Of a stretch of 64,000 nt of DNA, positions 1-64,000 are shown one piece after another. Position 1 is the first letter of the stretch. Every line of letters begins with the position of its first letter. The DNA is from Blastocystis hominis (lineage: Eukaryota; Sar; Bigyra; Opalinata; Blastocystidae): positions 156,444 through 220,443 of the forward strand of contig NW_013171820.1 in assembly GCF_000151665.1 (NCBI RefSeq), read 5' to 3'. The notes below the pieces were generated by a model that worked only from the letters and a program-made list of their open reading frames with translations, did not search any database and was not told where the DNA came from. The translations under genes were made by a program, and so were the position numbers.

Positions 1-749
1 AATGTTTTCACTGGTTCAAAACAATCATCACCAATTTCAATTGATTCCAAATTATACAACAATGAAACATCCCAATCAACCAATACACAATTGTCATTCA
101 GTTTCAAATGTTTTATTCCAATATTCAATGGCTTGCTTCCATTTCCTTCATATTTTACAAAATCACTTTCAATTCCATTATACCATTCACATTCAATCAT
201 AAGTCTTTCTCTGCGATCATACACTTTTCCAATTCCAAATTGCTTATCATCACACCAATATCCTTCATATTCAATCACTCCATTATTATGATAGCTCGCT
301 CCATATCCAAATCGTTTCCAATTGATCATTATGCCCTTGTACACCAAGAATCCATCATCATCATACATTTCACCATATCCAAATGGAACTCCACTTTTAC
401 CTTCGTTTTCCTTTTCTTTCAATATCAATCCTTCAAATCGACTTCCATGATCCAAATCCACGATTCCTTCTTCTACTTCTATGGTTTCATCTTCATTATA
501 TGAAATAGCACCAATTTGATGATTGCCGAGCACTTTCAACACTTTCTGCTCATTGAGGACAAATCCTTCATTCATGAATACACCATTATTGAATTTCAAT
601 ACTACATATTCTCTGTTACTCAATATGAGTGAAATCCAGTCATCTACTTTCATTTCATTATTCAGGTATGTCTGCACGTTTTGAATGACGGATCTGTCAA
701 TCTGAAAATCGTTAAGAGCAAGATTGACAAAACGAGCGACTCTTTGCAT
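1..749 (-). CDS. MORN plus leucine-rich-repeat protein, 3' end outside window
   Basis: Function unknown. The minus frame is open from an ATG at 749 to the window edge (about 249 residues seen). The first 70 residues have no clear motif. Several MORN-like units follow (GYGEMYDDDG, GYGASYHNNG, GIGKVYDR). Near the edge the protein changes to a BspA-type leucine-rich pattern (NLESIEIGDDCFEPVKT). That same pattern (GDDCFESVQTF) occurs in the gene at 37611-39583, so the two are paralogues or share modules. No intron is needed in the visible part. The gene is AT-rich, like the other MORN/LRR genes here and unlike the housekeeping genes. MORN units often contact membranes or lipids and LRRs bind proteins, but the role here is inference. 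No upstream in-frame stop fixes the start. Confidence 0.7.
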   Translation of the reverse strand, partial: MQRVARFVNLALNDFQIDRSVIQNVQTYLNNEMKVDDWISLILSNREYVVLKFNNGVFMNEGFVLNEQKVLKVLGNHQIGAISYNEDETIEVEEGIVDLDHGSRFEGLILKEKENEGKSGVPFGYGEMYDDDGFLVYKGIMINWKRFGYGASYHNNGVIEYEGYWCDDKQFGIGKVYDRRERLMIECEWYNGIESDFVKYEGNGSKPLNIGIKHLKLNDNCVLVDWDVSLLYNLESIEIGDDCFEPVKT

Positions 750-1596
750 CAAAAAAGAAATAAGGAAAGTACTAAAAACACTCGTATAATTTATGATGAT
801 TTTTCACATTGTTTATATTCTCTTGATGGAGTCGGACTGGTTAGATTACTTGGAATCACCTTATCTTGCATTTGTGTTTTCATCGCATTTCGAGTACTTT
901 TTACTTTATAAAAACAACATTACAATAGGTGCTAATTCTGTTTTTCACATCAATATACTAAATGAATGACCTCGTTTGTTTTAAAGTTACAAGTGGTTTT
1001 AATAGCATATTATTACTAGATTTTTGTATATAATCTTACATGCGTAATTAATCGAGTACCCTAAAAGTAGTAATGGGTGATGATGGTATATATCTAGTTC
1101 TTTGAAAATTCACAATATAAGCTAGCTCTAACCATTGCTGCTCAGGTAATAATTCGTAAAGCGTTTTTCCTATTTACTATACATTTGAAAAGAACATGGA
1201 CTTTATTTTGGTTTTTGTTTTAGCTAGTATATTCCAATCTAACGAAGATTATTAACATAATTCACAATAGAACAATAGAGAAGTTGGTATAGATGCTTTT
1301 TTCTCTATAATATGTGGTTAAAAGTACTGTGATTGTTTCTTAGAATCAAAGGACCACTATTTGAAAGATAACAAGGGTTTGTTTCTTATATTCTTTTAGA
1401 TCCATTTACCTCCTTCACTGCATTATTATCGTTTGCCATTCTAGAATGTCCAGTGTCTATAAAGAGTTCTGTTCTCACCAAATTTCAAAGACTTTGTTTA
1501 TTAGCGAAAACACCACATATACTTTGGCATTGTTTACAGAATAATATATCAATTTACATCTATTCACACTCCTTCCACCTATAATGAACATATGGC
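750..1596. other. AT-rich intergenic region
   Basis: No convincing coding exon or RNA gene was found. Stops are frequent in all frames. A short plus-strand ORF at 681-911 runs antisense to the MORN/LRR gene start and has no supporting features. Confidence 0.5.
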
Positions 1597-2658
1597 TCAA
1601 TAAATTTCTTTATACAACGCAACACACTCCTTTCTCTGTTCATTCCATTGATATAACAACACCATAATGCAAATAAACAAAAAGAAGAGAACAATCAGCT
1701 TTAGCATCGTTGATGCTAATTGAGAAGCTTTAGTAGGTAATGCAATCACATAGATTACCAACTCAATTAACATAATCAGGCCTATCCACTTTATCAAGGT
1801 TTTTAGGATATCATAACCTGTTAGTTCTTTCCAATTCACTTTGACCGATTCTCCATCCTGCTGGTGTTTCTTTTCTGACGCTAATCTCTTCTGACTCTGC
1901 CCTGCATCTAAGATTCGCATATCAGGAATGTATTCAAGCTCCGATTTCTTCAGATATTTACCACAATACACCAATTCGTGGTTCACGTACGACTTCATGA
2001 TATCTCCTTCGAATTCGTGTAGAATTTCAACTTCTTTCCCATGCTCCCATCTACTGATTTTCGTAGCGCAGCCATTCGAGTAGAAATAGCAAATGCCATG
2101 ATTTATTCCGGCTTCGTCCTTCTGGCAAATGGAAACCAAATTTCCGCACTCATCTCTCTCATTCCAATAGTCTGGACGGTCCGTTCTATTCGTAATGTGA
2201 AAGTCTCGACGACCATTCCTATAGAATCCATCATAAAGAACTGTTCCATCCTTATCATACTCTAATCCTACTCCACTTCGATAACCCTGCACCAAATTTC
2301 CCACAAAATATTGCTCTCCCGATTTATAATAGAGAGTACATCTCCCATTTGCCTCTCCTTGTACAAAAAAAAGGTCGGCCATCACTTTTCCATCTTGGGA
2401 ATAAATATGTCCTTCTCCATCAAGATTATCGTTTTCCGTGTTCGAAAGAATGTAACACCCTAAATGAGGTTTCCCAATCTGACAAACCGCCTTGTTGTTA
2501 ATTATATTCTTCTGGGTAATTGGGAACTCGCGGGAAATGCAATTATTCCATAAACTAACATCCTCAACGGCATTTCTATTAACCACACTCGTACTTTCTT
2601 GATTAGACACTTGTACGTCAATTCTGACTTGAGACCCTTTGGACAGCATGATACTCAA
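1597..2658 (-). CDS. MORN-repeat protein with two C-terminal membrane helices
   Basis: A single uninterrupted 353-codon frame. Residues about 75-210 carry degenerate MORN units (GEGHIYSQDGK, GRCTLYYKSGE, GVGLEYDKDGTVLYDGFY). Residues about 283-305 and 315-338 are strongly hydrophobic and should be transmembrane segments, followed by a short basic tail. There is no obvious signal peptide. The likely topology is a cytosolic MORN region anchored by a C-terminal hairpin. It is AT-rich and intronless, like the gene at 40001-41629. The 3' flank lacks TGTTTGTT (the nearest resemblance is TGTTCATT), so its 3' processing may differ from the core genes. Exact function is unknown. Confidence 0.75.
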   Translation of the reverse strand: MSIMLSKGSQVRIDVQVSNQESTSVVNRNAVEDVSLWNNCISREFPITQKNIINNKAVCQIGKPHLGCYILSNTENDNLDGEGHIYSQDGKVMADLFFVQGEANGRCTLYYKSGEQYFVGNLVQGYRSGVGLEYDKDGTVLYDGFYRNGRRDFHITNRTDRPDYWNERDECGNLVSICQKDEAGINHGICYFYSNGCATKISRWEHGKEVEILHEFEGDIMKSYVNHELVYCGKYLKKSELEYIPDMRILDAGQSQKRLASEKKHQQDGESVKVNWKELTGYDILKTLIKWIGLIMLIELVIYVIALPTKASQLASTMLKLIVLFFLFICIMVLLYQWNEQRKECVALYKEIY

Positions 2659-3370
2659 AACAAATCTGCGATTAGTGACCGATAAAAACGAATCTCTCTA
2701 AATCAGCAAAAAGTTGCTTATTTTGGAATGGGGAAAATTTCCTATATTTTAACTTTCTTTTTTTCTTATATAATTTGAAATCATTGAAGCGAACTTTGAA
2801 TGAAATGGTTGGATCAAAATACAAGACCATCGTATCTAGGTATGTAGGTTGACAGTAATTTCTTGTTGTGGAAATTGTACTTTGTCGTTTTACTCAGTAT
2901 ACTATTTTTTATTACTAAAGTAGTGCTATTACCTCTGACTATTCCTTATTCATTCTACTTTTCCTTTTTGAATTCGGCTTATGTAGCGTGCATAGATGTT
3001 TTATATATAAATATGTCATCTTGGACCTTGCCATCTATTGTATTTTATTGCTTTTTTGATTGTATCCTGTTTAAGCCCATTTCTGTTGTTTACCTCGAAT
3101 CGAAGGAGTATTTTCTGCTATAGTACCTTTAGAATAGTTATATCATAATGGTATTGCCTATCTGAACTGTTTTGTATACATCAAGTTACCAGTTTGCAAT
3201 TCTTTGCCCTGGAGTTTTCATATATTTATTATTACATTAGTGGTAGATTAGAATGAAATGATTTGTATCTGTTCACTCCATATCCCACATTACTTCGATT
3301 GAGTGTTCAATAACTGTTACAATTACTAGCATTACTATGATATTGCCATAACCCTAAACCTATTCACAAT

Positions 3371-3404
<34 letters not shown>

Positions 3405-3634
3405 CACTACTACGATTGTTATTATTATAAAGGATGATATGTATGTAATAATAAGGAATGCACTAGCTCCGATAAAAATACACACGAAAAGCAATGCACT
3501 ATTCCTATTCAAGCATAAATCAATCAACTAGTATGTGAAAAAGAACCCACGCAGTCCCTCTCTTCCCATCCCCTCTGCATCGACCCCATCGCTGCTTTCT
3601 CCCCTCCATCACACCTCCCTCTCCTCCTGATTCC
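2659..3634. other. intergenic region with trinucleotide tract
   Basis: AT-rich spacer. A plus ORF at 2863-3123 encodes a hydrophobic 86-residue string with no recognisable motif and no 3' octamer; I do not call it a gene. A CTA tract lies at 3371-3412. Confidence 0.5.
3371..3412. repeat. (CTA)n microsatellite
   Basis: About 14 tandem CTA units with one CCA interruption, in noncoding DNA. Confidence 0.95.
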
Positions 3635-3642
3635 AACAAACA
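3635..3642 (-). terminator. TGTTTGTT polyadenylation octamer
   Basis: Exact octamer on the minus strand, 4 nt past the TG at 3648-3647 that ends the reading frame of the gene starting at 4269. Confidence 0.75.
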
Positions 3643-3646
3643 ATCC

Positions 3647-4269
3647 CAACTAATCAAATCTTGCTGCATGAACATCCACGTCGCATTCCTCCTCGTAAAC
3701 CATCCGCAATAGAACGGGCTTTTCTTCACGCTCTCCGTCTACCAATCAGCTTCCTCCTTCTCTCTCACCTCCATCAAAACCGTCCACGAAAACCGAAGGC
3801 CTGAGTCGTACACCACATTGGACGACGCGAGCCGGTCCACATTTTGATTAGATTGCAAAGGAAGCAGCGCGCAAACGATTCGCTGAGCGTCCCAAGGAGC
3901 CTGGGAAACCCATTGGACATGATGGGGGGCATAGCGAAAGGAAAGGATGTTGTCTTGCCGTTTGAGATCCTTTACGACGAGCTGATCGTCTAGACGATGA
4001 AAAAGAGGGAAGGGGGACGTACAAGAGAGATAAAATGCATCGGAGGTGTGGTAGCGAACGACGAACGGATCGTACAGAAGGCCGGAAATCTTGCAGAAAA
4101 CACGCTGCTCCACGTCTGGGATGTATTTGATCATGAAGTCATGAGTCTCTCGCTTCTTCGATCGGATGTAGTACCGCGTTTGCTTGCTCTCCGGAAATTC
4201 CATTTCGGAGGGATCGATCGTCGACAGATTGGCCACGCACACGATTTTGGCGACGGAGGAGAATTCCAT
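3647..4269 (-). CDS. conserved-looking protein of unknown function, poly(A)-made UGA stop
   Basis: Two exons (4269-3769 and 3738-3647) joined across a 30-nt intron (3739-3768, GTGAGA...GGTAG) give 197 residues. Without splicing, a TAG at 3741-3739 would end the frame. No family is recognised; the sequence looks like a folded soluble protein with many aromatic residues and no signal peptide or membrane helix. After splicing the frame runs into the TGTTTGTT octamer. The last two bases before the 4-nt spacer are TG, in frame, so a poly(A) tail would make UGA and the protein would end ...QQDLIS. Reading on through the octamer gives a Gly/Arg-rich tail that looks non-coding. The start is the first ATG, just after a GA-rich leader. 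Confidence 0.65.
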
Positions 4270-4804
4270 CGAAAGAGAAATAGAATCTTCCTGGGTCCTA
4301 TTAAAATCGCTCAGTGAATATATAAAGGGCTCTGTTACTACATATCAAAGCACATGTGTTCTAATTTTACGTGGAGGATAGGTTCCGTTATATGTGTCCG
4401 TAATTCTACCATAAAGAATTGTGAAGATATTTCCGCCACGACCATCACAGGGAGAGATGAAGTTCAATACCTATGATTCACACATTGAGAGTAGATTGGA
4501 ACAGCGATAAGTACAATACAGAAGCAAAAGAATATAAAACTAGAATACTTGTTTGACTTTTCGTTTAGTTTATGGTAACGTGTTTGCCGAAAGTAGTTCT
4601 ACTCATTAGCCAAGCAAAACACAACTACGAAAAACATATTCAAAATTCTGATTCTTTAACTTATCCGTACTTTCTATTCCACCAGTATAAAGCCAATCCT
4701 TGTATTTCAAGGACGCAAATCAAAATATTTTTCGGAGTTGAGTTACTTAAACGATTACCGCGATTATCAATCCAATTCATTATCTCAATTATCTTCTCCC
4801 AATT

Positions 4805-7800
4805 ATGTCAGATATTGAGCTCCAGTCAGAGGACGACGGCTATTTAAATGGAAGCCATGATAGTGAGGGGAATGAGGAGATTCATTCCAAAGTTGAAGGA
4901 AACGATCAGGAGAGTGTAAATAGTGAGATAAGCGAGGAGAATGAAGACGATGAAATGGAAGAAGGCAGTGATGAGGACGAAAGTGACTCTGAGCGAGGAT
5001 TAAAGCGCCGGGGAGGAGAAAACAGCATTCAAAGCAAGCGCCAAGCATTCCTCGGCGACCTTGTCGACAGTGAAGCTCATGAAGACAGTAGTGATTCGGA
5101 AGACGCTGAGAACGACAAAAGTTTGGATGAAGTACACTTTTTGTGTATTACCATAATCATTTTTAGCTCAAAAAGGAAGAGGAGAAGTATCGTCAGCTTT
5201 ACTCTCTTCGGAGAGCGAATCCCTACGAGGAAGCGATCCAAAACATCGAAAGTCGGATTGAGCCGTACTTTTTATCTCTCCTTTCCCCTCTCACTCCTCA
5301 GCGACGAATATATAGTCTCCCGCCGTCGCAAAGTGATCGAAGAAGAGCCTCTGCACCCCAAGGAGCCCTCGATCGACGAAGACCTCCTTCAGAAGCAGCG
5401 CGAGCTTCAGCAAGCGGCCATCAACGAATACAACGAAGTGCGAACGGTGCCCACGATCCAAGACCCCAAGATCTACTCCGTCTCCGTGCGCGTACGCCTC
5501 GTCTTCTTTTCTCTCCGATAGCGTGGCTCGGAGATGCTCGCCGTGCTCTCCCTCACCAACAAATACCTCTACTACGAAGAGCGTGTCTACGAAGGCCGCA
5601 GCTCCGTGAACGAGACGTACATCTTCTCCACCTTCTGGCTGGGCGAAGAAGGCCTCATCTACATCGAAGCCTTCGACGAGACCATGGTTCGCAAGGTCGT
5701 TAGCGGCATGAACGTCTTCCTCTCCGCGCGGCGCAACGCTTTCCAGCTCATCCCGATCACCGAGCGCACCAAACTCATCGACAATCCGCGTCCCAACAAG
5801 CCCATCCCGCTCAACGCTTTCGTCCGCGTCGGTAAAGGACTTTACCGCGGGGATCTGGGACAAGTAGTGCGCCGAATGGACGACACGGAGCAGGTCGTGC
5901 TGAAATTGGTCCCGCGGATTGACATGAGCGAGTTCGAAGGAGGCTCGTACTCCGCGGCGTCCGTGCGGCCCGAGGCGAAGCTGTTCGACCCGAGCCGGTT
6001 CCCTGAGGGGCGTGTGTCACGTCGGAACATCGCGAAGTTCGGTAGTGGAGGCGGAGGCGTGGGACGTAGGCGGGCTGTTCTTCGAGTATAAGGGGAATTA
6101 CTACCGCGACGGGCTGCTGTTTAAGGAGTTCGCGATGAAGGACGTGAAGAAGGAGGACGTGAACGCGACGGAGGAGGAAATGAAGTGGTTCGCGGGGCAG
6201 CACGCGGCGGATCCGGCGGATTTGTTCAATCAGGAGAGCGATGGAGGAGAGAGCGAAGAGGGCGGAGAAGGAGAAGGAGAAGGGGAGGAGGAGAAGGAGA
6301 GCGCGAAGCAGACGAAGAACATGAAGTATTTCTTTAAGAACGACCACGTGCGGATTATCAGCGGGGAGCTGAAGAATTTGGATGGGATTATCGAAGAGGC
6401 GGATTTGAATCGGCACCAAGTGCACATTCGAGTGAGCGTAGGGGACGATTTCGAGACGCTGGTGCTGAACGAGTCGGAGATTGTGAAGGTGTTCAAGATG
6501 GGAGATCACGTGAAAGTGCTGGATGGAGTGTATGCCGGGGAGACGGGAACCGTGCTGATTGCGGATGATGGGTCGACGGGGTACTGCGTGGTGCTGAGCG
6601 ATTCCGGCGATCGGCAGATGCGCGTGTTCGTGAACTTTTTGACGCTGAGCGTGGAGATCAGTCAGGGATTGACGAGCGTGGAGGGATTCAATCTGTACGA
6701 TCTGGTGGCCGTAAGTGGAAATGAAATGAAATGAATGAATGAAATGAATGAAATGAATAAATTGAATGAATTGAATAAATTGAATTGAATGAATGGATGA
6801 ATGAATTTTGATCGGGTTTTGAATGAAAAGAACGATCCAATTCATTCATTCATTCATTCATCTGCTCTTTCACTCATCCCTTGTTTCTCCGTTTCCCCTT
6901 CTCACCCTCCCTAGATCCCGGGCGCCAAGGTCGGCATCATCGTCCAGCTGTCTCCTCAGCAAATCACCGTTTTGGACCAGCAAGGCAAGCTCCGTTCCTT
7001 CAACCTCTACCTCATCCGCTCCAAGAAGAACAACGTCTCGCGCAACTCCACGCTCCTGGACGCGCAGCAAAGCCAGGTGCAAGAGAACGACGCGGTCTGG
7101 ATCATCGAGGGCGACTACAAAGGCAAATCGGGCACCGTCAAGCGCATCTGGCGCAACTTCGTCTACGTCAAATGCCCCGCCATCGCCGAGGCCAACGGCG
7201 TCGTCCTCGTCCGCAACCGCCAGATCGTTCTCGACGCCGAGCACCAGCCCAAGAAGCGCACCGACTCCAAGGACACGGTGGAATCTCTGCAGGTTCGGCC
7301 GGGGATGGTGCACTGGGCCTCCACCAAACGCGGAAGCCGCGACAAGCGCGACACGCTCAAGGACGGGGTCAACGTCATCGTCAAGGAGGGTCGCTTCAAA
7401 GGACTCCGCGGTTATGTTTTTGATAGTAATGGTACGGGAGTTTCCACGTTTCCACGATTAGAGACGGATGTGAAGATCATGTTCCACTCGCGTCCGCAGC
7501 CGGTTTCCGTGCCGCGGAGCATCGTAATGCTCGCAGATTCGATGAACGGAGATAACGCCGAGATGGCGATGCCCGCGCATGCCATGCCCCCGCCCCCCTC
7601 CTATGCGCAGCCCACCGCCTGGAACATTTCCTACCCCCAGGGCGATGCAGAACCGCGGGGAGGAATGGGTTCGATGGAACCGCGGGGAGCGATGGGAGCG
7701 ATGGGAGCGATGGAGCGGAGAGAGCCGTGGCGCGTGAAGGGAGTGCTGGTTCGCGTGAATGACGGACGGAGCGGCGTGCTGATGCGATGCGGAGAGGGAG

Positions 7801-8042
7801 GAAGCGATGATGTGATGTTGGATGATCATCGAGAGGTGCAAGTGCCGAAGGAAAGTTTAAGGCCGGTTATGGCGTTTGCGACGGATCAGGAAGTGCTGGT
7901 GATCGATGATCCGGACAACGTGCAGAGGGCGGTGATGGTGAAAATGGACGGGGATGATTTGGTGGTGCGGATAGACGGGTTCGATAAGATGGTGAAGACG
8001 GCCGTGGTCGTCGATCCGAAAGTGTACGAGGAACATCATTAA
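4805..8042 (+). CDS. SPT5: transcription elongation factor SPT5
   Basis: SPT5 (DSIF/NusG family) binds RNA polymerase II with SPT4 and controls elongation and pausing in the nucleus. Seven exons give about 955 residues. Introns: 5132-5166, 5265-5301, 5492-5521, 6042-6069 (28 nt), 6711-6914 (204 nt), and a 36-nt in-frame one at 7426-7461. In order: an acidic N-terminus (to about residue 110), an NGN domain (about 199-290, beginning KIYSVSVR), then KOW repeats at about 302-345, 470-505, 515-555, 645-680 and 745-790, with a further KOW-like unit near the C-terminus. The last intron has no stop and is called because its removal restores KOW spacing (GYVFDKTDVKIMF). A Gly/Met/Ala-rich linker replaces the usual C-terminal heptad repeat. 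The frame ends with an encoded TAA. The family is certain; exon 7 is the least sure. Confidence 0.92.
6711..6914 (+). other. long intron of SPT5 with GAAT-type repeats
   Basis: GTAAGT...CCCTAG, 204 nt, about six times the usual length here. Positions about 6720-6800 are a degenerate GAATGAAT/GAATTGAAT tract. Splicing restores the SPT5 frame (LVA-IPGAKVG). Confidence 0.85.
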
Positions 8043-8050
8043 CCACGCAT

Positions 8051-8058
8051 TGTTTGTT
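8051..8058 (+). terminator. TGTTTGTT polyadenylation octamer of SPT5
   Basis: Exact octamer 8 nt after the encoded TAA of SPT5. Confidence 0.85.
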
Positions 8059-8121
8059 TCACTCCGTATTCTTTTCTTTTCATTTTTCCGAGATGGGGTC
8101 GATGCGTCTTATGTTGCTACC

Positions 8122-9513
8122 ATGCAGTATGGATTTGGCCATTTTACGAATCTAGTCCTATTTCTCGTGATCTCTTGCACTTGCGAGCAAACGAGCGATG
8201 TACTGTTTGGAAGAGCGTGCTTACGACTTAGACCCCTGTGGAACGCCGGTTTACCCATCTTAAAACGAAATCTGTGGAAAGTATGGAATTCGAAAGCAGC
8301 TTTCCCAATTAGGGATCTACCGTCCTGTACAGAGCGATCAGCACGACGATACCATGGTTTGGAAGAAGTCTACTGAAGCTAAACGACTCCAAGACACGGA
8401 AAATGAACTGGAGTCTGGTACAAACAGAAAGGACTCTGAGCAAGCAACCAACGGTAATGCTTTTCCTTTTCCTACGGAACTTCCACTTTCTTCAAAGCAC
8501 CGAAGCTCTTCGGATTCTGCAAATTTTGTGATGTTAAATTACTCTGCTCTTTCCCTTACACCCATATCCGTTGTAGTACAAGTCAATGTAAGTTCGCCCT
8601 CTCTTGTGTGGTGCGGCGCTCTAGCCCCGGGAAAGCAATTCATCCCGGAAGATATCAAAGCCTCCCACGCCGGTATCTTAATACAAAGCATGGATTGTTT
8701 AAGAAGCTTCACTCTAGATTCCTCCATAATCACGGTAAACGCCTTGCGCCCAAACACGCTGTACAATCTTTATTGCTATGGTGAATCTGATTACGGATCC
8801 ATGGCTGAATCCCCTTTAACTTCGATGAAACGAATTAATACGCCGTCTACTATCTTCCAAATTAAAAACGAAAAGATCTGGAACATGATGCTCTCCTTCG
8901 TTTTAGAAAGCAACATTCTTCTAGACGCCACTTGCGTTCTCTTTGACGACCAATGTAATTAAAAAATAGTGAGGTTGATCCAAAGCGAGGGAAATTAAAT
9001 CGGTGCGCACCAATTCTGTGGTATCGCAAACGGTTCATTTTGAAGCAATCGATTCGTCACGGCGCTACTTTGTTCAATGTGCGATTATCTCCAATGGACA
9101 AGGTAGATTCTTGGTGAGAGTTGTAACTTGTGCAGAGATCGCAAAGACGGATATCACTTCCTTTAGCAATGTTCCAAAGCGTGTTTCCTTTTTTTACATC
9201 GCGGTAAAAGCGATCATTATCATTTTGCTCTGTCTCATCACCGCTCTTCTCATGTCTCTCACGTATTTCCATCGTCGTCATACCACTCTGTCGATTTCCA
9301 CGTTTGTTTTCATGTAGATATGACAATGATGAGTCGGAGAAAGTCGCTTTGCTGCGCAGAAAACCCAGATTTCCGCCCACGCCACGTACGTTCTGCCAGG
9401 ATTTCGAAGCGGGGGAAAGAGTGAAAGGCAGCAAGGAGCTTCTTCGGTATCATCAAAACGATACGAAGGAGGAAAAGAGCGATGAGAAGAATGAAGGGAA
9501 TGGGATGGAGTAG
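8122..9513 (+). CDS. receptor-like type I membrane protein
   Basis: Five exons, 418 residues. Introns: 8281-8312 (32), 8454-8497 (44), 8955-8985 (31), 9290-9317 (28). The start ATG at 8122 gives a clear signal peptide (hydrophobic run VLFLVISC). The ectodomain has an Ig/fibronectin-III-like pattern (ALRPNTLYNLYCYGES) with paired cysteines. A single transmembrane helix lies at about residues 327-350 (AIIIILLCLITALL), then a charged cytosolic tail of about 70 residues ending in Lys/Glu/Asp-rich sequence. The architecture matches the next plus-strand gene at 11729-13478, so the two may be distant paralogues. Ligand and role are unknown; surface location is inferred from topology. The 28-nt last intron starts GTCGAT, an unusual donor. 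No exact octamer follows the encoded TAG. Confidence 0.7.
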
Positions 9514-9875
9514 TAGTATTGTTTTATTTTTAATAGTTTTATTGTGCATTTTGGATTTGTTTTTTCTCAAGAAATACGATGGATCTTGTTGTGGGGAGGG
9601 AGTTGAGAGTTGATGTGTTTGTTGTGCAAAGGTAAGAGAAATTGAGTTTTGTGGGATGTGGATTGTTGGATATAGGGATATACATTGAATGTAGGCGAAT
9701 AGATAGCCCTGATTTGTGCAAGGATTCGGTAGGATCGCACAGGAGTTCAAAATTAGGATTATCATTGTATGTATTTTATAGTTCCATGATTAAACTACAC
9801 TTTTCATTCACTGTAGAGTCCCTTCACTTCATTGCCATTGCTTCATTACCCTTTTCACTCAAACAATGCAATAAA
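9514..9875. other. short intergenic region
   Basis: Convergent spacer between the receptor-like gene and the minus-strand gene starting at 11213. No supported feature. Confidence 0.5.
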
Positions 9876-9887
9876 TACAAACAAAAT

Positions 9888-11213
9888 CCAAATTGAAATC
9901 ATGCTTATGGCCCCACTCGCGCAACGGAGCCATCGAAGTCAGCAACAAGATACGTCGAATCAAATCAATCTCCATGACCTTCGCCTACTTCACAGCAACC
10001 CCCCAACTCTACAATAGCCAACCGGAAGCAGTCATCCCTATACTCCACGGCCTGGAGGAAGTGCTTCTTGGCCTGCTTGTACATGAATTTGAGCTACGTG
10101 GGACATTGAATTCATTTCTACTTCGCGCAGATCGTGGCTTTCGTTGTAAACCCACGGACGCTTCGTGGACCTTCTCCGATTCACCCTGGCCCCGGGAACC
10201 CTGGGTCTCTGTTTTCCTCTCCTTCCGACTACCGTTGTTTCTTTCTTTTCTGTTTCTGTTTCTGTTTCTGTTTCTGTTTCTGTTTCTGTTTCTGTTTCTG
10301 TTTCTGTTTCTGTTTCTTTCTGTTTTTCTTTCTGTTTTTTCTGTTTTTTCTTCTCTGCTTTTTCTCTTTCTTTTTCTTTCGCTTCTTCCTCCGCTTTGGC
10401 TCGTTCTTTTGCTTTCAAATACCGATTCTTCGCATACATATAATCCGTATACAAAACCGACAGCTACATCCCATCCCGCCCCATCCTCTTCTCTACCATT
10501 TTCTTCGTATTCGCTTCGTTCTCTCCTTCCTGGATCATCATCTCCACGTCGATCGCGATTCCGCTCGAATACGACGTCGCGAACCACGAGATTTGCTCGA
10601 AGCAATCGCACAAAAACTCCACTTTCCCGCGGTTCGTCGACAAATCCCTATCCCTCATATCGTGGAAACGTGGAAACCAGCTCCCCGCGGTTCGATTCAA
10701 CAAGAAATCGAACACTTCGCGAATCCGAATGAATCGTGTGCGGTTCCAGAAGGCGGCGGTGTCGATGTCGGGAATGGCTGGGCGGTAGTAAATTAATTCG
10801 TTGGTTGGTATTTCCATGAAGAGTTTGATGCTTTCGAAGACTTTGAGACCCAGATTGCCGTAGAGAGGGAACTAGGGGAAAGAGCGGAAGAGTGGAAGGA
10901 ACGTAAATCGTGCTGGAAAGAGTGGAAGACTTGGTTTGGTAGGTGAACGTGACCGAGCGGTCCTCATCATTCACCGTGAGATCGTCTCTCCTTATATAGT
11001 TGAGAGGAATGACTGGAATGTCGAGCTGATTTATCTAAAGGTGAGAAAAGAAGAAATAGCAAACCAAAGAACAAGAGAAGCCGCAATTGTCAATAAGCCA
11101 AGCACAGACGGCTGTTGATCTGGAAATTAATTGGATTGACGTGTTTGATACTTTATGTATAGAGCAGAACTCAACAAGCCGAGAACGATTTGATTTCGGA
11201 TTTCCTCTATCAT
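9888..11213 (-). CDS. unknown protein with Lys/Glu coiled region and Glu-Thr repeat
   Basis: A minus-strand gene with at least seven exons, visible only after splicing. Introns of 28-33 nt at about 11127-11158, 11035-11064, 10872-10902 and 10466-10498, plus two 28-nt ones near 10091-10118 and 9986-10013. The first exon gives MIEEIRNQIVLGLLS, then mixed alpha/beta sequence (YGNLGLKVFESIKLFMEIP, CDCFEQISWFATS), then a Lys/Glu/Ala-rich helix broken by a Glu-Thr dipeptide run coded by a TTCTGT microsatellite, then another helical stretch (KFMYKQAKKHFLQAVEY) and a short hydrophobic helix. I considered a PEX11-like peroxisomal protein because of the paired helices, but no diagnostic motif supports it. 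The 3' end is uncertain: a TGTTTGTA octamer lies at 9876-9883, but no in-frame stop forms at the usual spacing. Confidence 0.55.
10247..10316. repeat. (TTTCTG)n hexanucleotide repeat inside a coding exon
   Basis: About 11 hexamer copies. On the minus strand in the gene frame this reads as alternating Glu and Thr. Length changes would alter the protein without a frameshift. Confidence 0.9.
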
Positions 11214-11336
11214 TCACATTGTTGTGGACTGACTATACGCATGGTGTGCTCTTCTTTGAATGTTATGATCCTCATCTTATTCTTTGTTTCTTCGACTCCA
11301 CTACATGCTCAATTCATTATACAGTCCATTCTATAT

Positions 11337-11585
11337 CTAAAAATATAAAAAAATATGCCGACACTCTTCGGATTCGTCAGAAGATAGCTGCAGCAGCTTC
11401 CTGGCTGCCGCCATCTTTCTCTTTCTCTCCTCATCTAATTTTAGTTTGATACTAGAACATAGAATCACACCACTACACCACACCTTTGGAATGTTCTCCC
11501 TTTCCTCTATGAATATTAAATTGAAATTGTGTACTACCAAATTACCGTCACGAAGAGTAATTTTTCTTACCTTGGGTTGATCCAT
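11337..11585 (-). CDS. possible small basic protein
   Basis: A minus-strand ORF of 82 codons beginning MDQPKVRK. A 39-nt GT-AG segment (about 11505-11543) could be spliced out to give about 69 residues. The second half is Lys/Arg/Ala-rich (LDEERKRKMAAARKLLQL) followed by a serine/acidic patch. It could be a short gene or a 5' exon of something larger. No octamer is seen downstream and no family is recognised, so this is a weak call. Confidence 0.3.
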   Translation of the reverse strand: MDQPKVRKITLRDGNLVVHNFNLIFIEERENIPKVWCSGVILCSSIKLKLDEERKRKMAAARKLLQLSSDESEECRHIFLYF

Positions 11586-11728
11586 ACTTTTTTATGGTTA
11601 CTCGATGTGCTGCATTGTGTTATCGGATACAATATACGTTTATCAACAGCTGGCGGACCAACTATGCTTCGTGAATCAATCCTTTGGTAAGTGATATAGA
11701 ATCAAAGACCTACAGAGAGTTCGTGCGA

Positions 11729-13478
11729 ATGATTCGAGTATGCATTATTCCTATTCTCCTACTCATCCAAACACTCTATGCTACTTCTAGGGTGCGTGGG
11801 TCTCTCAAATTCATCACGCAAGATACGATGACAGCAACCATGACATCGAAACACGATTATGATGTGTATGATAATCCTGTGGATGTGGTGGTGACATTTT
11901 CTCAAGAAACGGAATCGCTTGAAGCAGAGCACTGTATCGTATTCCTTGATTCTTGGTTTACCTTACCGGTGTAGATTGTAAATGGAGCTGTTCATTCGAT
12001 TACCAAGCAATCGTCGACATCGTTTTGCATTTCAATAGTTCCAGCAATGCCCGGCTTTTTCTCTGTAACCTTGTCCAAATCCGTTACCTCCGTCTCTGGC
12101 GATACACTCATCAATCCACCCATCCTGGAGTTCAACTATTTAGGGTGCGAAATCACATCGAAGCGAGTCACCACAACCACCACATCCTCCATAACAGTCA
12201 CAATCATGACTAGCAAGCCATCCTATCTTTATGGATTGATTTCATCCACTCCCATGCAGTCTGCGCCGTCTGCTTCCACCATCATCTCCCAAGCACAAGC
12301 ATCTTCTGAGCAGCTTTCCACTTCCCATCTTCTCCAGTTTACCGATCTGGAAGAAGACACCAAATACACAATATATTTGGCAGGAAAGGAAGAACTGGGA
12401 ACGCTTCTCGCAATCGATGAGCATCTCACGGCCCAGACAAGGTCTTCCGCTGAGCCCGATGAAGAGGACTGGGATGCTAAATCAGATGGCACGATATGTA
12501 AGAGTGGATGGGCAATTTCGAAGGATACGAACACGCTGGAATTGCTTCCCTGCTCGTATAATGGATATTGCCAGCAGTCCAAATGCATGTAGCAATGAAA
12601 AGGGGTTTGCATTGTAGATGTGCACAGAATTATGAAGGAGAGGCTTGCGAGTCCATTGTTCAAGATCCATTGGACCGAACAAACAAAACGCATCAACTGA
12701 CGCATGTTAAAATGATGTTATGGGGAGAATTTGATGAATCGTCGCGACTGGAAGCATACTGGAAATTGTCCTTACGAGAAAGCAATAGTCTTTGTTCGCG
12801 GAATAATCGATAGTTGTAAGTGATCGACTCTCCTTATCGCCTTCCCTTGTTCAAATTCGTCACTGGAAGTATCCAGAAACAACAACTCTGTCTTCATTAA
12901 GCCGATTCATAGGTCTTTCTGATGAGAAGGAAAAGACGATCGCTATCCATGTAATGGTTTGCGGAACGTGTGATCTAGATGACCGTTGTTACAGGGCAAG
13001 ATATGCTCGTTCTGGTGACAAAACGATTGAATGAGATGATTGCAGAGAATGACATCAAAGAAGGAATGAAGGGAAAGCGACTGACCATCACAAAGGCAGA
13101 GGTGACAGCCACCTTCACGCAGGAAAATTCGGATTTGTGGAGTTGTTATGACGAAGAACACAATGATGATGAAACGGATACAGATTGTGGAGGAAGCTGT
13201 GCAAACAAGTGTGTGCTTTTGGAAAAGTGTGGAACGGATGCAGACTGTGTGGAAGGTTTGTATTGCACAAGAAATAAGTGTATTGACCGCAGTAAGCCTG
13301 GGTTGGTTGTGTCTGAAGGTTTCTAGATTGGAAGCAAGTGTTCATTGTGGCTGTGTGCATCGTTGGTCTCATTGTTGTGATTGTGGTTGTTGTGATTTTT
13401 GGTGGAATGATTTACCAAAAAGTATTTATAGAGAATTTATTGTTTTACTGTAGATAGCCAAAGCTTCTCGTCGTAAAT
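11729..13478 (+). CDS. EGF-containing type I membrane protein, poly(A)-made stop
   Basis: Seven exons, 520 residues. Introns: 11939-11974 (36), 12589-12617 (29), 12788-12813 (26), 13015-13045 (31), 13292-13326 (35), 13422-13453 (32). A hydrophobic start (CIIPILLLIQTLYA) is a signal peptide. The ectodomain has a fibronectin-III-like strand pair (LEEDTKYTIYLAGKEELG), a textbook EGF module across the second intron (CSYNGYCQQSKC-ICAQNYEGEACES), then a cysteine-rich segment (TDTDCGGSC...CGTDADCVEGLYC). One transmembrane helix (FIVAVCIVGLIVVIVVVVIF) precedes a 15-residue basic tail. The last codon is AAA at 13475-13477, followed by T at 13478, a 4-nt spacer and TGTTTGTT, so poly(A) would make UAA. 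Probably a surface adhesion or receptor protein; that role is inference. An alternative ATG lies at about 11684. Confidence 0.78.
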
Positions 13479-13482
13479 GGTT

Positions 13483-13490
13483 TGTTTGTT
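13483..13490 (+). terminator. TGTTTGTT polyadenylation octamer
   Basis: Exact octamer 4 nt after the T that would become the first base of a poly(A)-made UAA in the EGF-type membrane gene. Confidence 0.85.
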
Positions 13491-14509
13491 TCAAAAAACA
13501 AGGGAAACAGAAACAACAGTGTTGTTGTTTAAAGGTTTATGCGACATGAGACGATTGGCATTGGCCACCTGGGTTTGTTGTCTTTGTTGTTCACAGATCT
13601 ATACACATTACTGAAAGAAAAGTATAAAAAAACATGCATGATTTGTGTAGTAGCTTGATGGATGTGTTCTAATCTATAACATTTTGAGCCATTTCGGTAT
13701 TTCTAGAAAGAATCTATCAGGCGAATCAAACCTGAAGATGCGATTTGATGTGTTCGGACTGTAAGTTACTGCGGAATTTGATGAGGTGAGGAAGGAGAAC
13801 ACGAGGCGAAGTTTCTGCACATGAGTCAACTTGCCTTGTCTCACTTTTCAGTGCCAAATCAAAAATGGTAGACCGAATACAACTTTTGATGAGGTCTTCC
13901 TTCTGTTTTGACAACGTTGCCATGTCAACAGGAGGGTTATGATATCCAATTCCCGAGAGAATTGTCCACACATTTTGTGATATCAGTTGGTTGTTCATTT
14001 CATACACATTTTGACGGATTTTTCAAAACAGTCAAGTCAAGTCAAGAATCTTCCAAGGAATATTCTCAGATTAGGGGCCAAAGGGCAGAAATAGGTACCT
14101 CTCTCTCCATAAAGGCCCGAACATCGAGAGCATTTAGGGTCGGCGCTGTTTCCATTATTCTTTTGAAGGTAGGTAGTGTGCTTGATTTGGTTCACCGGAT
14201 TCGTATCTATGGTCCCTCTTTTCGTGGGGTGATCAGTCCTCAAGGTCCGAAGATTGATCCGTCTTTCTCTTTATCCGTTGGAGAGACCGTTGTTTCTTCA
14301 CTTAAAGACCAAAGATATAACGTGCTCGTAGGTTTCTCTCAGTTATCGCGCCTCCTTCTGGTTCTCTGTGATCTGCAAGGTTTTTCGGGGTCTGTAAGGG
14401 TTTCTGATCGATGGAGTGTTTTTGGTGGTCAGGTTCGTTCAGTTCCTTCCCTGCAGACCTCTAAATGTGCAAAATCCTTGTAGTTGCTGGACCGAAGATA
14501 TTGTAGTTT
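13491..14509. other. unresolved 1-kb region with antiparallel ORFs
   Basis: Two overlapping candidates compete. A minus ORF at 13726-14007 (93 codons, MYEMNNQLISQNVW...) has protein-like composition and an encoded TGA. A plus ORF at 13908-14483 (191 codons) is open but without a recognisable motif. Neither has a convincing octamer at the normal place. A TGTTTGTT at 14530-14537 on the plus strand lies inside the antisense of U2AF65 coding sequence and may be chance. I cannot decide which strand is coding. Confidence 0.4.
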
Positions 14510-14517
14510 CACAAACA
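14510..14517 (-). terminator. TGTTTGTG variant octamer of U2AF65
   Basis: One-base variant of TGTTTGTT on the minus strand, 4 nt past T at 14522, which is in frame at the end of U2AF65. Confidence 0.7.
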
Positions 14518-14521
14518 CAGA

Positions 14522-15984
14522 ATACATTGTACTGTTTGTTAGCATACGAAGCTTCTGACATAAACGTGGCTCTAACGATCCTTTTATTAAACCTTCTTCC
14601 AATCAGCGCCACTGCAGCGGACGCAGCTTGCTGAATATTTGGATACTCCACAATCACGTTCCCCACTCCCGGACTTTCGCCTCGCGGAATCGCCACCGAC
14701 AGTACTTGTCCAAAGCGCGAGCATTCCGTCTCAATATCGGCCTTAATATCGAGATAGTCCTCCGGATTCTCCAAATCCTCCTTCGTCACCATGTTCTTCA
14801 ACACAAGAATGCGCGATGGCGGCGACTTCTGAATCTGCCCTCCCGTGTTGATTCCAGCCTGCTTCAGCAGCTTCGCAGCGGTCTCCCTGGCCTTGTCGCT
14901 CTCTTCGAGGAACGGAACCTTCAAGTTGGGGAGATCCATGGTGGCCTGCTCAATGATCGCCGGATCGAGCTTCACCATCTCTTCTCCCTGCATAATCGGC
15001 ATGGGCTTCTGCTGCTTGACCGCCACAGGCCGTACGACGATGGATTGGTCGCACACCTTAATTCCATTAATGTTCTTGCACACGAGCGGAACGACCTCCG
15101 GCGACGCGTACACCACATACCCGAACCCGCGCGACTCGTTCGTCTGCGGGTCCCGCGAGATCGTAATCGACTTCACCTCGCCGAACGACGCAAAGATCGG
15201 CTTGATCTGCTCCTCGTCCACTCCCGCGGGGATTTCTCCCACGAACACCTTGCAATTGGCCTCGTTGTCGCCCTGCGCCATCGCGTCCGCGATCGCTCGC
15301 GCGCCTAGCTTGGGCGTGAACCCGATCTTGTCCAGCTGGAGCCGCGGAGGCCGGCCGGAAGGCATGGGGACGTCGGCCGGGTTGAAGGTCGGCGGACGCA
15401 CCACGCCGATGCTGATGCCCTCGTAGGGCAGGCCGTCGAGAGCAAGGCAGGCTGTGGCCAGCTCGGGCGTGGCGAACTCCACGATGGCGTAGCCTTGGTC
15501 TTTGTAGGCGATCAGCGAGGTGATGGGGGGCTGGGGGACCGGCTGGTCCACACACTTGAGGATCACGTCCACGAGGAAGTCTTTGAGCTTCTGGGGGGGA
15601 GAGGGAGAGGGAGAGAGATACCATGTCTTGATATTCGGTGGGGAGATTTGTGATGAAGAGACGCAGAATTGATTTGGATTCGGCCGTTTTGGCGTTCAGA
15701 GTGTTGGCTAAAACGCCGATTGTGCCGGTTGCGGTCAGCAGAGCTTCCGGAATGCCCTCGGGCTTTTGATCGAATAATCCTTTCTTCTTGTTTGTGCTGA
15801 AAGATTACGCAGAGATTCAAAAGACGCACCCACTACGGTCGCCGTGCGAACGACTCGGAGACCTCGAATGGCGTCGACTATGACGGTCGGAAGATCGTCT
15901 GCTGTCATAGCTATGCGATCGGTGACGATGGCTACGACTCGAGCGGTGGCTGTCTCTTGAACGCGATCTGCTGTTACGTCCCAT
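14522..15984 (-). CDS. U2AF2: splicing factor U2AF large subunit
   Basis: U2AF65 binds the polypyrimidine tract at 3' splice sites and helps recruit U2 snRNP. Three exons, 466 residues; introns 15797-15829 (33) and 15591-15621 (31). The ATG at 15984 starts an RS domain (GRNSRSRSRDSHRSS). RRM1 follows (RLFITNLPTEYQDM, about residues 91-180), RRM2 (CKVFVGEIP...GFGYVVY, about 230-310), and a C-terminal UHM-type RRM (ILVLKNMVTKEDL...GNVIVEY, about 370-455). The linker between RS and RRM1 includes LFDQKPEGIPEALL. The frame ends ...YANKQYNV with T at 14522, 4 nt before a TGTTTGTG octamer, so the stop would be made by polyadenylation. Reading past it adds a cysteine-containing tail that the family lacks. 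The introns here are too short for long polypyrimidine tracts. Confidence 0.93.
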
Positions 15985-16138
15985 TATCTAGATGTCACTC
16001 TCACTTGGATAAAAACTCACAATTGAGTTTCACGAATTCAAATCAGAAAACACCCAATATTGACGATTTCTGATTAGTTCGCAGAATTCTGCCGAATTTC
16101 TGGATTCCTAAAAATCAGAGGGATATATTGAACTTGAA

Positions 16139-17101
16139 ATGGGTTCAAGGAATATTGATCTCAAGAAATATTCAATTTTACAATTGCTGGTCACTTTCGT
16201 CCTATTGGCTGTTGCTGCTGTACTACAATTTTGTCCAACAAGGAAAACGGAGTTTTTGGAGGGGGATCTGTCGATTTCGCACACGTGTGGCAATTCCGTG
16301 AGGTAATTTTTGTGGAAGGTTGTTGAGGTGAAGTATTGTGATGATTATCCTCTATTATGCTATCAGCGCTCTCCTTCTCATGGTCCTACTTTGCTTGTTT
16401 ATTGATCGACCCCAGTTGTTGAGGGTACGAAGTGTTTGAAGTGTATTATTTGTTTTAGGTGTTGGTTCATTTCATCTTAACTTGTTCGCGCGTTTTAGGC
16501 GTTGATCTAGTGCTCGTGAACATTCTAAAAGTGTTCACTGGGAGACCGCGTCCATGCTTTTTCGATCTCTGTGGTTACCCATCGACCGATCATATCTATG
16601 GTCAGTTCGGTCAAATTGGGGATGTTTACAAGTGTTCTCACTCTGTATGCTTGTTCATTGATTCCCATTATAGTACTATGCGGTTAATGACGCGTTCCGC
16701 TCGTTTCCGTCCGGTCACTCGATGCTTTCCGCTTCTGTTTTTGCCTTGTATTATGTGTTCCTAAACGTCATTACGGCCGAAAACAAGCGGTGGAACCCAC
16801 GAATTCTCTCTGTTGGCCGATGCAGGACTGATTGACCGTAGATGGTGACGATGATTTTGAAAGTTGTTTTCTTCCTTTTGTCCAGCTTGCTGAGTGCCAC
16901 GCGCATTGTAAGGTTTGAAAACGATGGGTTGAAGTGTAGTTTGACTATCGACACTTTGCATCGGATGTGGTTTGTGGGTTTTTGCTTGGAATCGTCGCTA
17001 CCTTCTTTGCAGAGAGGAGTTTGTACTGGAGCGATGATTTGTCGTATGAGGAAGCGGATTTATCCGAGAAGGAAGGCTTAATTGGCAATACAGAAGTGTA
17101 G
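16139..17101 (+). CDS. PAP2-family lipid phosphate phosphatase
   Basis: Integral membrane phosphatase of phosphatidate or related lipid phosphates. Six exons, 268 residues. Introns: 16303-16333 (31), 16425-16458 (34), 16645-16673 (29), 16812-16841 (30), 16908-16939 (32). Splicing rebuilds all three catalytic motifs: KVFTGRPRP (motif 1), FPSGHS (motif 2, exon 4) and TRIFDYRHFASDV (motif 3, with the nucleophile-activating His and Asp, spanning the last intron). About six hydrophobic helices are seen: near the N-terminus, in exon 2, around the motifs and after motif 3. The tail is acidic. It ends with an encoded TAG; a TGTTTGTT lies 77 nt downstream. Substrate and membrane are not determined by sequence. 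Confidence 0.92.
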
Positions 17102-17178
17102 TGTGGGCAGGAGTGGAGTTCTTTATGGATTGTACCATCATTTATTTTATCACTTTAATTCTTACCAATAAAATCGTT

Positions 17179-17186
17179 TGTTTGTT
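17179..17186 (+). terminator. TGTTTGTT polyadenylation octamer
   Basis: Exact octamer downstream of the PAP2 gene, after a short AATAAA-like stretch. Confidence 0.65.
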
Positions 17187-17822
17187 GGAACCAGGGCAAA
17201 TTTGTTTTGTGGGTTGTTTCTTTGTGTTTGTAGTTACAATATATATATAATATATAATATATATATGATAAATCATTATGTCTTTGGATAATTCTATGGA
17301 GTTTGGTCCGCCAAGTATATGCGAAATGGATATATACCAAACATATACAATGAACACATATCATAATCAACTTTCCATTATTACCAAAAAAAGCATACAT
17401 AAATATATAAGCTCGCACCTACCAAACAGAATTCATTTAAAGGCGGGAAGGGGACCAGCCAGAGTTCAACTTAACAAAGAGGTTAAGCACCAAACTGAGG
17501 CCGTTCCATACCCTTACAAAAATTGGATCGTAATCTACGATGCCTCCATTATCAGTGGAAGCGTTAGTTTCCTTACTCATTAGTTTGAGGCCGATTTTGC
17601 TTTGGGGTCTTCAGGCTCTTCCAGAATTAAGTGAATTTTTGATTATGGGTTTGGGGAGGACTCGTTTTTTTTTCAATTGTTTGTCAACAAACCATTCTAC
17701 GCTCATTAAACGTAATGATTCACAAAAGAACAAAAGGGCAAAAGGGCAAAAGGGCAATCAATCGAGTCAAATAGTAAAAGTGATGATCCAATGAAAAACG
17801 AAAGCTTGCATTTTAAAATAAC
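17187..17822. other. noncoding region, possible structured RNA
   Basis: The first part is AT-rich with a TATATA run near 17240. Positions about 17430-17690 are less AT-rich, have no credible coding frame and contain inverted repeats, for example CTTAAC/GTTAAG around 17471-17488 and a CGTA/TACG pair near 17529-17539. Short AAGGGCAA-type repeats lie at about 17727-17757. No tRNA, 5S or snRNA signature could be confirmed. Confidence 0.35.
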
Positions 17823-18562
17823 TTAATTCGTCTTTCGAGACTTGAGAATACGAGCAAGCTTTTCCATAGTAGACTGCTGCTTCTTTAGGTCGCGGGAGAA
17901 CTCAACATAAAAGGTTAGGTATAAAGAGCTGAGGAACTGAAGGTTTTGCTTCATCTCCGAAATCTCTCTCCTTAGCTTATCCACATCGCACAAATTCTAG
18001 GAAACAAACCAAAAGGCTCACTTACTTCGCCATGAATAAGACTCAACTCGACAGAAGCCTTCGCGACATAGGAATCAAAGATACTTTTCATTTTCTGTTC
18101 CAGATCCAATAAATACTGTCTCTCTTCTTCGATTTGACGAACCTTGCAGTAGTACTCCTCTGTAGCGGCTTGATATCCGCAGTTGTAATAATAATCAGAT
18201 AACACGGAAGGAGAGGCAGAAGAAATAGGCGAACCTTTCGGCGGCAAATATCGAACCTTGTCATTTTTCTTATTCTTATGCATGGCGATTCACACATACC
18301 ACATGGAGCGACTGCACACCCATTCTTGAAGGTTCCTTGGAAGAACAACCATCTTGCGAAACTATAGGAACTGTATCCCCTGTGCTGTTTGTGCAGGCTG
18401 TTTCCGATGCTGATATAGATGTATTTGGTGGAACAGTGTCATTTACCTCATGCTCAGCAGATACACACTCCACCTACAAAGAGATATGAGTACAAGCCGG
18501 AAAACATCTCCAATCTGGAGGGATGTGAAGAATGGGTAACAGACAAAGAAAACAGTTACCAT
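17823..18562 (-). CDS. coiled-coil protein of unknown function
   Basis: Read from an uncertain start (ATG at 18562) through introns of about 32 nt (ending near 18474), 25-28 nt (about 18258-18285) and 29 nt (17997-18025) to an encoded TAA at 17823-17825. The N-terminal part is low-complexity, rich in Ser, Thr, Pro and Glu. From about residue 75 it is helical, including RQIEEERQYLLDLEQKMKS and a final coil REISEMKQNLQFLSSLY...LARILKSRKTN. No family is recognised. It is divergent with the aldolase gene at 18972. Start and first exon are tentative; the last two exons are secure because splicing joins one continuous coil. Confidence 0.6.
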
Positions 18563-18971
18563 TGGATTCACTGGGAATCATTACGAGATGGATCGATAAA
18601 GTGAAGAAAGGTTGTTGTTTTATACCAAGTGGTTGTCAATTTGTCAGTTCCGTTGATTCATAAGATATGGCCGTTCCACAAGTGTGCGATCATTCTTCCG
18701 GTTGCAAGGCCAATAAAACGTGGTGGCTTTGCTAAAATCGGAAAAACTTACGATCCCCAAACGATCTATAGTAGGATTCACACGAGCCACTAGGCAAGGT
18801 TTCGAGCCCTCAGTCGCAATACCCAAGATCGAAGCTTCTAGAAGGTGAAGTGATAACGCAATGGCTGATTCAATGAGTGGAATAAAGCAGCTCGCCAATG
18901 GATTTTATTCTGCCGATTGCACAAATCGAACCCTCACTTATCATCATATTTTTATATTAATCTTAAGATCA

Positions 18972-20054
18972 ATGAGTGGTGCTCTTTCTTTCCTTCATCC
19001 TGGTGTCCTTACTGGAGACGAAACCATGGAACTGTTCAGATATGCTCAGAAGAACGGATTTGCTATTCCTGCCGTGAACTGCACAAACACTGATACCATC
19101 AACGCTTGCCTGGAGGCTGCTGCTGCTATCAACAGCCCCATCATCATCCAGTTCTCGAATGGAGGTGCTGCCTTCATTTGCGGAAAGAGTGTGAAGAGCG
19201 ACAAGCCTCAGGGTCAGGCCGTGCTCGGATCCATTGCCGGAGCCAAGTATGTCCACTCTGTGGCTGCTGCTTACGGAGTGCCCGTTGTGCTGCACACTGA
19301 CCACTGCGCCAAGAAGCTGCTTCCTTGGCTGGATGGCTGCCTTGATGCCGATGAGGAGTACTTCAAGGAGACCGGCAAGGCTCTGTACTCTTCTCACATG
19401 ATCGATCTGTCCATCGAGACCCTCGACGACAACCTTGCTCTGACCTCCAAGTATCTGGAGCGTTGCAACAAGGTGGGCGTGCTTCTGGAGATGGAGATCG
19501 GTGTGACCGGAGGAGAGGAGGACGGAGTCGACAACAGCGGTGTTGAGAACTCTCGCCTGTACTCTCAGCCCGAGGAGATCCTGAAGGTGTACACCACCCT
19601 CGGAAAGATCACTCCTCGCTTCACCGTGGCTGCTGCCTTCGGAAACGTCCACGGAGTGTACGCTCCTGGTAACGTGAAGCTGCACCCTGAGATCCTTCAC
19701 AACGCTCAGAAGTACGTGAAGGAGCAGCTGAAGCTGGAGGACAACAAGCCCGTGATGTTCGTGTTCCACGGAGGCAGCGGTTCTCTCCCTGAGGAGATCG
19801 ACTGCGCTGTGGCCGCCGGAGTCGTGAAGATGAACGTGGATACCGATACCCAGTGGGCCTTCTGGAACGGAATCCGCAACTACTACCTCAAGAACGAGGA
19901 CTACCTCCAGAAGCAGGTCGGTACCTCGACTGATCCCACTCATCCCAACAAGAAGTTCTACGATCCTCGTGTGTGGATGAGAGAGGGAGAGAAGAGCATG
20001 GTGGAGCGTATTAAGGAATCGTACAAGTGCCTCCATGGTGAGAACCGTAACTAA
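18972..20054 (+). CDS. FBA: class II fructose-bisphosphate aldolase
   Basis: Zinc-dependent aldolase that splits fructose 1,6-bisphosphate in glycolysis. Intronless, 360 residues from the ATG at 18972; an upstream in-frame ATG at 18861 would add an AT-rich, non-homologous leader, so I reject it. Class II motifs are present: HTDHCAKKLLPW (zinc His and catalytic Asp region), AAAFGNVHGVYAPGN, FHGGSGS, and MNVDTDTQWAFWNGIR (phosphate and substrate binding). Length fits the yeast/E. coli-type (class IIA) enzymes. Codon use is strongly biased toward GC-ending codons compared with neighbours, suggesting high expression. The stop is an encoded TAA. Only a shortened octamer (ATGTTGTTC, 20096-20104) follows, and it overlaps the proposed start of the next gene. 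Confidence 0.96.
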   Translation: MSGALSFLHPGVLTGDETMELFRYAQKNGFAIPAVNCTNTDTINACLEAAAAINSPIIIQFSNGGAAFICGKSVKSDKPQGQAVLGSIAGAKYVHSVAAAYGVPVVLHTDHCAKKLLPWLDGCLDADEEYFKETGKALYSSHMIDLSIETLDDNLALTSKYLERCNKVGVLLEMEIGVTGGEEDGVDNSGVENSRLYSQPEEILKVYTTLGKITPRFTVAAAFGNVHGVYAPGNVKLHPEILHNAQKYVKEQLKLEDNKPVMFVFHGGSGSLPEEIDCAVAAGVVKMNVDTDTQWAFWNGIRNYYLKNEDYLQKQVGTSTDPTHPNKKFYDPRVWMREGEKSMVERIKESYKCLHGENRN

Positions 20055-20095
20055 ACGGAGTCACAAATTGTAGTTATTTATTATTTTGTTCTTTA

Positions 20096-20920
20096 TGTTT
20101 GTTCGTAAACATTTATTTGAGAATGTAGGAGATTGAGTTATTCTTGCCTATGGGGTACAGATCAAGCTGGTAGCCTTCGACATTGACGGTACTCTCACCG
20201 ACACCATGGCGCATTTGTACGAGACCGATGATTTCCTTCAGCAGTATGCCATAGAGAAGTATCCTCAGGTAAAAGCCGAGGAGCTCGATCAGTATCTGTA
20301 GCCTCTCGAATCTTGACTGCTAGAGTCACTCAGAAGAATATGGAATTCATCCGGAATCACCCAGAAGTCAAGATAACGGTGGGCGAAATACGGAGAGTGT
20401 TTTACCAGGACATTGGAAAGAAATATAAGTAAGAACGATCGAGCACTCTGAAACCAAGCTGTCCGGAATCATTCGCTGATGATCTGTATGATACCTGGCA
20501 AAAGAAGCGGAATGAGGTAGCAACCATGGAATTCTGTGAATGTAGTACAAAGTTTATCCATGTGTCGAGCCTCTTTTCAGGCAAGTGAAGCAGCATGGCT
20601 GTCTGCTAGTGGTCATCACGGACGGCACTGCTGATTTTACCAATATTCCGTACCTGAACCAGTACGTAGATCTGTTTGTCAGTCCCCAGACATGCAACGT
20701 GACCAAAGTCAACGGAGAGGCGTATTCTGCGGTAATGAAGGCCTATCCGTCAATTCCTGCCTCCTCCTGTGTGATGATCGGAGATAATCCGATTAGTGAT
20801 ATTCTGAGAGCGCGAGAGAAGGGATGGAAAACCATCTACATTGCGCCTTCTTCCGATGAGTCCGCTGCGGACTGGACGGTTCCCTCTGTGAGCGAACTAT
20901 TATCGAATTCATTTGTTTGA
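20096..20920 (+). CDS. HAD-family hydrolase
   Basis: Haloacid dehalogenase-type phosphatase. Motif I is FDIDGTLTD (nucleophile Asp), motif II VVITDGT, and motif IV MIGDNPISDI. Exons 20096-20104, 20161-20291, 20324-20428, 20459-20516 and 20546-20920 sum to 225 residues with every junction in phase. The last three introns are 29-32 nt. The first exon (MLF) and its 56-nt intron are inferred only because they supply an ATG in phase; the true start is uncertain. A cap segment lies between motifs I and II. Substrate is unknown. The encoded TGA is only 17 nt from the end of the convergent CIA2 gene. The 5' end begins about 40 nt after the aldolase stop on the same strand. Confidence 0.82.
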
Positions 20921-20937
20921 GAAAACACACAAAAACG

Positions 20938-21624
20938 CTAAATGTACTCCGCAATCAACGCATCCACATCTGCAAAGTCCGTATCAACTATACACTTCTC
21001 AATCACTTTCACTACGATAAAGGACTCAACGTCATGCTGCCTATAAGGAGGGATATGCAATGTAGGATTCTCTAGAGCAGCGGCTACACGCTCCTTGTCA
21101 TTGATTTGCCGGTTGAGCGATTCTTCCGTGTTGTGTGTTCCGGGCGATATGTATACTCTGGATTTCAGGCGACGGGGAAGACAGCGGTCCAGTTTCACTC
21201 GAATACACAACCCAATCACAGCAGCCTGACTAGACCGTTATTTGCATGCTCCAGGTGTACGTGCAGTTTGGAATAGTGGGGGTGAAATATACAATTACTC
21301 TGTTTTCCTCGTTGTCGACAGAGATGTTAGCCAACTACAGAAAAAACGAAATGAACGGAGAACTTGAATCACGTTGAGTTGTTCCAAATTCATAGGATAC
21401 TCGGGGTCCTTGATCGTACGAAGATAGTCTAGGCCATAAGTTTCGAAGTAGAAGCATTTACTAAACACTTCGAGTGCATCAATCTCCTCCTTTTCTGCGT
21501 GCGAGGGGTCATGTAGCTTCGACCTTCTAGTAATCTACCTTTTGACCTTCAACTCCCATCATAATACACTCGCTATTTTGTAAATGATCGGACTTGTGTT
21601 TTGAAATATAGAGAGGTCGTCCAT
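20938..21624 (-). CDS. CIA2: CIA2/MIP18-family cytosolic Fe-S targeting protein
   Basis: Homologue of FAM96/CIAO2, which with CIA1 and MMS19 delivers Fe-S clusters to cytosolic and nuclear apoproteins. Five exons (21624-21568, 21534-21462, 21428-21364, 21334-21261, 21229-20938) give 186 residues. Introns are 33, 33, 29 and 31 nt. Splicing rebuilds the family hallmarks: NTSPIIYK near the N-terminus, [32 protein letters not shown] with the reactive Cys, [14 protein letters not shown], and [14 protein letters not shown]. The C-terminus is about 20 residues longer than in animals ([18 protein letters not shown] and a short acidic end). The stop is an encoded TAG. It is convergent with the HAD gene. 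Confidence 0.93.
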
Positions 21625-21682
21625 TCTTTATTTGAGTGTTTTTGAAAGAACCGATTTTACTTTTTCCAGTTGATTTGGTCGG

Positions 21683-23284
21683 ATGGGACAAGAAATATCT
21701 CTTTCTGAGAATTTCAATCGCACAAGAGAAGGTTATCACACTCCTCCTTGGTATGATTCTTTTGGATGCTATTTTTATATTTGTAGGTTCGTGTTCAGTC
21801 ATGATATCGTTCCGCAAGACGTTCGAGTTGCTATTTCTTTTATTTCGAATCAGAAGCTGAATGTTCCGACTAGTTACGCAATAAAAAAGTGCATTCTGTC
21901 GTTCTGTCATCAATCCTAGCCCGGAAGAGAAGGATCCATTCTCTGCGCTTTATTTGTATATTTACCACCGAATAGGTATTGTTTGTCCAGAGCTGATTCG
22001 CGTTGGTATACTGGCTTTGTGGTTATGGGTAGGTTAATCTCGAAGTGGACGAGGATGCATCGATTTCATTTTTATCTTATAAAGCAAGTGGAGTCAAAAT
22101 TGGAAACGTAACTAAGGTTGAGAATTTTAAGCATGCAGTCTCTTTTTACTCTTATTTTTGACACAATTCTGCAGTCTCTTTCCCAAATCAATTCCAGTGT
22201 GGTAATCCTTAACATCGAAATATTCATATAGGAGCTTCACTGTCAAGCTTGCCACATCGTTCGACACATGAGTGACAATTGCATATCAGCGTCTGTCTTT
22301 CTGGAGATCGTGAACACTGTCATCTCCGCTGTGGTCCTCTTCGCAGAGTACGAAATGGGTTGCGTTTGGAAATTAGTATCAACATGGAAGACCCAGGAAT
22401 CATCGCGATTCGTCGGGTTTTTTCGTTTTTATACGAGATTTACTTCGAATTGAATTGCTCTGCGTGCAACTCGGATAACGTGACGCTGACACAAGTGATG
22501 CTGAAGAATGGTTTGGAGAGAAGCGGAGAATCGAACATAGATGAGAACTTGATTGAGTGGATTCCGGGGTTGTTGGGTTCGGGCGTTTGTTGTGTCGATC
22601 AATTGACGCTCTGGCTGATTGATATTGTGAATATATCCCTTGTTTGGTTGTTTGTTTCTTTGGTGAGTGGGTTGGTTGTTGATTGTTCACTTTGTTCACT
22701 TTGTTCACTCTATTGGTTGCCTTCATTCAACGTGCTGAGTCACATGAAATGCAAAAATCGGCTGCAGTTGAACATTAGCGACGTGGTCTCGTTCGCGATG
22801 AACTACGCTGTGATCGGATTGGAGCGAGAAGAGGGACTTTTCAAATCGAATCCATATCCTTTTTTTATACTCAACACCACGAACCCATTAAACTCATTAA
22901 AACATTTCATAAACACGGTATCCTTCACTTCCAGATCGTATCCTCATCGAGAAAAACACTTACAACAACACCAAGAATTGCGACTCAAAATCCGAGCGAT
23001 TCAGCAGCAAATCCCAACCACCGATCCAACCATCGTCGCAATGCGAGTCCATTCCCAACGCCTCCCTTCAGAAATAGCTTCAAAACGTGCTCTCCGAATG
23101 GCTCACCGTCCACGTCTTCCACTCCGATAAGTTCATGGCGAAGTGCTGCTTCCCGTCGAGTGGTTTGAAACAAGGCAGAATCTGCAAAGCGTGCGCCTCC
23201 TCGATGATCGAAGAACCCATCGACGTGTTGTATTTGAAGAAGTATTCGAACTGGAATGAAGAGAAAACGGTTTGGCGTGTTTAA
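21683..23284 (+). CDS. unknown multi-exon protein
   Basis: Start MGQEISLSENFN. Introns of 29-37 nt are supported at about 21751-21786, 21889-21919, 21996-22026, 22139-22175, 22201-22233 and 22350-22378, and one near 23047-23077. They chain exons such as YAIKNPEEKDPFSALYLYIY, PELIRVNLEVDEDASISF, HASLSQINSSELHCQACHIV, VVLFADINMEDPGIIAIRR and the last exon HSDKFMAKCCFPSSGLKQG. Several Cys pairs (CSAC, CKAC, HCQAC) suggest metal binding but are not a known finger. The middle (22600-22930) holds a tandem TTGTTCACT triplet and probably another intron I cannot place. The family is not recognised. The encoded TAA lies a few bases from the octamer of the convergent gene. Confidence 0.6.
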
Positions 23285-23287
23285 GGC

Positions 23288-23295
23288 AACAAACA
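23288..23295 (-). terminator. TGTTTGTT polyadenylation octamer
   Basis: Exact octamer on the minus strand, 5 nt after the encoded TGA of the coiled-coil gene at 23301-24015, and 3 nt from the stop of the convergent plus-strand gene. Confidence 0.8.
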
Positions 23296-23300
23296 TTGCA

Positions 23301-24015
23301 TCAACTAGAGTCATCGATGGTGTTGTCCTCGTCGACTTGAATGGCTTCCGCGATTTCTTTCAGCAACTCGCTGTTTTCGGCTCGGATCCGCGAGTTCTCG
23401 ATCTGAAGCTGCGATATCACGTTCTAGACATGAGGGAATCCAAATTGCGAATCGAACATTGCGCTCTAGGATGATCTCGTTTAAGTGGTATATCTGCTCC
23501 TGTAACTGTTCCTTGTTTCGGATCTCGTTCTAGGGAATACGAGGAAATCACACAAAGCTTACCTCGAGTGAAGCATAGTCTTCCGAGAGGATTTGAAGTA
23601 TATCGTTCAACTGATCGCGCTCAATCTAGGTCATAGCTTGATCAAGCAAATACCAGATAATTCTGACGCTCGTCCTTTAAAATAGCCACCTCGTTTTCTT
23701 TCAGCTACGATCAATTACGAAAACAAGAAGCGTACTTCGAGATCTCTTTGCATTTTCTGTAGTTGCATCTGTGTTGTAGTGTTTTCTGCGTTTATCACGG
23801 CGATATCGTCCAAGTTCGTTGAACTCTACACTCAGAACTCGCAAACCAGATTTACAAACACAGAAGAAGATTTACTAATCGCTAAGAGTTTTCTACGTAA
23901 CAGATCCACAAGCAATCTCATACTGATGTTCTGCCTCCACCATCGGCCTCACTACACTCATCCCCTCTTGCAGAGTGGCCAAGAGTCCATAGATCCGATC
24001 GATCTGCTGCTCCAT
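23301..24015 (-). CDS. coiled-coil protein of unknown function
   Basis: Seven exons joined by six introns of 28-34 nt (about 23893-23923, 23826-23855, 23705-23735, 23626-23653, 23530-23562, 23424-23457) give about 176 residues. No exon is long enough to show as an ORF alone. The protein starts MEQQIDRIYGLLATLQEG. From about residue 55 to 165 it is one continuous heptad-rich coil (LQKMQRDLELKENEVAILK, NEIRNKEQLQEQIYHLNE), ending in an acidic tail (DEDNTIDDSS) and encoded TGA. Most introns fall between heptads. The start is 42 nt downstream of the stop of the PDIA6-like gene on the same strand. Function is unknown; a structural or tethering role is only a guess. Confidence 0.72.
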
Positions 24016-24047
24016 AAGAAAAAACTTTCCAATCCTTGGGATTCCAC

Positions 24048-24055
24048 AACAAACA
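24048..24055 (-). terminator. TGTTTGTT polyadenylation octamer
   Basis: Exact octamer ending the PDIA6-like gene. With the usual 4-nt spacer, cleavage falls after the T of the encoded TGA, so the mature stop would be UAA. Confidence 0.85.
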
Positions 24056-24057
24056 CG

Positions 24058-25180
24058 TCAAATCTCATCCTCATAATCCTCTTCCTCCTCGACGACCGGC
24101 GCGTCCTCTCCATCCCACGGCTGCACCTCCACGAAGGCGGGCAGTTCGGGCAGCGGCTTGGTGCGCACGGATCCAATCTGCAATCCCTTCACAAACACGT
24201 TCAGATTATGCTCCGTGAACGCTCCGGTCTGCACAGCATACCGTCCCTTATTCCCACTAATCTACTCCTCACTGCTCTCTCTCTCTCCTACAGCCACAAC
24301 AGCTGGATAGCCGAATCCGAGGTTCAGTTTCTGCTCCAGATCGTACTGCGAGCCGCCCACCACCCAGCCGTATTCGAACAATCCGGCCACCTGCGCGTCC
24401 GCCACCGCCTTCACCGTCGCGATCAGCGCCTCGCGCTGCGTCTTGGTCGAGTCGCGGATGTCGGGCACGAAGAGAAGCATGCAGGTCGCTTCCATGCACG
24501 CCTTATTGAACTGCTCCTGCGTCGTGATCTCCTTCACTTCCACCGGCTTCGGCGCTTTCGCCGCTTTGGGGGGCTCCGTTTGCTCCTGACGGGGCTCGTC
24601 CTTCGCCTGCTGGCGAGGCTTCGGCATCTCGGCCTTCCCGGAGAGACGGGCGGACACGAGACTCTTCGCAGCCTGCAATTACGAGGCAATCAAGAAAACG
24701 TACGGAAAAGGCAGCTTTGCAGAAGGACTTGGCGTCACGCTGGTTCTGGTAGTCAGTAGGAGCGTTGTTCAAGGGATTGAAAATCTTGATGGTAGGAAAA
24801 CCCTGAATCTGGTAACGAGAAGCCAGACTCTGCTCCACAGTACAGTCCACAGCACCTGAGAGTAAAAATGAGAATACGAATACATACCAAAGTGAACAAT
24901 GCCAGTCATTGCACCGGCAGCCTTAATCCACTCGTCCTTCATCGCCTTGCAGTGTCCGCACCAACTAGAAATCATCACAGCACGCAAGAACGCACGGAGC
25001 GAAAAACTCCACCATCCACACATCTCCACTATTCAAAACAAGTTCTTTAAAATTCTTCTCCGTGAGAATTGTTACAGGCCCATCTTCAGTATAAAAAGCA
25101 AAGGTAGTACTAAATGGAATCGCCTCTCGCTACCCAAACCTAAGAAGAATCAAGCAGGCAATAAAAACGGCTCTCATCAT
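24058..25180 (-). CDS. PDIA6: PDIA6/P5-like protein disulfide isomerase
   Basis: Thioredoxin-fold oxidoreductase of the secretory pathway. Six exons, 322 residues. Introns: 25110-25139, 24965-24995, about 24856-24887, 24673-24703, 24262-24291. A signal peptide (RAVFIACLILL) precedes one a-type domain with FFAPWCGHCK; the CGHC site is made by splicing at 24965. Next come QIQGFPTIKIF, a charged linker (about residues 140-180), then the P5 b domain with LNLGFGYPAVVA and a C-terminal acidic tail (EEEEDYEDEI). Animal P5 has two a domains; only one is seen here. No KDEL-type signal is seen, so retention is unclear. A TGA is encoded at 24058-24060, but the octamer position predicts cleavage inside it. 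Confidence 0.9.
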
Positions 25181-25327
25181 ACAATTCTTTGATATTATTC
25201 AATTGAATACCGAAACTTCTAGAATTGATGGGAGTTTCACTCATCTTTTAACATGATTTTCCTGTGCAATGCAAATGGCATTTCGATCCAAATCGATAGA
25301 ATCGGATCAGCAGAAACGTTGGAGTAC

Positions 25328-25335
25328 AACAAACA
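25328..25335 (-). terminator. TGTTTGTT polyadenylation octamer
   Basis: Exact octamer. The 4-nt spacer puts cleavage after TA of the TAA stop of the PDCD7-like gene. Confidence 0.8.
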
Positions 25336-25338
25336 CAC

Positions 25339-26240
25339 TTATGTCCATTCTCGCGTTGGTGGGCCAACAAAGTGCGTAGGAATTCGTGAACCTTTGCCTC
25401 GAGGCACCAAATAAGCGTCCCATGCTCGTCTACATATCAGATAAGCAGTTTGCATCGACCGAACTGAAATGAGCTTGTTTATATCTCTTTGTGCGCCAAA
25501 ATAGTAAGAATCGTCGTCTTCTTCCTCTTCCTTCTCCTCAAATACCCTACATGTCATCACTCCCAAACCCCCTACATTTCCTTCTTCCTTTTGATTACAG
25601 CCTTCTCGTTGTACGTTGCTGTTTCTTTGCGTGCTCTTAACAAGAGAGGCGGATCCTCAGAAGGTTGAGACCCGGGCTTATAGCCTTGGCTTTTCAGCTT
25701 CGAAAGACGTAAGCAATAAAGAGAATCGATAGAACACACCAGTTGCTGAATCTCGTTCCTTTTTCGTAGTAACTCCTGGATTCTTGATTCTTTCTCATAT
25801 ATTTTGTTTCGTAACTCCTCTTCCTCCTTTTCTTGTTCAATCAGTTGCTCGCGCTCAGCTTTCCACTTGTCAATTTGTCTGAAATGATAGGATTCATTTC
25901 ATAACACCTACTTATTTCGTTGATTTAGCATAGTTCGATAGAATGCGCCCTTTACTCGAAAAAGTCTTCTTCTCTTCAATTTCCATCGTCTCTTTCGCTC
26001 CACTTGCAGGAGTTTATTCACAATTGCAGTCTTCTTTGAAGGAGTGTTCACAAATTGGGTGAGTTGTTCGATGGACGATTTCAACTCTTCACACTGGACT
26101 ATATCTACAATCTCTTCGCCGGATTCCAGCTTTTTCAGCGATGCTTCACAAATCTCTTTCAAACGCCTTGCTGCCACAATGGACTGTGAGAGTGTCTTCC
26201 TTATCACAGTAGACGACGGAACTCCCGCTGTACTCTCCAT
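25339..26240 (-). CDS. PDCD7 (U11/U12-59K)-like protein
   Basis: In animals and plants PDCD7 is a subunit of the U11/U12 di-snRNP of the minor spliceosome. Four exons (26240-25912, 25878-25576, 25546-25460, 25429-25339) give 269 residues; introns are 33, 29 and 30 nt. The N-terminal half is helical (SLKKLESGEEIVD, Lys/Arg-rich RKRRWKLKRRR), followed by a long Glu/Arg coil. The C-terminus is diagnostic: LISVRRAWDAYLVPRGKG, then RIPTHFVGPPTREW, matching from memory the Arg-x-x-Trp-Asp-x-Tyr-Leu-Val-Pro and Ile-Pro-x-x-(Trp/Phe)-Val-x-Pro-Pro endings of PDCD7. The third intron rebuilds the start of this motif. A GTG...AAG segment near 25734-25775 might be a further in-frame intron. It could instead belong to another complex that uses the same C-terminal fold. 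Confidence 0.7.
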
Positions 26241-26660
26241 GATAAAAAAGAGTATTTCAATGGTTGCAAAGCAATACGATGTTTGGATTTTGCAAGGTAT
26301 GATGAGTGTCACTACCATTTTCCATTCCTTTTGGCCTGTTAGAATAGGGAACCGTCCCCTTTTCAAATGTAAACAAAGTGGAAGAACGTTGTGAAATTCG
26401 TTCTATCTCTCTGATTCCATACTAGAATAGCGTAGCCATCTTGTTTTGGGCGGCTGCGACGTAAAAACAAAAGGATAAATAGTGCTCGATCGAATTCGCA
26501 GGTGGTCGTTTTTCCTACCGGCCTGACAGGGTAATTTATACTACAGGGTAGATATATATTATTTTTCATCATAATCTATATTACCCCTGGTCGTATACGC
26601 CTTGTATTGAAGGCGTTTGCTGTAGCAAGATATCTCACTGCAAATCAACGTTTAAGCGTA
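26241..26660. promoter_or_regulatory. divergent intergenic region
   Basis: A 420-nt spacer between the divergent PDCD7-like and OMA1-like genes. It must hold both promoters, but no motif is recognised. Confidence 0.4.
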
Positions 26661-27868
26661 ATGTTTGCTTCGAGTCTATTACGTTCAGAAAATCGGAGCC
26701 AATGTTTCCTCGATTATTAGAGGTCACAAATCAGTTAAAGAAGTAGCAAAAAGTGTGATCCCGTTTTCTAGGTACTCTCTAGGTTCTGCTAGTTTGTGTA
26801 TGTTAATATTTAGTGGATCGAATGTCGTCTGTAAAGCCGAAGGAAATAAACTATTTTTACTACTTGTCCATGGCACTTCTTGGTTATGGTTCCTATGAGT
26901 ATCATCGTCACTGCAACCTTGTTCCAATTACGAATCGAAAACACTTTGTTGTAAGTCTTGAAAAAACTTCGTGTAACACTCAGTATCTATCTCGTGAATT
27001 TGAATTATCCTATCAACAAGAAATGATTGCTTATATCCGTTCCTTTTATACTACCGAAGAAGATGACGAGACAGTTTGTACCATTTTAGATGAGAGTGAT
27101 AGCCGCGTCTTGCATGTAAAAAACCTTGTTAAAAGTATTGCAGAAGCTTGTATCTATTTTTCTCCCGAGTGTGAATCCTACATGAATCATCTCGAAGTCC
27201 TCGTGGTGGACGACGACGACGATTTGAACGCCTACGTGACGATGGGCTCTGTCTTAGTGGTCAGCAGTGGTCTTCTTCACTACTACGAAGATCTCCAATC
27301 GCGAGGCAAGATCGCGAATAGCGACGAAGTACTTTGCTTTCTCTTTATTTTTCTCTAACGCACAGTGCATTTCCTGTATATTAGCCCATGAACTCGCGCA
27401 CATGCTCTCACGGTAGGTTTCCCCGTTTCCCCTTTAGCACGCAGCCACCCCGTGGAATCGATGCTCCGCTGGACGTCGCTGGCGTACCACGTGTACATCA
27501 CGATGGTGCCGGATTTGGTGGTGATGCCGTGCATCAAGAGCGTCTTCGACCGCTGGGTGAGTCGCGAGCAGGAGCACGAGGCGGACTTCCAGGCGCTCTA
27601 CTTGCTGAAACGCGCAGGCGTGGAGCCGAGGAAGCTGCTGGAGACACTGGCGTTGCTGCCGGAAGGGACGCAGTACCGAGATGTTCTCTCTAAAACGAGG
27701 GAACTCGTGGATAATCATCCGAGCGTGCCGAAGCGGATCGAGTATTTGAAGAGCCAGATGGAAGGGTTTGAAGAGGATTTTAAGGAACGATATCAGGTGA
27801 AGGAGAGGCCTGTAGAACAGCGGTCGTCCTTCACGAAGGTTTTGCTGTCTTTTGCTGGACTGTGCTAG
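26661..27868 (+). CDS. OMA1: OMA1-like M48 metalloprotease
   Basis: Zinc protease of the mitochondrial inner membrane, known elsewhere for stress-induced cleavage of dynamin-like proteins. Five exons (26661-26703, 26735-26782, 26814-27328, 27366-27412, 27445-27868) sum to 358 residues; introns 31, 31, 37 and 32 nt. The N-terminus (MFASSLLRSENRSQF) is a plausible organelle presequence. A hydrophobic segment (YFYYLSMALLGYGSY) follows, then PITNRKHFVV, typical of OMA1. The catalytic HELAH motif lies in a 47-nt exon flanked by introns, and the next exon resumes RHPVESMLR. The third ligand region is SREQEHEADFQALYLL, and NHPSVPKRIEYLKS matches the OMA1 C-terminal motif. Blastocystis has mitochondrion-related organelles, so it would act there; that location is inferred. 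The stop is an encoded TAG. Confidence 0.92.
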
Positions 27869-27908
27869 AGAGTAGTAAATGTATAGTAGCTTGAATCGCA
27901 ATGAAGCG

Positions 27909-27916
27909 TGTTTGTT
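27909..27916 (+). terminator. TGTTTGTT polyadenylation octamer
   Basis: Exact octamer about 40 nt after the OMA1 stop; a second copy lies near 27979. Confidence 0.75.
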
Positions 27917-28004
27917 GGATTGAAAATGAGATTCTCTTTTATTTAAAAGGGGGGAGAAGGAGGAAAAAGACCATATCTTGTTTGTTTCTCTGTTTGGCTT
28001 CACC

Positions 28005-28757
28005 ATGGAGACTTTTGAACCTCTTTGTTCCTCGTTCCAGTGGATAATAGATAGGATATCTGAGTTTCTAGGAAAACGATCCGGGAAGTCGATTACGGCG
28101 ATTCGTTTATCAAAATCAAAGCAGGGTCTCTCTATGGTCTTCCCATTGTTATTGAAAGCCCTAAAACTGTAATTTATTGGTGTTTTCGTCCAGTCTACTA
28201 TGATATTGATTTCCAAATCACCAGGGAGTCAAAAAACAATCAACTAGATGATATCCTCCCACTAGCTCACTATCCGGGAAATACTGCATCGGAAGGTAAA
28301 CAAATTGCGGAAGAGCCGGGTGTATACTATCTTGTGTGGGATAACCGCATGTCTTGGCTCCGAGAGAAGACTGTTGTCTACTCGGTGAAATTAGTGCTTC
28401 CTGATAATGGAATGAAGGATAAAATTGAATGTGCTTCGTACTAGCTTTTAAATTTAATCATAATTCTAGAGCTATCACTCACAAGCAAAGTCAGCTTGTT
28501 TCTAGCTGTGATAACTGGACGCGTGTTGTAGAAGACGCAGAGAATGAACTCTTCGCAATCAAAGCATTCTACGCTCAGCGAAACGCAAAGAAGGAATCGC
28601 TTGCAGTGAGTAAAGGAAAGATGGCTCTGATCTTCAGCACGAAATCCTCGAAATCGAGAAGGACCAAGCGGCTTGTGAGGAGGAAATCGCGTTGCTGAAG
28701 CAAAAGATCAAAGCAGAGCGCGAGTACATTCAGGGTGGACTCAAGGAAGTGGATTGA
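28005..28757 (+). CDS. GOLD-domain and coiled-coil protein
   Basis: Four exons (28005-28039, 28072-28437, 28470-28605, 28638-28757) with three 32-nt introns give 218 residues. Residues about 20-130 are a GOLD beta-sandwich (IKIKAGSLYGLPIVIE, VIYWCFRPVYYDIDFQI, EEPGVYYLVWDNRMSWLREK, VYSVKLVLP). The rest is coiled coil (ENELFAIKAFYAQRNAKKE, EIALLKQKIKAEREYI). There is no signal peptide or transmembrane helix, so it is not a p24 cargo receptor; it looks like the cytosolic GOLD type found in SEC14L or FYCO1 proteins, which bind Golgi or endosomal partners. Its encoded TGA is 18 nt before the next start, and no octamer separates them. Confidence 0.82.
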
Positions 28758-28775
28758 AGGGTAGAGATTAAAGCG

Positions 28776-29034
28776 ATGTCTGGCTTTTTGGTGGAGGATC
28801 AGCGCATATTTTCCATGTTGGATAGTGTGGATATAATGAAATTGTGGGGTTTGACGTGTTTAGTAAGGAGTAGAGCGAATGTGAATCGCTATCTGAATCG
28901 ATTGATTCATCAGGATTCAGTTTGGCAGAGATTGTTCCGCGAAGATAACTCGCGAAATTTGACGATTGTGTTGCAGAATGAATGGCTACGTGAGGAGTGG
29001 AAGAAAGTCTATCCCGATATGCCCATTCCCAATT
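28776..29034 (+). CDS. short F-box-like protein, poly(A)-made stop
   Basis: 86 residues, no intron required. The pattern FSMLDSVDIMKLWGLTCLVRS followed by DSVWQRLFRED resembles an F-box: a Leu-rich helix, a Trp/Cys/Arg turn, then the terminal W-x-x-L. F-box proteins link substrates to SCF ubiquitin ligases. No substrate domain follows except NEWLREEWKKVYPD, which is common right after F-boxes. The frame reaches T at 29034, a 4-nt spacer (CAAG) and TGTTTGTT, so poly(A) would end the protein at ...MPIPN. A TAG at 29046-29048 overlaps the octamer itself and would be lost in the mRNA. Confidence 0.7.
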
Positions 29035-29038
29035 CAAG

Positions 29039-29046
29039 TGTTTGTT
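29039..29046 (+). terminator. TGTTTGTT polyadenylation octamer
   Basis: Exact octamer at the end of the F-box-like gene, 4 nt after T at 29034. Confidence 0.85.
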
Positions 29047-29064
29047 AGAATACTGAACGAACGA

Positions 29065-29156
29065 GTGAATGAATCGATGAATAAGTGAATGGATCATCCA
29101 GTTAATGAATCGATGAATAAGTGAATGGATCATCCAGTGAATGAATCGATGAATGG
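29065..29156. repeat. 36-bp tandem repeat, about 2.5 copies
   Basis: Two full units differing at one base (29065-29100, 29101-29136) plus a partial third, in the spacer between convergent genes. Other GAAT-rich sequence follows. Confidence 0.9.
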
Positions 29157-29319
29157 ACTCCATCAATCATTCAGTCAAGGAATAGAGAATAAAGAGTAGA
29201 GAGTAGCAGAAAGAGAACTAAATACAATTGATTGTGAAGCAGTACGATCATTCAATTAATCAAAAAACCAAGAGCAAACCAACCATTTCTGAATCATTGA
29301 ATGAATCAACGTTCCAAAC

Positions 29320-29327
29320 AACAAACA
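29320..29327 (-). terminator. TGTTTGTT polyadenylation octamer of RGP1
   Basis: Exact octamer 17 nt after the encoded TAG of RGP1. Confidence 0.8.
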
Positions 29328-29344
29328 CCCAGCAATAAAACAGA

Positions 29345-30900
29345 CTACAAAACCACCGTCTCTTCCTTTCCATTCATTCTACACCGCTCCTTCAACATAT
29401 CATTAAACTTCGGATTCACGCAGCTCCGCACCAGCACATCATAGCTCCAATTCACCTTCGTCAGCGACTGCGCCATAAACTCGCTCCCATTAAACTCGAA
29501 ATTCTCCCCCACTTCCTTCTCCGCCGATCGCTTCGGGTTATAGAAAAAGCAGAACTTCAGCTTCCAGCCGATCCGCACTACGCCTCACCCCCAATCGAAA
29601 GGCCTACCATGCGGAGTTCGAAGCGTCGGCGAGTAAACCGACGGAATACTGAACGAATACGGATACTTCAGCACGTTCTGGCAGTTCACCGTGATCGAGT
29701 TGATGAGCTCCGACTTCACCAATCGGTCCTTCAGCAGCGCAGAATACTCCTCGTAATACAGCGAGATCGACATCTGACTCTCACTTTCTTTCACGCATTC
29801 ATTTACCTGCTCGCATCGAAGATCCGTCTCCTGAAAATCCGCTTGCAGCTGCAGCGAATCGCCCAGAACCGCGGGAGTCGTGTTGATCATCACATTACAC
29901 ACCACCCGTCCGTTTTGTGTAATTCCAAAAATCCCGTATTCGGGGGACGGCGTCCATTGGTCGATCGTGGATTCCACCGCGGGATCCGCGTTCAAATAGT
30001 CCTGGAACGACGTGTAATAGCGACGACGCGACCAGAGATCGTCGCGAATCGATTGGTTCACGTTGATGTGGTACAAGTTGGTGAACTCTGAGGGTCAGAA
30101 AGGGGGAAATGGGGAACCCAGAGGAAGAGAGCCGGCGGGTTCCGCGGGATTTTCGCTTTCAGTGATGGTGATGGAGTCGTGAGTGCGATATTCCTGGGAG
30201 TGAGGAGTGGGGAAGGATGGAGAACGTCGGTAATGTCGAGCGAATAGGATCCTGTTTCGATGGGCTGCGTGGAGAAGAAGAGAGGATAGATGTCCGTGCC
30301 ATTGTAGTCGGGGAGGGCAGAAACCTGGACAGGAACAGAAATGAAGCGAGGAGAGGATTTTCCATCCGAAAACGAGAGAGAAAGAAGATGACTACACGAT
30401 GAATCCCTTGAGAGATATAAAAAAATACAAATATCGAACGCAGCTGGTACGGAGAGACGGGAAAATATCCTTTGGAAGTGTGAGCTGAATAAAATCTGAA
30501 CAACAGCAAAAAACGAGAGATTTACATGTTTTGGGGGATTTCAGCATAATGTCGCTCTCAATAATCAGCAGACTTGTTTGATAAAGACACTCTGTAGTGT
30601 CATTCACAAACTTCATAATATTTCCATAGGCTATAGTATTTCGGGAGTTGCTTCCGGATTTTAAATCGGAAGGGAGTGAAGCGAGATTTGGAGTCACGCC
30701 AACATGTCCATGAAGCTGCAAACTAAGATATTTGAATTGATCATTACTTGGGCGGTCATATATGATATATATTCTCCCTCTTCCGAGTCTTTCGTGGGCT
30801 CAATGCTAACCATCGCACTGATAGTCGCTCCAGGGAAATACGACTTTCGTGAAAGACGCACCGTTATAGAAAGCCAATTATCCTCCAAACTCATCAACAA
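29345..30900 (-). CDS. RGP1: RGP1, Rab6 GEF complex subunit
   Basis: RGP1 has an arrestin-like fold and with RIC1 activates Rab6 at the Golgi. At least seven exons are needed. Introns of 30-37 nt lie near 30717-30748, 30498-30527, 30411-30447, about 30199-30230, about 30091-30120 and about 29580-29609. The N-terminus (WLSITVRLSRKSYFPGATISA) is the typical RGP1 first strand pair. The spliced middle LTLPKDIFPSLRTSCVRYL-SHLLSLSF followed by FISVPVQV matches the family block with P-P-S-F-R-G and V-P. The C-terminal exon HVRIGWKLKFCFF corresponds to the conserved W-x-L-x-F-x-F strand. The junction at 30411-30447 restores the family pattern and a long open frame. The stop is an encoded TAG. Start ATG is 30900, or 30894 as an in-frame alternative. 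Confidence 0.82.
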
Positions 30901-31130
30901 AAAATAAACTTTGAAGGTCTATCGCTTCAACAAATCGACTCATTGTGATGTATATTGATATAGGAATAAAAAGAGCGTAAGCAAGGAAGCATGAGGGAGA
31001 TGAAAGGTACAGAATATCGTTTTGGGTCTTATTCGATTCTAAATAGGCTTCCTATCATTATTAGATAGTATTATGAAATACCCATAACTTTTGCCAATTC
31101 ACAAAACTCTTTAGCGAGAGGTAATACACC

Positions 31131-33322
31131 ATGGCTGACGATTTTATTATGACGATTCCCGATGAAGGAGAGGTATGAGATGGACAGATTGTCTATTATC
31201 GCCTAGGAGGAGAACATGGTCTTTAAAGAAGAGTCTTCCTCGGAAAGCGAGAACGAAGTAGACAACACTGAAAATGGTTGAGTTTAAGGTGCAAGAAACA
31301 AAGGGAAAGGACTTCACCAAGGGTTTTGTGTTTGATGCGGATAATTCGGGGGATGAAAGTGAACAAGAGGACGTCCACGTCGGTATGGCATCGTTAATTT
31401 GGCGTAATCTCCAGAACGTAAACTTGGTAACGACAAGAACTCGAAAATTCGCAAACTCGACGAACGTATTCGCAAGAAGCGAGAAGAGTATTTAAATCGT
31501 CGTAAAGTTGTGACGTTTCCCTTTTCTAACAAACAGCAAGAAGGAAGCAAGGACAAGGATGAATCTGGCGATGAAGATGAAGATGCAGAGGAAGAAATCA
31601 ATGGAAAGACCGGAGAGGAAGAGGACAAGGGGGATGATGTGATCCGCAGCGTTCAGAGCGTGAAAGGAAAACCTTCCAAGCTTCCATCCAATGAAGAGTT
31701 TTGGGCCGAGGAGTCTCAACCATCATCATCATCATCTTCATCTTCATCATCGGCAACCCTTGCTCGTTCGTTCAACCAGCTGCGTCTCTCGCGCCCTCTC
31801 CTCCGAGCCGTCAACGAAATGGGCTTCACGACACCGACTCCGATCCAAGTACAACATCATCCCCGCATGCACGCTAGGCTCGCTGCATCCCTCTCGCTCT
31901 CGCTGGCAAAGACATCTGCGCAGCAGCCAAGACCGGTAGTGGCAAGACCGCCGCATATCTGCTCCCGATCCTCGAGCGATTGCTGTAAACGCGCGACCTT
32001 GTTATAATCTAGTTATAAAAACAACGCGCAGAACTTGATTCGCGTGCTCATCGTCGCTCCCACGCGCGAACTGGCCCAGCAAGTGCACACCATCGCCACG
32101 AAGCTCACCAAGGTACCACCCGTCCGGGCGTTTCATGTAGTACACATCGATCACATGCTGCTTGGTGGTGGGCGGGTTGCCGCTGCAGGCGCAGGCCGTG
32201 GACCTGCAGAGGCGTCCGGACATCGTGGTGTGCACGCCGGGGCGCATGATCGACCACGTGCATAACTCGATGAGCGTGGACCTGGACGACGTGGAAGTGG
32301 TGATTTTAGACGAAGCCGACCGCCTGCTGGAGCTGGGATTCACCGAGGAGCTGCACGAGCTGCTTCGGCTGTGCCCGGTGAAGCGGCAGACGCTGCTGTT
32401 CTCCGCGACGATGACGGACGACGTGTCGGATTTGATCAGTCTGTCGCTGCAGAAGCCGGTGCGCGTGTTCGTGGATCCGGTGAATCAAGTCGTCGATCGC
32501 TTGGTGCAGGTGGGAGGACCGGCTGGAGAGTCATGGGTAGGAGTTCATCCGCGTGAAGGACGAGTCGCTCCGCACGGCGATGCTGCTCTCGATCATCACG
32601 CGTCACTTCAAGACCGAGACGATCATCTTCGCCGAGCGGAAGGCCGAGGCGCATCTTCTCCACATCATTCTCGGCCTCCTGGGCCTCAAATCCGCGGAGC
32701 TCCACGGAAACCTCAACCAGACGCAGCGTCTCCGCGCACTGGATCGCTTCTCGAAGAAGGAAGTGGACTTTTTGATCGCGACGGACGTCGCAGCGCGCGG
32801 GTTGGACATCAAAGTCGCGGCTTGGATGTGGACTCAGGGGTAGGGCGTGCAGACGGTCATCAATCTGCACATGCCGAAGGAGGAGGCGACGTATATTCAC
32901 CGCGTGGGTCGTACGGCGCGTGCTGGACACGCGGGACGCGCGGTGACGTTCGTGGAGGAGGATCGGCGCTTGCTGATGAAGAAGCTGGTGAAGCAAGCCG
33001 TGGAGGCCAAGCAGCAGATTAAAACGCGGTCTGTGAATAAGGAGGTGGGAGAGAGAGGGCAGAGAGTGATGGGTAGTCGGTGGCGAAGTTTGCCGCGCAG
33101 TTGGAGGATTTGAAGAAGGAAATCGACGAGATTTTGGAGGAAGAGAAAGTGGAGAAGGAGATTGAGAGAGCGACGATGGAGGCGACGCGGGCGGATAATC
33201 TCATTAAGCACGGAAACGAAATTAAGGCGAGAAAGAAGCGAACCTGGTTCCAATCGGAGAAGGAAAAGAAAACGACGCGAATGAAGGATCTTGCTTCAAA
33301 GAAGGCTAAGAATAATATGTGA
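31131..33322 (+). CDS. DDX27: DEAD-box RNA helicase DDX27/DRS1
   Basis: Nucleolar helicase for large-subunit ribosome assembly. Eleven exons give 628 residues with every junction in phase; the ten introns are 28-34 nt (31173-31206, 31258-31288, 31383-31414, 31507-31536, 31849-31877, 31985-32012, 32113-32140, 32510-32540, 32814-32843, 33045-33076). An acidic N-terminus leads to a Q motif (FNQLRLS...TPIQ), Walker [29 protein letters not shown], then the second RecA domain with RGLDIKG and [10 protein letters not shown]. The [10 protein letters not shown] and [10 protein letters not shown] stretches and the coiled C-terminus ([13 protein letters not shown]...KARKKRTW) favour DDX27/DRS1 over other DEAD proteins. 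The stop is an encoded TGA. A tract of Ser codons (31722-31755) lies before the Q motif. Confidence 0.94.
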
Positions 33323-33785
33323 TTTAGTTTCGATGGTTTGGTTGAAAACAGCCCAAAAACCCAGATTCGGAAGGAAATGACACAGAAAAACGCATAAGAG
33401 TACAAAGCAAATAGAAAAGAAAGCACAGTAGAGATGTACTGATAGGATACATGCGGCTAGACTATGAGGAATGACTACACACAGAAACCTACAGCATCTG
33501 TTGCCGCCAAGGAATAACCGTAGAAAAGCACTCCGGAACTAGAATAGCCACAAGTAAATAGACTACACGTCAAAGACAAGGTCAAATTTTGACACAAAAT
33601 AAAACTTGATCCTCGATACACAAGGTAGCTTAAGGTGACCTTTCTATTCATCAATTTTGCGCCTAAAATGAGAGAACAAGGAATAGTGAAGCGGTGCTAG
33701 AATAGCGAAAAAACCGCGAGTTCTGCAAGGAATTGTCAAATACGACTAGCAAATAAGGTATCAGAGTCGGGCTTGCCGTTTTGTT
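33323..33785. other. intergenic region
   Basis: About 460 nt between two same-strand genes. No exon or RNA gene is seen. An AATAAA-like stretch lies near 33597. Confidence 0.5.
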
Positions 33786-36190
33786 ATGGACAGTTCTGAG
33801 GAAATTGATTCTTCAGAAGAAAAAGTGTCTTCAGTCAAAATAAGGATTAGTTCGTCCTTAAGGAAACCAAAGCAGTTTTCAGTACATTCGTTCGAACAAA
33901 ATGGTGATCAAATGGAGTCTAACCGTTCTTCTGCTGATGTCGTTCAGAAGAAGGGTAAAAAGGAAAAGAAAATGATGGTTGTCTATCTGCCTGTGGACAT
34001 TCCTTCAGGGAGAAGTCGGAGCAGGAGAACTCAAGAGGGAGAGCATTTTCAAGAGGACAGCGATGCCAGCAGCCGATTACCACAAAAAGAGGATCAGGAA
34101 TTGTGTTCAACGTTTGAAGATTCTGAAAGCGCTCCGCATGGAGAATTGAGTACCTCCAAGTATATGTCTAGTCATTCTCGTATGCGGTCGAACCCAAACC
34201 TGACTGTTTATATGTCGAAAAAGGAAAATCGTCCTGATCCTGAAGGAGTTTTTCCCAGACGCAAGCACTCCTTTTCGAGTAAATCACAAGCAACGCCGAC
34301 TGGGGACTGCATTCACAAGACCTGGTCTTCGCTGACCGAGCCCGCTCCCCCTATCAAAATTCTGTCAATGGATTCCCCCACAAATCCCAAGCGAACGAGC
34401 ATGAATTCTCTTGATATTTGTCTGGCCACTCCGCTCCAATACTCCCGCCATCGCTCCCAGCCAAAGCCTCCCGCCACCGCCCCCAAGCGGATCTCCTCTC
34501 CTATTTATCGCAAATCCAAGCACCACTTCTTTCCTTATACCTCGCAGTCTTCCGCAGAAGAAAACCGCGAGACCTCGGTGACGCCCACCGAGCCCGCGAC
34601 GCCTCCCAACCCGTATCAAAGCGTCCTCAGCTTCTCTTTCAACGTGAGCGACACCGATCTGGACCTTTCTGGCAACACCAAAGTGATCCGGATGGACGTA
34701 ACACCCACGCGGCGAGTCAAAAGCGTTCACTCGATTTCGCCCAAAGCGGACGAGGGAATGCTGATCGATGTGAGCGATACGGCGCATAAGGGATCGACGA
34801 TCAACGTGAAGGACGATTTTGAAAGCTTGGATCTGTCGAATCTAACGCCCTGCACCACGACGACGCTTCCCACTCCAGCTATCGAGAATGACCGCGAGGC
34901 GCAGGACACGCTGATCAGGCTGATCGACAACAGCAATATTCAGCACGAATGGGACGGAGAAGAGCTGGTGGGCAGCAACGACGACGAAGAGAACATGATT
35001 TTCTACAACTCCGATCCTTGCAGGAGCGAAAAGGAGGAACTCACGGATGATGCGCTCGAAAATGGGGAAACCGTGGAAACCCCGAAAACAGTCCCGACGG
35101 GGAGGAGGAGTAGTAGTCGTAGCAGGAGTCGTAGTAGTAGTCCGGACGATCTTCTCATAGCCCAAAACGCAAGCGATGCAAACGATGCGAGCGATGCAAA
35201 CGATGCGAGCGATGCGAGCGATGCAAACGGGGAAATGGGGGATTCGGAGTGGGGGATTTCTTCCTCGAAGTGCAGCCGAGCGGCCACGCGCGAGCCGTCG
35301 CCGGCGCCTCTCGAGAAGCCGGGCACGCCGGTGCCGTCTGTGTCGTTTCTCCACTCGGTGGACCCGCTGTCGTTCTCGCTGAGCGATTACTTCCTGCAGT
35401 CTCCCGAGGACCAGGCGAACGCTGCGAGGTACCGAAAGCAGCGCGAGCTGGAGGAGCAGCAGAGAATCGCGCGAAGGAAGGAGTGGGAGCGGATTCGGCT
35501 GGAGCCGGTCATGGAAGAGATGGAAAGTTCGGCCCTTGAAAAAGGAGAAACTGGAGAAACCGGAGATGCGGGGAGGGATGGAAGAGAGGAAGAAGAGGAA
35601 GAAGTGCTGCGGAAGTTCGAAGAGGATTTTTCAAAGCGAATGAAGAAGAAAGAGGAAGAAGAGGACCAGAAGCGAGCGGAGCTGAGGAAGACCGCTGCGA
35701 TGGTTGGGATTGGAAGGGAGAATGACGTGTAGTGGTGCGAGCAGTGGAAGAGCGAGACACGACAGCAGCGAGAGCGCGAGCGTCGCTGTGAGGAAGGCGT
35801 GGAACAAACCAAGGCGTTCGATGACAGCTGCCGACTGTTAGAGTTTCGATTCAAGTTTGGAGATTGCGCAGATTTGCTGCTACCTTTTGTGTATACGTTT
35901 GATCATCTATTTGGTCCATGCTTGTTTTCGATTGGCTGGGTGTTGACTTGTAGAAAGGCATCTGACGATCTTTTTCACCCACAGACAGTGTTTCTTAACT
36001 ACATGAAGAGCAGAAAGTCAAAGGGGTTACTCTATTCTCGAGCTATGGCCATTGGCACACCGCAAGCAGACATGGACAAGTGGATTTGTGACGAAGTGGT
36101 GTCATCTCCATTTTTGTTAGCTTTATTTAGGTCTTTTTCTTTCTATTATCAATGTTCTTTAAACTATACTATGGAAAAAGTAATGTGTAA
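33786..36190 (+). CDS. large Ser/Glu-rich protein with predicted C-terminal hydrophobic anchor
   Basis: Four exons (33786-35702, 35733-35923, 35954-36095, 36131-36190) give 769 residues. Introns are 30, 30 and 35 nt. The first 600 residues are low-complexity and probably disordered: Ser/Pro/Lys-rich, with an Arg-Ser stretch and an Ala-Asp-Asn repeat at about residues 460-480. Then comes a Glu/Lys/Arg coiled coil (about 545-690) and a compact region (FDHLFGPCLKASDDLFHP, YMKSRKSKGLLYSRAMAIG). The last exon reads VFFFLLSMFFKLYYGK, a short hydrophobic end like a tail anchor. No family is recognised. The encoded TAA is followed by TGTTTGTT at 36233. The tail anchor depends on the last splice: unspliced, the frame ends in a different hydrophobic stretch. 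Confidence 0.68.
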
Positions 36191-36232
36191 ACTTCCTCGT
36201 TCTAGGTAACAGTACTGTACTATTTTTGAAAT

Positions 36233-36240
36233 TGTTTGTT
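36233..36240 (+). terminator. TGTTTGTT polyadenylation octamer
   Basis: Exact octamer about 42 nt after the stop of the large Ser-rich gene; a second copy follows near 36259. Confidence 0.75.
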
Positions 36241-36660
36241 TAATGTATTTGTTGCATGTTTGTTGTTTACGATTTGCTCACATCCAACGTATCATCTAGA
36301 TCCAACAAAAAGAAATGATGACTATCTATATAATACGAACAATTTATAATACCATATTGTCATTATAAGTTTAATATTGATATCACACAGTTTCATTTTG
36401 GAGGAATTGAAAATAATCTCCTAACAGCAATACCAATCATACTAGTTTAATATCAAAGTGATTAGGTACTCGAACCTATTGAAAAGGGTAGGTGCGACGA
36501 AACTCTTCTGGTGAGTAGGAATGCCAAATTGTTGTTGTTCACGAATGCCATAAAATAAGTTGATTACATATGTCAGTGAAAAAACTAGTATCGGAATACT
36601 CACGATTCTTTCCTGATACCTCACAATTGAAACAGAAAAGAAAAGATCAGAAAAGAAAAC

Positions 36661-36732
36661 TCCGAAGCGGGGAATCGAACCCCGGTCGTCCGCGTGACAG
36701 GCGGAAATACTAAACCACTATACTACTTCGGA
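36661..36732 (-). tRNA. tRNA-Asp (anticodon GTC)
   Basis: 72 nt on the minus strand. The acceptor stem pairs TCCGAAG with CTTCGGA over 7 bp. The D arm contains AGTGGTTTAGT, the anticodon loop is CTGTCAC within CCGC/GCGG, and the T arm is CCGGGGTTCGATTCCCCG. The whole matches eukaryotic tRNA-Asp. There is no intron, and CCA is not encoded. Confidence 0.98.
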
Positions 36733-37050
36733 TCTGTTAGATACTATTATTGTTAACAATTATATTACATGATCCATGATTAAAATATCTTGCTGTCCTA
36801 TTATTTTCCTTTGCTCTAATGGGATATCGAATGACCGATTTGTAATAAATACAAATATGGATATAGTGGACATGATTCTATATTGAAATGAATTCTGTGT
36901 GTGTCTGTAGACGAAATGGTTTTTGGGAAAGTTAATTGCGTAATATAGACTAGTTATATCTAGCTATACACCATATAAATTTGGAGTATTCTCATGAGGT
37001 GATGTTAGCGAAGATAGGATATATCATAAAATAAGTACCTTTTTATTACT
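36733..37050. other. AT-rich spacer upstream of tRNA and MGCCC gene
   Basis: No coding signal. Strongly AT-rich. Confidence 0.5.
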
Positions 37051-37257
37051 ATGGGTTGTTGCTGCTCCACACCAAATCAAGAGCATAGTCCTGAGGTTTG
37101 CTCGCACTCGCATTCATTTTGTAGTTTTTACAGGCTCCTGTTGTATATAACTTTTATTTTAATGCAGATAATGCAAAATGCCTGGAAGCTGCTGAATCGA
37201 TCTTTGAAAGGACAAGAACGGACTGTAGTCATACTCCGGTTATTGTTAGTTCTCCAT
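37051..37257 (+). CDS. 59-residue MGCCC protein, likely lipid-anchored, poly(A)-made stop
   Basis: Two exons (37051-37095, 37125-37256) across a 29-nt intron (37096-37124) give 59 residues beginning MGCCCS. Gly2 followed by cysteines fits N-myristoylation plus palmitoylation, so the protein is probably membrane-attached. The second exon reads APVVYNFYFNADNAKCLEAA, then a Thr/Cys-rich end. The frame reaches T at 37257, a 4-nt spacer (CTTC) and an exact TGTTTGTT, giving UAA after ...VIVSSP. Unspliced, the frame continues as hydrophobic nonsense into the octamer. No family is recognised. This is too small for routine gene finders, but intron, octamer and anchor motif all agree. Confidence 0.65.
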
Positions 37258-37261
37258 CTTC

Positions 37262-37269
37262 TGTTTGTT
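37262..37269 (+). terminator. TGTTTGTT polyadenylation octamer
   Basis: Exact octamer 4 nt after T at 37257, the base that starts the poly(A)-made stop of the MGCCC gene. Confidence 0.8.
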
Positions 37270-37610
37270 TAGAATTCTAATAATGATTCAAGGTAACCTA
37301 GTTCACAGGAATATATCCAACCAGTTACTGCGATTATGCAATAATGTATAAAATAGTATTCACCTTACAAATGAAGCACAGTACACAAACCCATACTACT
37401 TTACTACACAGCTAGAGTTACTCTTTTTTCTAAATAGTATTAGTCACATTTCAACAGTTAAAAATGAGATTAATAGTCCGCAAGAACCTGAAATGTTACA
37501 AAATGTGGGAAAATTACATAAGCCATTTTTTCTGAAGAGCGATAGTATTTCGCTTATATCCTCATATTCTCTAAGGTCGTATCGGAAAGTATTGAATTAA
37601 AAATAACCAA

Positions 37611-37834
37611 ATGAACTTTTCGAGGAAGGATGGGATCTTTACTGAAAGTTATCATCAATTACATAGAGATGATAAATCGGATGATACTGCGAATAATGGA
37701 GCATATAAAGAGCAAAAAACTGAGGAAAATGATTACGTTTGCGATCCAACGGAATATACTCCTTCAAAAAGGAGCAATAGTATATACAACCATTATTTAG
37801 AAGAAAAGCAAGAAGAGGAAGGGGAAATAGTAAA

Positions 37835-37914
<80 letters not shown>

Positions 37915-39583
37915 ATTCTGATTCTGAGAAAATTAACATTGTTGAGGTAGATAATCAAGAAAATGGAGAAGGGGTGAATATTATAAGGCCAAACATAATA
38001 GAAGTCAGACATTATACCGAACCTAATATAACACCAGTTGAAAATAATACGGAACCCAATATTATAGAAGTCAGGCATTATATAGAACCTAATATAACAC
38101 CAGTTGAAAATAATACGGAACCCAATATTATAGAAGTTTTGTATTATACAGAACCTAATATAACACCAGTTGAAAATAATACGGAACCCAATATTATTGA
38201 AGTGAGATTGTTTGAGAATCCTTTTATGGAAGTGGATAATACTTTATTAGTATTTAATTCTGGGACCTTTAATGCATTAATGTGCAGATACCCAAGTAAT
38301 TGTAACAGTTATGAATTTGATCAGTTGCAAGAGTTGAAACTCGGAGATGATTGTTTTGAATCAGTACAAACATTCCAAATCGATGGATTGAATCAATTGA
38401 AAACTATCAAAATCGGAAAGAATTCATTTACTCAGGCAAAGAACAGTACTGGACGTAATAGATCGAAATCATTCCACATATTGAATTGCAAATCATTGGA
38501 ATCCATTCAAATCGGTGAATATAGTTTCAGTGATTTTGGTGACTTTGAATTGGAGAATTGTCCACAATTACAATCCATTCAAATTGGTACAATTGGAAGT
38601 GATTCATTCAATTTCTATTATAGTTCATGTGAGATTCGAGGTATTGGTATGATATTGAATATTTGAATGATGCATAGATCTTCCAAATCTACAATCCATT
38701 ACATTAGGTGATCATGCATTTGGAAATGGTGCTGAATACTGTCTGTATAATCTCAATTCATTAGAGGCAGTCGAAATCGGCGATGAATGTTTTGAATCAG
38801 TACAAACATTCCAAATCGATGGATTGAATCAATTGAAAACTATCAAAATCGGAAAGAATTCATTTACTCAGGCAAAGAACGGTACCGGAAGTAATAGATC
38901 GAAATCATTCCAAGTATTGAATTGTGAATCATTGGAATCCATTCAAATCGGTGAATATAGTTTCAGTGATTTTGGTGACTTTGAATTGGAGAATCTACCA
39001 CAATTACAATCCATTCAAATTGGTACAATTGGAAGTAGGTCATGCAATTTCTATTATAGTTCATGTGAGATTCGAGGTATTGGTATGATATTGAATATTT
39101 GAATGATGCATAGATCTTCCAAATCTACAATCCATTACATTAGGTGATCATACATTCTATTATTCCTTCTCAACAATAATAGAAAGTATTGAATGAATTT
39201 GAATGAAATGATTGATATAGATCTTCCATCATTACAATCCATTCAACTTGGTGATTGGGCACTTGAAGGAAGAATGAATGATGATTCTTGTTCATTGACA
39301 CTTCGAAGTAATAATGAATTGATTGGTTATGATTTGCTTTGTAGATCTTCCAAATCTAACATCAATAACTTCTGTAGATCGTAGTTTCCGTAATCCTCGT
39401 GTAGTGACATTGGAAAGTATTTCTGAATATTGAATATTGATAGTATTTAGATATTCCAAAACTACGATATGTCGATCTACCTGATTCATTCGAGGTAGTT
39501 CGATCGAAATCAATTTCGAGTATAGTTTGATTGATTTGATTTGATTCATAGATGTTTCTTCGATTCTCGCTGATCTTGTCTAA
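37611..39583 (+). CDS. leucine-rich-repeat protein with Ser-Gly and 22-residue repeats
   Basis: The first exon (37611 to about 38646) encodes a charged N-terminus, a long Ser-Gly run, three copies of a 22-residue unit (TEPNIIEVRHYTEPNITPVE), and BspA-type LRRs (LESIQIGEYSF, LQSIQIGTIG). Six further exons follow across short introns: 38647-38677 or 38641-38677, 39083-39113 or 39077-39113, 39186-39220, 39308-39344, 39417-39450, 39520-39551. Nearly every new exon opens with (D/N)LP-type sequence such as DLPNLQSITLGD, so introns sit at the same place in the LRR unit. Unspliced, each exon hits a stop. The last exon ends SILADLV with an encoded TAA. Function is unknown; LRRs suggest protein binding. 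Confidence 0.72.
37836..37914. repeat. (GGTTCT)n hexanucleotide repeat, coding Ser-Gly
   Basis: About 13 copies in frame in the first exon of the LRR gene, ending in GATTCT variants (Asp-Ser). Confidence 0.95.
38004..38205. repeat. 66-bp tandem repeat, three copies, coding 22-residue units
   Basis: Nearly identical 66-bp units in frame within the LRR gene. Most differences are at the variable RHY/LYY positions. Confidence 0.9.
38345..39150. repeat. 436-bp direct duplication of an LRR exon plus its intron
   Basis: The segment at about 38345-38710 recurs at about 38781-39150, offset 436 bp near the intron. The intron copies (38641-38677 and 39077-39113) are identical over 37 nt, and the exons differ at only scattered sites. 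Confidence 0.9.
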
Positions 39584-40000
39584 AACAGGAGAAGGTAAAT
39601 TTTCAAGATTAGCATTTATTTCGCTTGTTTGTTGTACTACCACCTGCACAATAGACATGTACCGCTCATTTTGTTTAAGGAGGTGGATAACGAGTTTCCA
39701 GTTCTCCAGTTTATATGATCTTTCATTTCTCATTCCCCTATTTCTCAAGCTTCTTCTCTCCAAAAGAAAAGACAACATTGACAGAAATAACATCTACACA
39801 AATATCTCAAGATGTTTATTAATGTGTGAAAAGAGATATAATCGTGACAAAAAGTATATCCCTCACAAAAATAGATATCACAAACATTTTATCCATAAGT
39901 ATCTCGTTTTTTACTTTCTTCTTGCGTATGGATAGATAATCTTACAGCCCTTCTCAACACCAATTATCTAATCATCCACCTAAAAATAGATCCCTTCACT
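39584..40000. other. convergent intergenic region
   Basis: Contains a plus-strand TGTTTGTT near 39627 that may serve the LRR gene. ORFs on both strands here (39552-39935 plus, 39362-39793 minus) look like shadows. Confidence 0.45.
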
Positions 40001-41629
40001 TTACAAAAATATTCTCTGTATATCCGGATCCTCATTATTACTTTGGTGCTGATAACTGGATTCCATGCTTACTTCAGGCAACTTGAAACGGGGACTAAGT
40101 CCAGACACAAAGAGTTTAGTATTGTTGGTACAGTCGTTCAATTTCATAGCAGGCTGGACTTCGTCTTTATTCTCTGGGGGTATGCGCTCGGGTATTTCAG
40201 AGGGTTTAACCTCGGATATTTCAGAGGGTTTAACCTCGGGTATTTCTGGGGGCATGTGCTCGGGTATTTCAGAGGGTTTAACCTCGGATATTTCTGGACT
40301 AGTTAAGCAGTGTTTATTCTCCAGAAACTCGATCTTATTGGGGAATTTGGAACGAAATTCATCAAGTTCTACCTCCTCCGTTTTAGCATCTGGATGTGCC
40401 TTGGCAAAATGCGTCTCTCTCTCTTTGTATTTCCCTTCGATCCATTTGATTTCTGATATTGTTTTAATCCCCGTTTCAAATCTCCTTTCGTCATAACCGG
40501 AGTAAAAGATTACTTCACCTTCTTCAGTTTTAAAGTCTTCCTTTAAATACCGACACACAAGTAGCCACTCCCTGCCACCTTCATCCTTGACAATCGCCCA
40601 TTTGTAGCAGTCCCTTTCAATCTTTTGCTCCGATCTACCTTTTTTATATTGTATGACCTCCTTCTTATTCTCGATTCGACATAAGGTCATTTTTCCGTTT
40701 TCGGTTTTGCAGCAAGTAACCATATCATTATTGTTCAGAAAACAACCTTCGTAAATAACACCCCCAATTTGTAGTTTGCCATATCCATAAAACTGAACAT
40801 CTTCATAACACACGAGTTTACCTTCATACTGTATTTGATTCTTCTTTGCAATAATCTCGGTATTAAAACGAGGAGCATTATCCTTACCCTTAGGATTCTT
40901 TCTTATTATAGTCCAATCATTACTTTCCTGACAAATAGCACCAGCGATCATGCCCTTAGAAATATTGCAGCTTTGGGCAAGAATATTCCCACCCCTTTTA
41001 ACTGTTATATAATTTTTAACCTCATAGCGAAGCTTATCGATTTCTAGATCAAATTGAAGCCCAGCAATACCATTTTGGAATAGAATACCATTCACAAAAA
41101 AACCCTTTTGGCCCTTATATTCTCCATATCCATGAGGGACAAAAGGAAGCAGAGAGTTGCCTACCGTAATTTCTTCCAATAATGCCTTTTTCTCAGGACT
41201 CTCTATTGAAATTACTCTCGTGTCGTAGTTAAACTCAAGCATTCGAGAATAATTCATTACCCGAGAAAAAACATCCTCTTCTACAGGTTCCTTCTTAAGG
41301 ATTTCCAAAATCTGCTTTTTCCAGTACAGCTCTAGTGAGTTCCGAGTAAACATTCTACCTTTATAAACCTCCAGTCCATTAACTTTAAGGACCCCTCTCA
41401 AAGAACAGCCGTCTAAAGATTCTTTAATCCCCTCCACAGTAAACTCAGGATCCTTCTTCCATGTAAGTTTATAATGGTACTGGTTCTGTTCCATCTGCAC
41501 TATTTCCTCGTAAAAATCTTTCTTCCGTATAGAGTAATCATGCAGATCTTTCAAAGCGTATTTAGAGCTCGAAGAAAAAAATTCCGCATCAACATCTTTG
41601 ATTCGAAATATTATATCTCCACTTGCCAT
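40001..41629 (-). CDS. MORN-like protein with Pro-Glu-rich C-terminal repeats
   Basis: A single 542-codon frame, intronless and AT-rich. Scattered MORN-like units are seen (HGYGEYKGQKGFFVNGILF, YGYGKLQIGGVIYEGCF), separated by Lys/Glu-rich strands. The C-terminus has a degenerate 10-residue repeat of the type PEI(S/P)EVKPSE (minus codons at about 40180-40300), then a Ser/Asn-rich end. No signal peptide or transmembrane helix is seen. Style and composition match the genes at 1-749 and 1597-2658, so it probably belongs to the same lineage-specific family. No octamer follows the encoded TAA. Function is unknown. Confidence 0.72.
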   Translation of the reverse strand: MASGDIIFRIKDVDAEFFSSSSKYALKDLHDYSIRKKDFYEEIVQMEQNQYHYKLTWKKDPEFTVEGIKESLDGCSLRGVLKVNGLEVYKGRMFTRNSLELYWKKQILEILKKEPVEEDVFSRVMNYSRMLEFNYDTRVISIESPEKKALLEEITVGNSLLPFVPHGYGEYKGQKGFFVNGILFQNGIAGLQFDLEIDKLRYEVKNYITVKRGGNILAQSCNISKGMIAGAICQESNDWTIIRKNPKGKDNAPRFNTEIIAKKNQIQYEGKLVCYEDVQFYGYGKLQIGGVIYEGCFLNNNDMVTCCKTENGKMTLCRIENKKEVIQYKKGRSEQKIERDCYKWAIVKDEGGREWLLVCRYLKEDFKTEEGEVIFYSGYDERRFETGIKTISEIKWIEGKYKERETHFAKAHPDAKTEEVELDEFRSKFPNKIEFLENKHCLTSPEISEVKPSEIPEHMPPEIPEVKPSEISEVKPSEIPERIPPENKDEVQPAMKLNDCTNNTKLFVSGLSPRFKLPEVSMESSYQHQSNNEDPDIQRIFL

Positions 41630-41929
41630 AGTGTTAAATTGCCGTGCTTTGCGTTAAAACTTTCGAACCTTAACGTGAAAAATGAAAAACAGTTTATTGT
41701 ATTGGGAATCAAGGATTACTGTGAAACGCTTTGAGTGGAACATGGCGCACAGTTTGTGTTTTTTGTAGCCTCCTTATTTTTAACTTCAAAGATATCAAAG
41801 TACTAGTGACTTGTACTACTCAGCTGACTAATAACTCTGAATGTCATCGGTTGTACATAGTATGATTGTTTTTGTTTAGTGTGTTGTTTTGAAATATCAT
41901 ACAAAGAAGTGAATCAAAACTCGAAGTTG

Positions 41930-41989
<60 letters not shown>

Positions 41990-42086
41990 ATTACCATCTA
42001 GTATGGAGATTTCCATACGTATACTATACAACTCATAATTATCATACTCACCACCATTATATATATTTCATTATTATTATTATTAT
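41630..42086. other. AT-rich intergenic region with simple repeats
   Basis: Holds a (CT)n(AT)n tract at 41931-41984 and a (TTA)n tract at about 42067-42088. No coding signal. Confidence 0.6.
41931..41984. repeat. compound (CT)n(AT)n microsatellite
   Basis: About 12 CT units directly followed by about 15 AT units. Confidence 0.95.
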
Positions 42087-42094
42087 TACAAACA
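42087..42094 (-). terminator. TGTTTGTA variant octamer of VPS13
   Basis: One-base variant on the minus strand, 4 nt after TA at 42100-42099, which is in frame. Confidence 0.65.
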
Positions 42095-42098
42095 TGAA

Positions 42099-45000
42099 TA
42101 CTCAGAATCGCTTATTTCTTCCATATCTTCGTCGGACTCGCTGAAATCATCCAGCCAATGAATATGGAACGCGTTTGTCTTCAAAAAGCTATCGACTTCA
42201 CTTTGAGCCATCAAGTTTTCGCTTGATGAAAGCACCTCAACGAAGCGTCGAACCGACTCCTCGCGCTGGTTCTTCGTCTTGAAAAGCTTCATCCGATTGC
42301 TGGTCAGATGCAGGTTACGAATATCTTCCTTGTTGCATTTCGACTTGAGCTGCTTAAAAAGTTCACTACACATCAAAAACAACGACAAAGCCTACTCTAA
42401 CGCTCCATAGCGAATATAGACATTCCACCGAGCGGGATTCTCTCCTTGCGACACGACTTCCAGCTTGTACTTCGTGATCTTCTTCTTCACTCCCGTCTCA
42501 TTGACTTCTTCTCGCTTTTTGTCCACCAACCGCGCGCTCTTCACCTTCAGGACTCGCAGATCCGGGGCCTTCCGACCACCCTTCGTCTCCGTGTCGCGTT
42601 CTTCACTGCTGGATGCCTCGGAGTGGATTTCGGGAAGCATGCGACGCACACTCTCTGCGATTGCGTCCTTGGTCATGAAATCCACGTTGGTGCAGTAGTG
42701 CTCAATCTCGGACGCGAGCTTCTCGGACTCGAAGAGAAGCTCCACCTGCTTCAGCTTCAATTCTCCATCTACCTTGGAAGTCACCGTATTCACCATGGCA
42801 CTCAGATTCTTCATCACCTCGTTCTTCTGCTTCGAGTTCTTCGGAATCAACTCCAGCTCCTGCCCATGGCGGTGGATCTCCAAGTTGCTGAAAGGAGAAA
42901 CGCCCAGGATCTTCGCACTCGGAGACATCAGCACCAGTTCGTGCGTTGTGAGAAGAACAATGTTCGACCCATTGTCGACTGCACAATGGATCACATAGCG
43001 CTCGTTGGGTTGCAGCTCGATTCCCGTGCCGCGATTTGCCTTCACGAGCAGAGCGTTTCCGCTGCTTAAGTGCTGGTTATACGGCTCCAGCACGTCATCC
43101 AGCGGGATGTACCGCGGAGCACGCAGCGGCTCCACGACCTTCTCTTTGTGCGCGATGTCCTTCACCGTATTCACCACGTTCGTCACGCTGTCGATCGCTC
43201 CCGTTGCAGTCTTGGCCGCAGCGCCGATCAGACCCTTGCCTAAGCCAGCCGCAGCGCCCAGCACTCCCTTCTCCTTAAATCCGGCACCCGTTTCGGTGAA
43301 GATTCCGGTCGCGCCCGACCATATGCCGTGAACGAGGTTCGATTTTCCGGCGGCACGGTCGGCCTGGTACTCCTCGCTGAAGGCCAACGCCGCCAAACCG
43401 TCGCTCGCAGCTCCCGTAATCTTGGTGACCGAGTTCAGAATACCGTAGGACGTCATCGACAGCAATTTCGTCGTGCCCTTACCTAAACCTCCCACGAAAT
43501 CGCGCGGTCCCTTCATCAGACCTTGAATGGGCTCCGTAAAGAAGGCAGTGATTCCGTCACTCACGTCACCAACCAATTCCACAGGATTTCCGATCATGTT
43601 CAAGGAACCAATGATCTTGTAGGACTGCTTCACCACTTCCGCACCATAGAAACCCACCACCTTCATGATAAAGGCGTAGATGTCCGCATAGTAGTTGCTC
43701 AGATAGAACGAACGCAGGTTAATCGGAGTGTTCTCCATGTTGCCCAGCAAGTTCACGATCGTGTTCAAGAACGCGATCAACGGCATCAAGCGGGGGTCCT
43801 GAGGCAGCAAGGCGGAGGACAGAGGAGCGGAGGGGTCATTGCGATACGAGAACTTCATATTAATTGGCTGAAGAATGAAGTATTCCGCAAGAATGTAGGA
43901 CTTGCCGACCTTACCAGAGACCACGTTGGCCGGAATGAAGGCGTGGCACTCGTCCAAAATCTTACGACCATCCACCTCCTGCGAATCTTCCATCGATAAC
44001 GCCAAGTCCGAAACGACACTCAGCAATGCAGTCAAAATCGCACTGTCTACTGCACAAACCATGGGCTGCAAATAGAGTCCCAAATATTCGATAATGGTAA
44101 CAGATGGATAGTACGGCATCGATACAGAAAGCTGGAATAACGGGTTGATCTCTGGACCCTGGTCCGGATTCTCCGGATCATATTCAGGATTTGGCTCGCC
44201 AGCTTCCGTCGATCCCAAAAGAACGTTGTACTTTGTATTCGGAAGATTGCTGTCGATCTGGAACTTGAGTACCGTCATTCCCAGCGAAATTTTGTTGCTC
44301 TCGCACATAATGAGCTCCATTTTCAACGACTCCATACACATGTATAAGATCTCGCGAGGGAAACTATCGACCAACGAGATGCCAACTCCGCCAAAATTGA
44401 TATCCACATGGACTGTCTCCGGATCAACCACATCACTCTCCTCATCCTCAGAAGCCAGATCATCCACTTCTTCGTCTTCGTCTTCGTCTTCACTAAAGTC
44501 GCTTTCGTTTGGCATCGGTGAGATTTTCGACTCGATTCGCTCGACTGCCTGACTCATATCCACACCTTCCTCCTGTGCCTTCGCGCATTCCTTCAGCAAC
44601 GAAATGATCGAGACTTCTTCTTCCTCCTTCTTAAGCTTCAAGAACTTCGACTTCTTCTTCTGCTTCAGCTTGTACAGCACCACGTTAAACGGATCCGCAA
44701 AATCGAATACGACTTCGCGCTGAGCCGCATTCATACCTGCACGCATGCGTAGCAAGTGGTTATCATCGCCATTTTCTAACGTTAACAGCTCTTCCTGCTC
44801 TTCCTTCTTCGTATCAAACGGTTTCGTCCAGTCGGACCCGAGCGTATCACACTTCACACTCAACTTGATCTCTTTCGTTGGCTCAGGGCAGTGATAAGGC
44901 AGAATGCATCCGGCGGGCAGCATCGTGACCTGATTCGTCTCCTTCTCTCCCAGACGCAAGCTGAGATCATACTTGGTTCTGTTCGAGATGTACATACCCG

Positions 45001-48000
45001 GAGTAATGATGACAATGTTCGTCAATGCGTAGACAAGCGGAGCATTCTCCACAATTACTCCAAAAACACGCTCACAGCTATTGGAACTGCCCTTTTGCTT
45101 ACTAGGCATGCAGAATCGGAGACTCGTTCCAATGAGAGCAAGCGAGACGCCATCATTACAATACTCAGAATCCGCCGTTTTGAACTCCATCACCTTCGAA
45201 CGGCTCTCCGAACTCATAAACGAGAACATGTAGGGCTTGAGCAGCTCCTCCTTTCCGAACGAAACGTCGGTGGTGTCGAGCGTGGGGACCGCCACTCCGG
45301 GCAGCTGAAGAGGTTCGCTCGACTTGGCACCCTTTTCGTGAATGAAGATGTCTTCTCCCGTGCGGTTAATCACCCAGAAATCGCAGTACAGCTGCATCGT
45401 GAGAATGCCCGTGATGTTCTCGATCGCCTTGTAGGTCAAGCGCAACTTTTCTCCGTTGGGTCTCTCCAGCATTACGGACTGCTGCTTCTCCTGAGGGAAC
45501 GCAACCATCGAATCCTCCAACGCAGAGAACTTCGTGAAACCCTCCGGACGCACAGCGATGCGAACTGCTGCTTCCTCTTCGCTCTCAGCGTTCAGCGGCA
45601 CTCCATTGTACTTGATCGACTGGCCCTCGGACAGAAGGCCCGAATACTTCTCCTGCTCGTTGAAGTAAATCTTGTACTCCAACGGAACAGGGAGCAGGTT
45701 TGCGAGCGACATCACGGGAGATAGAATGATGTGATAGAGCGTCACAAACTGCTTGTTGTAGATATCGTAAATGTCCTTCGACTGGACACTCACATGGAAA
45801 TACTTCGGGAGCGAGGGACTGCCGACGTTTATGCACGGCTGGATCGTATTCTCTATCAACTCGGGACTTAGGCGCATGCTGTAGTTACCAATCTGCACGG
45901 ACGGGCTTTGCATCACGCTCAGAGGGCAGTATTCGATGTCACGGTGGGCCATTGTAATCTTGGTCGCAGCGCTAGGAGCCATCGTGTTGGTGAAGGTGAT
46001 CTCCAAGTCCTGCTCCGTGAGGTTCTCCACGCAGTACTGCGAGGTGATGTCAATCACCTTCCGACCCTTGATCACCCGATTGTGAACCAAGATATCGAGA
46101 GTCTTGCCCTGCGGGTTCGTTAACTGCTCATACACGACGCGATCACGATCCACGAGGCAATCGATCTCGTTGTATCCCTCCAAACGGAGACTGATCAGAC
46201 GGTCGGGAATCTTCCGATATTCCTTCTTGAGGAACAGCAGCGTCAAGGACGGATGGGCGGGCATCGTCGTCTTTACACCCTTGCTAGGCACTGTAAACCA
46301 GCTGGGAGCATACGAAGAGCGAATTCTCTCCAGCTCGGCGGAAGATACAGTTCGAACCGTCGCAAGGCTCGTTTCAATGGATTGGACCAGGGACTCTTGA
46401 CGGGCTGAGTCGAACTGTTCGATAATGACAGAGGAATCCCGATATTGCAAGCAGCACGCGATAGGGAAGATATGACCACAAGTGGCATCGGTCTTCTCAA
46501 TGCTGTCCGTTTGTACTACCAAATTTTGACGCATCGTGAATACATCGTTCTGGAGAAGAGGAACGTGCTTAAATAGGCGGATGTGCGGCTTCACCGAGTG
46601 AAGCTCTAACCAGCGGCAGTGTGTGCGATACGAATCCACAACGTCCACAACGCCTGCATACATCACATGGTCCGTCGCCTCCTCTTCAAGCTTCTTCTTC
46701 TCCATCTCCAGCATCATGTTGTTAATGTCTCCATCCTGCTTGATGCGATACTCCAGCGTATATCCCGTGCTATTCTTCACACCCACATAGAAGTTGTTCG
46801 TCATCTTTCGCTTGCCACTCTCGCACGTCAAGAAGTCGTTCAACATATCCAGCAAGGAGGAAATCAGGGTTGCCGTCAAGTTCATCTGCAGAATGCGAGG
46901 AGCATCGAGCTTCACATGCATTGCCGTATCCTCTTCCTCCTCCTTATCACCGCCCGTGACACTATCATATGTGTAGAAGTCGTGCTCTTCCTTATCCTTT
47001 ACCTGGCGCACATGGATTCCCATGTCCCATTTCTCCATGAACGGTTCCCAAATCGCCTGGCTGGCCTTATAGTAATCTGAGTAGAAGGCGCTGTTCACAT
47101 GAGCAAAGAGGTTGTTGCCCATGCAAGCTCCCACCTTGATCTGACTCACGTTAAACTGGAGCACAGGCAGGTCGAACTCCTTGGCATCGTTCACCAGAAT
47201 GAAGGAAATCTTTTCAAACAGCACATCCGCTCGGATGTGCATCACGCTCGCGCTCGGAGGCACCGGCTCTGTCTTCGCAACCTCCTCCTTTTTGGCACGC
47301 GCCGGGGACTTGGCCTTGCTGTCCTCCACATCCGCCATGTCGCTGATTCTTCCCATAGACACAGGGGATTTCTCGAGCGAAGGAGGCGTGCTCACGATGG
47401 CGGTATTGCCGGACTCGTCTTCCTTCGCCTTCGGAAGAAGGTTCGTAATAAAGTTCAAAAACAGCTTGGCATCCAGAATTCCCAGACGGATTGTCAAATC
47501 AGAGCCCTTTACCGATGCGGTGATGTTCTTGAGGAAGTCTGTGAGAGCCACATCGATGTCCACTTCAAATGGATAAATGGCATCTTGCACGTCAGTCACC
47601 ATCAGACGCAGCTCCGAGTTCGAACGCAGACCACGCAGCGAGTTCACGCTCAACGAGGTCTTCACGTCCATGAAAGGAGTGACATGCGCATCCAATTCGA
47701 CGCCAAAGCAGAACAGGAACACCGGCACCGTCTCGTCCTTCCACTCCTCGCAGATATAGACAGCCATGCGCTGCATGTGAAGCGCCACAGTGATGTTGGG
47801 GATCAGAGATGCATCGCTCGCCTCTGGCTCCTCTGGCTCCTCCGCTGTGGGCTGTACGCTCTGTCCCTCAATGCACTCGCTATTGATTGCAGGCGCAGCG
47901 GACGCAGTGGACGCAGTCGATAGAGCCGGTCTCGATTGGGAGACCGACGAGGCCGCTTCGGTGAACGCCTCCGACACACGCGCGCCAACCGCAGTTGCCC

Positions 48001-51000
48001 AGTCGAGCATGTCAAAGATCCAAGGAGAGGGCAGCATAGCCACCTGACCCACAAACATCGATACGGCAATATCCATTACGACCTCGTCCTGCTTGTTATC
48101 GTTCCGAATCACAACGTCGCTCACTTCCCGCAATGGCTTGTTGGTCAAGTCCACGATCACAGAGAAGGCAGGCATGTTCTCTTCTCCGATCTGCAAGAGC
48201 GTTCGGAAGTTCGAGTAAAGGGGAGATTCAGGACGAGAATCGCGAATCGTGATCATCTTCAAAGACACGGCCGCAGAGATATTCATGTTGTGCATATAGG
48301 CCTGAACACTCAAATCGTTGATGGACACAGCAGCAATGCTTCCCTCCACAGTACCCACATTCGAGCGCATCTTCTTACTCGACTGAACGCCTTCATAGCC
48401 ATGGTTGCCTCGGAACAATTCGATCGTAACTCCTTCAAAGAGAAGGTTCACATGGATTCGGTCTGCAATGTTTCCATTGTGCTCCACGGGAGGCTTCTCC
48501 TTCTCTTCGACTGGAGGTAACGCACTCAAATCAATCGTGGAATCCAGAGAAACGGTCGAATCCGAGCGAGGCAGGAACGAGTCATCATCGGGGGAATTGT
48601 TAATATGGTCCAATTCGGCTTGAAGCGCCTCTTCTTCCATATGACTCAGATGGGCCGATAAACGATTGCTCTTTCGACTCACAATTCCTCCACGATGTTC
48701 CGGAATGGGAATCACGTCAGCAGAGGAAGTATCCACAGATGTCGCTACGCCAGAAGATGAAGCGGGAACAGGAGAACGAGAAGAAGAAGGAGAAGAAGGA
48801 GGAGGAGGAAGCAACATGACGACCGGCTCTTCTTTGAGGTTTTCTGTGAGAAGATGAATCAATGCCAGAACCTGGTCTTCTGAGAAAGCCAGCACGATAT
48901 GAGAAAGATCAACCGATGCCTCCGTCTTCACGGCTACGATCGCAGTCACAGCTAGATCGATTGAACCCATAATGGTTTGGACCTTTCCATCCAGCGAACT
49001 GTATAAGGAAACGCCAGTAATCTCAATCGACACCTTGTTCAGGGTATAAACTACCGAATCCTTACGGATTTCATTGCTGCGCTTCTTTCTTTCAGGGTCC
49101 GTATTCGAGATTTTGATGCATCCAAGACGCATGGCTAAGTAGTCGGGCGAATTCGAGGACTTCGGGATAATCAGCTTGGTATTGGCGATCATAACATCGA
49201 CACGAGGCAGTTCAGTTGGTACCAAATCATCGTTGGGATTCGGAAGGATAAACTTCTTCAGATTTTGCGTCACGCCATGCAAATGCTCCAATATCTGCGT
49301 CTCTCCCGACTGCGCCGCATTCGTGTTGATGTACGACAAACCGATCGTCTTCGCGGTATCAAGGACGTTTCCGACAATCTGAGTGGTGATTTCTGGGTTA
49401 GGTTCCTTCGCTTCTGCTTCTGCTTCTGCTTCTGCTTCTGCTTCTGCTTCTACCTTAACTTCTGGCTCTGCCTTAACTTCTGGCCCAGACAAAAGCTTCA
49501 ACCCATCCATGATCGGACCATTCATAACATAGTTCAACACCTCTGTGATAAAACGCATGCGTACTGTGAGGATCGGAGCACCAATTCGGCATCCCGCTTC
49601 CAAGCTAAATCCGGGATAACTCGGCCATCGATCATCATTATACAACTTTACTCCAGCATCAATAAAATCATTCTTGGCACTGTCTCCCATGGTCGCATCG
49701 TGACTGATCGAAACCACGGAAGAATACAATCCGCATCCACTTGTCAAATCCCTCACCGATGCATCATGAATATTAAAGAAGAGCGAAATCTTCGCAGCAC
49801 AAATCTCCACTTTCGTCTGAATGTCATACACTCCAGCACGCATAATAGGACCCTTGCCTTCCGTATCCAGCATGATCTGAGCGGCGTCCATGGAGAGATT
49901 AACGACGATACTCTTGCGCTCCCAGTTTGAGGGAATTGGCTTTGGAGGCGCGGACACTAATGAGTCGGAGTATTCCTTCAACTGCTTCGTCTTCTCGTCT
50001 GCTTTAATCGCCGCCTTCTTCAGTAACTCCATTACTTTCGGAGAAGGAGTGATGAACCGCAGCAGACTGTAAATCAAGACTCGACTCAACACAATGTTCA
50101 CCTGGCCTAGCGCCACTTTCACAAAAATATCCTGCTTACTATACTTGTACAAATGGGAACTGGCAGGAACCAGCACGACTTCTGTCACAAGCAAAGGCTT
50201 CCGAATAATGTCGTTTGGATGACCGTCATCCCCCACATCACAAACGCACATCATATATCTCGTATCCTTCTGCAGATCGCTTGACACAGTATCCTTAATA
50301 TGCACATCCAGCACGCTCACACCCGCAGTTATCATGGCACTGCTGACTGTGGATTGCACCTTGACCTCATTCACGCAAAGGGCCATAATGTGCTCTGTGT
50401 CCTGATGCGGAACCATGTCATTATTGAGCCGAAGCTCAAAGGAATGAAGCATAACACTCGCATCAACCAGCATGTTACGGTAATGGCACTCAGAGTCGAC
50501 TCGTTTGTTCAATTCATCAGTACTCTTCTTAAGACGGAAGAACACCAAAGCAATAGACGCTGCTAAGAACAGCAGGATTAAAAGCGATGGGAAGAACATC
50601 TGATAGAGTGCGATTGGAAAAGCACTTAAGAATAGGAGCAAAAACCCAACGCGCATATACGACGAAAGAAGATAGTTTGCCATAAAGCACGCGAATGGAA
50701 TAATACCGAATACATAGTGATACTCGATATTCTCCACCTTGGGATTCTCATTCTTCAGCGCAGATGTTGGTTGAGGCGGACTGGAAGCAGAACCATTACC
50801 AGCGCTGCCATCCTCAATTTCCGGAGGACTTGCGCTCTTCGGCGCAGGATCCGAAGGCAGCGAATTCAGGAAATCATCCACAAAGCAAGCAATATTCTCA
50901 TACTGCGACTTTTCAATTTCTAAATCAACCTTAAAAATATCCAACTGAACGCGGAGCATGGGCAAAGGCGTTCGATACATCTCCCACAGCATTTCGCACA

Positions 51001-52407
51001 TTTCTCGCGCACGAATTCCAACAGGAACCGTGTATTCTGCCTCCTGACTGAGCAGGTTCCGCACCTTCTTCGGGAACTCCTTCCTTGACTGCGCCAACTC
51101 AGCAGGCAGATCCATCCCTTTCAACAGCGAGAGAACCTTCGAATCGATTGCGTCGCTCTCCGCTACATTCAGTCTTCCACACATTTCTTGTAAGCTATCT
51201 TCAACACTTCGGTGACGATCCTCCACGCGGCGAAGATCGCCGATTATTTTCACTTTACAATGCAAATCGTCCAGCAAGTGATCGTCCGGATCATATTGGA
51301 TTACACTTTTCGATTTGCTCGCTTCTTCTGCACTCAGGAAAAAGGCTTTCATCGAATCGACTATACATTCCTTGTCTCTGTCAGCAAGTAGCTCTTGGTC
51401 GTTTAAGCACCAATACAGAGTGAGACCATCCATACTGAAATTCTTGCGAACACTCCACTTCGGAGCCTCTTTGGACACTTCCATAGTATCCAAAACAATA
51501 GACTCGAGACCTACTCCCAGAGAAAAAACAGGAATGGGAGACTTCGGATTACCTTCTAAGCGAATGTGTAATCGATTTAGGCGGAACTCGAAATTGTTTG
51601 CAAGAAGAGTTGCGAACTGAAAAGCGTCACTAAGATCAGTCAGACCACGTTTCTCCACTTCCTTCGGCGATTCCTCTTCACTATCATCGCCATCCTTAGA
51701 GAGATCTTCCTTGTCAGTAGTATCCTGAGGAAGATCTTCTTCGTCATCGACAGCCTCATTGAGACCTTCTTCATCCTTCGAAGTATCTTTCGAAGTATCT
51801 TTCGAAGTATCTTTCGAAGTATCTTTCGAAGTATCTTTCGAAGTACTCTTGGGTGCATCCTTAGGAGCATCCTGAGGAACATCCTTCAAAGTATCCTTCA
51901 AAGTGTCCTTCAAAGTGTCCTTCAAAGTGTCCTTCAAAGTGTCCTTCAAAGTGTCCTTCAAAGTATCCTCCAAAGTATCCTTCAAAGTGTCCTTCAAAGT
52001 ATCCTTAGGTAATTCACCATCAGACACTTCCTGAGACACTCCTTCCTGATTCTCCGAAGTACTCGGATCCAATGGTTGCACCAATACATACATATCATCA
52101 ACTTCTACAGAAATAGGATGGCGGTTCAGAGACAGCCACGGAAACTATAAATTAGAAATAGAAAGAAGCGGATACCTTAATAATAAGAGTCCCGAGATAG
52201 ATATCCTTTACACAAAGGGGGAGATCCATGTCATTGAGAAACGACGTATTCACTCTCTGCACATGATAATGTATCTCCGCTACATACGATATTATGAAGT
52301 TCAATTGCTCCATTGAGTAACGAAAGTTTCAGATCTGACGGATTCAAGTCACATATATAAGTAGATAAGAACTTATTGGCCAGGGAAATAATCTGTCCTT
52401 CTAACAT
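42099..52407 (-). CDS. VPS13: VPS13-family bulk lipid transfer protein
   Basis: VPS13 proteins are rod-like bridges that move lipids between membranes at contact sites. Exons: 52407-52288, 52256-52176, 52144-42402 and 42365-42099, about 3,403 residues. Introns are 31, 31 and 36 nt. The two tiny first exons rebuild the chorein N-terminus (LEGQIISLANKFLSTYI, LKLSLLNGAIELHN, LPLCVKDIYLGTLIIK-FPW). Then come Lys-Asp-Thr-Leu repeats, an unusual hydrophobic block (about residues 535-610), a long beta-groove region, an Arg/Asn-rich VAB-type region and the signature C-terminus (VELVGDVSDGITAFFTEP, GPRDFVGGLGKGTTKLL), followed by a PH-like end. The last exon is acidic. TA at the end plus poly(A) makes UAA. 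A GAA/GCA Glu-Ala run lies at 49411-49452. Confidence 0.93.
51775..51846. repeat. 12-bp tandem repeat, coding Lys-Asp-Thr-Ser
   Basis: About six copies of a 12-bp unit in frame in VPS13. Confidence 0.9.
51880..52015. repeat. 12-bp tandem repeat, coding Lys-Asp-Thr-Leu
   Basis: About 11 copies in frame in VPS13, close to the first repeat and differing at the Ser/Leu codon. Confidence 0.9.
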
Positions 52408-52518
52408 AGAGTATTACGAAATGAACAGATTTATGATTAATCACTTCTTTCTAACGCCCCCCCTAACCGCGGTTATTTTACTACCGAAACACTTTCTCAT
52501 TGCGCAATACCAGTTTCG

Positions 52519-52526
52519 AACAAACA
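52519..52526 (-). terminator. TGTTTGTT polyadenylation octamer of the USP gene
   Basis: Exact octamer 11 nt after the encoded TAA of the ubiquitin-protease gene. Confidence 0.8.
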
Positions 52527-52537
52527 AACCGAAAACC

Positions 52538-55500
52538 TTATTTTCTCTTTTCTTCTTGAATCTGAGATAAAGCAACCTCTAAACAAGGAATGTGCTTCAC
52601 TTTTAAGCTTAATGGAGAATTCCGCTCTTCGATCTAAAATAACATCCCAGGTCACAAAAATCACCTGACTTAGAACATCTTCAGGGTAGAGAGATAACGG
52701 AATCGCTTTCTGGGAATAGATGGGTAACAAGGTTCCAGAAGACTGCAGAGAAATCTCCTTATGGTACACAACATAAGTCGGACAGTATCCATAATCGTAA
52801 ATATCGCGCTGCACCTCTTCCCAAGTATAAGGGACGATTTCCTCGTCATTGTAGAAAACCCACTGATTACCATTATTATTGAGGGAACTATTCAAAGCGT
52901 CGTCTGAGTGACGACAAAGTACCACATAATGGCCACTGTCCATAGAATAGCCCACATGGCACACGATCGCATAGATATAATAGTGCACCTACGACCTAAA
53001 GACAAAACAAAAGACATTTACGCCCGAGAGAGTTAGGATCGGGTTGATGTAGACATGAGAACAGTCCTTGAGCAGAGCGTGGGTCGTTTCATTGAAGAAG
53101 GTACGGCTGATTGCGATATTCAGATAGCTCGGGAACACGCTGAGCCTCGCCTCCTTCTTCAGGGTGACGTTGCACTGATTGCAGACCAGATCTGCGGCCG
53201 TTATGCCCAGCTGCAACGAGGAATGCAGCATGGACTGGAGACTCAGATCGCTCACAGACGGGGAGTACACCGCGTAGGACACTTGCAGACCGGAGAACAC
53301 GATGCCCAGAGCCGGTTTCTTGCTGTAACTGCTCTTCAGCAGCTAGATTTCGGCCAATCCGCGCATTCCTACCTGGATGAAATCGCCTTCGAACACGTTC
53401 CCTTCCTTCAGATGCATCGAATAGCAGATCGTGTTGTTCGTGGACGCCTCCCCCGGAAGGATCAGCTGACACCCAGTCGAGTCGCAGAGCAAAAACCCGC
53501 TGCGCGGTTCACTCGAAGACCCGCACGTAATCTTGTAGAGACGAGCGGAGGCCGCCGAAGCGTCCTTCAAATCGAACATGAATGTGGCGTGGTCGTCGCA
53601 GAAGGTGAGCATGTTCACATCCCCCTTGGCCTGAATTCCTTGGAGCTGAAGGGACAATCCCTTCCAGCTCACGTGGGTGATCGTGCCGTTGTCCTCTTCA
53701 TAAGGCAGCTGGTGCAGAATCCCCGTAATTTGGCTATAGAAATAGAGCTTTCCTCCCATCTGGAAGCCTTTCCCAGAGTGGGATTGCTCCCCCACCATCA
53801 GGCTGGCCCTCGTGATCACCTTGAAATCGTTGTAAGCGTCCTGGATCGAGCACGTGTCCACCAGTTTGCCATTCACATACAACGCCATCTGGAAGGTATT
53901 GGGCTCGATCGAAATCACAGAGAAGCCCTTTCTCGGCGGTTGCTGCGCGTCTTGCAGCGCAGGAATGTAAACGGTGGGGGAGAACACCAAATAATGGTCC
54001 GAGTGGGCTTTGGCCACCTTCGCGATGTCGCCCATGATGCAGGACAGCACTTGCGATGGGGATTTCAAGGTACGCGGCAAGAAGGGGGGCTGCGGGAGGG
54101 AGAGAGATTGAGGAATGCCCAGATCGACCGACGACAAATCGCAGAAGGAGGCGTCAACCACCTTTTGGAAGATTTCAAATTCCAAAAAATCGTCGTAGTA
54201 TTGATAGAAGAAACTGCCCAGAAGCTGGTATTTTCCGGTGTTCGTCTCCGTGAGCTTCTTATTGTTCCTATCGACTCCGCGGATGAGCACGTCCACAACC
54301 AACTGGTAGGAATGGAACACTGCGTTCTCGTTCATCTCGAAGCAGTACATCGGCTGGTACTCGCATGCGAACAAATAGGAAGGCGTGAACTGATGGAACG
54401 AGGGTATCGGGACGAAGGAATAAGGAATATCTCCTGCAAGGAATAAAAAGAGAAACGCACCATACTCTTCTTGTTTGCCAGGTAAAGACAACTGAACGGC
54501 TTCTTCGATTTGTCGCGCTCCAAAGCGAGATATACGCTCTGTTCCCTGTAGTCGAATAGATAGGTGTAGGTAACATTCGGCCTTTCCTTGGGCGGTTTCT
54601 ATTCTTAAGTGATGCATTGCACACATACATCGTAACTATACAGCTCGAACGAGATGCCAGTAATCGGGTAGATTGGAGAAGCCAAGGAAATGTAGCAGCC
54701 CTGCAACGAGCAATCCTTCTCTTCCATAGGCCAGGTGTTTTTGCACTGATCACAGTGGGCATCGATGGCTATCTTGCCTTGCCAAGCACTGAGAGGATTC
54801 GGAGGGCAAGCAGGCAACGTCTTCATGAGTCTCTGGTAACACGAATCAACTGCGTTCATTAAATAGTCATAGTACTCTCCCATATCCTATTCATTATCAA
54901 ATTTAACAACAAAAGCTGGGTACATGTTGAGTGCCAATTTCAAAACGATCTTTGAGAGTCAGCATAACGTTGTTGAACTCAGTGTTGTACCAAGAGAACT
55001 GAAGACGCGTGAAGATTTCCATAATTGCCTTTAAAACGCGGAACTCGTCGGTATCACTGATCTTCTCCGATTCGGCACACAACTTGTACATCTGCGCGAT
55101 GGATAATATCAGCGAGTCGGAGTGGAAGAGCAGCTGAAGCGTGCTGTTCTGGAAGCAGATATTGAAGAAGTTGTAGAGTCCGCGGCAAAGACTATGGCTC
55201 GAAGAAAGACGCGTGTTAAAAGAGAAGGAGCCGTTCGATTTGCGACTCTCCAAGATTAGTTTCATCGGACTTAACGTGCCGTTGTTATTCCTCCAGATAT
55301 AATTATACGCAGAATCCTCATCACAGAAGTGGAAAACAAGTAGCTTATCCTCGTTGGGATCTTGCGAGATCACAAAGGATTCCCAGTTGGATTCCTTGTT
55401 TCGAATAGCAACACAGCCGGACGTCTTGTACGTCGGAGGATCTCGTTTCAAGGGGTCCTTATTCGCAAGCAGCGGGAAATCGCGGTAAGAGATATCGCAG

Positions 55501-57968
55501 GGGGCGACGATATACGCATCTCGTTTCACCATATAACACGCAGATTCCAAAGAAGGCAGTAAAACATTCTTGCTGTTTGTGAGAAGCGAGTAATCGGTAT
55601 CCGCAAATGCAGAACTCGCCGTGAATGACGAAATCGTCACATCGGAACCGATTAATCCCGAAAGAAGAACGTCGCAAGCGAAGTAGCGCCGAATGTCAAA
55701 GGACTGAATACGGAAGCCGATCGATCCAAATTGGATTTTCATAACATCCTCGCCAATTTCGCACGTCAGCTTTCCGTTTGTGGCCATTTCGGGAGAAGCG
55801 CTCTTTAGCAAAAAGACGAAATACTTCTTGTAGTCAGTATCGTAATAGGACCGCGTGTAATAAAGCGTAACGCCCTGCTCCGATCTGTATAGAATCACGC
55901 ACATAACGGGCTGATCCATCTGCAATTTGGTGTAATAGCAATTCGAAAACTTAGGATTTGCATCCGAAACAAAGCTCATGAAATCCCGCTGGATATGGCT
56001 CAAATACACGTACGATGGGATGGTCATGCTGCTAAACCAAAGCATCACGCAGCTCGCTGGTTCCGTAAGTGCCACGTCCATATTGATCTGGAACTTGGGG
56101 AGGGGCAAAGCGTACTTCCAATACAGGCATCCACACTTCGAGCTATTTCCAAGAGTGAGACTGTGCTTTTCGTAGTCGAACTGGACAAAGAAATTGAAAT
56201 AGCAGCTTTCGTTCGAATAAATGAACTGATTGCGGGACGCCATGCAGTTTTTGTCGCACACTCGATCATCGGAATGCAGAAAGTATCTCCACGTATCCAG
56301 ATAAGATCCTTTTCCTTCCCGTAAAACCAATTTGTATTGAGCGTTGGAGTAAGCGTATTTCCGAGCGCCCTCCTCTTTCCCAAAATGGCTGCCTATCGTG
56401 CTCAGAATCGCAGCGTCCGAGGGAACGTTCTTCCAGCTCTCAGGCGACGAGAAGCTGTAAAGGAAGATGCCCAGCACGCCGATGCAACATGCCACGCTCG
56501 GATCCGACGGCTGGTTGATAAGGCATACCGATTTCAAATGGTTCGGCACGTTCGAAATGGCTTTCTCCAGATAGATGTTGGCTTGCGATGAGTTGACCAT
56601 CAGGCTGATCTTCTTGTCATCCATCAGACCGTAGCGGATCGTAACGACTTTCCTCACATCCACGGCAAAAGAGATCCGCACTTGTTCGCCTTGCGTCTCT
56701 ATGGTTTCAGAGTTGGTTTTGATCCTCGTCACGTTTTTCCCGGACACCAGATACACGTTCGATGTGTCCGTTTTCCCAAATTCAAGCCAGAAAAGATCGC
56801 AGGCGAAGAACATTATGTTGCCAGTCGGTTGTTCTGGGAGCAGAATATGACAAATATAGCCGTAGAGATTTTCAGGGGTGTAATCGACCTGCAGCGAGCA
56901 GTGCGGATGGAGTTGTAAAGCAGCTTCGATCTGCGTGGCGGTGCAGGATTGAAGAAGGTCATGCGGGAACATGGAGACGACATCGTATTGTACAAAGACG
57001 TCGGGACAGGTCGCGACTTGGCGACTTGGCGTGGCCTGCTGTTCCTCCAATGCCACCGGAACAGGGCGGCAAAGGTAATAGGCAGCTGATTTCGCGGAGA
57101 AACAGGGCGTGACGGTTTTGTGCCTATTCAAATTCTCGATTTCCTACACATCACAAATACGCGTCGTGCGTGCTACTTCCTTCTTGGAGAGGCTGTACGA
57201 GCAAGAAATGCAGATGCTCCCGCGCGAATTGCGAGCGCCACAGTTTGGGCAGCGCCAGGAAACGATGGACTTCAGCCGGAACAGCGCGTACTGGCTGCCC
57301 GAGGGGAGACTGATGAGATCGCTGAACGTACAGTTGTCACATGCCGAAGACTGCGCGATACTCTCCGGATTGACGGGAATGCTGACGTTCTGCGGGTTGC
57401 TCGGATTGGTCGGGTCGAGTAGGCAGTCGAACAGCACCGAGCTGCTGACATTGACCGCAATACAGTCAATCTTGGGGGCTTCGACACCTTCTTCTGGAGG
57501 CGGAGGCGAAGGTGCAGGAGGCGGAGGCGTCATTTCCTCTTCGACGATTTGCGGAGATTCAACAGAGAGCGGAGTTGCAGTGAGGGGCGTTGTGAGGGGA
57601 GTTCGCTCCGATTCCATGGTCGTCTCATTCGTTTCGGAGTTCGATGAGCGATCCAATTCGTGCACGGATAGCCAGTAGCCGTTATTATACTCCGGAGCAC
57701 TTGTACCGACTTCCGCGTAGTGACCATCGAGAAGGAGCGTATCCAGATCGGTCGTGTAGTAGTAGCCATTGGGATATTTCTTCAGCAGTCCGTTCCGGTT
57801 ACCCAGCTTCAAATAATAATTGGCTAGGTGATCCAAGCACTTCTTTTCCACAAAAGGGACACCCGACACGCTGCTCAGCTGCTTGGTGAACACATCTAAA
57901 AACGGATAAAGCAGGTAAAGACTTTGAAAAAACACGTAGTATTGACCTTGATACTTGGACCTCTTCAT
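52538..57968 (-). CDS. giant ubiquitin-specific protease with inserted LamG-like region
   Basis: USP-type cysteine deubiquitinase. Exons (minus) at about 57968-57177 (with a probable 27-nt intron near its 5' end), 57143-54924, 54886-54629, 54598-54466, 54433-53373, 53342-53022, 52988-52664 and 52632-52538 give about 1,725 residues; the other introns are 30-37 nt. A RanBP2-type zinc finger (WRCPNCGARNSRG...CISC) lies at about residues 225-250. The Cys box GLYNFFNICFQNSTLQLLF has its catalytic Cys codon at 55155-55157 (about residue 918); the usual Gly of GNTC is Phe. The His box GYSMDSGHYVVL and WVFYNDEEI lie near residue 1606. CxxC pairs (CDQC, CNQC) sit between, as in the USP fingers. A concanavalin/LamG-like sandwich (about 1270-1370) lies between Cys and His boxes. 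The stop is an encoded TAA. Confidence 0.85.
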
Positions 57969-58158
57969 ATTCCTATTTGTGACGGCTGTACAGAATTGCT
58001 ACAAAACTTGCTCTCCAATCAATTCCAAGGGCTCTTGAAAAGACTTCAGTACATTCACTTCCAATGGATACGACAATAATAAGAGGGAAACTATGTTTAC
58101 GCAAGCCTGGCTCTTGAGACGCTTATCATTAAATGCCCTATATACTTAAGGTTGTCAA

Positions 58159-58529
58159 TCACTCATACACAAAGTACAACAGTTTAACCGCATACTTCCG
58201 CAGTATTGCTTCAAAGAACGTCACATTACAGTGAAACAATATTTTTAACAAAACTTCATGAAGTTCAGGAAAAAACGATTCGAACGATAGAAGGTCTTCA
58301 TAGCCAGACAACCACGAGATAAACTCTATTTGATGAAAATCCGGCTCACTTCAATACCTTCCGCATCTTTCTCCTTTGCGAGAGAGATCTTTTGACGTAA
58401 ATCCTCCTTTCTCTGTTTATCATGCTTTTTATCATCATAATGATTCATCAATTCGGCAAACATTTCAGGAAGAGTCATAGTGTCGATATTATCGTATTCT
58501 TTTGATTCGCGTTTTCTACTAGATTTCAT
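58159..58529 (-). CDS. small unknown helical protein
   Basis: Two exons (58529-58358, 58325-58159) across a 32-nt intron (58326-58357) give 112 residues. The first part is charged (MKSSRKRESKEYDN, MTLPEMFAELMNHY, KQRKEDLRQKISLAKEK). The second is a set of amphipathic helices (FISWLSGYEDLLSFESFF, LHEVLLKILFHCNVTFFEAIL). Splicing avoids a stop and continues the helical pattern. No family is recognised. The stop is an encoded TGA. No octamer is seen within 100 nt. Confidence 0.6.
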
Positions 58530-59338
58530 AATAGAGCCAATATTATATGAATGACGAATAATAATTTATAATTAGCCAGAAAAACGTTTCACTTGAGTAT
58601 AGATCCGTTTTTTTACAATCTTTTTGATTCCAACAACTTGAATCATTATTTGCTTGCATAATACATACCTATATACATGTACAACTCTCTAATGCTTATA
58701 TGGTTATTATTATTGATACAAGGTAATGATGATGTCCATCTCTTCTTAAAGGCGACTGTCGCAACATTTTGTTTTTCACATAATGGTCGTTACAAATCAT
58801 TCAATAATACAGGGGATAAAAAGCATGAATAGGGAAAGAGTCGATGAAAGGGCAAGTCAGCATACAATGAAAAACATAGGGAAAGGAGTCGTTAGTCATA
58901 GAGAATATTAATAATAATTCAATAGGATTAATGAATGTAGGAATGAATAGAATATTAATTATTTTCATTTAATAATATACAAATTCAGAAAAAGAAAGCG
59001 TATTTGAATTCTACAATGCATATCACACAATAATGGTTATTTGTTATTGGAAACAGAGATACTATATTGAATCTTCAATTCTGCAAGTAAGAAACGAAGA
59101 ATTGAAATTATGTCATTATTTCAAAGGAATTGATTTTGAATACATTTTGTTGACTATTATTTCAAATGATTTAATTCATTATTCAGTTTTATTAATTTCT
59201 GTTAAATAATTACTACTATCTTTCAATATTTCACCATTATTCCCTCTCCTTTTTCATTCAATCCCACTCACTCACTTCAATGAATCGCCCTGCTATTTTT
59301 GGTTAATGATGATCCTAATGATGGGTGCTGGCCATTGA
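58530..59338. other. AT-rich intergenic region
   Basis: About 800 nt, strongly AT-rich, with no coding exon or RNA gene recognised. Confidence 0.5.
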
Positions 59339-59346
59339 AACAAACA
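59339..59346 (-). terminator. TGTTTGTT polyadenylation octamer
   Basis: Exact octamer 4 nt after T at 59351, which begins the poly(A)-made stop of the GalNAc-transferase. Confidence 0.85.
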
Positions 59347-59350
59347 ATCC

Positions 59351-60684
59351 AGACAGTGGCATTCTTAAAAAACATTTGCTGGTATGTGAAGTGAGATAAA
59401 TCATTTGGTGAAACGGTCATTACACTGCCACAAGAATAAGGAACATTGGGTGGCTGCATACGTTCTACACATGATTCCTCTATCCAAAAATAATATTACT
59501 GGGAAGACACAGTGCGCGACCCTTAAACTTCTCGGCATACCAAGAAAAAGGTTTGCAGTTGAGACGCTTCTTCAGCTCCAAGCGCTCCGAAATATCTCCA
59601 ATATTGAGCTTTTCCACCCTTCTTTCGTTAAGGCTGCTGGCATTGTAGAAAAGCTGCAAGTACTCGTCGTCCATCCAGACATGCGCAATTCGAACATAGT
59701 TTCGGACAACATCATTTCCGTTCACCGGGTAGGGGAACTTGGTTCGGAACCCGTGGGCCACGAACGAATCTTTCGCCACTACGATTCTTCCTCCACACAG
59801 CCACGTTCGGAAGGAGATCTCCACGTTCTCGCCGCCCCATGTGCGAAGATCCGGGTCCATCGCGCCCTGGTTCCACCAGTACTTGCTGATCACGAACATG
59901 CCCATTGTGATCGGCGAGTAAGGATCCTTCCGTGAGCCTCCGCCCCAGATCTGCCTCAGATCCATGCGGATGGTAGCGGAACTGCCGATGCCCTTCCAGA
60001 CGGGGAACGGAACGAAATGCTCCTTGTCCAAATTGAAGTTGATATAGTTCACCACCGTTTTGGGATCCTCCTCGATGAGACGCTTCGGGGTTTTCAGCCA
60101 GTTCGGCCCCACATACACGTGAGCATCGATGAAAGCAAGATATTCTCCGCGCGCGTTATTTCCCCCAATGTACCGAGCACCTATCAAACCCATCCGGCGA
60201 TCTATATATCGAACTCGGTTGGAGAAGCCCCACCAGTGCGAATAATGCGAACAAGAGTCTCGTTTGGATTCCATTGAACTGGTACATCTGAAAGGTCGTC
60301 AATAATCAGAATCTAGTATGTACTGCCAGTAACTATTCTGTACTTCCTTAAGATATTTCGGATCCGTATTCTCCAGAACATTGTTCACTCTACAAATACA
60401 ACATCTTTTCAAAAATACGTCTTTTCCAAAAGCTCCTCGTTAAATGAGACAATAATCACCGTGAATCTTCCGTCTCTTCTTCCCAGAGTCGAGTTTCCTT
60501 TTCCAGGGTAATGCCGCAAGCTAGGACCGTGCTTTTCAGAGTAGTAGGACATGTTACTTCCTGCCTGGATCAGACGATCGGGGTAATGCTCAATTTGTTG
60601 CACAGATAGAATGAGATGGCTTTTCAACGAGGCAAGAATCACCACGCATACTACAATCGAAATTACACTAATCAGGCTTTTCAT
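59351..60684 (-). CDS. polypeptide N-acetylgalactosaminyltransferase (GT27)
   Basis: Golgi type II enzyme that starts mucin-type O-glycans by adding GalNAc to Ser/Thr. Five exons (60684-60419, 60389-60344, 60312-60234, 60201-59500, 59464-59351) give 402 residues; introns are 29, 31, 32 and 35 nt. A signal anchor (SLISVISIVVCVVILASL) starts the protein. GT-A motifs follow: FTVIIVSFNEELLEK, ILIIDDLSD, FIDAHVYVGPNWL (DxH metal site), then MGMFVISKYWW and TWGGENVEISFRTWLCGG. The stem is short, and the C-terminal ricin-like lectin domain of animal enzymes is missing. The frame ends ...FFKNATV with T at 59351, 4 nt before TGTTTGTT, so poly(A) makes UAA. An upstream in-frame ATG at 60702 is less likely because it overlaps a preceding octamer. 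Confidence 0.92.
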
Positions 60685-60697
60685 TACACAAAATTGT

Positions 60698-60705
60698 AAC
60701 AAACA
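60698..60705 (-). terminator. TGTTTGTT polyadenylation octamer of the PH-domain gene
   Basis: Exact octamer on the minus strand, 12 nt after the encoded TGA at 60720-60718 and only 14 nt before the GalNAc-transferase start. Confidence 0.75.
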
Positions 60706-60717
60706 ATATCAAACATT

Positions 60718-61475
60718 TCAGTATTCAACCTCTATTCTTTGCTCGTTTTGAAGCCTTCACATCAACCTGTCAAACTACAACACCTACATCTTGTTGATTC
60801 TTTCCTTTTCGCCGATTGTTCGTTCAGCAAACTAATCGTTTACGCAACCATACCGCAAATAGTACACTAATAATCTGCAAATCCACCTTTGTGGTTTCCA
60901 CATGACCCAACGATTGCTTTATTCTCCACTGTCTCTGTCTACAGCAGATTACTCGAATACGAAACCAATCTACTTCTCAATCTCATTCTGAAACATGATC
61001 ATCTCTCCAGGTTTCTCAAAACGAAATTGGTAGCACTTCGTTAAGCTTGTGAGCTACGCAATTACCCTAATTTTAGCAAGAGAGATACTCTGACAATCAG
61101 CCCTTCGGTCTCAACACTAAAGTTGCGTACGTCAATTGGGAATCTTGGGGTTAAGTTTAGGACGCTAAATCAGTATACCCTTTCACGTACAGTCCCTAAC
61201 TATTAGCAATATATATGTGGAGCAACATTCGAACTAGAGTACTTAAAGATATAGCCATCTGTTATCACGAGAAACCGAGATTTCCAAACTGGAAGACACT
61301 TCATGTTTAACCGGTAAGAGAGCTTTGAGACGCTCACCGTATAGCATTCCTTCATTCTAAGCATCTCTTGGCAAGAGATCGACTATTTCGCACTTAGAGA
61401 TAAAGAGCCAACGTGTCGGTTTGTTTTACTCTCGACAATGAGCGCCTCGTTCACATCATACACTTTAGAATCCAT
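60718..61475 (-). CDS. PH-domain protein built from tiny exons
   Basis: No frame in this stretch exceeds 60 codons, yet splicing 26-39 nt introns joins about nine exons into about 165-178 residues. Start MDSKVYDVNEALIVESK (ATG 61475). The PH fold reads LRMKECYTCLPVWKSRFLVI, TDGYIFKYSSSN, then FPIDVRNFSVETEGLIV, then CYQFRFEKPGEMIMFQNEIE, with the expected W-K-x-R-x-L pattern near strand 2 and a final amphipathic helix. After it comes a basic/helical tail (RQWRIKQSLGHVE, FAERTIGEKERINK). PH domains bind phosphoinositides or proteins; the ligand is unknown. An encoded TGA is followed by an exact octamer. Individual junctions are uncertain, especially around the 39-nt segment, which could also be coding. 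Confidence 0.62.
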
Positions 61476-61586
61476 CCCTATAGTTTTGTAAAACACCCTG
61501 TTTTTTGGAATCCTGATTTAAAAACACAAAACAATCCCTAACGAAGCATGGAAACCACACTCCTTATTTAGACAGACTGGGATCAG

Positions 61587-62159
61587 ATGAACAGTGACAA
61601 TTTTTCGCTATGGCAGACAGAGGAGAAGGGTAATGAGGAGCTCACCCTGAAAGAACTGCACACATTGTTGCATGGCCAGTACGAAAAGTTTGTCTATGAT
61701 AAAATGTGCATTACAAAGAACGACAAAGTAACCTATCTGTATGGTACATGGGAACCTACGCGGGGATTTGTGGTTGATTATAAGGTCTATGAAAAGTCAC
61801 ACGAGAATATTGTTAAGATTTTCCTTCCTCCTCGTGGATATAATTTTAATAATAATAATAATAGTGGCGAGTGGGAAAAATACTATGAGGGCTATATTCT
61901 GCAAGGTGTATCAACACAGTCCTTAACACAACCAAGCGATCTGATTCAGCTCCGCAAACTCTATCACGCTTGCTGCCCTTCTACCTATCTGCAATTTCAC
62001 ACAAAGCGGAGTGGAAGTGCACACTACGGAAATATAACGAAGGTGTTCTACCTAACGGATGTATCTATATTCTTGTCGCTCCTTTCCCACGGATATACCC
62101 TTTTTTCTGCACTTGGTATCGATATTGTTAACAATTACGCAGATACCCCAATACCATAA
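61587..62159 (+). CDS. unknown intronless protein, possibly of the MORN-like family
   Basis: 190 residues from the ATG at 61587, with an encoded TAA. The protein has a Glu/Leu-rich start (EELTLKELHTLLHGQYEKF), a repeated Tyr/Lys beta pattern (VTYLYGTWEPTRGFVVDYKVY), an Asn run, and a hydrophobic C-terminal stretch (VSIFLSLLSHGYTLFSALG). GEWEKYYEGYI is weakly MORN-like. It is AT-rich and intronless, resembling the other lineage-specific genes here. No octamer is seen downstream. It is divergent with the PH-domain gene. Confidence 0.55.
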   Translation: MNSDNFSLWQTEEKGNEELTLKELHTLLHGQYEKFVYDKMCITKNDKVTYLYGTWEPTRGFVVDYKVYEKSHENIVKIFLPPRGYNFNNNNNSGEWEKYYEGYILQGVSTQSLTQPSDLIQLRKLYHACCPSTYLQFHTKRSGSAHYGNITKVFYLTDVSIFLSLLSHGYTLFSALGIDIVNNYADTPIP

Positions 62160-62732
62160 GCTAAAAGAGCAATCATTCCGATGTAATTTTTTGAGCAACT
62201 ACTTGTTTTCTGTCCGTAAACGACCACAAAAAAAGAGAAGTGCGATTTCACATACTCATTGCTAAAAGCAAATATTATTGCTTTGCTACATAGTTTATTA
62301 GTATCGTTGAGACGTAACACAGCCACATTTGATAAAACCCATTTCTACATCCAATTCGACTCTCCTCTTTTTCTGCTTTATTTTTATTTTCTATCCCATT
62401 GCGTCAAACTCGACTATTTTGCATCACAAAAGAAACTAGTAAATAACAGTTCGCCTATCTGTACTGTATTTTAGTAGATACGCATGTATCACACTCTAAT
62501 CTTCTAAAGCAATATAAACTATATGTGTATATGTAAGTATATACATATATATTTCTTGATGAATACTCCACCCTGGGGTAAAATCACCATCTTATTAATT
62601 TAGCTAGCTTATTCAATTTACCCCCTTCTCTCCTCATTCCAAAATTCCCTGCTTTTTTGTCGTTCCTTTATTGAACAATTGCTCCATTCAAAAGAATAAC
62701 CTTATTACTGTGGTTAATTGTTATAGAGTGAA
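62160..62732. other. AT-rich intergenic region upstream of eS6
   Basis: No coding exon recognised. It should contain the eS6 promoter; no motif identified. Confidence 0.5.
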
Positions 62733-63597
62733 ATGAAGGTGGGTATTTGCACTTGTAAACGCTCTTTCTTCTTCCTTTAAGAAGCATTGACTAATCTCTT
62801 CGTAGCTGAACATTTGCTATCCCGCTCTCGGTTCTCAGAAGCCTATTGATATCGATGATGAGAACAAGCTGTACGAATTGTGTTTTGCTCGTTTATTGCT
62901 AGCCGTTGTCTGATGGACAAGAGAATTAGCCAGGAGGTTGAGGGAGACCTTCTCGGAGATGAGTTCAAGGGCTACGTCTTCCGGTAGGGGTTTTGCGTGT
63001 ATTTGCTCATTTTTCAGCATCACTGGAGGAAACGATAAGCAGGGTTTCCCCATGAAGCAGGGAGTTCTCTGCAACTACCGTGTGCGTCTTCTGCTTGCCG
63101 ACGGCATGTCCTGCTACCGTGCTCGTCGCGACGTTGGTTCGGAATCTTCATTTCACGTCTAGGGTGAGCGTAAGCGCAAGTCCGTGCGTGGCTGCATCGT
63201 GGGTTCGGATATCTGCGTCCTGAACCTGATGATCGTGAAGAAGGGCGAGCAGGAGATTCCGGGTCTGACCGACGAGGCCTCCGCGAAGCCCCGCCGCCTG
63301 GGTCCCAAGCGTGCGAGCCACATCCGCCAGCTGTTCGGTCTGAGCAAGAAGGACGACGTCCGCAAGTTCGTGGTGCGCCGCCAGTTCGAGCACAATGGCC
63401 ACAAGCGCGACAAGGCGCCCAAGATCCAGCGTCTGGTGACCCACCTGCGTCTCTGCCACAAGCGTGCGAACGAGCGCGCCATGAAGCTGTCCCGCGAGAA
63501 CTCGCGCCAGGAGGCCGCTGCCTACAAGCAGCGCATGGAGCAGCTGAAGAAGGAGAAGAAGGAGGCCCGCTCCACCCGCAAGTCGCACCACGAATAA
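62733..63597 (+). CDS. RPS6: ribosomal protein eS6
   Basis: Small-subunit ribosomal protein and target of S6 kinase in animals. Five exons (62733-62738, 62806-62879, 62903-62983, 63018-63132, 63163-63597) give 236 residues. The first exon is only Met-Lys, then a 67-nt intron, typical for ribosomal protein genes. The second intron is only 23 nt (62880-62902). Splicing rebuilds [65 protein letters not shown], and PGLTD...[16 protein letters not shown]. The C-terminal Lys/Glu helix ends [10 protein letters not shown], shorter than in animals and with few of the C-terminal kinase-site serines. Codon use is strongly GC-ending, as in the aldolase gene. The stop is an encoded TAA. Confidence 0.96.
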
Positions 63598-63643
63598 TAA
63601 GGCGATGGAAGGAAAACCACAGTAATGACTTGAGGTTGTCAAT

Positions 63644-63651
63644 TGTTTGTT
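63644..63651 (+). terminator. TGTTTGTT polyadenylation octamer of eS6
   Basis: Exact octamer 46 nt after the encoded TAA of eS6. Confidence 0.8.
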
Positions 63652-63684
63652 TGACTAAACGCTCCAGAAGTGCCAAGTTACCAA

Positions 63685-64000
63685 ATGGCAGTAATCAAGA
63701 GTGACAAGGAGGTGTATGTTATTACATACGCCCACTTTGTTCTAATTGTGTGTTTTAGTTTACCTGGGATGCTAACGTCTAGTTGGTCATAGCAATCTAT
63801 TTCCAGCTGTATTTTGTTCGTTCTATGTTATTTGATATTGTTTTCAGCGGTGTTGTACTGTACGTGGGATCACAATTATTTTACGCCTTCAAAGATGGAA
63901 AGAGCATCATTGTGGATTTTGGAGATATCTCCGGTTCGCGTTATTCCTGATGTTCATCCATAGGAACCAGTTTGTGTCGGGTGAAAGAACACACGTATTC
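63685..64000 (+). CDS. 5' part of an unknown membrane-protein gene
   Basis: Start MAVIKSDKE, an intron of 41-47 nt ending at 63758, FTWDAN, a 30-nt intron (63777-63806), then a hydrophobic exon (FVRSMLFDIVFSGVVLYVGSQL) and FKDGKSIIVDFGDISG. A further 30-nt intron (about 63933-63962) lets the frame continue to the window edge (TSLCRVKEHTY). One transmembrane helix is likely. No family can be named from this part. The start lies 34 nt after the eS6 octamer. Confidence 0.5.

Follow-up and report, generated by a model that had tools for sequence, protein, structure and literature searches.

Candidate poly(A)-completed stop codons at seven gene ends of a Blastocystis contig, an instance of a known mechanism

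At least three genes in a 64,000-nucleotide stretch of Blastocystis hominis DNA (the window, part of contig C6 of that genome) run in frame into a U or UA that stands 4 nt ahead of an octamer. Cleavage 4 nt before the octamer, followed by completion of the stop codon by the poly(A) tail, explains these ends with a probability of about 0.93. Under this mechanism, mRNAs of Blastocystis nuclear genes would be cleaved 4 nt upstream of a UGUUUGUU-type downstream element, and the tail would turn the retained U, UA or UG into UAA or UGA. A preliminary description of the window proposed this for seven gene ends; the proposal fits the sequence and is the mechanism published for the organism. The phenomenon is real and already known, having been published for Blastocystis in 2014 with the same signal and spacing. 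The cleavage point and the completed stops in ESTs come from that published work and not from these seven loci, whose transcripts are each presumably processed by poly(A) completion. Judged by its size of 18.7 Mb, the host genome is most likely that of Blastocystis subtype 7, and the identity of an annotated protein, P0022, to the U2AF65-like query described below marks a nuclear Blastocystis gene in the window. Mammalian mitochondrial mRNAs are not known to contain such an octamer. Their UAA is likewise completed by the poly(A) tail, but in an organellar setting (PMC4159000).

Among subtype 7 ESTs, TGTTTGTT with up to two substitutions is found exactly 4 nt downstream in 2,333 of 2,419 genes (Klimes et al., 2014; PMC4159000). 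The same report counts 372 stops created by polyadenylation (359 UAA and 13 UGA) and 90 further genes in which an encoded UAG or UGA becomes UAA; the published subtype 7 assembly is about 18.8 Mb, and 34,470 subtype 7 ESTs are public (PMC4159000). Organism, octamer, 4-nt spacing and tail-made UAA or UGA are the same as in the window, and the portions of the report drawn on here contain no mechanistic difference, although the window loci are known from DNA alone. In the different subtype 1, with support from RNA-Seq, A residues complete a terminal UA, UG or U, as in the window, in 1,693 genes or 26% (Gentekaki et al., 2017; PMC5608401). The preliminary description itself called polyadenylation-made stops known in Blastocystis. 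The novelty it claimed for T, TA and TG ends that share a single spacing falls away, since the spacing and the UAA and UGA products are in the former paper and the U, UA and UG ends in the latter. A motif survey (BMC Evol Biol 2014;14:162; PMC4360255) reports the same element in B. hominis, and a UTR-less mRNA; in the sections of it used here, created stops do not form a class of their own, and the gap is worded as three or four bases, according to the counting convention. Mutation of the motif together with two upstream thymines led to a 324-fold reporter loss in a 2019 transfection study, and in a 2023 paper on isolates from Colombia the mechanism reappears as background.

The candidate ends and the gene models that lead to them are the following.

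Positions 14510 to 14522, minus strand: end of the U2AF65-like gene, with T at 14522, spacer 14521-14518 and octamer TGTTTGTG at 14517-14510 (frame score and ends of relatives)
Positions 14523 to 15792, minus strand: C-terminal exons of the U2AF65-like gene, 15792-15622 and 15590-14523 (RRM_1, 2.3e-28; U2AF65 C-terminal domain chains)
Positions 42087 to 42100, minus strand: end of the VPS13-like gene, with TA at 42100-42099, spacer 42098-42095 and octamer TGTTTGTA at 42094-42087 (frame score)
Positions 42101 to 45598, minus strand: C-terminal part of the VPS13-like gene, 45598-42396 joined to 42365-42101 (VPS13_VAB, 7e-25; VPS13_C, 6.7e-12)
Positions 28767 to 29046, plus strand: last exon of a gene with a weak F-box-like match (0.0047, below cutoff), with T at 29034, spacer 29035-29038 and octamer 29039-29046
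Positions 59339 to 59351, minus strand: end of the GalNAc-transferase-like gene, with T at 59351, spacer 59350-59347 and octamer 59346-59339 (frame score)
Positions 59352 to 60684, minus strand: GalNAc-transferase-like model of four exons, the last intron (59499-59465) inferred (6s22, 2.2e-35)
Positions 3635 to 3648, minus strand: candidate TG end, with TG at 3648-3647, spacer 3646-3643 and octamer 3642-3635, in a model with a 30-nt intron (3768-3739) and no further intron
Positions 13478 to 13490, plus strand: candidate T end, with spacer 13479-13482 and octamer 13483-13490, in a gene whose protein has a hydrophobic stretch; needs an intron at 13422-13453
Positions 37257 to 37269, plus strand: candidate T end, with spacer 37258-37261 and octamer 37262-37269, in the model of a hypothetical protein of 56 aa; needs a 38-nt intron at 37096-37133

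The octamer is exactly TGTTTGTT at five of the seven ends (3647, 13478, 29034, 37257 and 59351), and the two remaining versions, at 14522 and 42099, both differ from it at the final base. In the coding or proposed frame a T is retained at 13478, 14522, 29034, 37257 and 59351, a TA at 42099 and a TG at 3647. With up to two substitutions allowed in TGTTTGTT, the octamer lies exactly 4 nt past the end in all seven cases; the constant spacer described earlier is present, if partly circular, because each end had been defined beforehand as the octamer minus 4 nt. The real test of the ends is whether the in-frame bases at the 4-nt cut are T, TA or TG. That no in-frame stop precedes the octamer is clear at 14522, 42099 and 29034, which need no nearby intron and are convincing ends, and likely at 59351 as a poly(A)-completed end. 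The ends at 3647, 13478 and 37257 are less secure because each rests on an assumed intron, and the introns of the gene models are choices of this analysis, the preliminary description naming none. Of the three end types it placed side by side, T (14522, 29034) and TA (42099) stand, T is likely at 59351, and TG (3647) depends on introns. The lack of an encoded stop is valid only up to the octamer, because an in-frame stop follows at every end, after 4 codons at 29034 and at 42099, 7 at 37257, 23 at 13478, 24 at 59351, 27 at 14522 and 42 at 3647. The seven genes do look unrelated: one is RRM/U2AF65-like, one VPS13-like, one GalNAc-transferase-like and one weakly F-box-like, and the supplied pieces of the genes ending at 3647, 13478 and 37257 have no Pfam match.

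Frames were compared with a simple coding score, for which 60 long reading frames served as the training set and in which the score of a path in the required phase is set against the other two phases. From comparison with its relatives, the U2AF65-like gene is the best case among the seven. Its required phase scores 73.3 versus 66.4 and 57.0, the gene has three RRM stretches (Pfam), and residues 315-409 of the 413 in the model match residues 4-102 of a 105-residue U2AF65 C-terminal domain chain. Six of the 19 proteins retrieved with the U2AF65-like exon align through the C-terminus. Two of them, P0009 and P0010 (70-71% identical), have as their last residue the one directly before the retained T, and where these proteins end suggests an encoded stop at that residue. 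P0006, P0007 and P0015 continue for the same three residues past the end at 14522, and P0008 for five different ones. The remaining 13 are uninformative on this end because their alignment is lost before the C-terminus: twelve follow it to one common point, probably an intron, and then diverge, and P0022 departs earlier. This 239-aa B. hominis "RNA binding protein" matches 32% of the U2AF65-like query with 100% identity, diverges from the aligned relatives close to where the second RRM begins and continues with a tail sequence unseen in those relatives. It is probably misannotated, and it never reaches the end in question because its model fails by splicing. On the opposite strand an exact octamer, at 14533-14540 (plus), falls within the final codons of the U2AF65-like gene. 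The residues encoded there are mostly identical in the six end-reaching relatives, so that coding may account for its presence.

For the VPS13-like gene the required phase scores 57.5 versus 46.5 and 44.5, and the end at 42099 passes the stricter unspliced filter, which none of the five exact-octamer ends does. Among homologues of the VPS13-like tail, P0003 ends at an intron of the gene model, and P0004 (62% identical) has a similar acidic tail with a different final residue, which lends the end slight support. Elsewhere on the minus strand, at 38372 and 38808, the same 30-base flanks stand ahead of TGTTTGTA, forming a local direct repeat. At 29034 the required phase leads with 15.2 versus 4.0 and 3.0; the next in-frame TAG starts at the final base of the octamer, and the only Pfam matches of the gene, F-box-like and GOLD_2, are both below cut-offs. 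The GalNAc-transferase-like model is related to polypeptide GalNAc-transferases through a match of residues 108-325 of its 372 to 6s22 (2.2e-35). Its end at 59351 needs a 35-nt intron and scores 27.4 versus 26.4 and 26.4, a lead of one unit, and it passes the frame test with the frame set 30 nt upstream.

Counts beyond the seven ends were made in 264 kb, the window together with 200 kb from contig C1, which hold 88 exact octamers. The frame test fixes the frame 30 nt upstream and asks whether the leftover in-frame bases at the cut are T, TA or TG. A clear frame is found at 26 of the 88; 13 of these lack a complete stop ahead of the 4-nt cut, and 10 of the 13 can be completed (background 0.156, P = 1.6e-6). 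The figure becomes 13/22 at looser thresholds and 12/20 when the last base of the octamer is left free, the exact octamers being counted too; control octamers (reversed, reverse-complement and permuted), the same in the recount, give 0/9, 1/7 and 4/19. Three of the 10 completable sites carry an encoded TGA that straddles the cut, and dropping straddling stops leaves 7/10 against a background of 0.105. One site, 63639, was rejected as a completable end: its frame was wrong, and in the gene concerned an encoded TAA stands 42 nt ahead of the cut. We take this gene to be ribosomal protein eS6-like. Without it and the straddling stops the count is 6/9 (P = 8e-5), and 4/9 at the neighbouring offset of -3. 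A stricter unspliced test gives 6/9, and 1/6 for TGTTTGTV variants; three of those six completable sites again carry a straddling TGA, and without straddling stops it gives 3/6 (P = 0.019), with 3/6 at offset -3 and 5/9 at offset -6, and so does not single out the 4-nt cut. One-mismatch octamers show little peak, with 13/63 at the 4-nt cut and, at most of the offsets further upstream, 4 to 11 of 64-69, and cuts within the T-rich octamer reach 7/10 at three offsets for a trivial reason. These counts point to an excess around the 4-nt cut without pinning it to a single base, which the published ESTs do. The weaker strict test leaves confidence in poly(A) completion unchanged, since the main grounds for it are the published mapping and the clear frames. 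The first spacer base is G in 39 of the 88 exact sites, and the spacer may not be quite without base preference. Genome-wide (18,707,701 bases, 40 contigs), there are 3601 and 3703 copies of TGTTTGTT on the two strands, and 2724 and 2732 of the reversed octamer.

There is somewhat less than an even chance that another splice or frame gives some of these seven genes a normal encoded stop, a few to some tens of bases before the cut. An automatic pass finds an encoded stop upstream at four of the five exact-octamer sites among the seven, barring an assumed intron or a change of frame, and one within 45 nt before the cut at 11 of 25 exact octamers, a count from frames of mixed quality that includes two of the seven ends; 8046 (TAA, 4 nt), 23300 (TGA, 1 nt) and 29332 (TAG, 13 nt) are examples at other octamers. 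At 3647 the required phase scores 27.6 versus 23.7 and 17.9, on a path whose intron differs from the 30-nt one of the model, and a further possible 37-nt intron, read by eye, would lead to an encoded TGA. The homologues of this gene are two ORFs, P0001, which runs into the 30-nt intron, and P0002, which ends earlier; neither reaches the C-terminus. A survey of 49 candidate introns, a mixed set too noisy to guide the choice of splice here, has GTTT donors in 3. At 13478 another phase is preferred (8.5 for the required phase versus 10.4 and 0); the required 32-nt intron removes an in-frame TAG that lies, in the unspliced frame, 21 nt before the cut, and the octamer overlaps a second register, GGTTTGTT, at 13479. 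The path score at 37257 is about 0, with almost no coding signal. An encoded stop is hard to fit to 14522, 42099 and 29034, where the best frame enters the end unspliced. As to other RNA features of the window, a tRNA gene (Rfam) lies at 36660-36732 (minus) in the gap upstream of the 37257 model, and a U12 minor spliceosomal RNA at 17448-17593 (minus; Rfam, 64.6 bits); subtype 7 is said in print to possess U12 machinery (PMC5608401).

Cleavage downstream of the octamer, with the next encoded in-frame stop adding a short C-terminal extension, would cost little at 29034, 42099 and 37257, where that stop is 4 to 7 codons on. It is nonetheless highly improbable, given that subtype 7 ESTs map the cut to 4 nt before the octamer in 2,333 of 2,419 genes and that the extension of the U2AF65-like protein varies among relatives and is missing in two. 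Chance is less probable still, close to negligible. U-rich gene ends would make a T before the octamer frequent, and when frame is ignored a T does occupy the retained position at 53 of the 88 exact sites, against 0.48 at each of the two preceding positions; the strict test without straddling stops yields only the 3/6 given above. What speaks against chance is the frame-aware excess of 6/9 at the 4-nt cut, left after errors and straddling stops are removed, with controls at background. The constancy of the spacing, to which the preliminary description appealed on this point, is partly circular.

Encoded stops can also straddle the expected cut, and one such site in the window was absent from the earlier list.

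Positions 24048 to 24060, minus strand: encoded TGA straddling the expected cut, with T at 24060 and GA in the spacer

Here the automatic pass ended at a TAG, 202 nt ahead of the cut, that a spliced model avoids, and two more cases of a straddling TGA are found on contig C1 (174945 and 98204). Among the 88 exact octamers, the codon beginning at the retained T is TGA nine times, TAA once and TAG never. The differing ends of its relatives give even odds that the U2AF65-like gene switches between an encoded and a poly(A)-made stop among Blastocystis lineages, with the straddling T|GA maybe a stepping stone.

Gene finders that require an encoded stop misplace many Blastocystis C-termini, according to Klimes et al. 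(PMC4159000). The present result is a check on a known oddity. It offers one small lead, the shift from one kind of stop to the other, encoded or poly(A)-made, among the relatives of a single gene; such a comparison of lineages gives a hint of how encoded stops disappear or arise.
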